DNA of 64,000 nucleotides from Paralichthys olivaceus (lineage: Eukaryota > Chordata > Actinopteri > Pleuronectiformes > Paralichthyidae): NCBI RefSeq assembly GCF_024713975.1, contig NC_091114.1, positions 5,738,001 through 5,802,000 on the forward strand, read 5' to 3'. The position numbers were made by a program, and so were the translations under genes. The notes under the pieces were generated by a model. The model was not told where the DNA came from, did no database searches, and saw only the letters and a program-made list of their open reading frames with translations. This document shows, in pieces, positions 1-64,000 of the stretch. Position 1 is the stretch's first letter; the number at the start of each line of letters is the position of its first letter.

Positions 1-459
1 AACACAAGACATTTCTATATTAGAAGAAAAAAAATATTAATAATTATAATAACAAAACTAACAATCATGTAATAATAATGATCATATAATGATATGAACC
101 ATCTGACCACTATAACAACAATAATGTCCCCATCACAATATTAATAATAATAATAATAATATGATCATGGAGGGAAAAAAAGCTGCACTCATACTTAATA
201 ATTCACGTCTTGTCACCACTAGTGTTATTTATAATAACAGTATATTATAACCATTACTATGATCATCGTTATCATCACCAATAATAATCATAAATAAAAA
301 ATTCTACTTAGTTGTGGTGCACACCACCACCGTCCACTGGTGGTGAAGCATTGTTGGGTCACCGTCAGGAGGGACATTCAGACAGGACAGGATTTTACCA
401 ATTGTTTGGTCCCAACTGTCACAATACATCAAGTGAGACAGTCTCTGGTAGTGACTCAC

Positions 460-1312
460 CATCAACGTCCAGCTTGGTCCCGTTTCCAAACAGTATGTGT
501 CCACATGCAGCGACAGCACAGTAGTAGGTCCCAGCATGAGAACGGTTCAGTCTCATTGACAAGTTGTAGACACAGGTGTGTGTCTGTGTGTCAGGTTTCC
601 TCTCACACTGATCCTTCCTGTCTCCGTGGGTGTAAATGAGTCCTGACTGAGGTTCTTCAGAGATCTTGAACCAGTAAACACTGTGTTCTCCATCACAGGT
701 CCCAGTGTGAACTGTACAGCTGAGAGTCACAGAGCCTCCTGGCTGGATGTTCTCAGACTGATGCACCAGAGCCTGGATGTTCAACCCTGAACCTTTCACA
801 CTGACAGTGACGCCCTCCATGAACTCAAACTCATATGAATTACTCTTGAAACAGTAGTAAGTAGCTGAGTCTGAAAGTTGCACATTTGAGATTTTTAGGT
901 GACTCACAACATCAGTAGATTCCAGAGTGAAGCGTGGATTGTTCTTGAATTCGTTTAATGATGAAAAAGTTTTTGATAACTTGTAAGTCACTGAGATAAT
1001 TCGAGGCTTCTGTCCTGGTGTTTGCTTGAACCAATAAATCATCTTGTCCTCCCTCTCATAGAAATACTTGAAAGTCAAGTTGTCTCCAACATCAACTGAT
1101 CTAAATCCTCTGTGTTGATGAGACAAGATAAAATGATGCATCTGAACTGAAGAGAAAAAGGAGAAAAGCAACACAACAGTTAATTTTATGTGACAGAAAT
1201 GAAATCGTAATCAGCATCAGGACCGACTGAATATTTATAAAACACACAACTCACCCATTTTCCCGAAGAGGAAACATGTCAGGTAGAGAATGAACTGCGG
1301 AGATGTCATCAT
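460..1312 (-). CDS. nitr: U1: NITR-like receptor, 5' part (leader and V-I exons)
   Basis: Leader exon 1255-1312 starts at the paired ATGs (MMTSPQF...), is hydrophobic and ends ATG-G before GTGAGT. The V-I exon 460-1146 follows acceptor TTCTCTTCAG and ends before GTGAGTC, phase 1 at both ends. The V domain covers about residues 20-138. Trp58 and Cys118 are present, but the first Ig cysteine is Tyr47 (FKYFYE). The I domain, 139-248, has cysteines 163, 170, 200, 211, 229 and 234 and ends FGNGTKLDV. The TM and tail exons lie just left of the window; by comparison with U5 and U15 they should be tail A. A start at the ATG inside the leader intron would give a longer open frame but ignores the clear splice sites. 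The protein should sit on the surface of lymphoid or NK-like cells, by family. It differs from U15 mainly in CDR1. Confidence 0.82.
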
Positions 1313-1460
1313 GTTGAAATCGTCGTGTTGAATGACAAACAGCCCGACACCTTCTCCTCTCTTCAGAGTAAAGACTTGTGTTGATTGGCCAGCAGGGCAA
1401 CACTGATCACATGATCACTGCCACCTATGATGTGAATCTTTGTTCTTTAAATAGAATCAC
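1313..1460 (-). promoter_or_regulatory. Candidate promoter of U1
   Basis: On the minus strand an inverted CCAAT (ATTGG on plus, 1384-1388) lies 72 nt before the start codon, and TATTTAAA lies at 1446-1453. The same CCAAT spacing occurs in the other intact genes, for example 7822-7826 for U3 and 14487-14491 for U5. A palindromic GATCACATGATC lies between the two elements. The start of transcription cannot be fixed from sequence alone. Confidence 0.4.
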
Positions 1461-2281
1461 ATGGTGAGAGACATCTGAAGCACTTAGAGTACATTATACT
1501 ACTACTACTACAGGTCTCTACCTCTTCCCTGTTATGCAAGAGATTATGTGTCTTACAATGTTGAAGAATGTGATGGAAAAATCTTGGATCAGCCCCTTTT
1601 GTCCAGATCTGAACCCAAATGTAACGGGTTATTTCTTGGCCCATGCTCTATCCCTCTCCCAACCAGCCAACCAGACAAGACAGGGGTGAAAACATAACTT
1701 CTTAGTGGAGGAAACAGTTTTAAGAGTCACATTGTAGAGTAACTGCTCTTGAAACTTTCAGACGTGACATGTACATGACACACATTCATAGTTTATTACG
1801 ACGTGTGACTTGAAAACAAAAAGATATCAGCAAAGATGAGGGCAGTGGTTTGTGTACTACATCAGAAAATGTGATCATATTTTGTGAGATCTCTTTTTAT
1901 TTGCTGTGGGCTGTGGGGAACTTGTTCTATTGCTTCATCTGCCCCTTTCAAGTCCCACAGACTGGATCATGGCTACCATGTGGTTGATGGAGTAATAAAT
2001 ATGATTTCATGAGTAATGATTTCACATTTTATTTGTGGATATGTGTGAGTTTAACACTTTGAATCCCTATTTCATGACACTGCTTGATGAGAGCAACTTC
2101 TGGTCATTTCATTACTGTTTACTTGAAATATTCTGCTGGGGTGAAGTGAAGACACTGCAGAGACTTCCTGTTTGAAAGTGCTCAGACAAAGAGAGCAGAG
2201 GGTCTTTAGACTGTCGACCACACAGAGGCTAAATAAAGATCCTCACATGTGAGGTGTACGAAATGTTTAAACAACATGTGG
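1461..2281. other. Upstream flank block of U1, no gene
   Basis: No coding signal is seen. The part at about 1540-1690 resembles a sequence widely dispersed in fish genomes (ATCCAAGATTTTTCC and TTCAACATTGTAAGA on minus), so it may be an old repeat; I cannot name it. The remainder is an array-specific flank repeated before every intact leader. Confidence 0.5.
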
Positions 2282-2289
2282 TTAAGTTC

Positions 2290-2610
2290 TCCTCTACTTT
2301 CCCCTCCCCACTATCACTCTCTCTTCTCTCCCCTCTTTTCCACCCATCTCTCCTCTCCTCCCCCCTTTTTCTCTGCTCACCCCAACCGGTCGAGGCAGAT
2401 GACCGTCCACATTGAGCCTGGTTCTGCTCGAGGTTTCTCCCTGTTAATGAGGGAGTTTTTCCTCTCCACAGTCGCCAAAGTGCTGCTCATTGTGGGAACT
2501 GTTGGGTTTCTCTATATTCAATTCGATTTTAAGGTCTTGACCTTCTATGTAAAGTGCCTTGAGATAATGTATATTATGATTTGGCGCTATACAAATAAAA
2601 CTGAGTTGAA
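2290..2610 (+). mobile_element. 5'-truncated L2-like LINE 3' end, copy 1
   Basis: A pyrimidine-rich start is followed by the typical teleost LINE 3' end: 'aaagtgccttgagataatg', 'tttggcgctatacaaataaa' and a final ttgaa unit. It is bounded by the 8-bp duplication ttaagttc at 2282-2289 and 2611-2618. Homologous empty sites elsewhere in the window confirm the boundaries. Confidence 0.85.
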
Positions 2611-2760
2611 TTAAGTTCAAGAACTTTATTCTGTACTTAGTGGGAGTGGAAAATATGGCAACTGACAACATCAAATTAGTTTGGCTGATTTAATATCTTT
2701 ATTTGTTTTGCATTAAAAAGCTTTACATTCAGAATGTATGGAAGTGAAACATGTTCAGCT

Positions 2761-2873
2761 CTACTGCTTTACACTGGAGTACACACATTCACTCCTGTCA
2801 CCGTCTGTTTGTCTTCTTGCTCTGCTGAACCTGTGCTCCATTAAAGCAGAGTAATGTAGGTTGTCTGCATCTT
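2761..2873 (-). pseudogene. Orphan ITIM exon O1 (tail C type)
   Basis: Reading from 2873 down, the frame gives ...DADNLHYSALMEHRF... and ends ECVYSSVKQ and stop, matching the last exon of U9, U11 and U14. LHYSAL is a canonical ITIM. The true acceptor (ATTAGCAG in U9) is missing: homology stops at 2873, where another sequence is joined. A weaker acceptor (GATTAG) at 2944 would leave a 183-nt open frame with an acidic stretch, but this extension is out of frame in O2, O3 and O5. A polyadenylation signal AATAAA (minus) lies at 2698-2703. It is most simply the 3' remnant of a deleted gene. Confidence 0.7.
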
Positions 2874-2879
2874 CATCAT

Positions 2880-3545
2880 CAGCATTATCATCTTCATGGT
2901 TCAAGTTTTCAGCACCAATTATATTTTTCATAATCTGTCTTTTCTAATCCTGAAACTTCAGAGGATTTTGTTATTCACAATGTCGAGCTACGTCACTTAC
3001 TGCCCTTTAGTCTCCAACAACCTTTCTACCAAAGATGAGCTTTCCACTTATTCTGTGAAGCTGTCACGATCATTTCCTTTAGTCTTCTTCTCCTGCTGCT
3101 GCTCACGCTACATTAAAGGCTCAGTTCACTCAAATGACTTGTCTTTCCCCTGAGCCTTGTGCAGTTTTTGCTTTAAACTATATTGAGGTTTTGAGATCTG
3201 CATCTCTGAGATCAGTGCTGCCGCCAACGTCCTCACTTCATAGAGGTGAACGTAGTCTTAAATCACTTTGTCTCATCAGCAGATAACATGTTTGGTTGGT
3301 ACACACAATGATAATAAGTCATGCAAACCTAACTAAAGCACTACTAGGGCCCACAAGGAAATGATCAAAAGATGCTTGCATGTGGTCACCATGTTTCTGA
3401 CAGATAGGTGTGGTCTGTGAACGGTGAAACTCGGCTTCACAAGAAAGCTCATGCTGCGGCAGGATGCACGTCGTCCACTGTTACCTTCATTACTTTGCAT
3501 GAACAGACACAGTAGAAAAGAGTCATGCACACAATGGAAAACTAG
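2880..3545. other. Conserved spacer between orphan exon O1 and the U2 3' end
   Basis: This block is repeated at about 9.32-9.99, 15.98-16.65, 28.72-29.38, 51.02-51.69 and 57.42-58.09 kb. A minus-strand open frame of 84 codons at 3333-3587 stays open in all six copies. It lacks domain features, and the high copy identity explains it. A strong donor-like GTAAGTG (minus) lies near 2992-2999. I recognise no gene. Confidence 0.5.
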
Positions 3546-3698
3546 TTTTATTGAGATGATAGCAAACAGAAGCTCTACATGTTTCACACGGAGGTAAACA
3601 TCTTATACACAGAACTGTTCTGATGTCAGTAAAGACATAGTTACACCTACACTAATGTGGTGATTAGACACAGAGACAAATACAGAAGGTGTCCAGCT

Positions 3699-4929
3699 CT
3701 ACTGCCTGGACACTACATAATGGAGGTCGTCTGCATCTCGGTAACCCTGGTTACAAAACATGTAGAGGCGGATTAGGATATTATATAGATAGAAATAGAA
3801 ATTGAAACGGTAAAAGGATGTTTGAATGGTCATTAACGTCACCTGTGGATTTGTTGTGGGGGGAGCTGATGATCTTGCTTGTGACTCTGGTTATAAAACA
3901 CACAAAATGTTCCTTTATTCAGAAGTTATATTCAGTGAATGCAAGCTATTGGATGAAACTGTTTCCACGTACCTGTGCACTAGCAGCTGTTTCTCTTGAT
4001 TGTTTGATACATGGAGGAAGCCAGAGAAACTCACAGGAAGATGGTGGCTGTCAGAGCTCCGCTCAAGAAATAAACATGAGATCTGGGAGATTTCAACTCA
4101 TCTGCAGAGAACAAGAGCTTATTTCTGTCTTGTTACAACATTTGATTAGAAACTTATACAAAATATTATTTCATTAAACAAGATGAGCTCTGTTACTCAC
4201 GTTTAAAGTCCAGGTCTGCCCCGTTTCCAAACAGTACATGTCCACATGCAGCGACAGCACAGTAGTAGGTCCCAGCATGAGAACGGTTCAGTCTCATTGA
4301 CAAGTTGTAGACACAGGTGTGTGTCTGTGTGTCAGGTTTCCTCTCACACTGATCGTTCCTGTCTCCGTAGGTGTAAATGAGTCTTGACTGAGGTTCAACC
4401 CTGAACCTTTCACACTGACAGTGACGCCCTGTGCAAACGTCAAGACGAACATGTAGCTGTGTGCAGTAGTAAGTACCAGAGTCTGAAACTTTCAGATTAG
4501 AAATCGTCAAGTGATGTGTGCCTTTTTCAGAACCCAGCGTGAAGCGTGGGTTGTCCTTGAATTCATTAAAAAAAGTGGTCTTGGCATTAAACATGTAAAA
4601 GCTGGAGATGAACCTCCTGTGCTGGAGTTTGTTTGTACCAGAGGAGCCATGCTGAATCCTCACTTTTATAGAAACACGGCAAAGTCACATTGTCTCCAAC
4701 TTTGTCTGATGATGACCGTTTGTCTTGATGCACGATGGAGGGCAGATAAGATGAGCTGTGAGCTGAAGGGCAAGGAGAATAAGAACAGATGAAATGAAAA
4801 TAGAAAGAAAATATGATGAGATATTGCATGAAGAGTTATTGTGAAGAAAAGGTCACAGAAACACAACTCACCCATGTTCCCTGGGAAGAGACATGTGAGA
4901 TAGAAGACAAACTTGAGAGAAGTCATCAT
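3699..4929 (-). pseudogene. U2: type-2 V NITR pseudogene with tail D
   Basis: All five exons can be placed: leader 4872-4929 (MMTSLKF...), V-I 4201-4762, TM 3973-4101, cytoplasmic 3843-3886 and last 3699-3746. The V domain begins well (DKVGDNVTLPCFYK, WYKQTPAQE) but shifts frame near 4610 and reaches TAA; the downstream half is open in another frame (NEFKDNPRFTLGSEKG). Part of the I domain, from its start to the YWFK region, is missing, and the J-like motif is FGNGADLDF. The TM exon reads SGALTATIFL then TGA, with a further TAG before its donor. The last exon encodes LHYVVSRQ and stop, so the ITIM +3 hydrophobic residue is lost. It is nearly identical to U16. AATAAA (minus) lies at 3547-3552. 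Confidence 0.8.
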
Positions 4930-5010
4930 GTTTGAATTCCTGTGTTTTAAATGAGAAGAATCTTGACACGTTCTCCAGTCTTCAGAGACAAGACTGTGAT
5001 TGGCCAATCT
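4930..5010 (-). promoter_or_regulatory. Candidate promoter of the type-2 gene U2
   Basis: An inverted CCAAT (ATTGG on plus, 4999-5003) lies 70 nt before the start codon, matching the position in type-1 genes although the rest of the flank differs. This suggests that both leader types keep one shared promoter element. Confidence 0.35.
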
Positions 5011-5700
5011 GCAGTGACACTGTTCTGTGTGTCCTACTGAAGAAACGTGATGACATGTTCACTGCCACCAATGTTTCAAGTTAGGGTTCTTCTCAGGAAA
5101 TTCACACTGTGAGAGTCTCTTTATCTCACCAACATATTTTAAATCACGGAAAAAATGGATGAAAAGTCAAATAAAGGTAACTGAAGCACTTATTACAGTG
5201 ACGAGTCATGATAATAAAGAAGAGGTTTATTATCTGTTCAAAGCATTTACCAATGTAGCAAATACTAGTTGACTATGACCAACACGAGACAAAAGCAGCT
5301 TTCTTTTATTCAAGGAAATACAGACGTCATCACCTCACGTAGCAGCTTCTCAGCAGACACACTCCCTATGTGAACACACAGCAGATCAACAACGCAGCCG
5401 TCACTCACTGCACACACACACACAGACGGAGCCACAAACTTTCATTACATGAAGTTTAATCATTGTTTTCCAACTGTCATCGTCAAAGTGTCAAACCAAC
5501 AAAGACCAACAGCAACTGTCCAAACATTGCCCCCCCCCCCCACACGTTGTTGTTGTATTTTATCATTAATCACAAAAAAGGCAACATTTATATTTGGAAA
5601 AAGGATAAAAAAGCATAATAGACCAGAATCATGCTCCACCACTAAAGAAAGACTGAGAAATCCCACATCTCAAACAAAGACGGTTCTAAAACACACAATT

Positions 5701-7750
5701 CTACAGTTTAACACCTGAGTACACACATTCAACCCTGGTGTTGTCCCTCTGTCGTCTTGATCTGCTGGCCACTTTCACATTTAACGCAGCGTAATGGAGG
5801 CCATCTGCATCTTGGTTGCCCTAGAAACGACATATAAGTACATCAAGATGGCTCCTGATGAAAAACGTATTTGTTGTGGAATGTAAATTTCACACTAAAA
5901 AGATTATATTTACCTCTGCATTTGTTGTGGAGGGAGATGATGGTTGTGTACTAGACTCTGGGTATGAAACACATATAAAAACTTTGAGTCACTCTTTTGT
6001 CCACACATGTACTGTTAGGTGCCTTTACCTCTTAACCTGATTTGAACCTTGGTTTTTAATTTAATGTGAAACATGAAACTTTAATTCATGTTCTATGATT
6101 CATGCATTTATTTATGAAATGTTTTAAGGTGTCCTTATCTAGAAAGGTGCCGTGAAATAAAATGTGTTATTATCATTTTGCTCAAAATCTAAACTGAACT
6201 CTATCTAGAGATGAGTGGTTACCTGAACATCTCCAGCATGTTCTCTTGTTTATCTTGTACAGTAACACAGCCAGCAAAACACTGATGGTGAATGTCAAAG
6301 CTCCACTCAGGAAAAACACCATCCAGTTCACCTCATCTGCAACAGGAGAAATTCTAGTAATTCTGTTTCCTCTTTTTTAATTTTTCATTAAACTTTGCAA
6401 GAGACAAGACATTTCTATATAAAAAGAAAACATATTATTAATAAATATAATATCAAAACTAATAATCATGTAATAATATTAACACTCATAATCGCATAAT
6501 AATTATTATCATATAATGATATGAACCATCTGACCACTATAACAACAATAATGTCCCCATCACAATAATAATAATAGTAATAATAATATGATCATTAAGA
6601 GAAAAAAAGAAAAGGAAAAAAAGCTGCACTCATACTTAATAATTCACGTCTTGTCACCACTAGTGTTATTTATAATAACAGTATATTATAACCATTACTA
6701 TGATCATCGTTATCATCACCAATAATAATCATGAATAAAAAATTCTACTTAGTTGTGGTGCACACCACCACCGTCCACTGGTGGTGAAGCATTGTTGGGT
6801 CACCGTCAGGAGGGACATTCAGACAGGACAGGATTTTACCAATTGTTTGGTCCCAACTGTCACAATACATCAAGTGAGACAGTCTCTGGTAGTGACTCAC
6901 CATCAACGTCCAGCTTGGTCCCGTTTCCAAACAGTATGTGTCCACATGCAGCGACAGCACAGTAGTAGGTCCCAGCATGAGAACGGTTCAGTCTCAGTGA
7001 CAAGTTGTAGACACAGGTGTGTGTCTGTGTGTCAGGTTTCCTCTCACACTGATCCTTCCTGTCTCCGTGGGTGTAAATGAGTCCTGACTGAGGTTCTTCA
7101 GAGTTCTTGAACCAGTAAACACTGTGTTCTCCACCACAGGTCCCAGTGTGAACTGTACAGCTGAGAGTCACAGAGCCTCCTGGCTGGATGTTCTCAGACT
7201 GATGCACCAGAGCCTGGATGTTCAACCCTGAACCTTTCACACTGACAGTGACGCCCTCCATGAACTCAAACACATATGAATGACTCTTTAAACAGTAGTA
7301 AGTAGCTGAGTCTGAAAGTTGCACATCTGAGATTTTTAGGTGACTCACAACATCAGTAGATTCCAGAGTGAAGCGTGGATTGTTCTTGAATTCATTAAAT
7401 AACAAAAATTCTTTCCTGACTTTGTAAGTCACTGAGATAGTTCGAGGCTTCTGTCCTGGTGTTTGCTTGAACCAATAAATCTTATAGTCCCCCTCATAGA
7501 AACACTGGAAAGTCAAGTTGTCTCCAACATCAACTGATTTAAATCCTCTGTGTTGATGAGACAAGATAAAATGATGCATCTGAACTGAAGAGAAAAAGGA
7601 GAAAAGCAAAACAACAGTTAATTTTATGTGACAGAAATGAAATCGTAATCAGCATCAGGACCGACTGAATATTTATAAAACACACAACTCACCCATTTTC
7701 CCGAAGAGGAAACATGTCAGGTAGAGAATGAACTGCGGAGATGTCATCAT
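5701..7750 (-). CDS. nitr: U3: NITR-like ITIM receptor, tail A
   Basis: Exons: leader 7693-7750, V-I 6901-7584 (684 nt), TM 6223-6336, cytoplasmic 5914-5957, last 5701-5820, giving 339 residues. CDR1-like loop YEGDYKI is one residue shorter than in U5; the CDR2-like loop is KVRKEFLLF and the CDR3 region CLKSHSYVFEF. The V ends in a degenerate J (EGVTVSVK). The I domain has six cysteines and FGNGTKLDV. TM exon reads DEVNWMVFFLSGALTF, with Met where other tail A copies have Thr. The tail has ITIM LHYAAL and a second ECVYSGVKL tyrosine. The 3' UTR holds a plus-strand C tract near 5531; AATAAA (minus) lies at 5305-5310. It sits between pseudogene U2 and orphan exon O2. Confidence 0.85.
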
Positions 7751-8722
7751 GTTGAAATCGTCGTGTTGAATGACAAACAGCCCGACACTTTCTCCTCTCT
7801 TCAGAGTAAAGACTTGTGTTGATTGGCCAGCAGGGCAACACTGATCACATGATCACTGCTACCTATGATGTGAATCTTTGTTCTTTAAATAGAATCACAT
7901 GGTGAGAGACATCTGAAGCACTTAGAGTACATTATACTACTACTACTGCAGGTCTCTACCTCTTCCCTGTTATGCAAGAGATTATGTTTCTTACAATGTT
8001 GAAGAAAGTGATGGAAAAATCTTGGATCAGCCCCTTTTGTCCAGATCTGAACCCAAATGTAACGGGTTATTTCTTGGCCCATGCTCTATCCCTCTCCCAA
8101 CCAGCCAACCAGACAAGACAGGGGTGAAAACATAACCTCCTCAGTGGAGGAAACAGTTTTAAGAGTCACATTGTAGAGTAACTGCTCTTGAAACTTTCAG
8201 ACGTGACATGTACATGACACACATTCATAGTTTATTACGACGTGTGACTTGAAAACAAAAAGATATCAGCAAAGATGAGGGCAGTGGTTTGTGTACTACA
8301 TCAGAAAATGTGATCATATTTTGTGAGATCTCTTTTTATTTGCTGTGGGCTGTGGGGAACTTGTTCTATTGCTTCATCTGCCCCTTTCAAGTCCCACAGA
8401 CTGGATCATGGCTACCATGTGGTTGATAGAGTAATAAATATGATTTCATGAGTAATGATTTCACATTTTATTTGTGGATATGTGTGAGTTTAACACTTTG
8501 AATCCCTATTTTATGACACTGCTTGATGAGAGCAACTTCTGGTCATTTCATTACTGTTTACTTAAATATTCTGCTGGGGTGAAGTGAGGACACTGCAGAG
8601 ACTTCCTGTTTGAAAGTGCTCAGACAAAGAGAGCAGAGGGTCTTTAGACTGTCGACCACACAGAGGCTAAATAAAGATCATCACATGTGAGGTGTACGAA
8701 ATGTTTAAACAACAACATGTGG
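7751..8722. other. Upstream flank block of U3
   Basis: It starts with the CCAAT at 7822-7826 and TATTTAAA region, then the same array-specific flank as at 1461-2281. No gene is seen. Confidence 0.45.
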
Positions 8723-8730
8723 TTAAGTTC

Positions 8731-9052
8731 TCCTCTACTTCCCCCTCCCCACTATCACTCTCTCTTCTCTCCCCTCTTTTCCACCCATCTCTCCTCTCCT
8801 CCCCCCTTTTTCTTTGCTCACCCCAACCGGTCGAGGCAGACGACCGTCCACATTTGAGCCTGGTTCTGCTCGAGGTTTCTCCCTGTTAATGAGGGAGTTT
8901 TTCCTCTCCACAGTCGCCAAAGTGCTGCTCATTGTGGGAACTGTTGGGTTTCTCTATATTTAATACGATTTTAAGGTCTTGACCTTCTATGTAAAGTGCA
9001 TTGAGATAATGTATATTATGATTTGGCGCTATACAAATAAAACTGAATTGAA
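8731..9052 (+). mobile_element. 5'-truncated L2-like LINE 3' end, copy 2
   Basis: Same insertion as at 2290-2610, with ttaagttc duplications at 8723-8730 and 9053-9060. It was copied by segmental duplication rather than inserted independently, since site and truncation point are identical. Confidence 0.85.
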
Positions 9053-9202
9053 TTAAGTTCAAGAAGTATATTCTGTACTTAGTGGGAGTGGAAAATATGG
9101 CAACTGACAACATCAAATTAGTTTGGCTGATTTAATATCTTTATTTGTTTTGCATTAAAAAGCTTTACATTCAGAATGTATGGAAGTGAAACATGTTCAG
9201 CT

Positions 9203-9315
9203 CTACTGCTTTACACTGGAGTACACACATTCACTCCCGTCACCGTCTGTTTGTCTTCTTGCTCTGCTGAACCTGTGCTCCATTAAAGCAGAGTAATGTA
9301 GGTTGTCTGCATCTT
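9203..9315 (-). pseudogene. Orphan ITIM exon O2 (tail C type)
   Basis: Frame ...DNLHYSALMEHRF...VYSSVKQ and stop, as in O1. The upstream extension differs by a length change from O1, so the extended frame is not kept. No matching TM or Ig exon lies to its right before U4. Confidence 0.65.
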
Positions 9316-9319
9316 CATC

Positions 9320-9990
9320 ATCAGCATTATCATCTTCATGGTTCAAGTTTTCAGCACCAATTCTTTCTTTTTCATATTCTGTCTTTTCTAATCCTGAAAC
9401 TTCAGAGGATTTTGTTATTCACAATGTCGAGCTACGTCACTTACTGCCCTTTAGTCTCCAACAACCTTTCTACCAAAGATGAGCTTTCCACTTATTCTGT
9501 GAAGCTGTCACGATCATTTCCTTTAGTCTTCTTCTCCTGCTGCTGCTCACGCTACATTAAAGGCTCAGTTCACTCAAATTACTTGTCTTTCCCCTGAGCC
9601 TTGTGCAGTTTTTGCTTTAAACTATATTGAGGTTTTGAGATCTGCATCTCTGAGATCAGTGCTGCCGCCAACGTCCTCACTTCATAGAGGTGAACATAGT
9701 CTTAAATCACTTTGTCTCATCAGCAGATAACATGTTTGGTTGGTACACACAATGATAATAAGTCATGCAAACCTAACTAAAGCACTACTAGGGCCAACAA
9801 GGAAATGATCAAAAGATGCTTGCATGTGGTCACCATGTTTCCGACAGATAGGTGTGGTCTGTGAATGCTGAAACTCGGCTTCACAAGAAAGCTCATGCTG
9901 CTGCAGGATGCACGTTGTCCACTGTTACCTTCATTACTTTGCATGAACAGACACAGTAGAAAAGAGTCATGCACACAATGGAAAACTAGT
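9320..9990. other. Conserved spacer right of O2
   Basis: Copy of the block at 2880-3545. No gene recognised. Confidence 0.45.
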
Positions 9991-10142
9991 TTTATTGAGA
10001 TGATAGCAAACTGAAGCTTTACATGTTTCACACGGAGGTAAACATCTTATACACAGAACTGTTCTGATGTCAGTAAAGACATAGTTACACCTACACTAAT
10101 GTGGTGATTAGACACAGAGACAAATACAGGAGGTGTCCAGCT

Positions 10143-11658
10143 CTACTGCCTCACACTCAAGTACACACACTCACTCCAGGTATCATCCCTCTGTCCTCTG
10201 GATCTGTTCATCTTTATCTCCCTGTGAGCAATGTAGCAGGGGTCGTCTTCACTCTGCTCATCCTGGGCATGAGAAACACTCAGTCAAGTTGTTGACCATG
10301 ACAGACAATGTGCACAAGTGTTTGAAGAGTAACACAACAGCTCATCTTTACCTTTGCATTTAATTTGGAGGATGGAGCACGAGGATCTGAAAAGACAAAA
10401 TACTTTTTAATAATATCAAATAATGATCACTGGGATCATGAAGAACAGATAGTAGCATTTACCTGGAACCCTCATCATGCATATTGAGAAAGACAGTAAA
10501 ACACTCAGCACGGTCGTGAATGCCAAAGTTGCACTCAAGAAAACCACCAGCCTGTCCAACTCATCTGCAAAGAGACAGAGGACAGGAGACATCACACACT
10601 TTTAACCTAAAGTAATGATCACTATTCATCACATGAGACTCACCATCAACGTCCAGCTTGGTCCCATTTCCAAACAGTCTGTGTCCACATGCAGCGACAG
10701 CACAGTAGTAGGTCCCAGCATGAGAACGGTTCAGTCTCATTGACAAGTTGTAGACACAGGTGTATGTCTGTGTGTCAGGTTTCCTCTCACACTGATCCTT
10801 CCTGTCTCCGTGGGTGTAAATGAGTCCTGACTGAGGTTCTTCAGAGTTCTTGAACCAGTAAACACTGTGTTCTCCACCACAGGTCCCAGTGTGAACTGTA
10901 CAGCTGAGAGTCACAGAGCCTCCTGGCTGGATGTTCTCAGACTGATGCACCAGAGCCTGGATGTTCAACCCTGAACCTTTCACACTGACAGTGACGCCCT
11001 CCGTAAACTCAAACATATATGAATGACTCTTTAAACAGTAGTAAGTAGCTGAGTCTGAAAGTTGCACATCTGAGATATTTAGGTGACTGACAACATCAGT
11101 AGATTCCAGAGTGAAGCGTGGATTGTTCTTTAATTCATTCAATAACGAAATTTCTTTAGAGAATTTGTAAGTCAATGCGATAATTCGAGGCTTCTGTCCT
11201 GGTGTTTGCTTGAACCAATAAATCATCTTGTCCAACCTCTCATAGAAACACTGGAAAGTCAAGTTGTCTCCAACATCAACTGATGTAAATGCACTCTCTT
11301 GTTGAGACAAGATAAAATGATGCATCTGAACTGAAGTGAAGCGTGGATTGTTCTTGAATTCATTAAATAATGAAAAATCTTTAGAGAATTTGTAAGTCAC
11401 TGAGATAATTCAAGGCTTCTGTCCCGGTGTTTGCTTGTACCAATAAATCCTAATGTCCTCCCTCTTGTTGAAACACTGGAAAGTCAAGTTGTCTCCAACA
11501 TCAACTGATCTAAATCCTCTGTCTTGTTGAGACGAGATGAATAGTGAATAGTGTGTCGTAGCCTTTGGCTCAGTAGGTGTTATCATAGTCCAGTTTACAT
11601 GCTCATGTCTTACCCATGCTAATTAGATCCATGTTGTCCAAAACAGCTGAAATCTCAT
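10143..11658 (-). pseudogene. U4: NITR-like gene with fused double-V exon, tail B
   Basis: Tail B exons are sound: TM 10463-10564 (uncharged VVFLSATLAFTTVLSVLL), cytoplasmic 10352-10386 (DPRAPSSKLNAK), last 10143-10262 (DEQSEDDPCYIAH...ECVYLSVRQ). The I domain and second V are open at 10644-11330. Upstream, a first partial V (about 11331-11545) is joined at FKNNPRFT directly to SVQMHHF, so CTTCAG before TTCAGATG survives inside the exon as a possible acceptor. The first V has TGA in place of the CGA Arg of KPRII, and no good acceptor lies before it. The leader-like region (ATGAGATTTCAG from 11658) meets a stop after 11 codons and is out of phase. Probably a pseudogene, though splicing to the internal acceptor would give an open receptor lacking a usual signal peptide. 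Confidence 0.7.
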
Positions 11659-11669
11659 GGTTTATATAG
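11614..11669 (-). promoter_or_regulatory. Type-3 leader-like segment with TATA box
   Basis: CTATATAAAC (minus, near 11661-11669) lies just before ATGAGATTTCAG, and a donor GTAAGAC follows the AGCATGG at 11614. An ATG 19 nt before the donor (MDLISM) gives phase 1 but no hydrophobic core. Copies lie near 18.27, 37.39 and 63.05 kb. Confidence 0.35.
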
Positions 11670-12384
11670 AAAACCTTTTACTGCTGGTGCAGCAGTACAG
11701 CAGAGAGAGACTTCAGTGTGACTGTGTGTTTAATTAATAACGTCAGTCATAGGTCACAGCAAAAAAGACAGTGAAAATACTTTTACCACAGTTTCCATGT
11801 CTGTTGAATATGTCACACATATAAATATTTGCAACACTTCCTGTTTCAAAGTAAAAGCACTCTATCTCTCTGTCGACTGAATCCATTCATTTGTTTTAAC
11901 AAGGTTTATATTGTTATTATTGTAGGACAGGAAGATGCACAGCTTCATATCATAGTGTTCTGGCATTTAGTTGAGAATGAACCTTCTTTTATTCAAGGAA
12001 ATACAGACGTCATCACCTCACGTAGCAGCTTCTCAGCAGACACACTCCCTATGTGAACACACAGCAGATCAATGACGCAGGCGTCACTCGCTGCACACAC
12101 ACACACACACGGAGCCACAAACTTTCATTACATGAAGTTTAATCATTGTTTTCCAACTGTCATCGTCAAAGTGTCAAACCAACAAAGACCAACAGCAACT
12201 GTCCAAACATTGCCCCCCCCCCCACACACGTTGTTGTTGTATTTTATCATTAATCACAAAAAAAGCAACATTTATATTTGGAAAAAGATTAAAAAAGCAT
12301 AATAGACCAGAATCATGCTCCACCACTAAAGAAAGACTGAGAAATCCCACATCTCAAACAAAGACGGTTCTAAAACACACAATT

Positions 12385-14415
12385 CTACAGTTTAACACCT
12401 GAGTACACACATTCATCCCTGGTGTTGTCCCTCTGTCGTCTTGATCTGCTGGCCACTTTCACATTTATCGCAGCGTAATGGAGGCCATCTGCATCTTGGT
12501 TGCCCTAGAAACGACATATAAGTACATCAAGATGGCTCCTGATGAAAAACGTGTTTGTTGCGGAATGTAAATTTCACACTTAAAAAGATTATATTTACCT
12601 CTGCATTTGTTGTGGAGGGAGATGATGGTTGTGTACAAGACTCTGGGTATGAAACACATATAAAAACTTTGAGTCACTCTTTTGTCCACACATGTACTGT
12701 TAGGTGCCTTTACCTCTTAACCTGATTTGAACCTTGGTTTATAATTTAATGTGAAACATGAAACTTTAATTCATGTTTTATGAGTCATGCATTTATTTAT
12801 GAAATGTTTTAAGGTGTCCTTATCTAGAAAGGTGCCATGAAATAAAATGTATTATTATCATTTTGCTCAAAAGCTAAACTGAACTCTATCTAGAGATGAG
12901 TGGTTACCTGAACATCTCCAGCATGTTCTCTTGTTTATCTTGTACAGTAACACAGCCAGCAAAACACTGATGGTGAATGTCAAAGCTCCACTCAGGAAAA
13001 ACACCGTCCAGTTCACCTCATCTGCAACAGGAGAAATTCTAGTAATTCTATTTCATCTTTTTTAATTTTTAATTTAACTTTGCAAGAGACAACACAAGAC
13101 ATTTCTATATTAGAAGAAAAAAAATATTAATAATTATAATAACAAAACTAACAATCATGTAATAATAATGATCATATAATGATATGAACCATCTGACCAC
13201 TATAACAACAATAATGTCCCCATCACAATATTAATAATAGTAATAATAATATGACCATTGAGGGAAAAAAAGAAAAGAAAAAAAGCTGCACTCATACTTA
13301 ACAATTCACTTCTTGTCACCACTAGTGTTATTTATAATAACAGTATATTATAACCATTACTATGATCATCGTTATCATCACCAATAATAATCATAAATAA
13401 AAAATTCTACTTAGTTGCGGTGCACACCACCACCGTCCACTGGTGGTGAAGCATTGTTGGGTCACCGTCAGGAGGGACATTCAGACAGGACAGGATTTTA
13501 CCAATTGTTTGGTCCCAACTGTCACAATACATCAAGTGAGACAGTCTCTGGTAGTGACTCACCATCAACGTCCAGCTTGGTCCCGTTTCCAAACAGTATG
13601 TGTCCACATGCAGCGACAGCACAGTAGTAGGTCCCAGCATGAGAACGGTTCAGTCTCATTGACAAGTTGTAGACACAGGTGTGTGTCTGTGTGTCAGGTT
13701 TCCTCTCACACTGATCCTTCCTGTCTCCGTGGGTGTAAATGAGTCCTGACTGAGGTTCTTCAGAGTTCTTGAACCAGTAAACACTGTGTTCTCCATCACA
13801 GGTCCCAGTGTGAACTGTACAGCTGAGAGTCACAGAGCCTCCTGACTGGATGTTCTCAGACTGATGCACCAGAGCCTGGATGTTCAACCCTGAACCTTTC
13901 ACACTGACAGTGATTCCCTCCGTGAACTCAAACTCAGATGAACGACTCTTTGAACAGTAGTAAGTAGCTGAGTCTGAAAGTTGCACTTCTGAGATTTTTA
14001 GGTGACTATCAACATCAGTAGATTCCAGAGTGAAGCGTGAATTGTTCTTGAATTCGTTTAATAATGAAAACATTTTTGATAACTTGTAAGCGATTGAGAT
14101 AATTCGAGGCTTCTGTCCTGGTGTTTGCTTGAACCAATATATCTTATTGTCCTCCCTCTCATAGAAACACTGGAAAGTCAAGTTGTCTCCAACATCAACT
14201 GATGTAAATCCACTCTCTTGTTGAGACAAGATAAAATGATGCATCTGAACTGAAGAGAAAAAGGAGAAAAGCAAAATAACAGTTAAGTTTATGTGACAGA
14301 AATGAAATCTTAATCAGCATCAGGACCGACTGAATATTTATAAAACACACAACTCACCCATTTTCCCGAAGAGGAAACATGTCAGGTAGAGAATGAACTG
14401 CGGAGATGTCATCAT
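12385..14415 (-). CDS. nitr: U5: NITR-like ITIM receptor, tail A (reference copy)
   Basis: Exons: leader 14358-14415, V-I 13563-14249, TM 12908-13021, cytoplasmic 12599-12642, last 12385-12504; 1023 nt, 340 residues, phases 1-1-1-0. Signal peptide 1-19; V about 20-138 with Cys47, Trp58, Cys118; I domain 139-248 with six cysteines and FGNGTKLDV; TM about 254-275 (VFFLSGALTFTISVLLAVLL), no charge in the core; then KINKR. The tail has LHYAAI around Tyr311, a valid ITIM by the Ile/Val/Leu rule, and VYSGV around Tyr335. ITIMs recruit SHP phosphatases in this family. CDR loops: YEREDNKI, KLSKMFSLL, CSKSRSSEFEF. N-glycosylation sequons NLT, NLS, NRS and NGT are present. AATAAA (minus) at 11998-12003. 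The intron between TM and V-I is AT-rich with AAT runs. Confidence 0.88.
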
Positions 14416-15383
14416 GTTGAAATCGTCGTGTTGAATGACAAACAGCCCGACACTTTCTCCTCTCTTCAGAGTAAAGACTTGTGTTGATTGGCCAACAGGG
14501 CAACACTGATCACATGATCACTGCTACCTATGATGTGAATCTTTGTTCTTTAAATAGAATCACATGGTGAGAGACATCTGAAGCACTTAGAGTACATTAT
14601 ACTACTACTACTACAGGTCTCTACCTCTTCCCTGTTATGCAAGAGATTATGTGTCTTACAATGTTGAAGAAAGTGATGGAAAAATCTTGGATCAGCCCCT
14701 TTTGTCCAGATCTGAACCCAAATGTAACGGGTTATTTCTTGGCCCATGCTCTATCCCTCTCCCAACCAGCCAACCAGACAAGACAGGGGTGAAAACATAA
14801 CCTTCTTAGTGGAGGAAACAGTTTTAAGAGTCACATTGTAGAGTAACTGCTCTTGAAACCTTCAGACGTGACATGTACATGACACACATTCATAGTTTAT
14901 TACGACGTGTGACTTGAAAACAAAAAGATATCAGCAAAGATGAGGGCAGTGGTTTGTGTACTACATCAGAAAATGTGATCATGTTTTGTGAGATCTCTTT
15001 TTATTTGCTGTGGGCTGTGGGGAACTTGTTCTATTGCTTCATCTGCCCCTTTCAAGTCCCACAGACTGGATCATGGCTACCATGTGGTTGATGGAGTAAT
15101 AAATATGATTCCATGAGTAATGATTTCACATTTTATTTGTGGATATGTGTGAGTTTAACACTTTGAATCCCTATTTCATGACACTGCTTGATGAGAGCAA
15201 CTTCTGGTCATTTCATTACTGTTTACTTGAAATATTCTGCTGGGGTGAAGTGAAGACACTGCAGAGACTTCCTGTTTGAAAGTGCTCAGACAAAGAGAGC
15301 AGAGGGTCTTTAGACTGTCGACCACACAGAGGCTAAATAAAGATCCTCACGTGAGGTGTACGAAATGTTTAAACAACATGTGG
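14416..15383. other. Upstream flank block of U5
   Basis: CCAAT (ATTGG plus) at 14487-14491, then the array-specific flank. No gene seen. Confidence 0.45.
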
Positions 15384-15391
15384 TTAAGTTC

Positions 15392-15713
15392 TCCTCTACT
15401 TCCCCCTCCCCACAATCACTCTCTCTTCTCTCCCCTCTTTTCCACCCATCTCTCCTCTCCTCCCCCCTTTTTCTCTGCTCACCCCAACCGGTCGAGGCAG
15501 ACGACCGTCCACATTTGAGCCTGGTTCTGCTCGAGGTTTCTCCCTGTTAATGAGGGAGTTTTTCCTCTCCACAGTCGCCAAAGTGCTGCTCATTGTGGGA
15601 ACTGTTGGGTTTCTCTATATTTAATACGATTTTAAGGTCTTGACCTTCTATGTAAAGTGCCTTGAGATAATGTATATTATGATTTGGCGCTATACAAATA
15701 AAACTGAATTGAA
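15392..15713 (+). mobile_element. 5'-truncated L2-like LINE 3' end, copy 3
   Basis: Same insertion as copies 1 and 2, flanked by ttaagttc at 15384-15391 and 15714-15721. Confidence 0.85.
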
Positions 15714-15864
15714 TTAAGTTCAAGAAGTATATTCTGTACTTAGTGGGAGTGGAAAATATGGCAACTGACAACATCAAATTAGTTTGGTTGATTTAGTATC
15801 TTTAATTTGTATTGCATTAAAAAGCTTTACATTCAGAATGTATGGAAGTGAAACATGTTCAGCT

Positions 15865-15977
15865 CTACTGCTTTACACTGGAGTACACACATTCACTCCT
15901 GTCACCGTCTGTTTGTCTTCTTGCTCTGCTGAACCTGTGCTCCATTAAAGCAGAGTAATGTAGGTTGTCTGCATCTT
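15865..15977 (-). pseudogene. Orphan ITIM exon O3 (tail C type)
   Basis: Same frame and stop as O1 (LHYSAL, VYSSVKQ). The native acceptor is replaced by the spacer sequence. Confidence 0.65.
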
Positions 15978-16650
15978 CATCATCAGCATTATCATCTTCA
16001 TGGTTCAAGTTTTCAGCACCAATTCTTTCTTTTTCATAATCTGTCTTTTCTAATCCTGAAACTTCAGAGGATTTTGTTATTCACAATGTCGAGCTACGTC
16101 ACTTACTGCCCTTTAGTCTCCAACAACCTTTCTACCAAAGATGAGCTTTCCACTTATTCTGTGAAGCTGTCACGATCATTTCCTTTAGTCTTCTTCTCCT
16201 GCTGCTGCTCACGCTACATTAAAGGCTCAGTTCACTCAAATTACTTGTCTTTCCCCTGAGCCTTGTGCAGTTTTTGCTTTAAACTATATTGAGGTTTTGA
16301 GATCTGCATCTCTGAGATCAGTGCTGCCGCCAACGTCCTCACTTCATAGAGGTGAACATAGTCTTAAATCACTTTGTCTCATCAGCAGATAACATGTTTG
16401 GTTGGTACACACAATGATAATAAGTCATGCAAACCTAACTAAAGCACTACTAGGGCCCACAAGGAAATGATCAAAAGATGCTTGCATGTGGTCACCATGT
16501 TTCCGACAGATAGGTGTGGTCTGTGAACGATGAAACTCGGCTTCACAAGAAAGCTCATGCTGCTGCAGGATGCACGTCGTCCACTGTTACCTTCATTACT
16601 TTGCATGAACAGACACAGTAGAAAAGAGTCATGCACACAATGGAAAACTA
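15978..16650. other. Conserved spacer right of O3
   Basis: Copy of the block at 2880-3545. No gene recognised. Confidence 0.45.
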
Positions 16651-16804
16651 GTTTTATTGAGATGATAGCAAACTGAAGCTTTACATGTTTCACACGGAGG
16701 TAAACATCTTATACACAGAACTGTTCTGATGTCAGTAAAGACATAGTTACACCTACACTAATGTGGTGATTAAACACAGAGACAAATACAGGAGGTGTCC
16801 AGCT

Positions 16805-18320
16805 CTACTGCCTGGACACTACATAATGGAGGTCGTCTGCGTCTCGGTAACCCTGGTTACAAAACATGCAGAGGCGGATTAGGATATTATATAGATAGAA
16901 ATAGAAATTGAAACAGTAAAAGGATGTTTGAATGGTCATTAACGTCACCTGTGGCTTTGTTGTGGGGGGAGCTGATGATCTTGCTTGTGACTCTGGTTAG
17001 AAAACACACAAAATGTTCCTTTATTCAGAAGTTATATTCAGTGAATGCAAGCTATTGGATGAAACTGTTTCCACGTACCTGTGCACTAGCAGCTGTTTCT
17101 CTTGATTGTTTGATACATGGAGGAAGCCAGAGAAACTCACAGGAAGATGGTGGCTGTCAGAGCTCAGCTCAAGAAATAAACATGAGATCTGGGAGATTTC
17201 AACTCATCTGCAGAGAACAAGAGCTTATTTCTGTCTTGTTACAACATTTGATTAGAAACTTATACACAATATTATTTCATTAAACAAGATGAGCTCTGTT
17301 ACTCACGTTTAAAGTCCAGCTTGGTCCCGTTTCCAAACAGTACATGTCCACATGCAGCGACAGCACAGTAGTAGGTCCCAGCATGAGAACGGTTCAGTCT
17401 CATTGACAAGTTGTAGACACAGGTGTGTGTCTGTGTGTCAGGTTTCCTCTCACACTGATCCTTCCTGTCTCCGTGGGTGTAAATGAGTCCTGACTGAGGT
17501 TCTTCAGAGTTCTTGAACCAGTAAACACTGTGTTCTCCATCACAGGTCCCAGTGTGAACTGTACAGCTGAGAGTCACAGAGCCTCCTGGCTGGATGTTCT
17601 CAGACTGATGCACCAGAGCCTGGATGTTCAACCCTGAACCTTTCACACTGACAGTGACGCCCTCCGTGAACTCAAACTCAAATGAATTACTCTTGAAACA
17701 GTAGTAAGTAGCTGAGTCTGAAAGTTGCACATCTGAGATATTTAGGTGACTGACAACATCAGTAGATTCCAGAGTGAAGCGTGGATTGTTCTTTAATTCA
17801 TTCAATAACGAAATTTCTTTAGAGAATTTGTAAGTCAATGCGATAATTCGAGGCTTCTGTCCTGGTGTTTGCTTGAACCAATAAATCATCTTGTCCAACC
17901 TCTCATAGAAACACTGGAAAGTCAAGTTGTCTCCAACATCAACTGATGTAAATGCACTCTCTTGTTGAGACAAGATAAAATGATGCATCTGAACTGAAGT
18001 GAAGCGTGGATTGTTCTTGAATTCATTAAATAATGAAAAATCTTTAGAGAATTTGTAAGTCACTGAGATAATTCAAGGCTTCTGTCCTGGTGTTTGCTTG
18101 TACCAATAAATCCTAATGTCCTCCCTCTTGTTAAAACACTGGAAAGTCAAGTTGTCTCCAACATCAACTGATCTAAATCCTCTGTCTTGTTGAGACGAGA
18201 TGAATAGTGAATAGTGTGTCGTAGCCTTTGGCTCAGTAGGTGTTATCATAGTCCAGTTTACATGCTCATGTCTTACCCATGCTAATTAGATCCATGTTGT
18301 CCAAAACAGCTGAAATCTCA
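16805..18320 (-). pseudogene. U6: double-V NITR-like gene with tail D
   Basis: Ectodomain as in U4: second V plus I domain open at 17307-17993, with a partial first V fused in frame to its right and a type-3 leader-like segment near 18.27-18.32 kb. The tail is D, not B: TM 17079-17207, cytoplasmic 16949-16992, last 16805-16852 (LHYVVSRQ and stop). The TM exon has TGA within the SGAL region (AGCTGAGCT where U2 has AGCGGAGCT) as well as the two stops shared with U2 and U16. The CDR3 region is CFKSNSFEFEF, whereas U4 has CLKSHSYMFEF, although their CDR1 and CDR2 agree. A membrane form is not possible; a secreted form would need an intact leader. Confidence 0.78.
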
Positions 18321-19046
18321 TGGTTTATATAGAAGACCTTTTACTGCTGGTGCAGCAGTACAGCAGAGAGAGACTTCAGTGTGACTGTGTGTTTAATTAA
18401 TAACGTCAGTCATAGGTCACAGCAAAAAAGACAGTGAAAATACTTTTACCACAGTTTCCATGTCTGTTGAATATGTCACACATATAAATATTTGCAACAC
18501 TTCCTGTTTCAAAGTAAAAGCACTCTATCTCTCTGTCGACTGAATCCATTCATTTGTTTTAACAAGGTTTATATTGTTATTATTGTAGGACAGGAAGATG
18601 CACAGCTTCATATCATAGTGTTCTGGCATTTAGTTGAGAACGAACCTTCTTTTATTCAAGGAAATACAGACGTCATCACCTCACGTAGCAGCTTCTCAGC
18701 AGACACACTCCCTATGTGAACACACAGCAGATCAATGACGCAGGCGTCACTCGCTGCACACACACACACACGGAGCCACAAACTTTCATTACATGAAGTT
18801 TAATCATTGTTTTCCAACTGTCATCGTCAAAGTGTCAAACCAACAAAGACCAACAGCAACTGTCCAAACATTGCCCCCCCCCCCCACACACGTTGTTGTT
18901 GTATTTTATCATTAATCACAAAAAAAGCAACATTTATAATTGGAAAAAGGATAAAAAAGCATAATAGAGCAGAATCATGCTCCACCACTAAAGAAAGACT
19001 GAGAAATCCCACATCTCAAACAAAGACGGTTCTAAAACACACAATT

Positions 19047-21082
19047 CTACAGTTTAACACCTGAGTACACACATTCATCCCTGGTGTTGTCCCTCTGTCG
19101 TCTTGATCTGCTGGCCACTTTCACATTTAACGCAGCGTAATGGAGGCCATCTGCATCTTGGTTGCCCTAGAAACCACATATAAGTACATCAAGATGGCTC
19201 CTGATGAAAAACGTGTTTGTTGCGGAATGTAAATGTCACACTTAAAAAGATTATATTTACCTCTGCATTTGTTGTGGAGGGAGATGATGGTTGTGTACAA
19301 GACTCTGGGTATGAAACACATATAAAAACTTTGAGTCACTCTTTTGTCCACACATGTACTGTTAGGTGCCTTTACCTCTTAACCTGATTTGAACCTTGGT
19401 TTTTAATTTAATGTGAAACATGAAACTTTAATTCATGTTTTATGATTCATGCATTTGTTTATGAAATGTTTTAAGGTGTCCTTATCTAGAAAGGTGCCGT
19501 GAAATAAAATGTATTATTATCATTTTGCTCAAAATCTAAACTGAACTCTATCTAGAGATGAGTGGTTACCTGAACATCTCCAGCATGTTCTCTTGTTTAT
19601 CTTGTACAGTAACACAGCCAGCAAAACACTGATGGTGAATGTCAAAGCTCCACTCAGGAAAAACACCGTCCAGTTCACCTCATCTGCAACAGGAGAAATT
19701 CTAGTAATTCTGTCTCTTCTTTTTAAAATTTCATTTAACTTTGCAAGAGACAACACAAGACATTTCTATATTAGAAGAAAAAATTGTATGAATAATTATA
19801 AACTAATAATCATGTAATAATAAACACTCATAATCGTATAATACTAATTATCAAATTATGATATGAACCATCTGACCACTATAACAACAATAATGTCCCC
19901 ATCACAATAATAATAATAGTAATAATAATATGATCATTGAGGGAAAAAAAGAAAAGAAAAAAAGCTGCACTCATACTTAATAATTCACGTCTTGTCACCA
20001 CTAGTGTTATTTATAATAACAGTATATTATAACCATTACTATGATCATCGTTATCATCACCAATAATAATCATAAATAAAACATTCTACTTAGTTGTGGT
20101 GCACACCACCACCGTCCACTGGTGGTGAAGCATTGTTGGGTCACCGTCAGGAGGGACATTCAGACAGGACAGGATTTTACCAATTGTTTGGTCCCAACTG
20201 TCACAATACATCAAGTGAGACAGTCTCTGGTAGTGACTCACCATCAACGTCCAGCTTGGTCCCGTTTCCAAACAGTATGTGTCCACATGCAGCGACAGCA
20301 CAGTAGTAGGTCCCAGCATGAGAATGGTTCAGTCTCATTGACAAGTTGTAGACACAGGTGTCTGTCTGTGTGTCAGGTTTCCTCTCACATTGATCCTTCC
20401 TGTCTCCGTGGGTGTAAATGAGTCCTGACTGAGGTTCTTCAGAGATCTTGAACCAGTAAACACTGTGTTCTCCACCACAGGTCCCAGTGTGAACTGTACA
20501 GCTGAGAGTCACAGAGCCTCCTGGCTGGATGTTCTCAGACTGATGCACCAGAGCCTGGATGTTAAACCCTGAACCTTTCACACTGACAGTGACGCCCTGT
20601 GCAAACGTCAAGACGAACATGTAGCTGTGTGCAGTAGTAAGTACCAGAGTCTGAAACTTTCAGATTAGAAATCTTCAAGTGATGTGTGCCTTTTTCAGAA
20701 CCCAGCGTCCTTGAATTCATTAAAAAAAGTGGTCTTGGCATTAAACATGTAAAAGCTGGAGATGAACCTCCTGTGCTGGAGTTTGTTTGTACCAGAGGAG
20801 CCATGCTGAATCCTCACTTTATAGAAACACGGCAAAGTCACATTGTCTCCAACTTTGTCTGATAATGACCGTTTGTCTTGATGCACGATGGAGGGCAGAT
20901 AAGATGAGCTGTGAGCTGAAGGGCAAGGAGAATAAGAACAGATGAAATGAAAATAGAAAGAAAATATGATGAGATATTGCATGAAGAGTTATTGTGAAGA
21001 AAAGGTCACAGAAACACAACTCACCCATGTTCCCTGGGAAGAGACATGTGAGATAGAAGACAAACTTGAGAGAAGTCATCAT
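19047..21082 (-). pseudogene. U7: type-2 V NITR pseudogene with tail A
   Basis: Leader 21025-21082 (MMTSLKF...), V-I 20242-20915, TM 19570-19683, cytoplasmic 19261-19304, last 19047-19166. The tail is intact type A (LHYAAL, VYSGVKL). The V carries the lesion shared by all type-2 copies, a 14-nt deletion relative to U2 (removing most of NPRFT), and its own 1-nt loss near 20820, so the V frame is broken. The I domain is full length with FGNGTKLDVD. The V-I exon is 674 nt, not a multiple of three. AATAAA (minus) lies at 18651-18656. This is a type-2 ectodomain on a functional-looking tail. Confidence 0.8.
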
Positions 21083-21457
21083 GTTTGAATTCCTGTGTTT
21101 TAAATGAGAAGAATCTTGACACGTTCTCCAGTCTTCAGAGACAAGACTGTGATTGGCCAATCTGCAGTGACACTGTTCTGTGTGTCCTACTGAAGAAACG
21201 TGATGACATGTTCACTGCCACCAATGTTTCAAGTTAGGGGCCTTCTCAGGAAATTCACACTGTGAGAGTCTCTTTATCTCACCAACATATTTTATATCAC
21301 GGAAAAAATGGATGAAAAGTCAAATAAAGGTAACTGAAGCACTTATTACAGTGACGAGTCATGATAATAAAGAAGAGGTTTATTATCTGTTCAAAGCATT
21401 TACCAATGTAGCAAATACTAGTTGACTATGACCAACACGAGACAAAAGCAGCTTTCT
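21083..21457. other. U7 upstream flank to the U8 3' end
   Basis: Contains the CCAAT box upstream of the U7 leader and a spacer also found right of U2, U14 and U16. No gene is seen. The U8 polyadenylation signal marks its right end. Confidence 0.4.
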
Positions 21458-21851
21458 TTTATTCAAGGAAATACAGACGTCATCACCTCACGTAGCAGCT
21501 TCTCAGCAGACACACTCCCTACGTGAACACACAGCAGATCAACGACGGAGCCGTCACTCGCTGCACACACACACAGACGGAGCCACAAACTTTCATTACA
21601 TGAAGTTTAATCATTGTTTTCCAACTGTCATCGTCAAAGTGTCAAACCAACAAAGACCAACAGCAACTGTCCAAACATTGCCCCCCCCCCCCACACGTTG
21701 TTGTTGTATTTGATCATTAATCACAAAAAAAGCAACATTTATATTTGGAAAGAGGATAAAAAAGCATAATAGACCAGAATCATGCTCCACCACTAAAGAA
21801 AGACTGAGAAATCCCACATCTCAAACAAAGACGGTTCTAAGACACACAATT

Positions 21852-23852
21852 CTACAGTTTAACACCTGAGTACACACATTCATCCCTGGTGTTGTCCCTC
21901 TGTCGTCTTGATCTGCTGGCCACTTTCACATTTAACGCAGCGTAATGGAGGCCATCTGCATCTTGGTTGCCCTGCAAACGACATATAAGTACATCAAGAT
22001 GGCTCCTGATGAAAAACGTATTTGTTGTGGAATGTAAATTTCACACTTAAAAAGATTATATTTACCTCTGCATTTGTTGTGGAGGGAGATGATGGTTGTG
22101 TACAAGACTCTGGGTATGAAACACATAAAAACTTTGAGTCACTCTTTTGTCCACACATGTACTGTTAGGTGCCTTTACCTCTTAACCTGATTTGAACCTT
22201 GGTTTTTAATTTAATGTGAAACATGAAACTTTAATTCATGCATTTATTTATGAAATGTTTTAAGGTGTCCTTATCTAGAAAGGTGCCGTGAAATAAATGT
22301 ATTATTATCATTTTGCTCAACAGCTAAACTGAACTCTATCTAGAGATGAGTGGTTACCTGAACATCTCCAGCATGTTCTCTTGTTTATCTTGTACAGTAA
22401 CACAGCCAGCAAAACACTGATGGTGAATGTCAAAGCTCCACTCAGGAAAAACACCGTCCAGTTCACCTCATCTGCAACAGGAGAAATTCTAGTAATTCTG
22501 TTTCCTCTTTTTTAATTTTTAATTTACCTTTGCAAGACAAGTGACGAGACATTTCTATATTAAAAGAAAAAAAATATTAATAATTATAATAACAAAACTA
22601 ATAATCATGTAATAATAATGATCATATAATGATATGAACCATCTGACCACTATAACAACAATAATGTCCCCATCACAATATTAATAATAATAATAATAAT
22701 ATGATCATTGAGGGAAAAAAAGCTGCACTCATACTTAATAATTCACGTCTTGTCACCACTAGTGTTATTTATAATAACAGTATATTATAACCATTACTAT
22801 GATCATCGTTATCATCACCAATAATAATCATAAATAAAAAATTCTACTTAGTTGTGGTGCACACCACCACCGTCCACTGGTGGTGAAGCATTGTTGGGTC
22901 ACCGTCAGGAGGGACATTCAGACAGGACAGGATTTTACCAATTGTTTGGTCCCAACTGTCACAATACATCAAGTGAGACAGTCTCTGGTAGTGACTCACC
23001 ATCAACGTCCAGCTTGGTCCCATTTCCAAACAGTATGTGTCCACATGCAGCGACAGCACAGTAGTAGGTCCCAGCATGAGAACGGTTCAGTCTCATTGAC
23101 AAGTTGTAGACACAGGTGTGTGTCTGTGTGTCAGGTTTCCTCTCACACTGATCCTTCCTGTCTCCGTGGGTGTAAATGAGTCCTGACTGAGGTTCTTCAG
23201 AGTTCTTGAACCAGTAAACACTGTGTTCTCCATCACATGTCTCAGTGTGAACTGTACAGCTGAGAGTCACAGAGCCTCCTGGCTGGATGTTCTCAGACTG
23301 ATGCACCAGAGCCTGGATGTTCAACCCTGAACCTTTCACACTGACAGTGACGCCCTCCATGAACTCAAACTCATATGAATTACTCTTGAAACAGTAGTAA
23401 GTAGCTGAGTCTGAAAGTTGCACATTTGAGATTTTTAGGTGACTGACAACATCAGTAGATTCCAGAGTGAAGCGTGGATTGTTCTTGAATTCGTTTAATA
23501 ATGAAAAAGTTTTTGATAACTTGTAAGTCACTGAGATAATTCGAGGCTTCTGTCCTGGTGTTTGCTTGAACCAATAAATCATCTCGTCCCCCTTCTCATA
23601 GAAATACTTGAAAGTCAAGTTGTCTCCAACATCAACTGATTTAAATCCACTGTGTTGATGAGACAAGTTAAAATGATGCATCTGAACTGAAGAGAAAAAG
23701 GAGAAAAGCAAAACAACAGTTAATTTTATGTGACAGAAATGAAATCGTAATCAGCATCAGGACCGACTGAATATTTATAAAACACACAACTCACCCATTT
23801 TCCCGAAGAGGAAACATGTCAGGTAGAGAATGAACTGCGGAGATGTCATCAT
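21852..23852 (-). CDS. nitr: U8: NITR-like ITIM receptor, tail A, V lacks first Cys
   Basis: Exons: leader 23795-23852, V-I 23000-23686, TM 22358-22471, cytoplasmic 22066-22109, last 21852-21971; 340 residues. The V reads NLTFKYFYEKGDEMI, so residue 47 is Tyr rather than the Ig cysteine, leaving Cys118 without its usual partner. The CDR2-like loop KLSKTFSLL and CDR3 region CFKSNSYEFEF nearly match U1 and U15. The I domain has VHTETCDGE, shared with U13. The tail has LHYAAL and VYSGV. The last-exon acceptor is TTTGCAG, where most copies have TTTCTAG. AATAAA (minus) lies at 21458-21463. Confidence 0.85.
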
Positions 23853-24960
23853 GTTGAAATCGTCGTGTTGAATGACAAACAGCCCGACACTTTCTCCTCT
23901 CTTCAGAGTAAAGACTTGTGTTGATTGGCCAGCAGGGCAACACTGATCACATGATCACTGCCACCTATGATGTGAATCTTTGTTCTTTAAATAGAATCAC
24001 ATGGTGAGAGACATCTGAAGCACTTAGAGTACATTATACTACTACTACTACAAGTCTCTACCTCTTCCCTGTTATGTAAGAGATTATGTGTCTTACAATG
24101 TTGAAGAATGTGATGGAAAAATCTTGGATCAGCCCCTTTTGTCCAGATCTGAACCCAAATGTAACGGGTTATTTCTTGGCCCATGCTCTATCCCTCTCCC
24201 AACCAGCCAACCAGACAAGACAGGGGTGAAAACATAACCTCCTTAGTGGAGGAAACAGTTTTAAGAGTCACATTGTAGAGTAACTGCTCTTGAAACTTTC
24301 AGACGTGACATGTACATGACACACATTCATAGTTTATTACGACGTGTGACTTGAAAACAAAAAGATATCAGCAAAGATGAGGGCAGTGGTTTGTGTACTA
24401 CATCAGAAAATGTGATCATATTTTGTGAGATCTCTTTTTATTTGCTGTGGGCTGTGGGGAACTTGTTCTATTGCTTCATCTGCCCCTTTCAAGTCCCACA
24501 GACTGGATCATGGCTACCATGTGGTTGATAGAGTAATAAATATGATTTCATGAGTAATGATTTCACATTTTATTTGTGGATATGTGTGAGTTTAACACTT
24601 TGAATCCCTATTTCATGACACTGCTTGATGAGAGCAACTTCTGGTCATTTCATTACTGTTTACTTGAAATATTCTGCTGGGGTGAAGTGAGGACACTGCA
24701 GAGACTTCCTGTTTGAAAGTTCTCAGACAAAGAGAGCAGAGGGTCTTTAGACTGTCGACCACACAGAGGCTAAATAAAGATCCTCACATGTGAGGTGTAC
24801 GGAATTATTAAATAACGTGGTTAAGTTCAAGAAGTATATTCTGTATTTAGTGGGAGTGGAAAATATGGCAACTGACAACATCAAATTAGTTTGGCTGATT
24901 TAATATCTTTATTTATTTTGCATTAAAAAGCTTTACATTCAGAAGGTATGGAAGTGAAAC
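23853..24960. other. Upstream flank of U8 with empty L2 site
   Basis: Same flank as left of O1-O3, but the L2 copy is absent. The unbroken 'ggttaagttcaagaag' near 24819-24834 is the empty target site. No gene is seen. Confidence 0.6.
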
Positions 24961-24973
24961 ATGTTCAGCTCTA

Positions 24974-27481
24974 CTACTTTACACTGGAGTACACACATTC
25001 AGTCCTGTCACCGTCTGTTTGTCTTCTTGCTCTGCTGAACCTGTGCTCCATTAAAGCAGCGTAATGTAGGTTGTCTGCATCTTGATGAACCTGCTAATAA
25101 AACATAAAAGTCATTTGCCATATTAGGAGGACATGTGTCTGAACGTAGCTGATGTAGACAAGTGTTGAGAACAGAATTATTAAAGTCTAACTTCACCCAA
25201 AGTCCATGGAAATTTAAAAACTGCTGTTAGAATGCAGCGCTGGGAGGTGGGGCTAAGACACATGTACGACATACGAATTAGTTTGCTAAAGCTAGGTTAT
25301 CTATATCGTCTATGGTCAACAACTCCCGTAGCAGCACACACACTTCTGCAACAGAAATATCGCTGTGTAAATATATATAAAACTTTCATGACGAAGAGAC
25401 GTCCCAAATGGTTTACTCTACGGAAGCATTGGTCCTGCAAGTTCCAAGATTGTTTGAAACACTAGGTGGCGTTATGAGCCATGTTCAACCCTTTAATGTA
25501 GATTGGAAAAAAAAATGAATGTAATAAATGTGATATTGAAACCAGCATTAATGTATTTCATCAAAGATCAGTCATAGGATTTAATTCTTAGTTCATAGGT
25601 CAAAAAATATAAAAAAGTGTGTGGTAGATATTCAAAGCTACTAAAGTAGTGCAACACTAACACTTACCTCCATATTCAGAGCTGCTGCAGCTGCTTGAGA
25701 GTCTAGTTGTGACAAAAGACAACAACAAAAGTCTTATTCAAGATGCAATGAGCTGATGAACTGGATGTGGGGTGACTCTATTAGATGGATCAAAGTTATG
25801 AAGTAAATTAGTCCATCACTTCATTGAGATTGAGTCATGGTGCAGTACTGCATAAACAAACACCAGCACTTTATTACCACTCTCAATCTGTGGCATGGAC
25901 AATGTTTTCATGACGGCTATTTTCTTCAATGTACAAATAAGTATATTAAAATCTAAATGCATGATGCTGCAATAAAATCTGTTTTAGAGAACAACTAGAA
26001 TAACGTTGTGAAGAGCGCAAACTGGCACCAAGGCCCAACACTCGCTTCTAATTCAATCGAGCTGGACCAACTTGATGTCATTCATGTCTATAACTTGAGT
26101 TGAAATATTTCTACAACATTTGCGTGATGCAATATCATGAAAGCCAATCAGCACTGGCAGGTCCTGGCACCAGTCCGAGCTAGTGGGTGCTCAAACTGGC
26201 CACTGATCAGCTTCAGGTAGCACTGGGTTGTTTTTGTTAGTGTGAACGTGGATAAGCACAAATCCTGCGACGTGTGAATGCACCATAAGAGATTTCCCTT
26301 TCTGTCCTTCAATGAATCTAGATGTTCAAGTAACATGTTGCAACACTAACTCATGAATGTCTTTACTGTTCTTCAGTATCATGCAAACTGAATTCACTAC
26401 AACAAATATAAATGATGAGGATTACCCCACCTGAGCACTGGCAGCAGTTTGTCTTGGACGCTCTTTGTGTTGTGTAAGCCAGAGAAACAACCAGGATTGT
26501 GGTGAACGCCAAAGCTCCACTCAAGAAATACACCAAGTGAAGATAGTCCACCACCTCTGCAGAGAGCCAGACATCAGGAGACATCACTGAGCTTTCCACC
26601 ACTATTTAACAAATGTGACAATCTTTAAAAAACTTTTTTTTACCTTTAAAGTCCACTTTGGTGCCGTTTCCAAACAGTATGTGTCCACATGCAGCGACAG
26701 CACAGTAGTAGGTCCCAGCATGAGAACGGTTCAGTCTCATTGACAAGTTGTAGACACAGGTGTGTGTCTGTGTGTCAGGTTTCCTCTCACACTGATCCTT
26801 CCTGTCTCCGTGGGTGTAAATGAGTCCTGACTGAGGTTCTTCAGAGTTCTTGAACCAGTAAACACTGTGTTCTCCATCACAGGTCCCAGTGTGAACTGTA
26901 CAGCTGAGAGTCACAGAGCCTCCTGGCTGGATGTTCTCAGACTGATGCACCAGAGCCTGGATGTTCAACCCTGAACCTTTCACACTGACAGTGACGCCCT
27001 CCGTAAACTCAAACACAAATGAATTATTCTTTGAACAGTAGTAAGTAGCTGAGTCTGAAAGTTGCACATCTGAGATTTTTAGGTGACTCACAACATCAGT
27101 AGATTCCAGAGTGAAGCGTGAATTGTTCTTAAATTCATTCAATAACGAAATTTCTTTAGAGAATTTGTAAGTCAATGCGATAATTCGAGGCTTCTGTCCT
27201 GGTGTTTGCTTGTACCAATAAATCATCTTGTCCCCCTTCTCATAGAAACACTTGAAAGTCAAGTTGTCTCCAACATCAACTGATGTAAATGCACTCTCTT
27301 TTTGAGACAAGTTAAAATGATGCATCTGAACTGAAGAGAAAAAGGAGAAAAGCAAAATAACAGTTAATTTTATGTGACAGAAATGAGATCGTAATCAGCA
27401 TCAGGATAAAACACACAACTCACCCATTTTCCCGAAGAGGAAACATGTCAGGTAGAGAATGAACTGCGGAGATGTCATCAT
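24974..27481 (-). CDS. nitr: U9: NITR-like ITIM receptor, tail C
   Basis: Exons: leader 27424-27481, V-I 26644-27330, TM 26431-26556, cytoplasmic 25668-25702 (DSQAAAAALNME), last 24974-25090; 1023 nt, 340 residues. The V has FKCFYEKGDKMI with Cys47, WYKQTPGQ, CDR2 KFSKEISLL and CDR3 CSKNNSFVFEF. The I domain ends FGNGTKVDFK, so the last strand differs from the tail A genes and matches the type joined to tail C. TM about 256-276 (VYFLSGALAFTTILVVSLAY), uncharged, followed by TTQRASKTNCCQC. ITIM LHYAAL lies around Tyr312 and VYSSV around Tyr336. The stop directly follows SSVK, one residue earlier than in U11. The long intron 25091-25667 has no other recognised feature. This is the only complete, intact tail C gene here. 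Confidence 0.87.
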
Positions 27482-28580
27482 GTTGAAATCGTCGTGTTGA
27501 ATGACAAACAGCCCGACACTTTCTCCTCTCTTCAGAGTAAAGACTTGTGTTGATTGGCCAGCAGGACACCACTGATCACATGATCACTGCCACCTATGAT
27601 GTGAATCTTTGTTCTTTAAATAGAATCACATGGTGAGAGACATCTGAAGCACTTAGAGTACATTATACTACTACTACTACACGTCTCTACCTCTTCCCTA
27701 TTATGTAAGAGATTATGTGTCTTACAATGTTGAAGAATATGATGGAAAAATCTTGGATCAGCCCCTTTTGTCCAGATCTGAACCCAAATGTAACGGGTTA
27801 TTTCTTGGCCCATGCTCTATCCCTCTCCCAACCAGCCAACCAGACAAGACAGGGGTGAAAACATAACCTCCTTAGTGGAGGAAACAGTTTTAAGAGTCAC
27901 ATTGTAGAGTAACTGCTCTTGAAACTTTCAGACGTGACATGTACATGACACACATTCATAGTTTATTACGACGTGTGACTTGAAAACAAAAAGATATCAG
28001 CAAAGATGAGGGCAGTGGTTTGTGTACTACATCAGAAAATGTGATCATATTTTGTGAGATCTCTTTTTATTTGCTGTGGGCTGTGGGGAACTTGTTCTAT
28101 TGCTTCATCTGCCCCTTTCAAGTCCCACAGACTGGATCATGGCTACCATGTGGTTGATAGAGTAATAAATATGATTCCATGAGTAATGATTTCACATTTT
28201 ATTTGTGGATATGTGTGAGTTTAACACTTTGAATCCCTATTTCATGACACTGCTTGATGAGAGCAACTTCTGGTCATTTCATTACTGTTTACTTGAAATA
28301 TTCTGCTGGGGTGAAGTGAAGACACTGCAGAGACTTCCTGTTTGAAAGTGCTCAGACAAAGAGAGCAGAGGGACTTTAGACTGTCGACCACACAGAGGCT
28401 AAATAAAGATCCTCACATGTGAGGTGTACGAAATTAATAAATAACGTGGTTAGGTTCAAGAAGTATATTCTGTATTTAGTGGGAGTGGAAAATATGGCAA
28501 CTGACAACATCAAATTAGTTTGGCTGATTTAATATCTTTATTTGTTTTGCATTAAAAAGCTTTACATTCAGAATGTATGG
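27482..28580. other. Upstream flank of U9 with empty L2 site
   Basis: Array-specific flank. The L2 target near 28445-28460 is empty (ggttaggttcaag). No gene is seen. Confidence 0.5.
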
Positions 28581-28599
28581 AAGTGAAACATGTTCAGCT

Positions 28600-28712
28600 C
28601 TACTGCTTTACACTGGAGTACACACATTCACTCCTGTCACCGTCTGTTTGTCTTCTTGCTCTGCTGAACCTGTGCTCCATTAAAGCAGAGTAATGTAGGT
28701 TGTCTGCATCTT
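28600..28712 (-). pseudogene. Orphan ITIM exon O4 (tail C type)
   Basis: LHYSAL and VYSSVKQ frame as in O1, with the same joined spacer on its right. There is no L2 copy on its left, so the exon loss is not tied to the L2 insertion. Confidence 0.65.
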
Positions 28713-29380
28713 CATCATCAGCATTATCATCTTCATGGTTCAAGTTTTCAGCACCAATTATATTTTTCATAATCTGTCTTTTCTAATCCTGAAACTTCAG
28801 AGGATTTTGTTATTCACAATGTCGAGCTACGTCACTTACTGCCCTTTAGTCTCCAACAACCTTTCTACCAAAGATGAGCTTTCCACTTATTCTGTGACGC
28901 TGTCACGATCATTTCCTTTAGTCTTCTTCTCCTGCTGCTGCTCACGCTACATTAAAGGCTCAGTTCACTCAAATGACTTGTCTTTCCCCTGAGCCTTGTG
29001 CAGTTTTTGCTTTAAACTATATTGAGGTTTTGAGATCTGCATCTCTGAGATCAGTGCTGCCGCCAACGTCCTCACTTCATAGAGGTGAACGTAGTCTTAA
29101 ATCACTTTGTCTCATCAGCAGATAACATGTTTGGTTGGTACACACAATGATAATAAGTCATGCAAACCTAACTAAAGCACTACTAGGGCAAACAAGGAAA
29201 TGATCAAAAGATGCTTGCATGTGGTCACCATGTTTCTGACAGATAGGTGTGGTCTGTGAACGGTGAAACTCGGCTTCACAAGAAAGCTCATGCTGCGGCA
29301 GGATGCACGTCGTCCACTGTTACCTTCATTACTTTGCATGAACAGACACAGTAGAAAAGAGTCATGCACACAATGGAAAA
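28713..29380. other. Conserved spacer right of O4
   Basis: Copy of the block at 2880-3545. No gene recognised. Confidence 0.45.
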
Positions 29381-29537
29381 CTAGTTTTATTGAGATGATA
29401 GCAAACTGAAGCTTTACATGTTTCACACGGAGGTAAACATCTTATACACAGAACTGTTCTGATGTCAGTAAAGACATAGTTACACCTACACTAATGTGGT
29501 GATTAAACACAGAGACAAATACAGGAGGTGTCCAGCT

Positions 29538-30892
29538 CTACTGCCTCATACTCAAGTACACACACTCACTCCAGGTATCATCCCTCTGTCCTCTGGATCT
29601 GTTCATCTTTATCTCCCTGTGAGCAATGTAGCAGGGGTCGTCTTCACTCTGCTCATCCTGGGCATGAGAAACACTCAGTCAAGTTGTTGACCATGACAGA
29701 CAATGTGCACAAGTGTTTGAAGAGTAACACAACAGCTCATCTTTACCTTTGCATTTAATTTGGAGGATGGAGCAAGAGGATCTGAAAAGACAGAAAGACT
29801 TTTTAATAATGTCATATAATGATCACTGGGATCATGTAGAACAGATAGTAGCATTTACCTGGAACCCTCATCATGCATATTGAGAAAGACAGTAAAACAC
29901 TCAGCACGGTCGTGAATGCCGAAGTTGCACTCAAGAAAACCACCAGCCTGTCCAGCTCATCTGCAAAGAGACAGAGGACAGGAGACGTCACACACTTTTA
30001 ACCTAAAGTAATGATCACTATTCATCACATGAGACTCACCATCAACATCCAGCTTGGTCCCGTTTCCAAACAGTATGTGTCCACATGCAGCCACAGCACA
30101 GTAGTAGGTCCCAGCATGAGAACGGTTCAGTGTCATTGACAAGTTGTAGACACAGGTGTGTGTCTGTGTGTCAGGTTTCCTCTCACACTGATCCTTCCTG
30201 TCTCCGTGGGTGTAAATGAGTCCTGACTGAGGTTCTTCAGAGTTCTTGAACCAGTAAACACTGTGTTCTCCATCACAGGTCCCAGTGTGAACTGTACAGC
30301 TGAGAGTCACAGAGCCTCCTGGCTGGATGTTCTCAGACTGATGCACCAGAGCCTGGATGTTCAACCCTGAACCTTTCACACTGACAGTGACGCCCTCCGT
30401 GAACTCAAACACATATGAACGACTCTTTGAACAGTAGTAAGTAGCTGAGTCTGAAAGTTGCACATCTGAGATATTTAGGTGACTCACAACATCAGTAGAT
30501 TCCAGAGTGAAGCGTGGATTGTTCTTGAATTCGTTTAATAATGAAAAAGTTTTTGATAACTTGTAAGTCACTGAGATAATTCGAGGCTTCTGTCCTGGTG
30601 TTTGCTTGAACCAATAAATCTTATCGTCCTCCTTCTCATAGAAACACTGGAAAGTCAAGTTGTCTCCAACATCAACTGATCTAAATCCTCTGTGTTGATG
30701 AGACAAGTTAAAATGATGCATCTGAACTGAAGAGAAAAAGGAGAAAAGCAAAATAACAGTTAATTTTATGTGACAGAAATGAAATCGTAATCAGCATCAG
30801 GACCGACTGAATATTTATAAAACGCACAACTCACCCATTTTCCCGAAGAGGAAACATGTCAGGTAGAGAATGAACTGCGGAGATGTCATCAT
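29538..30892 (-). CDS. nitr: U10: NITR-like receptor, tail B
   Basis: Exons: leader 30835-30892, V-I 30040-30726, TM 29859-29960, cytoplasmic 29747-29781, last 29538-29657; 1002 nt, 333 residues. The V has FQCFYEKEDDKI, KLSKTFSLL and CSKSRSYVFEF; the I domain is canonical with FGNGTKLDVD. TM about 254-276 (VVFLSATLAFTTVLSVLLSF), uncharged. The tail lacks the LHYAAL ITIM: its first tyrosine is in DDPCYIAHR and its second in ECVYLSMRQ, where U4 and U18 have VYLSV. Met at +3 departs further from the ITIM rule. The gene is complete but its signalling type is uncertain; it may be a weak inhibitory form or use another SH2 partner. AATAAA (minus) lies at 29386-29391. Confidence 0.84.
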
Positions 30893-31099
30893 GTTGAAAT
30901 CGTCGTGTTGAATGACAAACAGCCCGACACTTTCTCCTCTCTTCAGAGTAAAGACTTGTGTTGATTGGCCAGCAGGACACCACTGATCACATGATCACTG
31001 CTACCTATGATGTGAATCTTTGTTCTTTAAATAGAATCACATGGTGAGAGACATCTGAAGCACTTAGAGTACATTATACTACTACTACTACAAGTTTAT

Positions 31100-31900
31100 T
31101 CAATGATTCATGTAGCACCTTTCAAAACACAGTTACAAGGTGCTTTTCAAGTTAAAAGTGAAGTATTGAGGACAAGCAATAGAAAAGAATTAAAAGTAAA
31201 CACAAGAACACAAATATAAGGATTCAAATGCTACTGATACAAATAGAGTAAAACAATACAGTCTCACATAAATAAATAAGACAACACATGTATAAAATGT
31301 CTCTTTAAAAGAGGATGAGGAGTTTGGAACACTCTTCCTCAGGAGATCCGTCTGACAAAGAGTGGAATGGCTATTAGTGTTGAAGTTTTGAAGGTTTGCT
31401 CCTTGTGTGTTTCCACCTTTACTTCCTTTCTTCGTCCTGTTTCCCACCCTTGTGATTGCCTGCACCAGTTCCTCATGTGTTTCACCTGTGTCCAATCACC
31501 TCTGCCTCCCCTGTATATATGTCTCTGTGCTTCTCTTTGTCTATGTCAGTGTGTGGTCGTCTACTTGGCCGTCTCACCACCCTGTCGTCATTCCTCCACC
31601 ATCAGTTCCCTTCTCTCGTGAGTTCTAGTTCTTTCTCTTTTTTTCTGTTCAGCCTATTTAACTTTTTGAGTGCCTTTTAGCACAGTGTTTCTCTGTTCAT
31701 GGGTTTTTGGATTCTTTACTTTTCATTTAACTGCAAGAATTCTAAGGACTTGATCAGAATCATTGGGGTTAAAAGAAAAATAGAGTTGTGTGTCATCTGC
31801 ATATAAATTGATGTTATGTTTTCCTTGAGACTAAGCACTCAGTAAAAGCTCATCACGATTCTAAATGAATCAGTGAAATTTTATAGACGTTTATATTCAC
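31100..31900 (-). mobile_element. LINE fragment with LTR insertion (cassette 1, left part)
   Basis: On the minus strand, 31900-31735 encodes NINLYADDTQLYFSF, the reverse transcriptase YADD motif of an L2/CR1-type LINE. The C-terminal region and 3' end resume at about 31390-31103, ending in a sequence like GAAAGGTGCTACATGAATC. Between them lies the LTR-like piece at about 31390-31735. Copies occur at about 40.42-41.25 and 59.80-60.62 kb. The element is truncated at 5' and inactive. Confidence 0.6.
31390..31735 (+). mobile_element. LTR-like fragment inside the LINE
   Basis: The composition (cacctgtgtccaatcacc, tgtatatatgtctctgtg) is that of a teleost Ty3/gypsy-type LTR. It interrupts the LINE fragment and is present in all three cassettes, so it predates their duplication. 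It is a fossil with no coding part. Confidence 0.4.
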
Positions 31901-32029
31901 AGCAGAAGAGTAAAGTTCAGTGTTTCTCAAGCTTTTCTCAATACAACCATCTTCACTTAGTTGTGTTCACCACATGCAGGCATGGTCATTTAGTAACATC
32001 GTGCTAAGTACACTAGCACGTATAGTGAT

Positions 32030-32146
32030 TGTAACGGTGGATTGTGATGGAGGATCCTGACTATGGATAGTGGTGATGGATCGTGATCGAAGTGATAGAT
32101 TGTGTCATGGTGGTGGATTGAGGTGATGGATTATGATTGTAATTGT
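32030..32146. repeat. Degenerate minisatellite, gtggattgtgat-like units
   Basis: Irregular repeats of 'ggtggattgtgatgg' and 'ggatcgtgatcg'. The array continues at about 32600-32760 on the other side of the LTR element, so the element landed in it. Copies lie at 41.40-41.48, 41.61-41.78 and 60.78-60.93 kb. Confidence 0.7.
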
Positions 32147-32600
32147 CACGGTCAGTCTCTCTTCCCCCCACCCTGCATGCCGGCTTTGTGGGACGTCAGG
32201 AGCCGTCCCTTGATGGGGGGGGGGGTTCTGTCACAGTCAGTCTCACAGTCAGTCTCCCATCCTCCCACTTCTCAGTACTTTTCTATGGACTCCGCCTCTG
32301 CTTCATCTGCCAGCCAAGCCACACCCTCTCATCAAGCCAATACAGGTGCTCCTCATCACCTGCAGTCAGTCCAGTATATATTCACCAGCTCCTCTCTCAG
32401 TCAGTTGCCAGATTGTTCTACGTCTTGATACCAGACTGGCGAGTTTGTTCAACGCCTTCATGCAGGACTTTCCAGTACTTATCTCCGGACTGTTTTTGTA
32501 TTTGCCTGCCTGATCTGCTGTGAGCTACGCTACAATAAAGACTGTAACCAACTGTCCAACGCTTGTGTGCTGCATTTGGGTCCAAACCTTACCCGTTACA
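32147..32600 (+). mobile_element. Ty3/gypsy-type element 3' end with LTR
   Basis: A short internal stretch ends in a G-rich polypurine run (about 32215-32226). It is followed by an LTR from about 32228 (tgtcacagtc...) to 32599 (...cgttaca) with an AATAAA near its end. It is a broken fossil. Shorter pieces of the same copy remain at about 41.48-41.61 kb and 60.93-61.04 kb. Confidence 0.65.
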
Positions 32601-32760
32601 GTAATGGTGGATTGTGATGGTGGATCATGATCACGGTGGTGAAACACAAATCAGAGATCGTGGTGGCAGCTGATCGTGGATCGTAATGGTGGATTGTGGA
32701 TTGTGATCATGGATAGTGGTGATGGATCGTGATCGTAATGGCAACTGATCATGGACTATT

Positions 32761-32885
32761 GTTGAGGGTTAAGGACAGAGGATGCTGCACCTTGTTAAGC
32801 TCTATAAGACAATTTGTGATTTGTGAATATGAGCCATACAAATCATTTTTTTGATTGACATGCAAGAGATCTGTAACCCCCCCCC
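32761..32885 (+). mobile_element. LINE 3'-tail fragment
   Basis: 'ggttaaggacagaggatgct' followed by 'gcaccttgttaagctctata' and a 'gtgatttgtgaatatgagcc' end are typical of a teleost L2-type 3' tail. A copy lies at about 41.80-41.90 kb. Confidence 0.5.
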
Positions 32886-33870
32886 TTTTACACACTTATT
32901 TTTTTATATCAAGATGAATGAATAGATTGAATCTATGAATGAATCCCTGGCAAATCTGTGAAAATATCAGTCCTGTCTTGCAATGCGGAAGAAAGTGATG
33001 AAAAAAATCCTGGATCAGCCACTTTTGTCCAGACATGCATCAAAATGAATGGTTTATTTCTTGGCCCATGCCCTACGCTTCTCCCAACCAGCTAAGACAA
33101 GGGTGAAAACGTAACCTCCTTATCAGAGGTAACAAGTTTAATATAAGTCAGTAACAGCAACAAGCTTTCAGACGTGATATGTAGATGACACACATTCATG
33201 GTGTATATATCATAGCCCTCATATTTTCTCCCTGTCAAAGTTTAACATGACTGGATCAAAATAAAAACAATAAAAACACAAAATGCACAACACAACAACA
33301 ATGCAATTGCTTCAAACAGTACATGATTGCAAATGGCAAATTTGAAAATGTTATTCTATTTGTGTTTTGTTGGTTGTGAAACATCAGTTAGCCTGGACTT
33401 AAAAAAATAAGTATGAGGTTGGCTACCTGTCAAACTATTTAAAGAACTAGAAATAGATGGTTGGTTTGGTCCTTCTTGAAACCACACGGACACAAAAACA
33501 CAGAGCAGAGGCTAATGAACAAAAATACATCCGACTCTTGGCAAAGCATACAACAATCTCATCTTGTGACTGCAGACCATACAGGAAGCTGTGAAAAGAT
33601 TGTTCTATCACAGTGTTTTTATTTAAAGCAACATCTAGAACAAACACAAAGATTATAGATATTTTACCTGTACAGGAGATTGGATGCTGTAGTTACCGAG
33701 CTATCAAACTGTAAAAATAACTTAAGGGCAATTTCTAAGGCAGAAATGATCCAGATCCTTCCTGTCAGTTGGTTACTATCTGCTAGTATTTCATGTTGAT
33801 GGTTAAAGGGCCAGTTTACTGTCAACACTTTGGGCTGTCAGACGACAACAATCCCAATGTGTGTAGGAGA
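32886..33870. other. Diverged flank copy and unassigned sequence
   Basis: The part at about 32975-33215 is a diverged homologue of the upstream flank at 1555-1800 (lower identity than other copies). Positions 33216-33870 hold no recognised gene or repeat. At 33870 the standard flank resumes (gtgacttgaaaacaaaaag). Confidence 0.5.
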
Positions 33871-34480
33871 ACATGTGACTTGAAAACAAAAAGATATCAG
33901 CAAAGATGAGGGCAGTGGTTTGTGTACTACATCAGAAAATGTGATCATATTTTGTGAGATCTCTTTTTATTTGCTGTGGGCTGTGGGGAACTTGTTCTAT
34001 TGCTTCATCTGCCCCTTTCAAGTCCCACAGACTGGATCATGGCTACCATGTGGTTGATAGAGTAATAAATATGATTTCATGAGTAATGATTTCACATTTT
34101 ATTTGTGGATATGTGTGAGTTTAACACTTTGAATCCCTATTTCATGACACTGCTTGATGAGAGCAACTTCTGGTCATTTCATTACTGTTTACTTGAAATA
34201 TTCTGCTGGGGTGAAGTGAAGACACTGCAGAGACTTCCTGTTTGAAAGTGCTCAGACAAAGAGAGCAGAGGGTCTTTAGACTGTCGACCACACAGAGGCT
34301 AAATAAAGATCCTCACATGTGAGGTGTACGGAATTATTAAATAACGTGGTTAAGTTCAAGAAGTATATTCTGTATTTAGTGGGAGTGGAAAATATGGCAA
34401 CTGACAACATCAAATTAGTTTGGCTGATTTAAAATCTTTATTTGTTTTGCATTAAAAAGCTTTACATTCAGAATGTGTGG
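33871..34480. other. Flank block left of U11, empty L2 site
   Basis: Standard array flank; the L2 target near 34346-34360 is empty. No gene is seen. Confidence 0.5.
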
Positions 34481-34499
34481 AAGTGAAACATGTTCAGCT

Positions 34500-35816
34500 C
34501 TACTGCTTTACACTGGAGTACACACATTCAGTCCTGTCACCGTCTGTTTGTCTTCTTGCTCTGCTGAACCTGTGCTCCATTAAAGCAGCGTAATGTAGGT
34601 TGTCTGCATCTTGATGAACCTGCTAATAAAACATAAAAGTCATTTGCCATATTAGGAGGACATGTGTCTGAACGTAGCTGATGTAGACAAGTGTTGAAAA
34701 CAGAATTATTAAAGTCTAACTTCACCCAAAGTCCATGGAAATTTAAAAACTGCTGTGAGAATGCAGCTCTGGGAGGTGGGGCTAAGACACATGTACGACA
34801 TACGAATTAGTTTGCTAAAGCTAAGTTATCTATATTGTCTATGGTCAACAACTCCCGTAGCAGCACACACACTTCTGCAACAGAAATATCGCTGTGTAAA
34901 TATATATAAAACTTTCATGACGAAGAGACGTCCCAAATGGTTTACTCTACGGAAGCATTGTTCACTTTATTACCACTCTCAATCTGTGGCATGGACAATG
35001 TTTTCTTGACGGTTATTTTCTTCAATGTACAAATAAGTATATTAAAATCTAAATGCATGATGATGTTATTAAAATCTGTTTTAGAGAACAACTAGAATGA
35101 CGTTGTGAAGAGCGCAAACTGGCACCAAGGCCCAACACTCGCTTCTAATTCAATCGAGCTGGACCAACTTGACGTCATTCATGTCTATAACTTGAGTTGA
35201 AATATTTCTACAACATTTGCGTGATGCAATATCATGAAAGCCAATCAGCACTGGCAGGTCCTGGCACCCGTCCGAGCTAGTGGGTGCTCAAACTGGCCAC
35301 TGATCAGCTTCAGGTAGCACTGGGTTGTGTTTTAGTGTGAACGTGGATAAGCACAAATCCTGCAACGTGTGAATGCATCATAAGAGATTTCCCTTTCTGT
35401 CTTTCAATGAATCTAGATGCTCAAGTAACATGTTGCAACACTAACTCATGAATGTCTTTGCTGTTCTTCAGTATCATGCAAACTGAATTCACATCAACAA
35501 ATATAAATGATGAGGATTACCCCACCTGAGCACTGGCAGCAGTTTGTCTTGGACGCTCTTTGTGTTGTGTAAGCCAGAGAAACAACCAGGATTGTGGTGA
35601 ACGCCAAAGCTCCACTCAAGAAATACACCAAGTGAAGATAGTCCACCACCTCTGCAGAGAGCCAGACATCAGGAGACATCACTGAGCTTTCCACCACTAT
35701 TTATCAAATGTCACAATCTTTAAAAAAACTTTTTTTTACCTTTAAAGTCCACTTTGGTGCCGTTTCCAAACAGTATGTGTCCACATGCAGCGACAGCACA
35801 GTAGTAGGTCCCAGCA
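34500..35816 (-). pseudogene. U11: truncated tail C NITR gene
   Basis: Last exon 34500-34619 (LHYAAL, VYSSVKQ) and TM exon 35526-35651 match U9. The short cytoplasmic exon is missing: relative to U9 about 430 bp, including that exon, are deleted near 34960. Only 77 nt of the V-I exon remain (35740-35816, from the FGNGTKVDF end to GTYYCAV). The rest of the ectodomain and the leader are lost where a gypsy-type gag fragment begins. It cannot be a working receptor. Confidence 0.85.
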
Positions 35817-36390
35817 ATCTTTGATTATGTTTGATAGTCCGTTTTGGAAGGTATCAACCAAGACTTTGTCATTCCAGCCACTATCACCTGCTAAGGTCTG
35901 AAACTCGATAGCATAATCCATAACAGTTTGTTTAATGGTGACCAAATTCTGGAAAGACTCCCAGCAATGGTTCGTCAGGTTGAAGATCTTGGAGAGGGCC
36001 TCTGTGAACAGGACTGAGGATTGGCACACCGGGGAGTTATGAGCAAATTCAGCTGTAGCCCATGCCTCCGCTCTGCCGGACAAGTGGGTGATGATTAAGG
36101 CTAGTTTGGCTCTCTCTGTGGGTAAGGAGGCAGCTTGCAGCTCAAAATGTAGTCCACACTGTCCCAGGATCGCTCAACAGTTTTCTGAATCCTCCGAGAA
36201 CCACTCCGGTTCCGCCAGGTGAGGAGACGGGGGCTGCTGAAGTAGCTGGAACTACAGGGGATGTAGCAGACAAGGATCCTCCCATAAACCATGTTGAGCT
36301 GGGAATCTTGAAGGGAGATACGCTCATCCTGCTGGTGGAGAGCAGCACAAACTGGAACCAGCTGGGTCCATTCTTGGCCAGTTTGTACTA
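35817..36390 (-). mobile_element. Ty3/gypsy-type gag fragment (fossil)
   Basis: The minus-strand frame at 35817-36083 includes LSGRAEAWATAE-like and AGDSGWNDKVL-like motifs typical of gag in teleost gypsy elements, preceded by a proline-rich stretch to about 36390. It is a broken partial copy. It abuts the I-domain coding sequence of U11 with no LTR visible. Confidence 0.75.
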
Positions 36391-37186
36391 TCAGAACAGA
36401 TCAGATCATTAAAAATCTCTTTTTTATTTCATACATAATTCTCTTGAGGGATAGAGGTTCAGTCATTTCTGGTATCCATTTGATGAAAGTTATGGATATG
36501 TGGCAGGGGCTAAAACCAGTAATTGCTAGACAATGTGGGATCATAGACGATGCTTCCTGGAAACAGTGAAACCTATATCAGTGAATTAATTTCACACTTT
36601 ACTGTCCCAGCACTTATTTTAGTGACAAGTCATGAAAATAAAGATGAATGTATTATCTGTTAAAACCATCTACCAATGTAATCAATAATAGTTGACCATG
36701 ACCAACACAAGTCAAAAATAGACTTTATATGTGAGTGTCTGTGCACATGTGTAACAGAGAGGGAGCGAGAAGCATTGAGTGTGTTTTTCTGTGTTTGTGA
36801 GAGAGAGAGACACTTAAGAGCATGAAGCGGTAGACTCAATTGTCTAACTGTTAAAGCCACAACAATGTCAATTTTGTTTATATTGGACACCACGCCAGAG
36901 TCACGATTAAATAAAGAATTTATTCACAATACCAAATAATAAAGAAATGTTAAAGTAATCTGAGAGAGTTTGGAGGCCTGACCAAAAAAAGATGGCATGG
37001 GACGATCTGGACCAACGAGGCAATGAGCCATCAAGTCCAGATACTTCCCCTCCTGTCGATAGTATCACTATCTAAATAAAACAAAAACCAAAAAGAGAGC
37101 ACTACTAATACAAATTCAAAATGCAATGTTGAAGTGTTGGATGTGTTCTGCAACCTTTGTGTCTCCATGACCTTCCCCCACAAACG
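36391..37186. other. Unassigned spacer between U11 and U12
   Basis: Positions about 36600-36720 are a diverged homologue of the spacer at 5180-5300. No gene is recognised in the rest. Confidence 0.4.
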
Positions 37187-37207
37187 CACACACACACACA
37201 CACTCAC

Positions 37208-37242
<35 letters not shown>
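37187..37242. repeat. (CA)n microsatellite
   Basis: Near-perfect cacaca run with a few interruptions (ctcaca, acgcac). Confidence 0.9.
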
Positions 37243-37244
<2 letters not shown>

Positions 37245-37329
37245 AGCTAAAACGTTTGATTCTTCCTTAGCTTCATTGTTTACATTCATTTCAGGGCAGA
37301 TGGTGGATACAGACCGGTGACATAAACTT

Positions 37330-37470
37330 GTGTCGTAGCCTTTGGCTCAGTAGATGTTATCATAGTCCAGTTTACATGCTCATGTCGTACCCATGCTAAT
37401 TAGATCCATGTTGTGTAAAAGAGCTGAAATCTCATGGTTTATATAGAAAACCTTTTACTGCTGGTGCAGC
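37330..37470 (-). pseudogene. U12: orphan type-3 leader-like segment
   Basis: The segment matches the region upstream of U4 and U6: TATATAA, ATGAGATTTCAG and a GTACGAC in place of the GTAAGAC donor. No Ig exon follows to the left; at about 37.32 kb homology stops. It is the 5' remnant of a deleted gene. Confidence 0.6.
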
Positions 37471-38158
37471 AGTACAGCAGAGAGAGACTTCAGTGTGAAT
37501 GTGTGTTTAATTAATAACGTCAGTCATAGGTCACAGCAAAAAAAGACAGTGAAAATACTTTTACCACAGTTTCCATGTCTGTTGAATATGTCACAAATAT
37601 AAATATTTGCAACACTTCCTGTTTCAAAGTAAAAGCACTCTATCTCTCTGTCGACTGAATCCATTATTTGTTTTAACAAGGTTTATATTGTTATTATTGT
37701 AGGACAGGAAGATGCACAGCTTCATATCATAGTGTTCTGGCATTTAGTTGAGAACGAACCTTCTTTTACTCAAGGAAATACAGACGTCATCACCTCACGT
37801 AGCAGCTTCTCAGCAGACACACTCCCTACTTGAACACACAGCAGATCAATGACGCAGCCGTCACCCGCTGCACACACACACACACGGAGCCACAAACTTT
37901 CATTACAAGAAGTTTAATCATTGTTTTCCAACTGTCATCGTCAAAGTGTCAAACCAACAAAGACCAACAGCAACTGTCCAAACATTGCCCCCCCCCCACA
38001 CACGTTGTTGTTGTATTTTATCATTAATCACAAAAAAAGCAACATTTATATTTGGAAAAAGGATAAAAAAGCATAACAGACCAGAATCATGCTCCACCAC
38101 TAAAGAAAGACTGAGAAATCCCACATCTCAAACAAAGACGGTTCTAAAACACACAATT

Positions 38159-40216
38159 CTACAGTTTAACACCTGAGTACACACATTCATCCCTGGTGTT
38201 GTCCCTCTGTCGTCTTGATCTGCTGGCCACTTTCACATTTAACGCAGCGTAATGGAGGCCATCTGCATCTTGGTTGCCCTAGAAACGACATATAAGTACA
38301 TCAAGATGGCTCCTGATGAAAAACGTGTTTGTTGTGGAATGTAAATTTCACACTTAAAAAGATTATATTTACCTCTGCATTTGTTGTGGAGGGAGATGAT
38401 GGTTGTGTACAAGACTCTGGGTATGAAACACATAAAAACTTTGAGTCACTCTTTTGTCCACACATGTACTGTTAGGTGCCTTTACCTCTTAACCTGATTT
38501 GAACCTTGGTTTATAATTTAATGTGAAACATGAACCTTTAATTCATGTTTTATGATTCATGCATTTATTTATGAAATGTTTTAAGGTGTCCTTATCTAGA
38601 AAGGTGCCGTGAAATAAATGTATTATTATCATTTTGCTCAAAAGCTAAACTGAACTCTATCTAGAGATGAGTGGTTACCTGAACATCTCCAGCATGTTCT
38701 CTTGTTTATCTTGTACAGTAACACAGCCAGCAAAACACTGATGGTGAATGTCAAAGCTCCACTCAGGAAAAACACCGTCCAGTTCACCTCATCTGCAACA
38801 GGAGAAATTCTAGTAATTCTGTCTCCTCTTTTTTAATTTTTAATTTAACTTTGCAAGAAAAGAGATAACACAAGACATTTCTATATTAAAAGAAAAAATT
38901 GTATGAATAATTATAATAACATAACTAATAATCATGTAATAATATTAACACTCATAATCGTATAATACTAATTATCAAATTATGATATGAACCATCTGAC
39001 CACTATAACAACAATAATGTCCCCATCACAATAATAATAATAGTAATAATAATATGATCATTGAGGGAAAAAAAGAAAAGGAAAAAAAGCTGCACTCATA
39101 CTTAATAATTCACGTCTTGTCACCACTAGTGTTATTTATAATAACAGTATATTATAACCATTACTATGATCATCGTTATCATCACCAATAATAATCATAA
39201 ATAAAAAATTCTACTTAGTTGTGGTGCACACCACCACCGTCCACTGGTGGTGAAGCATTGTAGGGTCACCGTCAGGAGGGACATTCAGACAGGACAGGAT
39301 TTTACCAATTGTTTGGTCCCAACTGTCACAATTCATCAAGTGAGACAGTCTCTGGTAGTGACTCACCATCAACGTCCAGCTTGGTCCCGTTTCCAAACAG
39401 TATGTGTCCACATGCAGCGACAGCACAGTAGTAGGTCCCAGCATGAGAACGGTTCAGTCTCAGTGACAAGTTGTAGACACAGGTGTGTGTCTGTGTGTCA
39501 GGTTTCCTCTCACACTGATCCTTCCTGTCTCCGTGGGTGTAAATGAGTCCTGACTGAGGTTCTTCAGAGTTCTTGAACCAGTAAACACTGTGTTCTCCAT
39601 CACATGTCTCAGTGTGAACTGTACAGCTGAGAGTCACAGAGCCTCCTGGCTGGATGTTCTCAGACTGATGCACCAGAGCCTGGATGTTCAACCCTGAACC
39701 TTTCACACTGACAGTGACGCCCTCCATGAACTCAAACTCATATGAATTACTCTTTAAACAGTAGTAAGTAGCTGAGTCTGAAAGTTGCACATCTGAGATT
39801 TTTAGGTGACTCACAACATCAGTAGATTCCAGAGTGAAGCGTGGATTGTTCTTGAATTCATTCTTGAACAAACAATCTTTAGTGACTTTGTAAGTCACTG
39901 ATATTGTTCGAGGCTTCTGTCCTGGTGTTTGCTTGAACCAATAAATTGCATTGTCCTCCTCATAGAAACACTGGAAAGTCAAGTTGTCTCCAACATCAAC
40001 TGATCTAAATCCTCTGTGTTGATGAGACAAGTTAAAATGATGCATCTGAACTGAAGAGAAAAAGGAGAAAAGCAAAACAACAGTTAATTTTATGTGACAG
40101 AAATGAAATCTTAATCAGCATCAGGACCGACTGAATATTTCTAAAACACACAACTCACCCATTTTCCCGAAGAGGAAACATGTCAGGTAGAGAATGAACT
40201 GCGGAGATGTCATCAT
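38159..40216 (-). CDS. nitr: U13: NITR-like ITIM receptor, tail A
   Basis: Exons: leader 40159-40216, V-I 39367-40050 (684 nt), TM 38679-38792, cytoplasmic 38373-38416, last 38159-38278; 339 residues. The V has FQCFYEEDNAI (one residue shorter than U5), CDR3 CLKSNSYEFEF, and a CDR2-like loop KVTKDCLFK that adds a cysteine not seen in the other copies. The I domain has VHTETCDGE. Tail A has LHYAAL and VYSGVKL. The likely polyadenylation signal is the variant AGTAAA (minus, 37764-37769), because the AATAAA of the other tail A copies is changed by one base. Confidence 0.85.
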
Positions 40217-40414
40217 GTTGAAATCGTCGTGTTGAATGACAAACAGCCCGACACTTTCTCCTCTCTTCAGAGTAAAGACTTGTGTTGATTGGCCAGCAGG
40301 GCAACACTGATCACATGATCACTGCCACCTATGATGTGAATCTTTGTTCTTTAAATAGAATCACATGGTGAGAGACATCTGAAGCACTAAGAGTACATTA
40401 TACTACTACTACTA

Positions 40415-42905
40415 CAAGTTTATTCAATGATTCATGTAGCACCTTTCAAAACACAGTTACAAGGTGCTTTACAAGTTAAAAGTGAAGAATTGAGGACAAA
40501 CAGTAGAAAAGAATTAAAAGTAAACACAAGAACACAAATATAAGGATACAAATGTTACTGATACAGTCTCACATAAATGAATAAAAAGCAGTTGGTAAGA
40601 TCATAGCTAGATTAAAATATATTTATACAACTTAAAGGAGCCAAAGGACTAAGACAACACATGTATAAAATGTCTCTTTAAAAGAGGATGAGGAGTTTGG
40701 AACAATCTTCCTCAGGAGATCCGTCTGACAAAGAGTGGAATAGCTATTAGTGTTGAAGTTTTGAAGGTTGGCTCCTTGTGTGTTTCCACCTTTACTTCCT
40801 TTCTTCGTCCTGTTTCCCACCCTTGTGATTGCCTGCACCAGTTCCTCATGTGTTTCACCTGTGTCCAATCACCTCTGCCTCCCCTGTATATATGTCTCTG
40901 TGCTTCTCTTTGTCTATGTCAGTTCGTGGTCGTCTACTTGGCCGTCTCACCACCCTGTCTCATTCCTCCACCATCAGTTCCCTTCTCTCGTGAGTTCTAG
41001 TTCTTTCTCTTTTTTTCTGTTCAGCCTATTTAACTTTTTGAGTGCCTTTTAGCACAGTGTTTCTTGTTCATGGGTTTTTGGATTCTTTCCTTTTCATTTA
41101 ACTGCAAGAATTCTAAGGACTTGATCAGAATCATTGGGGTTAAAAGAGAAATAGAGTTGTGTGTCATCTGCATATAAATTGATGTTATGTTTTCCTTGAG
41201 ACTAAGCACTCAGTAAAAGCTCTTCACGATTCTAAATGAATCAGTGAAATTTTAAAGACGTTTATATTCACAGCAGAAGAGTAAAGTTCAGTGTTTCTCA
41301 AGCTTTTCTCAATACAACCATCTTCACTTAGTTGTGTTCACCACATGCAGGCATGGTCATTTAGTAACATCGTGCTAAGTACACTAGCACGTATAGTGAT
41401 TGTAACGGTGGATTGTGATGGTGGATCCTGACTATGGATAGTGGTGATGGATTGTGATCGAAATGATAGATCGTGATTGTTGTATCTCCGGACTGTTTTT
41501 GTATTGCCTGCCTGCCTGATCTGCTGTGAGCTACGCTACAATAAAGACTGTAACCAACTGTCCAACGCTTGTGTGCTGCATTTGGGTCCAAACCTTACCT
41601 GTTACAGTAATGGTGGATTGTGATGGTGGATCATGATCATGGTGGAGAAACACAAATCAGAGATCGTGGTGGCAGCTGATCGTGGATCGTAATGGTGGAT
41701 TGTGGATCGTAATGGTGGATTGTGATGGTGGATTGTGATCATTGATTACGATGATGGATCTTGATCGTAATGGCAACTGATCATGGACTATTGTTGAGGG
41801 TTAAGGACAGAGGATGCTGCACCTTGTTAAGCTCTATAAGACAATTTGTGATTTGTGAATATGAGCCATACAAATCATTTTTTTTGATTGACATGCAAGA
41901 GATCTGTAACCCCCCCCCCCCCCTTTTTACACACTTATTTTCTTATATCAAGATGAATGAATAGATTGAATCCATGAATGAATCCCTGGCAAATCTGTGA
42001 AAATATCAAAAAGTCCTGTCTTGCAATGCCGAAGAAAGTGATGAAAAAAATCCTGGATCAGCCACTTTTGTCCAGACATGCATCAAAATGAATGGTTTAT
42101 TTCTTGGCCCATGCCCTACGCTTCTCCCAACCAGCTAAGACAAGGGTGAAAACGTAAACTCGTTATCAGAGGTAACAACTTTAATATAAGTCAGTAACAG
42201 CAACAAGCTTTCAGACGTGATATGTAGATGACACACATTCATGGTGTATATATCATAGCCCTCATATTTTCTCCCTGTCAAAGTTTAACATGACTGGATC
42301 AAAATGAAAACAATGAAAACACAAAATGCACAACACAACAACAATGCAATTGCTTCAAACAGTACATGATTGCAAATGGCAAATTTGAAAATGTTATTCT
42401 ATTTGTGTTTTGTTGGTTGTGAAACATCAGTTAGCCTGGACTTAAAAAAATAAGTATGAGGTTGGCTACCTATCTAACTATTTAAAGAACTAGAAATACA
42501 TGGTTGCTTTGGTCCTTCTTGAAACCACACCGACACAAAAACACAGAGCAGAGGCTAATGAACAAAAATACATCCGACTCTTGGCAAAGCATACAACAAT
42601 CTCATCTTGTGACTGTAGACCATACAGGAAGCTGTGAAAAGATTGTTCTATCACAGTGTTTTTATTTAAAGCAACATCTAGAACAAACACAAAGATTATA
42701 GATATTTTACCTGTACAGGAGAATGGATGTTGTAGTTATCAACTATCAAACTGTAAAAATAACTTAAGGTCAATTTCTAAGGCAGAAATGATCCAGATCC
42801 TTCCTGTCAGTTGGTTACTATCTGCTAGTATTTCATGTTAATGGTTAAAGGGACAGTTTACTGTCAACACTTTGGGCTGTCAGACGACAGCAATCCCAAT
42901 GTGTG
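40415..42905. mobile_element. Composite LINE/LTR/minisatellite cassette, copy 2
   Basis: Same order as 31100-33870: LINE 3' end, LTR-like fragment, LINE YADD fragment, minisatellite, shortened gypsy-type LTR piece (about 41480-41607), minisatellite, LINE tail and diverged flank. Most of the gypsy-type piece is absent compared with copy 1. No host gene is seen. Confidence 0.6.
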
Positions 42906-43520
42906 TAGGAGAACATGTGACTTGAAAACAAAAAGATATCAGCAAAGATGAGGGCAGTGGTTTGTGTACTACATCAGAAAATGTGATCATATTTTGTGAG
43001 ATCTCTTTTTATTTGCTGTGGGCTGTGGGGAACTTGTTCTATTGCTTCATCTGCCCCTTTCAAGTCCCACAGACTGGATCATGGCTACCATGTGGTTGAT
43101 GGAGTAATAAATATGATTTCATGAGTAATGATTTCACATTTTATTTGTGGATATGTGTGAGTTTAACACTTTGAATCCCTATTTTATGACACTGCTTGAT
43201 GAGAGCAACTTCTGGAAATATCATTACTGTTTACTTGAAATATTCTGCTGGGGTGAAGTGAAGACACTGCAGAGACTTCCTGTTTGAAAGTGCTCAGACA
43301 AAGAGAGCAGAGGGTCTTTAGACTGTCGACCACACAGAGGCTAAATAAAGATCCTCACATGTGAGGTGTACGGAATGTTTAAACGTGTTTAAGTTCAAGA
43401 AGTATATTCTGTATTTAGTGGGAGTGGAAAATATGGCAACTGACAACATAAATTAGTTTGGCTGATTTAAAATCTTTATTTGTTTTGCATTAAAAAGCTT
43501 TACATTCAGAATGTATGGAA
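42906..43520. other. Flank block left of U14, empty L2 site
   Basis: Standard array flank. The target reads cgtgtttaagttcaag near 43384-43399, without L2. No gene is seen. Confidence 0.45.
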
Positions 43521-43537
43521 GTGAAACATGTTCAGCT

Positions 43538-46490
43538 CTAGATCTTTACACTGGAGTACACACATTCAGTCCTGTCACCGTCTGTTTGTCTTCTTGCTCT
43601 GCTGAACCTGTGCTCCATTAAAGCAGAGTAATGTAGGTTGTCTGCATCTTGATGAACCTGCTAATAAAACATAAAAGTCATTTGCCATATTAGGAGGACA
43701 TGTGTCTGAACGTAGCTGATGTAGACAAGTGTTGAGAACAGAATTATTAAAGTCTAACTTCACCCAAAGTCCATGGAAATTTAAAAACTGCTGTTAGAAT
43801 GCAGCGCTGGGAGGTGGGGCTAAGACACATGTACGACATACGAATTAGTTTGCTAAAGCTAAGTTATCTATATCGTCTATGGTCAACAACTCCTGTAGCA
43901 GCACACACACTTCTGCAACAGAAATATCGCTGTGTAAATATATATAAAACTTTCATGACGAAGAGACGTCCCAAATGGTTTACTCTACGGAAGCATTGGT
44001 CCTGCAAGTTCCAAGACGGTTTGAAACACTAGGTGGCGTTATGAGCCATGTTCAACCCTTTAATGTAGATTGAAAAAAAAATGTATGTAATAAATGTGAT
44101 ATTGAAACCAGCATTAATGTATTTCATCAAAGATCAGTCATAGGATTTAATTCTTAGTTCATAGGTCAAACAATATCAAAAAGTGTGTGGTAGATATTCA
44201 AAGCTACTAAAGTAGTGCAACAATAACACTTACCTCCATATTCAGAGCTGCTGCAGCTGCTTGAGAGTCTAGTTGTGACAAAAGACAACAACAAAAGTCT
44301 TATTCAAGATGCAATGAGCTGATGAACTGGATGTGGGGTGACTCTATTAGATGGATCAAAGGTCATGAAGTAAATTGGTCCATCACTTCATTGAGATTGA
44401 GTCATGGTGCAGTACTGCATAAACAAACACCAGCACTTTATTACCACTCTCAATCTGTGGCATGTGTAACCCATGCTAAGCTGCACTCTGCTGCAGCTGT
44501 CTGGTTCAAATAGTTTTTGACTCTGCGTTGTGTTTAATTAGCACGGACAAGAACTTCATGCTATCGACATTTTATTGCAATTCAAAAATAAGAACAATGG
44601 GTCAGTTATGGCTCAAAACACAGTTCAAAACAGCTTCGTCGGTAAAGCATCTTGGAGAAACTCCGAAGGAGTGCCAAAAATGGTAAGATGTCCAAAACTG
44701 TTTCAGTGTGTCTCAGCACTTGCGTTCGATGTCCAAAGCAGCCACCGGAAACTCCTACCCATGCTTGGTTCATCTCTCTTCCGTTCATGGGTCTAATTCT
44801 CCTTCCGGTAGTGCGTAATGTCGTAACGTACGGCACTCTGGAGGAGGGCGCCCTTAAACTTTATTCCCCAACCATTAAATAAATAAATTGTGGAAAGTGG
44901 AATTATAGCCACAGAACCTCTGTTACACATGGACAATGTTTTTATGACAGTTATTTTCTTCAATGTACAAATTAGGATGATAAAATCTAAATGCATGATG
45001 CTGTTATTTAAATCAGTTTTAGAGAACAACTAGAATTACACTCTGAAGAGTGCACACTGGCACCAAGGACCAACACTCCCCTCAAATTCAATATATACCA
45101 TGAGTTGAAATATTTCTACAACATTTGCGTGATGCGACATCATGAAAGCCAATCAGCACTGGCAGGTCCTGGCACCCGTCAGTGCTAGTGGGTGCTCAAA
45201 CTGGCCACTGATCAGCTTCAGGTAGCACTGGGTTGTGTTTGTTAGTGTGAACGTGGATAAGCACAAATCCTGCAACGTGTGAATGCACCATAAGAGATTT
45301 CCCTTTCTGTCCTTCAATGAATCTAGATGCTCAAGTAACATGTTGCAACACTAACTCATGAATGTCTTTACTGTTCTTCAGTATCATGCAAACTGAATTC
45401 ATTACTTCAAATATAAATGATGAGGATTACCTCACCTGAGCACTGGCAGCAGTTTGTCTTGGACGCTCTTTGTGTTGTGTAAGCCAGAGAAACAACCAGG
45501 ATTGTGGTGAACGCCAAAGCTCCACTCAAGAAATACACCAAGTGAAGATAGTCCACCACCTCTGCAGAGAGCCAGACATCAGGAGACATCACTGAGCTTT
45601 CCACCACTATTTAACAAATGTGACAATCTTTAAAAAACTCCTTGTTACCTTTAAAGTTCACTTTGGTCCCGTTTCCAAACAGTATGTGTCCACATGCAGC
45701 GACAGCACAGTAGTAGGTCCCAGCATGAGAGCGGTTCAGTCTCATTGACAAGTTGTAGACACAGGTGTGTGTCTGTGTGTCAGGTTTCCTCTCACACTGA
45801 TCCTTCCTGTCTCCGTGGGTGTAAATGAGTCCTGACTGAGGTTCTTCAGAGTTCTTGAACCAGTAAACACTGTGTTCTCCATCACAGGTCCCAGTGTGAA
45901 CTGTACAGCTGAGAGTCACAGAGCCTCCTGGCTGGATGTTCTCAGACTGATGCACCAGAGCCTGGATGTTCAACCCTGAACCTTTCACACTGACAGTGAC
46001 GCCCTGTGCAAACGTCAAGACGAACATGTAGCTGTGTGCAGTAGTAAGTACCAGAGTCTGAAACTTTCAGATTAGAAATCGTCAAGTGATGTGTGCCTTT
46101 TTCAGAACCCAGCGTCCTTGAATTCATTAAAAAAAGTGGTCTTGGCATTAAACATGTAAAAGCTGGAGATGAACCTCCTGTGCTGGAGTTTGTTTGTACC
46201 AGAGGAGCCATGCTGAATCCTCACTTTTATAGAAACACGGCAAAGTCACATTGTCTCCAACTTTGTCTGATAATGACCGTTTGTCTTGATGCACGATGGA
46301 GGGCAGATAAGATGAGCTGTGAGCTGAAGGACAAGGAGAATAAGAACAGATGAAATGAAAATAGAAAGAAAATATGATGAGATATTGCATGAAGAGTTAT
46401 TGTGAAGAAAAGGTCACAGAAACACAACTCACCCATGTTCCCTGGGAAGAGACATGTGAGATAGAAGACAAACTTGAGAGAAGTCATCAT
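43538..46490 (-). pseudogene. U14: type-2 V NITR pseudogene with tail C
   Basis: Exons: leader 46433-46490 (MMTSLKF...), V-I 45649-46323, TM 45436-45561, cytoplasmic 44234-44268, last 43538-43657 (LHYSAL, VYSSVKI and stop, one residue changed by a base change in the TAG region). The V-I exon is 675 nt, a multiple of three, but the internal frame is still broken: the shared type-2 lesion leads to TAA after LLHV, and the 14-nt deletion seen in U7 and U16 is present. The I domain is full length and ends FGNGTKVNFK. A solo LTR lies in the intron between the TM and cytoplasmic exons. This is the type-2 ectodomain on a tail C. Confidence 0.8.
44465..44927. mobile_element. Solo LTR in the U14 intron
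   Basis: 463 bp with ends tgtaac...gttaca, flanked by the 4-bp duplication catg at 44461-44464 and 44928-44931. The homologous U9 intron has a single 'ggcatggacaatg' near 25895, the empty site. It is LTR-retroelement type with no internal region left. It is probably young relative to the gene duplication, since only this copy carries it. Confidence 0.8.
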
Positions 46491-46709
46491 GTTTGAATTC
46501 CTGTGTTTTAAATGAGAAGAATCTTGACACGTTCTCCAGTCTTCAGAGACAAGACTGTGATTGGCTAATCTGCAGTGACACTGTTCTGTGTGTCCTACTG
46601 AAGAAACGTGATGACATGTTCACTGCCACCAATGTTTCAAGTTAGGGTTCTTCTCAGGAAATTTCACACTGTGAGAGACTCTTTATCTCACCAACATATT
46701 TTAAATCAC

Positions 46710-46895
46710 AGAATAAATAAATCACAGGTACACACAGTAATGACATACATGGCATGAAGCTGATCACCATTATGCTGAACACATACAGTAACATGAATAT
46801 GTGATCATTTTACTTTATTGTCATTAACAATTAAAATTATCATAAATGTTACAATTAATAGAAATGATATAATTTAAGTTTAATTGCAAACGGAT
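46710..46895. other. AT-rich insertion upstream of U14
   Basis: About 180 bp absent from the equivalent place at 5145-5165 and 21300. It is AT-rich with no recognised family or clear terminal repeats. The stretch to the U15 3' end is otherwise the usual spacer. Confidence 0.45.
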
Positions 46896-47433
46896 AGAAT
46901 GTCAAATAAAGGTAACTGAAGCACTTATTACAGTGACGAGTCATGATAATAAAGAAGAGGTTTATTTTCTGTTCAAAGCATTTACCAATGTCGCAAATAC
47001 TAGTTGACTATGACCAACACGAGACAAAAGCAGCTTTCTTTTATTCAAGGAAATACAGACGTCATCACCTCACGTAGCAGCTTCTCAGCAGACACACTCC
47101 CTATGTGAACACACAGCAGATCAACGACGCAGCCGTCACTCGCTGCACACACACACACACGGAGCCACAAACTTTCATGACATGAAGTTTAATCATTGTT
47201 TTCCACATGTCATCGTCAAAGTGTCAAACCAACAAAGACCAACAGCAACTGTCCAAACATTGCCCCCCCCCCCCACACGTTGTTGTTGTATTTTATCATT
47301 AATCACAAAAAAAGCAACATTTATATTTGGAAAAAGGATAAAAAAGCATAACAGACCAGAATCATGCTCCACCACTAAAGAAAGACTGAGAAATCCCACA
47401 TCTCAAACAAAGACGGTTCTAAAACACACAATT

Positions 47434-49449
47434 CTACAGTTTAACACCTGAGTACACACATTCATCCCTTGTGTTGTCCCTCTGTCGTCTTGATCTGCTG
47501 GCCACTTTCACATTTAACGCAGCGTAATGGAGGCCATCTGCATCTTGGTTGCCCTGGAAACGACATATAAGTACATCAAGATGGCTCCTGATGAAAAACG
47601 TGTTTGTTGCGGAATGTAAATTTCACACTTAAAAAGATTATATTTACCTCTGCATTTGTTGTGGAGGGAGATGATGGTTGTGTACAAGACTCTGGGTATG
47701 AAACACATATAAAAACTTTGAGTCACTCTTTTGTCCACACATGTACTGTTAGGTGCCTTTACCTCTTAACCTGATTTGAACCTTGGTTTTTAATTTAATG
47801 TGAAACATGAAACTTTAATTCATGTTTTATGATTCATGCATTTATTTATGAAATGTTTTAAGGTGTCCTTATCTAGAAAGGTGCCGTGAAATAAATGTAT
47901 TATTATCATTTTGCTCAAAAGCTAAACTGAACTCTATCTAGAGATGAGTGGTTACCTGAACATCTCCAGCATGTTCTCTTGTTTATCTTGTACAGTAACA
48001 CAGCCAGCAAAACACTGATGGTGAATGTCAAAGCTCCACTCAGGAAAAACACCGTCCAGTTCACCTCATCTGCAACAGGAGAAATTCTAGTAATTCTGTC
48101 TCTTCTTTTTAAAATTTCATTTAACTTTGCAAGAGACAACACAAGACATTTCTATATTAGAAGAAAAAAAATATTAATAATTATAATAACAAAACTAACA
48201 ATCATGTAATAATAATGATCATATAATGATATGAACCATCTGACCACTATAACAACAATAATGTCCCCATCACAATATTAATAATAATAATAATAATATG
48301 ATCATGGAGGGAAAAAAAGCTGCACTCATACTTAATAATTCACGTCTTGTCACCACTAGTGTTATTTATAATAACAGTATATTATAACCATTACTATGAT
48401 CATCGTTATCATCACCAATAATAATCATAAATAAAAAATTCTACTTAGTTGCGGTGCACACCACCACCGTCCACTGGTGGTGAAGCATTGTTGGGTCACC
48501 GTCAGGAGGGACATTCAGACAGGACAGGATTTTACCAATTGTTTGGTCCCAACTGTCACAATACATCAAGTGAGACAGTCTCTGGTAGTGACTCACCATC
48601 AACGTCCAGCTTGGTCCCGTTTCCAAACAGTATGTGTCCACATGCAGCGACAGCACAGTAGTAGGTCCCAGCATGAGAACGGTTCAGTCTCATTGACAAG
48701 TTGTAGACACAGGTGTGTGTCTGTGTGTCAGGTTTCCTCTCACACTGATCCTTCCTGTCTCCGTGGGTGTAAATGAGTCCTGACTGAGGTTCTTCAGAGA
48801 TCTTGAACCAGTAAACACTGTGTTCTCCATCACAGGTCCCAGTGTGAACTGTACAGCTGAGAGTCACAGAGCCTCCTGGCTGGATGTTCTCAGACTGATG
48901 CACCAGAGCCTGGATGTTCAACCCTGAACCTTTCACACTGACAGTGACGCCCTCCATGAACTCAAACTCATATGAATTACTCTTGAAACAGTAGTAAGTA
49001 GCTGAGTCTGAAAGTTGCACATTTGAGATTTTTAGGTGACTCACAACATCAGTAGATTCCAGAGTGAAGCGTGGATTGTTCTTGAATTCGTTTAATGATG
49101 AAAAAGTTTTTGATAACTTGTAAGTCACTGAGATAATTCGAGGCTTCTGTCCTGGTGTTTGCTTGAACCAATAAATCATCTCGTCCCCCTTCTCATAGAA
49201 ATACTTGAAAGTCAAGTTGTCTCCAACATCAACTGATCTAAATCCTCTGTGTTGATGAGACAAGATAAAATGATGCATCTGAACTGAAGAGAAAAAGGAG
49301 AAAAGCAAAACAACAGTTAATTTTATGTGACAGAAATGAAATCGTAATCAGCATCAGGACCGACTGAATATTTATAAAACACACAACTCACCCATTTTCC
49401 CGAAGAGGAAACATGTCAGGTAGAGAATGAACTGCGGAGATGTCATCAT
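47434..49449 (-). CDS. nitr: U15: NITR-like ITIM receptor, tail A, V lacks first Cys
   Basis: Exons: leader 49392-49449, V-I 48597-49283, TM 47956-48069, cytoplasmic 47648-47691, last 47434-47553; 340 residues. It is the counterpart of U1 and shows the tail that U1 should have. The V reads FKYFYEKGDEMI (Tyr47), CDR2 KLSKTFSSL, CDR3 CFKSNSYEFEF. CDR1 matches U8, while the N-terminus and CDR2 match U1, so the V is a mosaic of those two. I domain canonical; ITIM LHYAAL and VYSGV. AATAAA (minus) at 47040-47045. Confidence 0.86.
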
Positions 49450-50417
49450 GTTGAAATCGTCATGTTGAATGACAAACAGCCCGACACCTTCTCCTCTCTT
49501 CAGAGTAAAGACTTGTGTTGATTGGCCAGCAGGGCAACACTGATCACATGATCACTGCTACCTATGATGTGAATCTTTGTTCTTTAAATAGAATCACATG
49601 GTGAGAGACATCTGAAGCACTTAGAGTACATTATACTACTACTACTACACGTCTCTACCTCTTCCCTGTTATGTAAGAGATTATGTGTCTTACAATGTTG
49701 AAGAATGTGATGGAAAAATCTTGGATCATCCCTTTTGTCCAGATCTGAACCCAAATGTAACGGGTTATTTCTTGGCCCATGCTCTATCCCTCTCCCAACC
49801 AGCCAACCAGACAAGACAGGGGTGAAAACATAACTTCTTAGTGGAGGAAACAGTTTTAAGAGTCACATTGTAGAGTAACTGCTCTTGAAACTTTCAGACG
49901 TGACATGTACATGACACACATTCATAGTTTATTACGACGTGTGACTTGAAAACAAAAAGATATCAGCAAAGATGAGGGCAGTGGTTTGTGTACTACATCA
50001 GAAAATGTGATCATGTTTTGTGAGATCTCTTTTTATTTGCTGTGGGCTGTGGGGAACGTGTTCTATTGCTTCATCTGCCCCTTTCAAGTCCCACAGACTG
50101 GATCATGGCTACCATGTGGTTGATGGAGTAATAAATATGATTTCATGAGTAATGATTTCACATTTTATTTGTGGATATGTGTGAGTTTAACACTTTGAAT
50201 CCCTATTTCATGACACTGCTTGATGAGAGCAACTTCTGGTCATTTCATTACTGTTTACTTGAAATATTCTGCTGGGCTGAAGTGAAGACACTGCAGAGAC
50301 TTCCTGTTTGAAAGTGCTCAGACAAAGAGAGCAGAGGGTCTTTAGACTGTCGACCACACAGAGGCTAAATAAAGATCCTCACATGTGAGGTGTACGAAAT
50401 GTTTAAACAACATGTGG
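49450..50417. other. Upstream flank block of U15
   Basis: Counterpart of 1313-2281, with the CCAAT at the usual distance. No gene is seen. Confidence 0.45.
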
Positions 50418-50425
50418 TTAAGTTC

Positions 50426-50746
50426 TCCTCTACTTTCCCCTCCCCACTATCACTCTCTCTTCTCTCCCCTCTTTTCCACCCATCTCTCCTCTCCTCCCCC
50501 CTTTTTCTCTGCTCACCCCAACCGGTCGAGGCAGATGACCGTCCACATTGAGCCTGGTTCTGCTCGAGGTTTCTCCCTGTTAATGAGGGAGTTTTTCCTC
50601 TCCACAGTCGCCAAAGTGCTGCTCATTGTGGGAACTGTTGGGTTTCTCTATATTTAATACGATTTTAAGGTCTTGACCTTCTATGTAAAGTGCCTTGAGA
50701 TAATGTATATTATGATTTGGCGCTATACAAATAAAACTGAATTGAA
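50426..50746 (+). mobile_element. 5'-truncated L2-like LINE 3' end, copy 4
   Basis: Same insertion as copies 1-3, with ttaagttc at 50418-50425 and 50747-50754. Confidence 0.85.
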
Positions 50747-50896
50747 TTAAGTTCAAGAAGTATATTCTGTATTTAGTGGGAGTGGAAAATATGGCAACTG
50801 ACAACATCAAATTAGTTTGGCTGATTTAATATCTTTATTTGTTTTGCATTAAAAAGCTTTACATTCAGAATGTATGGAAGTGAAACATGTTCAGCT

Positions 50897-51009
50897 CTAC
50901 TGCTTTACACTGGAGTACACACATTCACTCCTGTCACCGTCTGTTTGTCTTCTTGCTCTGCTGAACCTGTGCTCCATTAAAGCAGCGTAATGTAGGTTGT
51001 CTGCATCTT
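50897..51009 (-). pseudogene. Orphan ITIM exon O5 (tail C type)
   Basis: As O1, but the motif is LHYAAL, as in U9, rather than LHYSAL. Confidence 0.65.
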
Positions 51010-51690
51010 CATCATCAGCATTATCATCTTCATGGTTCACGTTTTCAGCACCAATTCTTTCTTTTTCATAATCTGTCTTTTCTAATCCTGAAACTTCAGA
51101 GGATTTTGTTATTCACAATGTCGAGCTACGTCACTTACTGCCCTTTAGTCTCCAACAACCTTTCTACCAAAGATGAGCTTTCCACTTATTCTGTGACGCT
51201 GTCACGATCATTTCCTTTAGTTTCCTTCTTCTCCTGCTGCTGCTCACGCTACATTAAAGGCTCAGTTCACTCAAATGACTTGTCTTTCCCCTGAGCCTTG
51301 TGCAGTTTTTGCTTTAAACTATATTGAGGTTTTGAGATCTGCATCTCTGAGATCAGTGCTGCCGCCAACGTCCTCACTTCATAGAGGTGAACGTAGTCTT
51401 AAATCACTTTGTCTCATCAGCAGATAACATGTTTGGTTGGTACACACAATGATAATAAGTCATGCAAACCTAACTAAAGCACTACTAGGGCAAACAAGGA
51501 AATGATCAAAAGATGCTTGCATGTGGTCACCATGTTTCTGACAGATAGGTGTGGTCTGTGAACGGTGAAACTCGGCTTCACAAGAAAGCTCATGCTGCGG
51601 CAGGATGCACGTCGTCCACTGTTACCTTCATTACTTTGCATGAACAGACACAGTAGAAAAGAGTCATGCACACAATGGAAAACTAGTTTT
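51010..51690. other. Conserved spacer right of O5
   Basis: Copy of the block at 2880-3545. No gene recognised. Confidence 0.45.
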
Positions 51691-51839
51691 ATTGAGATGA
51701 TAGCAAACAGAAGCTCTACATGTTTCACACGGAGGTAAACATCTTATACACAGAACTGTTCTGATGTCAGTAAAGACATAGTTACACCTACACTAATGTG
51801 GTGATTAGACACAGAGACAAATACAGAAGGTGTCCAGCT

Positions 51840-53056
51840 CTACTGCCTGGACACTACATAATGGAGGTCGTCTGCATCTCGGTAACCCTGGTTACAAAAC
51901 ATGTAGAGGCGGATTAGGATATTATATAGATAGAAAAAGAAATTGAAACGGTAAAAGGATGTTTGAATGGTCATTAACGTCACCTGTGGATTTGTTGTGG
52001 GGGGAGCTGATGATCTTGCTTGTGACTCTGGTTATAAAACACACAAAATGTTCCTTTATTCAGAAGTTATATTCAGTGAATGCAAGCTATTGGATGAAAC
52101 TGTTTCCACGTACCTGTGCACTAGCAGCTGTTTCTCTTGATTGTTTGATACATGGAGGAAGCCAGAGAAACTCACAGGAAGATGGTGGCTGTCAGAGCTC
52201 CGCTCAAGAAATAAACATGAGATCTGGGAGATTTCAACTCATCTGCAGAGAACAAGAGCTTATTTCTGTCTTGTTACAACATTTGATTAGAAACTTATAC
52301 AAAATATTATTTCATTAAACAAGATGAGCTCTGTTACTCACGTTTAAAGTCCAGGTCTGCCCCGTTTCCAAACAGTACATGTCCACATGCAGCGACAGCA
52401 CAGTAGTAGGTCCCAGCATGAGAACGGTTCAGTCTCATTGACAAGTTGTAGACACAGGTGTGTGTCTGTGTGTCAGGTTTCCTCTCACACTGATCGTTCC
52501 TGTCTCCGTAGGTGTAAATGAGTCTTGACTGAGGTTCAACCCTGAACCTTTCACACTGACAGTGACGCCCTGTGCAAACGTCAAGACGAACATGTAGCTG
52601 TGTGCAGTAGTAAGTACCAGAGTCTGAAACTTTCAGATTAGAAATCGTCAAGTGATGTGTGCCTTTTTCAGAACCCAGCATCCTTGAATTCATTAAAAAA
52701 AGTGGTCTTGGCATTAAACATGTAAAAGCTGGAGATGAACCTCCTGTGCTGGAGTTTGTTTGTACCAGAGGAGCCATGCTGAATCCTCACTTTTATAGAA
52801 ACACGGCAAAGTCACATTGTCTCCAACTTTGTCTGATGATGACCGTTTGTCTTGATGCACGATGGAGGGCAGATAAGATGAGCTGTGAGCTGAAGGGCAA
52901 GGAGAATAAGAACAGATGAAATGAAAATAGAAAGAAAATATGATGAGATATTGCATGAAGAGTTATTGTGAAGAAAAGGTCACAGAAACACAACTCAACC
53001 ATGTTCCCTGGGAAGAGACATGTGAGATAGAAGACAAACTTGAGAGAAGTCATCAT
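51840..53056 (-). pseudogene. U16: type-2 V NITR pseudogene with tail D
   Basis: Leader 52999-53056, V-I 52342-52889, TM 52114-52242, cytoplasmic 51984-52027, last 51840-51887. It is nearly identical to U2 including the I-domain deletion, the FGNGADLDF motif, the TM stops and LHYVVSRQ, but has in addition the 14-nt V deletion found in U7 and U14. The leader donor is changed: after ATGG the sequence is TTGAGT rather than GTGAGT, so the normal splice is lost. Confidence 0.83.
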
Positions 53057-53431
53057 GTTTGAATTCCTGTGTTTTAAATGAGAAGAATCTTGACACGTTC
53101 TCCAGTCTTCAGAGACAAGACTGTGATTGGCCAATCTGCAGTGACACTGTTCTGTGTGTCCTATTGTGGAAACGTGATGACATGTTCACTGCCACCAATG
53201 TTTCAAGTTAGGGGCCTTCTCAGGAAATTCACACTGTGAGAGTCTCTTTATCTCACCAACATATTTTATATCACGGAAAAAATGGATGAAAAGTCAAATA
53301 AAGGTAACTGAAGCACTTATTACAGTGACGAGTCATGATAATAAAGAAGAGGTTTATTATCTGTTCAAAGCATTTACCAATGTAGCAAATACTAGTTGAC
53401 TTTGACCAACACGAGACAAAAGCAGCTTTCT
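53057..53431. other. Spacer between U16 and the U17 3' end
   Basis: Counterpart of 4930-5304 and 21083-21457. No gene is seen. Confidence 0.4.
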
Positions 53432-53810
53432 TTTATTCAAGGAAATACAGACGTCATCACCTCACGTAGCAGCTTCTCAGCAGACACACTCCCTATGTGA
53501 ACACACAGCAGATCAACGACGCAGCCGTCACTCGCTGCACACACACAGACGGAGCCACAAACTTTCATTACATGAAGTTTAATCATTGTTTTCCAACTGT
53601 CATCGTCAATGTCTCAAACCAACAAAGACCAACAGCAACTGTCCCCCCCCCACACGTTGTTGTTGTATTTTATCATTAATCACAAAAAAAGCAACATTAA
53701 TAATTGGAAAAAGGATAAAAAAGCATAACAGACCAGAATCATGCTCCACCACTAAAGAAAGACTGAGAAATCCCACATCTCAAACAAAGACGGTTCTAAA
53801 ACACACAATT

Positions 53811-55852
53811 CTACAGTTTAACACCTGAGTACACACATTCATCCCTGGTGTTGTCCCTCTGTCGTCTTGATCTGCTGGCCACTTTCACATTTAACGCAGC
53901 GTAATGGAGGCCATCTGCATCTTGGTTGCCCTGGAAACGACATATAAGTACATCAAGTTCCAAATTCCTGATGAAAAACGTATTTGTTGTGGAATGTAAA
54001 TTTCACACTTAAAAAGATTATATTTACCTCTGCATTTGTTGTGGAGGGAGATGATGGTTGTGTACAAGACTCTGGGTATGAGACACATATAAAAACTTTG
54101 AGTCACTCTTTTGTCCACACATGTACTGTTAGGTGCCTTTACCTCTTAACCTGATTTGAACCTTGGTTTTTAATTTAATGTGAAACATGAAACTTTAATT
54201 CATGTTTTATGAGTCATGCATTTATTTATGAAATGTTTTAAGGTGTCCTTATCTAGAAAGGTGCCGTGAAATTAAATGTGTTATTATCATTTTGCTCAAA
54301 AGCTAAACTGAACTCTATCTAGAGATGAGTGGTTACCTGAACATCTCCAGCATGTTCTCTTGTTTATCTTGTACAGTAACACAGCCAGCAAAACACTGAT
54401 GGTGAATGTCAAAGCTCCACTCAGGAAAAACACCGTCCAGTTCACCTCATCTGCAACAGGAGAAATTCTAGTAATTCTGTCTCTTCTTTTAAAAATTTCA
54501 TTTAACTTTGCAAGACAAGAGACAACACAAGACATTTCTATATTAAAAGAAAAAAAATATTAATTATTATAATATCAAAACTAATAATCATGTAATAATA
54601 ATGATCATATAATGATATGAACCATCTGACCACTATAACAACAATAATGTCCCCATCACAATAATAATAATAGTAATAATAATATGATCATTGAGGGAAA
54701 AAAAGGAAAGGAAAAAAAGCTGCACTCATACTTAATAATTCACGTCTTGTCACCACTAGTGTTATTTATAATAACAGTATATTATAACCATTACTATGAT
54801 CATTGTTATCATCACCAATAATAATCATAAATATAAAATTCTATTTAGTTGCGGTGCACACCACCACCGTCCACTGGTGGTGAAGCATTGTTGGGTCACC
54901 GTCAGGAGGGACATTCAGACAGGACAGGATTTTACCAATTGTTTGGTCCCAACTGTCACAATACATCAAGTGAGACAGTCTCTGGTAGTGACTCACCATC
55001 AACGTCCAGCTTGGTCCCGTTTCCAAACAGTATGTGTCCACATGCAGCGACAGCACAGTAGTAGGTCCCAGCATGAGAACGGTTCAGTGTCATTGACAAG
55101 TTGTAGACACAGGTGTGTGTCTGTGTGTCAGGTTTCCTCTCACACTGATCCTTCCTGTCTCCGTGGGTGTAAATGAGTCCTGACTGAGGTTCTTCAGAGA
55201 TCTTGAACCAGGAAACACTGTGTTCTCCATCACAGGTCCCAGTGTGAACTGTACAGCTGAGAGTCACAGAGCCTCCTGGCTGGATGTTCTCAGACTGATG
55301 CACCAGAGCCTGGATGTTCAACCCTGAACCTTTCACACTGACAGTGACGCCCTCCATAGACTCAAACACATATGAACGACTCTTTAAACAGTAGTAAGTA
55401 GCTGAGTCTGAAAGTTGCACATCTGAGATATTTAGGTGACTGACAACATCAGTAGATTCCAGAGTGAAGCGTGAATTGTTCTTGAATTCATTGAATAATG
55501 AATTCATTTTCGATAACTTGTAAGTCATTGAGATAATTCGAGGCTTCTGTCCTGGTGTTTGCTTGTACCAATAAATCATCTTGTCCTCCCTCTCATAGAA
55601 ACATTTGAAAGTCAAGTTGTCTCCAACATCAACTGATTTAAATCCACTATCTTGTTGATGAGACAAGATAAAATGATGCATCTGAACTGAAGAGAAAAAG
55701 GAGAAAAGCAAAATAACAGTTAATTTTATGTGACAGAAATGAAATCGTAATCAGCATCAGGACCGACTGAATATTTATAAAACACACAACTCACCCATTT
55801 TCCCGAAGAGGAAACATGTCAGGTAGAGAATGAACTGCGGAGATGTCATCAT
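53811..55852 (-). CDS. nitr: U17: NITR-like ITIM receptor, tail A
   Basis: Exons: leader 55795-55852, V-I 54997-55686 (690 nt), TM 54337-54450, cytoplasmic 54028-54071, last 53811-53930; 1026 nt, 341 residues. The N-terminal strand has an extra residue (SHQQDSGF). The V has FKCFYEREDKMI, WYKQTPGQ, KLSKMNSLF and CLKSRSYVFES. In the I domain HSVSWF replaces HSVYWF, so the usual Tyr before the core Trp is Ser. LHYAAL and VYSGV are present. The 3' UTR C tract is shorter (about 8) than in the other tail A genes. AATAAA (minus) lies at 53432-53437. Confidence 0.85.
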
Positions 55853-56819
55853 GTTGAAATCGTCGTGTTGAATGACAAACAGCCCGACACTTTCTCCTCT
55901 CTTCAGAGTAAAGACTTGTGTTGATTGGCCAGCAGGGCAACACTGATCACATGATCACTGCTACCTATGATGTGAATCTTTGTTCTTTAAATAGAATCAC
56001 ATGGTGAGAGACATCTGAAGCACTTAGAGTACATTATACTACTACTACTACAGGTCTCTACCTCTTCCCTGTTATGCAAGAGATTATGTGTCTTACAATG
56101 TTGAAGAAAGTGATGGAAAAATCTTGGATCAGCCCCTTTTGTCCAGATCTGAACCCAAATGTAACGGGTTATTTCTTGGCCCATGCTCTATCCCTCTCCC
56201 AACCAGCCAACCAGACAAGACAGGGGTGAAAACATAACTTCTTAGTGGAGGAAACAGTTTTAAGAGTCACATTGTATAGTAACTGCTCTTGAAACTTTCA
56301 GACGTGACATGTACATGACACACATTCATAGTTTATTACGACGTGTGACTTGAAAACAAAAAGATATCAGCAAAGATGAGGGCAGTGGTTTGTGTACTAC
56401 ATCAGAAAATGTGATCATATTTTGTGAGATCTCTTTTTATTTGCTGTGGGCTGTGGGGAACTTGTTCTATTGCTTCATCTGCCCCTTTCAAGTCCCACAG
56501 ACTGGATCATGGCTACCATGTGGTTGATAGAGTAATAAATATGATTTCATGAGTAATGATTTCACATTTTATTTGTGGATATGTGTGAGTTTAACACTTT
56601 GAATCCCTATTTCATGACACTGCTTTATAAGAGCAACTTCTGGTCATTTCATTACTGTTTACTTGAAATATTCTGCTGGGGTGAAGTGAAGACACTGCAG
56701 AGACTTCCTGTTTGAAAGTGCTCAGACAAAGAGAGCAGAGGGTCTTTAGACTGTCGACCACACAGAGGCTAAATAAAGATCCTCACATGTGAGGTGTACG
56801 GAATTATTAAATAACGTGG
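55853..56819. other. Upstream flank block of U17
   Basis: CCAAT at the usual distance and the array flank. No gene is seen. Confidence 0.45.
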
Positions 56820-56827
56820 TTAAGTTC

Positions 56828-57149
56828 TCCTCTACTTCCCCCTCCCCACAATCACTCTCTCTTCTCTCCCCTCTTTTCCACCCATCTCTCCTCTCCTCCC
56901 CCCTTTTTCTCTGCTCACCCCAACCGGTCGAGGCAGACGACCGTCCACATTTGAGCCTGGTTCTGCTCGAGGTTTCTCCCTGTTAATGAGGGAGTTTTTC
57001 CTCTCCACAGTCGCCAAAGTGCTGCTCATTGTGGGAACTGTTGGGTTTCTCTATATTCAATTCGATTATAAGGTCTTGACCTTCTATGTAAAGTGCCTTG
57101 AGATAATGTATATTATGATTTGGTGCTATACAAATAAAACTGAGTTGAA
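56828..57149 (+). mobile_element. 5'-truncated L2-like LINE 3' end, copy 5
   Basis: ttaagttc lies at 56820-56827 and 57150-57157. Its left flank (ggaattattaaataacgtgg) is the form otherwise seen only at empty sites, unlike copies 1-4. Confidence 0.85.
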
Positions 57150-57299
57150 TTAAGTTCAAGAAGTATATTCTGTACTTAGTGGGAGTGGAAAATATGGCAA
57201 CTGACAACATCAAATTAGTTTGGCTGATTTAATATCTTTATTTGTTTTGCATTCAAAAGCTTTACATTCAGAATGTATGGAAGTGAAACATGTTCAGCT

Positions 57300-57412
57300 C
57301 TACTGCTTTACACTGGAGTACACACATTCACTCCTGTCACCGTCTGTTTGTCTTCTTGCTCTGCTGAACCTGTGCTCCATTAAAGCAGAGTAATGTAGGT
57401 TGTCTGCATCTT
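57300..57412 (-). pseudogene. Orphan ITIM exon O6 (tail C type)
   Basis: LHYSAL and VYSSVKQ as in O1. The upstream extension keeps the same length as in O1 and O4. Confidence 0.65.
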
Positions 57413-58090
57413 CATCATCAGCATTATCATCTTCATGGTTCAAGTTTTCAGCACCAATCATATTTTTCATAATCTGTCTTTTCTAATCCTGAAACTTCAG
57501 AGGATTTTGTTATTCACAATGTCGAGCTACGTCACTTACTGCCCTTTAGTCTCCAACAACCTTTCTACCAAAGATGAGCTTTCCACTTATTCTGTGAAGC
57601 TGTCACGATCATTTCCTTTAGTTTTCTTCTCCTGCTGCTGCTCACGCTACATTAAAGGCTCAGTTCACTCAAATTACTTGTCTTTCCCCTGAGCCTTGTG
57701 CAGTTTTTGCTTTAAACTATATTGGGGTTTTGAGATCTGCATCTCTGAGATCAGTGCTGCCGCCAACGTCCTCACTTCATAGAGGTGAACATAGTCTTAA
57801 ATCACTTTGTCTCATCAGCAGATAACATGTTTGGTTGGTACACACAATGATAATAAGTCATGCAAACCTAACTAAAGCACTACTAGGGCAAACAAGGAAA
57901 TGATCAAAAGATGCTTGCATGTGGTCACCATGTTTCCGACAGATAGGTGTGGTCTGTGAACGGTGAAACTCGGCTTCACAAGAAAGCTCATGCTGCGGCA
58001 GGATGCACGTCGTCCACTGTTACCTTCATTACTTTGCATGAACAGACACAGTAGAAAAGAGTCATGCACACAATGGAAAACTAGTTTTAT
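57413..58090. other. Conserved spacer right of O6
   Basis: Copy of the block at 2880-3545. No gene recognised. Confidence 0.45.
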
Positions 58091-58237
58091 TGAGATGATA
58101 GCAAACTGAAGCTTTACATGTTTCACACGGAGGTAAACATCTTATACACAGAACTGTTCTGATGTCAGTAAAGACATAGTTACACCTACACTAATGTGGT
58201 GATTAAACACAGAGACAAATACAGAAGGTGTCCAGCT

Positions 58238-59595
58238 CTACTGCCTCACACTCAAGTACACACACTCACTCCAGGTATCATCCCTCTGTCCTCTGGATCT
58301 GTTCATCTTTATCTCCCTGTGAGCAATGTAGCAGGGGTCGTCTTCACTCTGCTCATCCTGGGAATGAGAAACACTCAGTCAAGTTGTTGACCATGACAGA
58401 CAATGTGCACAAGTGTTTGAAGAGTAACACAACAGCTCATCTTTACCTTTGCATTTAATTTGGAGGATGGAGCACGAGGATCTGAAAAGACAGAAAGACT
58501 TTTTAATAATGTCATATAATGATCACTGGGATCATGAAGAACAGATAGTAGCATTTACCTGGAACCCTCATCATGCATATTGAGAAAGCCAGTAAAATAC
58601 TCAGCACGGTCGTGAATGCCGAAGTTGCACTCAAGAAAACCACCAGCCTGTCCAACTCATCTGCAAAGAGACAGAGGACAGGAGACGTCACACACTTTTA
58701 ACCTAAAGTAATGATCACTATTCATCACATGAGACTCACCATCAACGTCCAGCTTGGTCCCGTTTCCAAACAGTATGTGTCCACATGCAGCGACAGCACA
58801 GTAGTAGGTCCCAGCATGAGAACGGTTCAGTCTCATTGACAAGTTGTAGACACAGGTGTGTGTCTGTGTGTCAGGTTTCCTCTCACACTGATCGTTCCTG
58901 TCTCCGTGGGTGTAAATGAGTCCTGACTGAGGTTCTTCAGAGTTCTTGAACCAGTAAACACTGTGTTCTCCATCACAGGTCCCAGTGTGAACTGTACAGC
59001 TGAGAGTCACAGAGCCTCCTGGCTGGATGTTCTCAGACTGATGCACCAGAGCCTGGATGTTCAACCCTGAACCTTTCACACTGACAGTGATTCCCTCCGT
59101 AAACTCAAACTCAAATGAATTACTCTTTGAACAGTAGTAAGTAGCTGAGTCTGAAAGTTGCACATCTGAGATTTTTAGGTGACTCACAACATCAGTAGAT
59201 TCCAGAGTGAAGCGTGAATTGTTCTTGAATTCATTAAATAATAATGAAAAATCTTTTGAGAATTTGTAAGCGATTGAGATAAATCGAGGCTTCTGTCCTG
59301 GTGTTTGCTTGAACCAATATATCTTATTGTCCTCCCTCTCATAGAAACACTGGAAAGTCAAGTTGTCTCCAACATCAACTGATCTAAATCCTCTGTGTTG
59401 ATGAGACAAGATAAAATGATGCATCTGAACTGAAGAGAAAAAGGAGAAAAGCAAAATAACAGTTAATTTTATGTGACAGAAATGAAATCGTAATCAGCAT
59501 CAGGACCGACTGAATATTTATAAAACGCACAACTCACCCATTTTCCCGAAGAGGAAACATGTCAGGTAGAGAATGAACTGCGGAGATGTCATCAT
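58238..59595 (-). CDS. nitr: U18: NITR-like receptor, tail B
   Basis: Exons: leader 59538-59595, V-I 58740-59429 (690 nt), TM 58559-58660, cytoplasmic 58447-58481, last 58238-58357; 1005 nt, 334 residues. The CDR2-like loop has one extra residue (KFSKDFSLLFNEF). The V also has FQCFYEREDNKI and CSKSNSFEFEF, and the J-like end EGITVSVK is shared with U5. The tail has PCYIAH and ECVYLSVRQ, with no canonical ITIM. It occupies the same place in the duplicated block as U4, but has an intact leader and a single V. AATAAA (minus) lies at 58086-58091. Confidence 0.85.
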
Positions 59596-59796
59596 GTTGA
59601 AATCGTCGTGTTGAATGACAAACAGCCCGACACTTTCTCCTCTCTTCAGAGTAAAGACTTGTGTTGATTGGCCAGCAGGGCAACACTGATCACATGATCA
59701 CTGCCACCTATGATGTGAATCTTTGTTCTTTAAATAGAATCACATGGTGAGAGACATCTGAAGCACTTAGAGTACATTATACATCTACTACTACAA

Positions 59797-61045
59797 GTTT
59801 ATTCAGTGATTCATGTAGCACCTTTCAAAACACAGTTACAAGGTGCTTTACAAGTTAAAAGTGAAGAATTGAGGACAAACAGTAGAAAAGAATTAAAAGT
59901 AAACACAAGAACACAAATATAAGGATACAAATGTTACTGATACAGTCTCACATCAATGAATAAAAAGCAGTTGGTAAGATCATAGCTAGATTAAAATATA
60001 TTTATACAACTTAAAGGAGCCAAAGGACTAAGACAACACATGTATAAAATGTCTCTTTAAAAGAGGATGAGGAGTTTGGAACAATCTTCCTCAGGAGATC
60101 CGTCTGACAAAGAGTGGAATGGCTATTAGTGTTGAAGTGTTGAAGGTTTGCTCCTTGTGTGTTTCCACCTTTACTTCCTTTCTTCGTCCTGTTTCCCACC
60201 CTTGTGATTGCCTGCACCAGTTCCTCATGTGTTTCACCTGTGTCCAATCACCTCTGCCTCCCCTGTATATATGTCTCTGTGCTTCTCTTTGTCTATGTCA
60301 GTTCGTGGTCGTCTACTTGGCCGTCTCACCACCCTGTCGTCATTCCTCCACCATCAGTTCCCTTCTCTCGTGAGTTCTAGTTCTTTCTCTTTTTTTCTGT
60401 TCAGCCTATTTAACTTTTTGAGTGCCTTTTAGCACAGTGTTTCTCTGTTCATGGGTTTTTGGATTCTTTCCTTTTCATTTGACTGCAAGAATTCTAAGGA
60501 CTTGATCAGAATCATTGGGGTTAAAAGAGAAATAGAGTTGTGTGTCATCTGCATATAAATTGATGTTATGTTTTCCTTGAGACTAAGCACTCAGTAAAAG
60601 CTCTTCACGATTCTAAATGAATCAGTGAAATTTTAAAGACGTTTATATTCACAGCAGAAGAGTAAAGTTCAGTGTTTCTCAAGCTTTTCTCAATACAACC
60701 ATCTTCACTTAGTTGTGTTCACCACATGCAGGCATGGTCATTTAGTAACATCGTGCTAAGTACACTAGCACGTATAGTGATTGTAACGGTGGATTGTGAT
60801 GGTGGATCCTGACTATGGATAGTGGTGATGGATTGTGATCAAAATGATAGATTGTGTCATGGTGATGGAATGAAGTGATAGATTGTGTCATGGTGGTGGA
60901 TTGAGGTGATGGATTATGATTGTCATTGTCACGGTCAGTCTCTCTTCCCCCCACCCTGCATGCCAGCTTTTTGGGACGTCAGGAGCCGTCCCTTGATGGG
61001 GGGGTTCTGTCACAGTCAGTCTCACAGTCAGTCTCCCATCCTCCC
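59797..61045. mobile_element. Composite LINE/LTR/minisatellite cassette, copy 3 (cut)
   Basis: It follows the order of copy 1 up to the start of the gypsy-type LTR (about 61012), then is replaced by the L2 LINE on its right. The minisatellite is at about 60.78-60.93 kb. No host gene is seen. Confidence 0.6.
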
Positions 61046-63030
61046 TCACTTTCAGGGAGAGCCACAGAGGAGGGCTCCCTCTCCCAGGACGGGCAGACTT
61101 GCAATGGATGTCACATGTACAGAACAAAGCAACAGAAACAGATTGTACAATTACAATGAAAAACAATGGTTACAGTAGCAGTGGTGGTAATATGTAACAA
61201 TGCTACAATAATAAACAAGTTAATATTAATGTCATGGAATTATGACTAATAGTAATAACAAGAGTGAACGTCAGGCAGGGCCATGGCAGTAGTGGGAAGC
61301 ACGATCCAATACAGGGAGCAGCCATGAACCATGAGAACCTGCTGGACGAGAGAGCACAGAAACTCCAGGGAAGAAGTTTAGTTAGTAACATGCATTAATG
61401 AGACATGTATGTTTAGAGATGGGGATGATAATAGAGAGAGAGGGGGGGGGGGTCCCCCGGCAGTCTAATCCTATAGCAGCATAACTAAGGGCTGACCTGA
61501 GCCAGCCCTAACTATAAGCTCTATCAAAGAGGAAAGTCTTAAGTCTACTCTTAAAAGTGTTGACCGTGTCTGCCTCCCGAAACCAAAATGGTAGTTTGTT
61601 CCACAGAAGAGGAGCCTGATAACTGAAAGCTCTGGCTCCCAATCTACTTTTGGAGACTATGGGAACCACAAGGAACCCAGCATTCTGAGAGCGTAGTGTT
61701 CTGGAGGGGTAGGAGGGTACTATGAGCTCTTTGAGATATGATGGTGCTTGCCCATGAAGAGCTTTGTATGTGAGGAGGATAATTTAAAATTCTATTCTGG
61801 ATTTAACCGGTAGCCAATGTAAAGAAGCCAAAATGGGAGAGATGTGATCTCTGATCTTGGTTCCTGTTAGAACACGTGCAGCAGCATTCTGAATTAGCTG
61901 CAAAGTCCTAAGAGACTTATTGGAGCAACCTGATAACAAAGAGTTGCAATAGTCCAGCCTAGAAGTAACAAATGCATGGACCAGTTTTTCTGCATCCGTT
62001 TCAGAAACAATGCGTCGATGTTACGTAAGTGGAAGAAAGCAGTCTTTGAAATTTGATTTATATGGACATTAAAGGAAAGGTCCTGATCAAAAACAACTCA
62101 GAGATTCTTAATGGTGGAGCTGGAGGCCAGGGTGATCCCGTCTAAAGTAACTACGTCTCTAGAAAGAGAGTTTCTGAGGTTTTTGGGTTCAATTACAAGA
62201 ACTTCAGTCTTGTCTGAATTTAGCATCAGAAAATTGTAGGTCTTCCAACTTTTTATATTCTTAAGACATTCTTGAAGTTTAATTAACTGATTGGTTTCAT
62301 CACGCTTGATCGATAAGTATAATTGGGTGTCATCATCATAAAAATGAAAATTAATGGAGTGATTCCTAATAGTGTTCCCAAAAGGAATCATATATAAACT
62401 GAATAGAAGTGGTCCTAACACAGAACCTTGTGGGACTCCGTGACAAACTTTGGTATGTACGGAGGATTCATCATTGATATGAACAAACTGAGATTAATCT
62501 AAAAAATAGGACTTAAACCAGCTTAAGGCGGTTCCTTTGATGCCAATTTGATGTTCCAGTCTCTGTAAAAGAATTTGATGGTCAATGGTGTCGAATGCAG
62601 CACTGAGATCTAACAAGACAAGTTCAGAGATGAGTCCTTTGTCTGAAGCCATTAGGAGGTCATTTGTAACTTTGACTAGTGCAGTCTCTGTGCTATGATG
62701 CACTCTAAATCCTGACTGAAAATCCTCAAATAAACTGTTCTTATGGAGAAAGTCACGCAGCTGATTGGCTACAGCTTTCTCAAGGATCTTCGAGAGAAAG
62801 GGAAGATTTGATATTGGTCTGTAATTGGCTAAAACCTCTGGATCTAGAGTGGACTTTTTAAGTAGAGGTTGAATTACAGCTACTTTAAAGGACTGTGGTA
62901 CAAATCCTGATAATAAAGACAGATGAATCATAGTCAAAAAAGAAGGGCTAACTAGAGGTAGAACATCCTTGAGCAGCCTGGTTGGGATGGGGTCTAAGAG
63001 ACAGGTGGATGGCTTTGATGAAGAAATTAA
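61046..63030 (-). mobile_element. L2-clade LINE, 5'-truncated, reverse transcriptase remnant
   Basis: The minus-strand frames show RT motifs in order: [47 protein letters not shown] (62937-62494), then [10 protein letters not shown] and [10 protein letters not shown] (62421-62098). The C-terminal part runs on to about 61.5 kb (LDYCNSLLSG, LQLIQNAAARVL, LHWLPVKSRIEFK, RLKTFLFDRAYS in broken frames). A 3' UTR with TGGCTCTCCCTGAAAG lies near 61.06 kb. The usual YADD is YDDD here. Premature stops and frame changes separate the blocks, and the endonuclease domain is absent, so it is dead. The order and sequence fit L2/CR1 rather than L1 or RTE. Confidence 0.85.
61441..61452. repeat. Short G tract in the LINE 3' region
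   Basis: A G run following gagagagag; a simple repeat within the LINE 3' region. Confidence 0.6.
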
Positions 63031-63375
63031 TGAAATCTCATGGTTTAGATAGAAAACCTTTTACTGCTGGTGCAGCAGTACAGCAGAGAGAGACTTCCGT
63101 GTGACTGTGTGTTTAATTAATAACGTCAGTCATAGGTCACAGCAAAAAAGACAGTGAAAATACTTTTACCACCGTTTCCATGTCTGTTGAATATGTCACA
63201 AATATGAATATTTGCAACACTTCCTGTTCCTGTTTCAAAGTAAAACACACTATCTCTCTGTCGACTGAATCCATTCATTTGTTTTAACAAGGTTTATATT
63301 GTTATTATTGTAGCACAGGAAGATGCACAGCTTCATATCATAGTGTTCTGGCATTTAGTTGAGAAGGAACCTTCT
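63031..63375. other. Type-3 upstream remnant and U19 3' spacer
   Basis: From 63031 the sequence matches 11653-11990, 18316-18650 and 37430-37760. The LINE boundary falls exactly at the ATGAGATTTCA of the type-3 leader, so the leader itself is gone. The TATA-like sequence reads CTATCTAAAC here. No gene is seen. Confidence 0.55.
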
Positions 63376-63770
63376 TTTATTCAAGGAAATACAGACGTCA
63401 TCACCTCACGTAGCAGCTTCTCAGCAGACACACTCCCTACGTGAACACACAGCAGATCAATGACGCAGCCGTCACTCGCTGCACACACACACAGACGGAG
63501 CCACAAACTTTCATTACATGAAGTTTAATCATTGTTTTCCAACTGTCATCGTCAAAGTGTCAAACCAACAAAGACCAACAGCAACTGTCCAAACATTGCC
63601 CCCCCCCCCCCACACGTTGTTGTTGTATTTGATCATTAATCACAAAAAAAGCAACATTTATATTTGGAAAAAGGATAAAAAAGCATAATAGACCAGAATC
63701 ATGCTCCACCACTAAAGAGAGACTGAGAAATCCCACATCTCAAACAAAGACGGTTGTAAAACACACAATT

Positions 63771-64000
63771 CTACAGTTTAACACCTGAGTACACACATTC
63801 ATCCCTGGTGTTGTCCCTCTGTCGTCTTGATCTGCTGGCCACTTTCACATTTAACGCAGCGTAATGGAGGCCATCTGCATCTTGGTTGCCCTAGAAACGA
63901 CATATAAGTACATCAAGATGGCTCCTGATGAAAAACGTATTTGTTGTGGAATGTAAATTTCACACTAAAATTATTATATTTACCTCTGCATTTGTTGTGG
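63771..64000 (-). CDS. nitr: U19: NITR-like gene, tail A 3' end (partial)
   Basis: Last exon 63771-63890 (GNQDADGLHYAALN...VYSGVKL-type, with normal acceptor TTTCTAG) and the first part of the short cytoplasmic exon from 63984 to the window end. The TM, V-I and leader exons must lie to the right of the window. AATAAA (minus) lies at 63376-63381. The tail looks intact; whether the gene is whole cannot be seen. Confidence 0.8.

Follow-up and report, generated by a model that had tools for sequence, protein, structure and literature searches.

Novel immune-type receptors (NITRs) are regarded as the equivalent in fish of NK receptors, and differ from the KIR in their Ig domains and genome position. 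The locus described here very probably is an expanding array of NITR genes of the single-exon V+I class whose ectodomains are exchanged among units with unlike, old 3' halves.

The closest described systems are the NITR clusters of pufferfish and of medaka chromosome 18 (PMC2442602). Common to these and to the present array are V and I domains in one exon, an I domain with six cysteines, a J-like motif, leader, TM and two cytoplasmic exons, an ITIM with an ITIM-like motif, a tandem cluster and location on the men1 chromosome. The V regions of medaka fall into 24 families at 70% identity, unlike the array described here, in which 43 intact genes carry a single leader/V family on one strand and the V-I exon is nearly uniform across three tails. 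For medaka, birth-and-death was favoured, and concerted evolution was judged less likely to be primary (PMC2442602).

Three further systems invite comparison. The KIR, type I Ig receptors of which many carry inhibitory motifs, likewise expanded recently and in a species-specific manner (discussion of PMC2442602, and general background), but an activating form was not seen among the 43 intact genes here. In primates, CD300A and CD300C have similar ectodomains, reported as gene conversion, and diverging tails (PMC12447643), a pattern comparable to that found here; those are two genes with opposing signals, whereas the present array has dozens, with three living tails, none with a charged TM core. 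The Atlantic herring NITR region is likewise a NITR cluster, in a high-diversity region of ~400 kb, and copy-number variation is reported for such regions; the part of that account consulted describes no ectodomains shared across tails (PMC11088111). A literature search, with the key NITR papers outside its scope, met gene conversion alongside novel immune-type receptors only in a human gene-family review, and within the same scope revealed no chromosome-level genome account of NITR immune expansion. Priority for cross-tail exchange in NITRs is unproven.

Gene content of the window and of the surrounding array

The window, meaning the whole stretch of 64,000 nucleotides that was analysed, corresponds to C22:5738001-5802000; the genome comprises 588 Mb in 25 contigs. 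Reference exons were read from five units and then searched over the window by BLAST. Genes with five exons, an open frame and eight canonical splice dinucleotides were called complete. Eighteen receptor units were identified: nine complete, two cut by the window edges and seven broken or partial (starting at 53056, 46490, 35816, 21082, 18204, 11541 and 4929). Six orphan C2_B tail exons were found besides these. The features are as follows (L, leader exon; C1 and C2, cytoplasmic exons; A to D, tail types; L_C and V_C, the other leader and V).

63771..64000, minus strand: edge-cut gene, part of C1_A and all of C2_A; rest beyond the window, L at C22:5803794, tail A
58238..59595, minus strand: complete NITR gene, tail D; L 59595-59538, V-I 59429-58740, TM 58660-58559, C1 58481-58447, C2 58357-58238
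57300..57415, minus strand: orphan C2_B tail exon without AG acceptor
53811..55852, minus strand: complete NITR gene, tail A, five exons
51840..53056, minus strand: pseudogene, tail C; L_C donor broken, V_C frame broken, TM_C with stops
50897..51012, minus strand: orphan C2_B tail exon without AG acceptor
48611..49649, minus strand: example of the shared cassette, ~1.06 kb; (TAG)n, ~200 nt upstream, leader, intron 1, V-I exon to the J-like motif
47434..49449, minus strand: complete NITR gene, tail A; L 49449-49392, V-I 49283-48597, TM 48069-47956, C1 47691-47648, C2 47553-47434
43541..46490, minus strand: pseudogene, tail B; L_C, V_C frame broken, I part open
38159..40216, minus strand: complete NITR gene, tail A, five exons
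34503..35816, minus strand: remnant; final 73-77 nt of a V-I exon, TM_B and C2_B, adjoined by a gag-like ORF
29538..30892, minus strand: complete NITR gene, tail D; second motif CVYLSM
28600..28715, minus strand: orphan C2_B tail exon without AG acceptor
24974..27481, minus strand: complete NITR gene, tail B; L 27481-27424, V-I 27330-26644, TM 26556-26431, C1 25702-25668, C2 25090-24974
21852..23852, minus strand: complete NITR gene, tail A, five exons
19047..21082, minus strand: pseudogene, tail A; L_C, V_C frame broken
16805..18204, minus strand: leaderless unit, tail C; 225-nt tandem V duplication, open V-I 17993-17307, TM_C with stops
15865..15980, minus strand: orphan C2_B tail exon without AG acceptor
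12385..14415, minus strand: complete NITR gene, tail A, five exons
10143..11541, minus strand: leaderless unit, tail D; 225-nt tandem V duplication, open V-I 11330-10644
9203..9318, minus strand: orphan C2_B tail exon without AG acceptor
5701..7750, minus strand: complete NITR gene, tail A, five exons
3699..4929, minus strand: pseudogene, tail C; L_C, V_C frame broken, I part deleted, TM_C with stops
2761..2876, minus strand: orphan C2_B tail exon without AG acceptor
460..1312, minus strand: edge-cut gene, L and V-I; tail A just outside, C22:5737931-5737310

All leader, V-I, TM and tail matches in the window (exon-module BLAST, E up to 1e-3) lie on the minus strand. The initial annotation had placed every receptor exon there, and its counts of nine complete genes, two edge-cut genes and six orphan exons were each confirmed by the exon search. 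The cluster it described stands as well, but its figure of at least 19 units does not; there are 18, with seven rather than eight broken units. The 225-nt V duplications at 11541 and 18204 were here counted within their units. Plus-strand exon-module matches numbered zero over the contiguous 280.5 kb of C22:5690001-5970500, and a sensitive tblastn search gave plus-strand or outside-unit matches at E 0.39-0.76 only, which were judged to be chance. Rfam and tRNA scans of the window returned no hits.

The exons of complete genes measure 58 nt (L), 684-690 nt (V-I), 102-126 nt (TM), 35-44 nt (C1) and 117-120 nt (C2). Among self-matches of at least 900 nt, 63 were found within the window (0.9-11.4 kb, 93-99% identity), so that its repetition is not due to chance.

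The array around the window covers 262 kb and contains 43 intact five-exon genes of 332-341 codons, including the two edge-cut genes, both of A type and whole in the genome (L at C22:5739312 and C22:5803794). In all, 69 units with at least a piece of V or I were counted over C22:5690001-5970500. Of the 43 intact ones, 27 have tail A, 11 tail B and five tail D. L_A and V_A are the best match in all 43, and none of the 14 units with the other leader/V (L_C, V_C) is intact. Across array units V_A is paired with A, B, C and D tails, and V_C with A, B and C. An identical stop tally (3 TGA and 2 TAA) in eight of the ten longest V_C matches suggests, on the tally and not on compared stop positions, that the V_C units were dead before multiplying. 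Stops are present in all 11 TM_C exons of the array. The orphan C2_B exons were considered as alternative tails and dropped, as 19 of 19 are without an AG acceptor at the expected place, the position scanned. An I exon from a more distant NITR, with a TM exon beneath it, occupies the right edge of the 280.5 kb (C22:5969088-5969831).

Among matches of at least 6 kb, 36 self-matches were found in the array, 33 of them of 6-10 kb at 96-99% and at many spacings. One pair of 13.9 kb (97.6%) falls mostly within the window. Outside the window there are two block pairs, one of 22.6 kb (99.2%) and one of 28 kb (98.7%), spaced by 93-100 kb. These three larger pairs are what one would expect if part of the array were an artefact of assembly in which two haplotypes had been joined one after the other. 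The many spacings of the 36 matches are unlike one doubled haplotype, and the results given below hold on 35 non-redundant genes (the 43 minus eight whose V-I exon lies within 1% of a kept one); we consider an artefact of this kind unlikely. The blocks at 99.2% and 98.7% could include assembly duplicates, in which case there would be fewer genes and the 35-gene result would be unchanged.

NITR identity and predicted signalling

The NITR-like identity proposed in the initial annotation is supported by the V domain, the six-cysteine I domain, the J-like motif, the exon layout, the ITIMs and synteny, which point to a teleost NITR array of the single-exon V+I class (medaka chromosome 18/pufferfish type). 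The N-terminal V-type Ig domain matches Pfam V-set with E values of 9e-26 and 5e-25 for two window genes; Tyr occupies the position of the first V cysteine in four of the 43 intact genes. Previous work took a genuine NITR I domain, marked by six conserved cysteines, as its search criterion and gives the J motif as FGXGTXLX(V/L) (PMC2442602); a part of that pattern was likewise accepted here. Here the I domain has six cysteine columns, each conserved in 43/43 intact genes, and ends in all of them with the J-like motif FG.GTK. The full J motif with LDV is found in 31 of the 43 (26 A, 5 D) and LDI in one A gene, while B genes end in LDF (3/11) or VDF/VNF (8/11). FGXG was not seen at the V end upon inspection by eye.

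V and I lie within one exon in the C22 array genes. This is the arrangement described for pufferfish and for medaka chromosomes 21 and 18, the latter cluster being linked to men1; on medaka chromosome 10 they occupy two exons, linked to SPON2, FGFRL1 and CSTF2 (PMC2442602). All eight Menin exon matches lie on C22, at 2.69 Mb, ~3 Mb from the array. A second cluster was identified at C9:20.876-20.925 Mb, with V and I exons separate in the two stretches read and I domains ending CGEILFGHG and CGNILFGGG. CSTF2 is on C9 at 18.62 Mb; Spond_N genes, each SPON2 or a paralog, lie on C9, one at 21.29 Mb, only 0.37 Mb away from the cluster, and another at 13.15 Mb, as well as on C7 and C1. With split V and I exons, and with CSTF2 and Spond_N genes on the same chromosome, the C9 cluster agrees with the medaka chromosome 10 pattern. 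A V-I query, over the 150 candidates that were scored, found matches on C9 as well as C22, besides a single weak V hit on C5. In a PDB sequence search antibody-type chains were among the best 60 matches for V-I, V and I, which indicates the Ig fold only and does not separate NITR from antibody domains. A predicted structure of the V-I protein (11 near-identical sequences) was poor (pLDDT 47.5) and was set aside.

An ITIM is defined as (S/I/V/L)xYxx(I/V/L), and an ITIM-like motif has one end residue missing (PMC2442602). On this basis tail A carries the ITIM LHYAAL or LHYAAI and the ITIM-like CVYSGV (27/27), and tail B carries LHYAAL and the ITIM-like CVYSSV (11/11). Tail D has no ITIM in any of its five genes; four have the ITIM-like CVYLSV and one has CVYLSM, which is neither. 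One or both kinds of motif thus occur in 42 of the 43 intact genes. YxxM was dropped as a conserved tail D motif, being present in one of five D genes. No K, R or H was found in the 21-residue TM core of any of the 43 intact genes, so that no activating NITR9-type form was seen among them.

If expressed, each working gene would give a type I membrane receptor with a leader, V, I, a transmembrane segment and a tail with tyrosine motifs. Recognition, and with it any ligand binding, would fall to the V domain. Based on the motifs and on NITR work cited in PMC2442602, tails A and B should be inhibitory, acting on the cell through the ITIM (LHYAAL/I) and the ITIM-like motif, and tail D, at most ITIM-like, should signal weakly.

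A shared ectodomain cassette on three tails

A promoter-leader-V-I cassette of ~1.06 kb is common to the 43 genes and is followed by one of three old tails. On the 5' side the cassette is bounded by a (TAG)n run, ~200 nt upstream of the ATG, and beyond this run there are two unlike contexts, each with all three tails (chi2 p 0.53). Intron 2, TM and the tail exons differ by 33-42% between tail types (43 genes).

Distances within and between tail types were compared in the 35 genes by permuting the tail labels (5000 shuffles); in the full set of 43, too, promoter, V and I distances were unrelated to tail type. Within/between values were.0137/.0133 for the upstream 200 nt (3143/5000 permutations reach the observed value),.0137/.0176 for intron 1 (291/5000; 57/5000 on all 43 genes),.0790/.0770 for V (3687/5000) and.0118/.0118 for I without its last 14 nt (2538/5000). 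They were.016/.239 for the final 14 nt of the V-I exon,.006/.411 for intron 2 and.004/.329 for TM, with 0/5000 permutations in each case. The 5' half is therefore independent of the tail carried, apart from a weak signal in intron 1. The switch lies within ~20 nt of the V-I exon end. Sites separating B from A start 14 nt short of the end of the exon, within the J-like stretch. Between A and D a single exon site differs, 8 nt from the end, and their lasting divergence starts 7 nt into intron 2.

Individual pairs agree with this picture. Near-identical V sequences precede different tails in the genes at 5901521 (D) and 5852530 (A), at a distance of.0028, and in those at 5885779 (B) and 5715558 (A), at.0084. 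The nearest V neighbour is an A gene for all five D genes. For nine of the 11 B genes it is another B gene, much of which is probably due to large recent block duplications. Even so, mixing of V across tails is incomplete.

Plain recent birth-and-death is the published view for NITRs (PMC2442602). All units would then be young copies whose 5' likeness needs no recombination across tails, in keeping with the very high identity, the numerous pseudogenes and the large block duplications. However, the tail types are 33-41% apart in TM and intron 2, whereas promoter and I of those genes differ by 1-2%, so no single duplication age fits both halves; in addition, V looks mosaic. On these comparisons birth-and-death as the sole process is refuted, unless intron 2 and TM are hypermutable, and we hold it to be very improbable.

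Nucleotide diversity (pi, 35 genes) is.078 (.073-.082) in V as against.0135 in the upstream 200 nt,.0157 in intron 1 and.0118 in I, so that V is five to seven times as diverse as its surroundings. Selection by itself might conserve the leader and the I domain and leave V and the tails to diverge; the first two are coding, and the cysteines are invariant. Yet the upstream region and intron 1 are about as alike as I, and silent sites of the I domain (pS.0099, 35 genes) are as low as its replacement sites (.0121). Selection alone would be favoured if silent and intron divergence between tail types were as large in the 5' half as in the 3' half, and the observed values are the opposite; this explanation is extremely improbable.

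Exchange of ectodomains between genes appears to be the best account of a shared cassette on unlike tails. Units would have been multiplied by tandem and segmental duplication, and unequal crossing-over or gene conversion within the 1.06 kb cassette would swap ectodomains among them. The 3' halves would be old paralogs, and their unlike introns 2 would halt the exchange near the J-like motif. Through such exchange one pool of V domains would be served by several signalling tails.

Origin of V diversity and significance of the array

Replacement differences in V (pN, 35 genes) are.18 in CDR1,.21 in CDR2 and.12 in CDR3, as against.03-.06 in the frameworks. This peak in the three CDRs, together with the positive selection reported in the title of a sea bass NITR paper, is what would be seen if each gene had acquired its V diversity after duplication, by positive selection or local hypermutation, and not from shuffled older segments. 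The silent sites of the CDRs are likewise raised, although they are few, and no pN/pS value (35 genes) departs demonstrably from 1 (V.96, CDRs.79, frameworks 1.10, with all intervals spanning zero difference). Positive selection in the CDRs is thus unsupported by the counting test. Furthermore, CDR segments recur in varied combinations, five of the 25 CDR2 types each occurring with at least two CDR3 types. In the window, the 12 open V-I exons (two leaderless, one edge-cut) look mosaic; 0/2000 permutations reached the observed value in our own PHI-type test. We read this as retention and recombination of old V segments while the surroundings were homogenised. Diversification gene by gene, through local hypermutation or selection, is the main rival, and we regard it as the less probable explanation, with perhaps a modest chance of being correct.

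The family is known; what is new is a large, unusually uniform array with apparent cross-tail ectodomain exchange, which is useful and testable. The array contrasts with the medaka view that concerted evolution is not primary (PMC2442602). As the same V stands before different tails, it offers a clean test of the origin of V diversity and of the coupling between recognition and signal strength, with introns and flanks as the background for dating the exchange. Tentatively, and with somewhat more doubt than confidence, the evolutionary unit may be not the gene but the 1.06 kb ectodomain cassette, from (TAG)n to the J-like motif. Copied between genes, it would reassign specificities between strongly inhibitory (A, B) and weak or signal-poor (D) tails and keep old mosaic CDR segments circulating, which would make the array a germline mix-and-match system.

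Lesions in the V exon

A 225-nt tandem duplication in the V exon was common to two leaderless units (broken units without a leader exon):

Window 11110-11538: duplication in the unit with tail D
Window 17773-18201: duplication in the unit with tail C

The presence of this lesion on unlike tails (D vs C) is a further sign of tail exchange. The first V-domain cysteine is replaced by Tyr in three window genes (460-1146, 23000-23686 and 48597-49283) and, array-wide, in four of the 43 intact genes, with the result that the usual V disulfide cannot form.

Gag-like and LINE-like sequences

Window 35742-36173, minus strand: gag-like ORF (Retrotrans_gag)
Window 61508-63060, minus strand: reverse-transcriptase ORFs of a LINE-like element (RVT_1 in two of three)

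The gag-like ORF adjoins the final 73-77 nt of a V-I exon, and this contact is an element or deletion junction within a receptor gene. The LINE-like element is located between the right edge-cut NITR gene and the next gene in the window.

Block pairs and array margins

Two large block pairs were identified on C22 (NC_091114.1), 5822915-5845538 with 5916186-5938838 (99.2% identity) and 5838112-5866203 with 5937784-5965874 (98.7%), the partners being spaced 93-100 kb apart. These represent either recent duplication or an assembly duplicate. The margins of the array carry the following:

C22:5694080-5694574 (L009), just left of the array: V-set Ig exon of another kind, copy 1
C22:5700920-5701426 (L010), just left of the array: copy 2
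C22:5969088-5969831 (L034), right edge: distant NITR I exon with TM exon

The one left-margin copy tested gave a Pfam V-set match. Based on the distant NITR I exon and its TM exon at the right edge, the NITR region goes on with other families.
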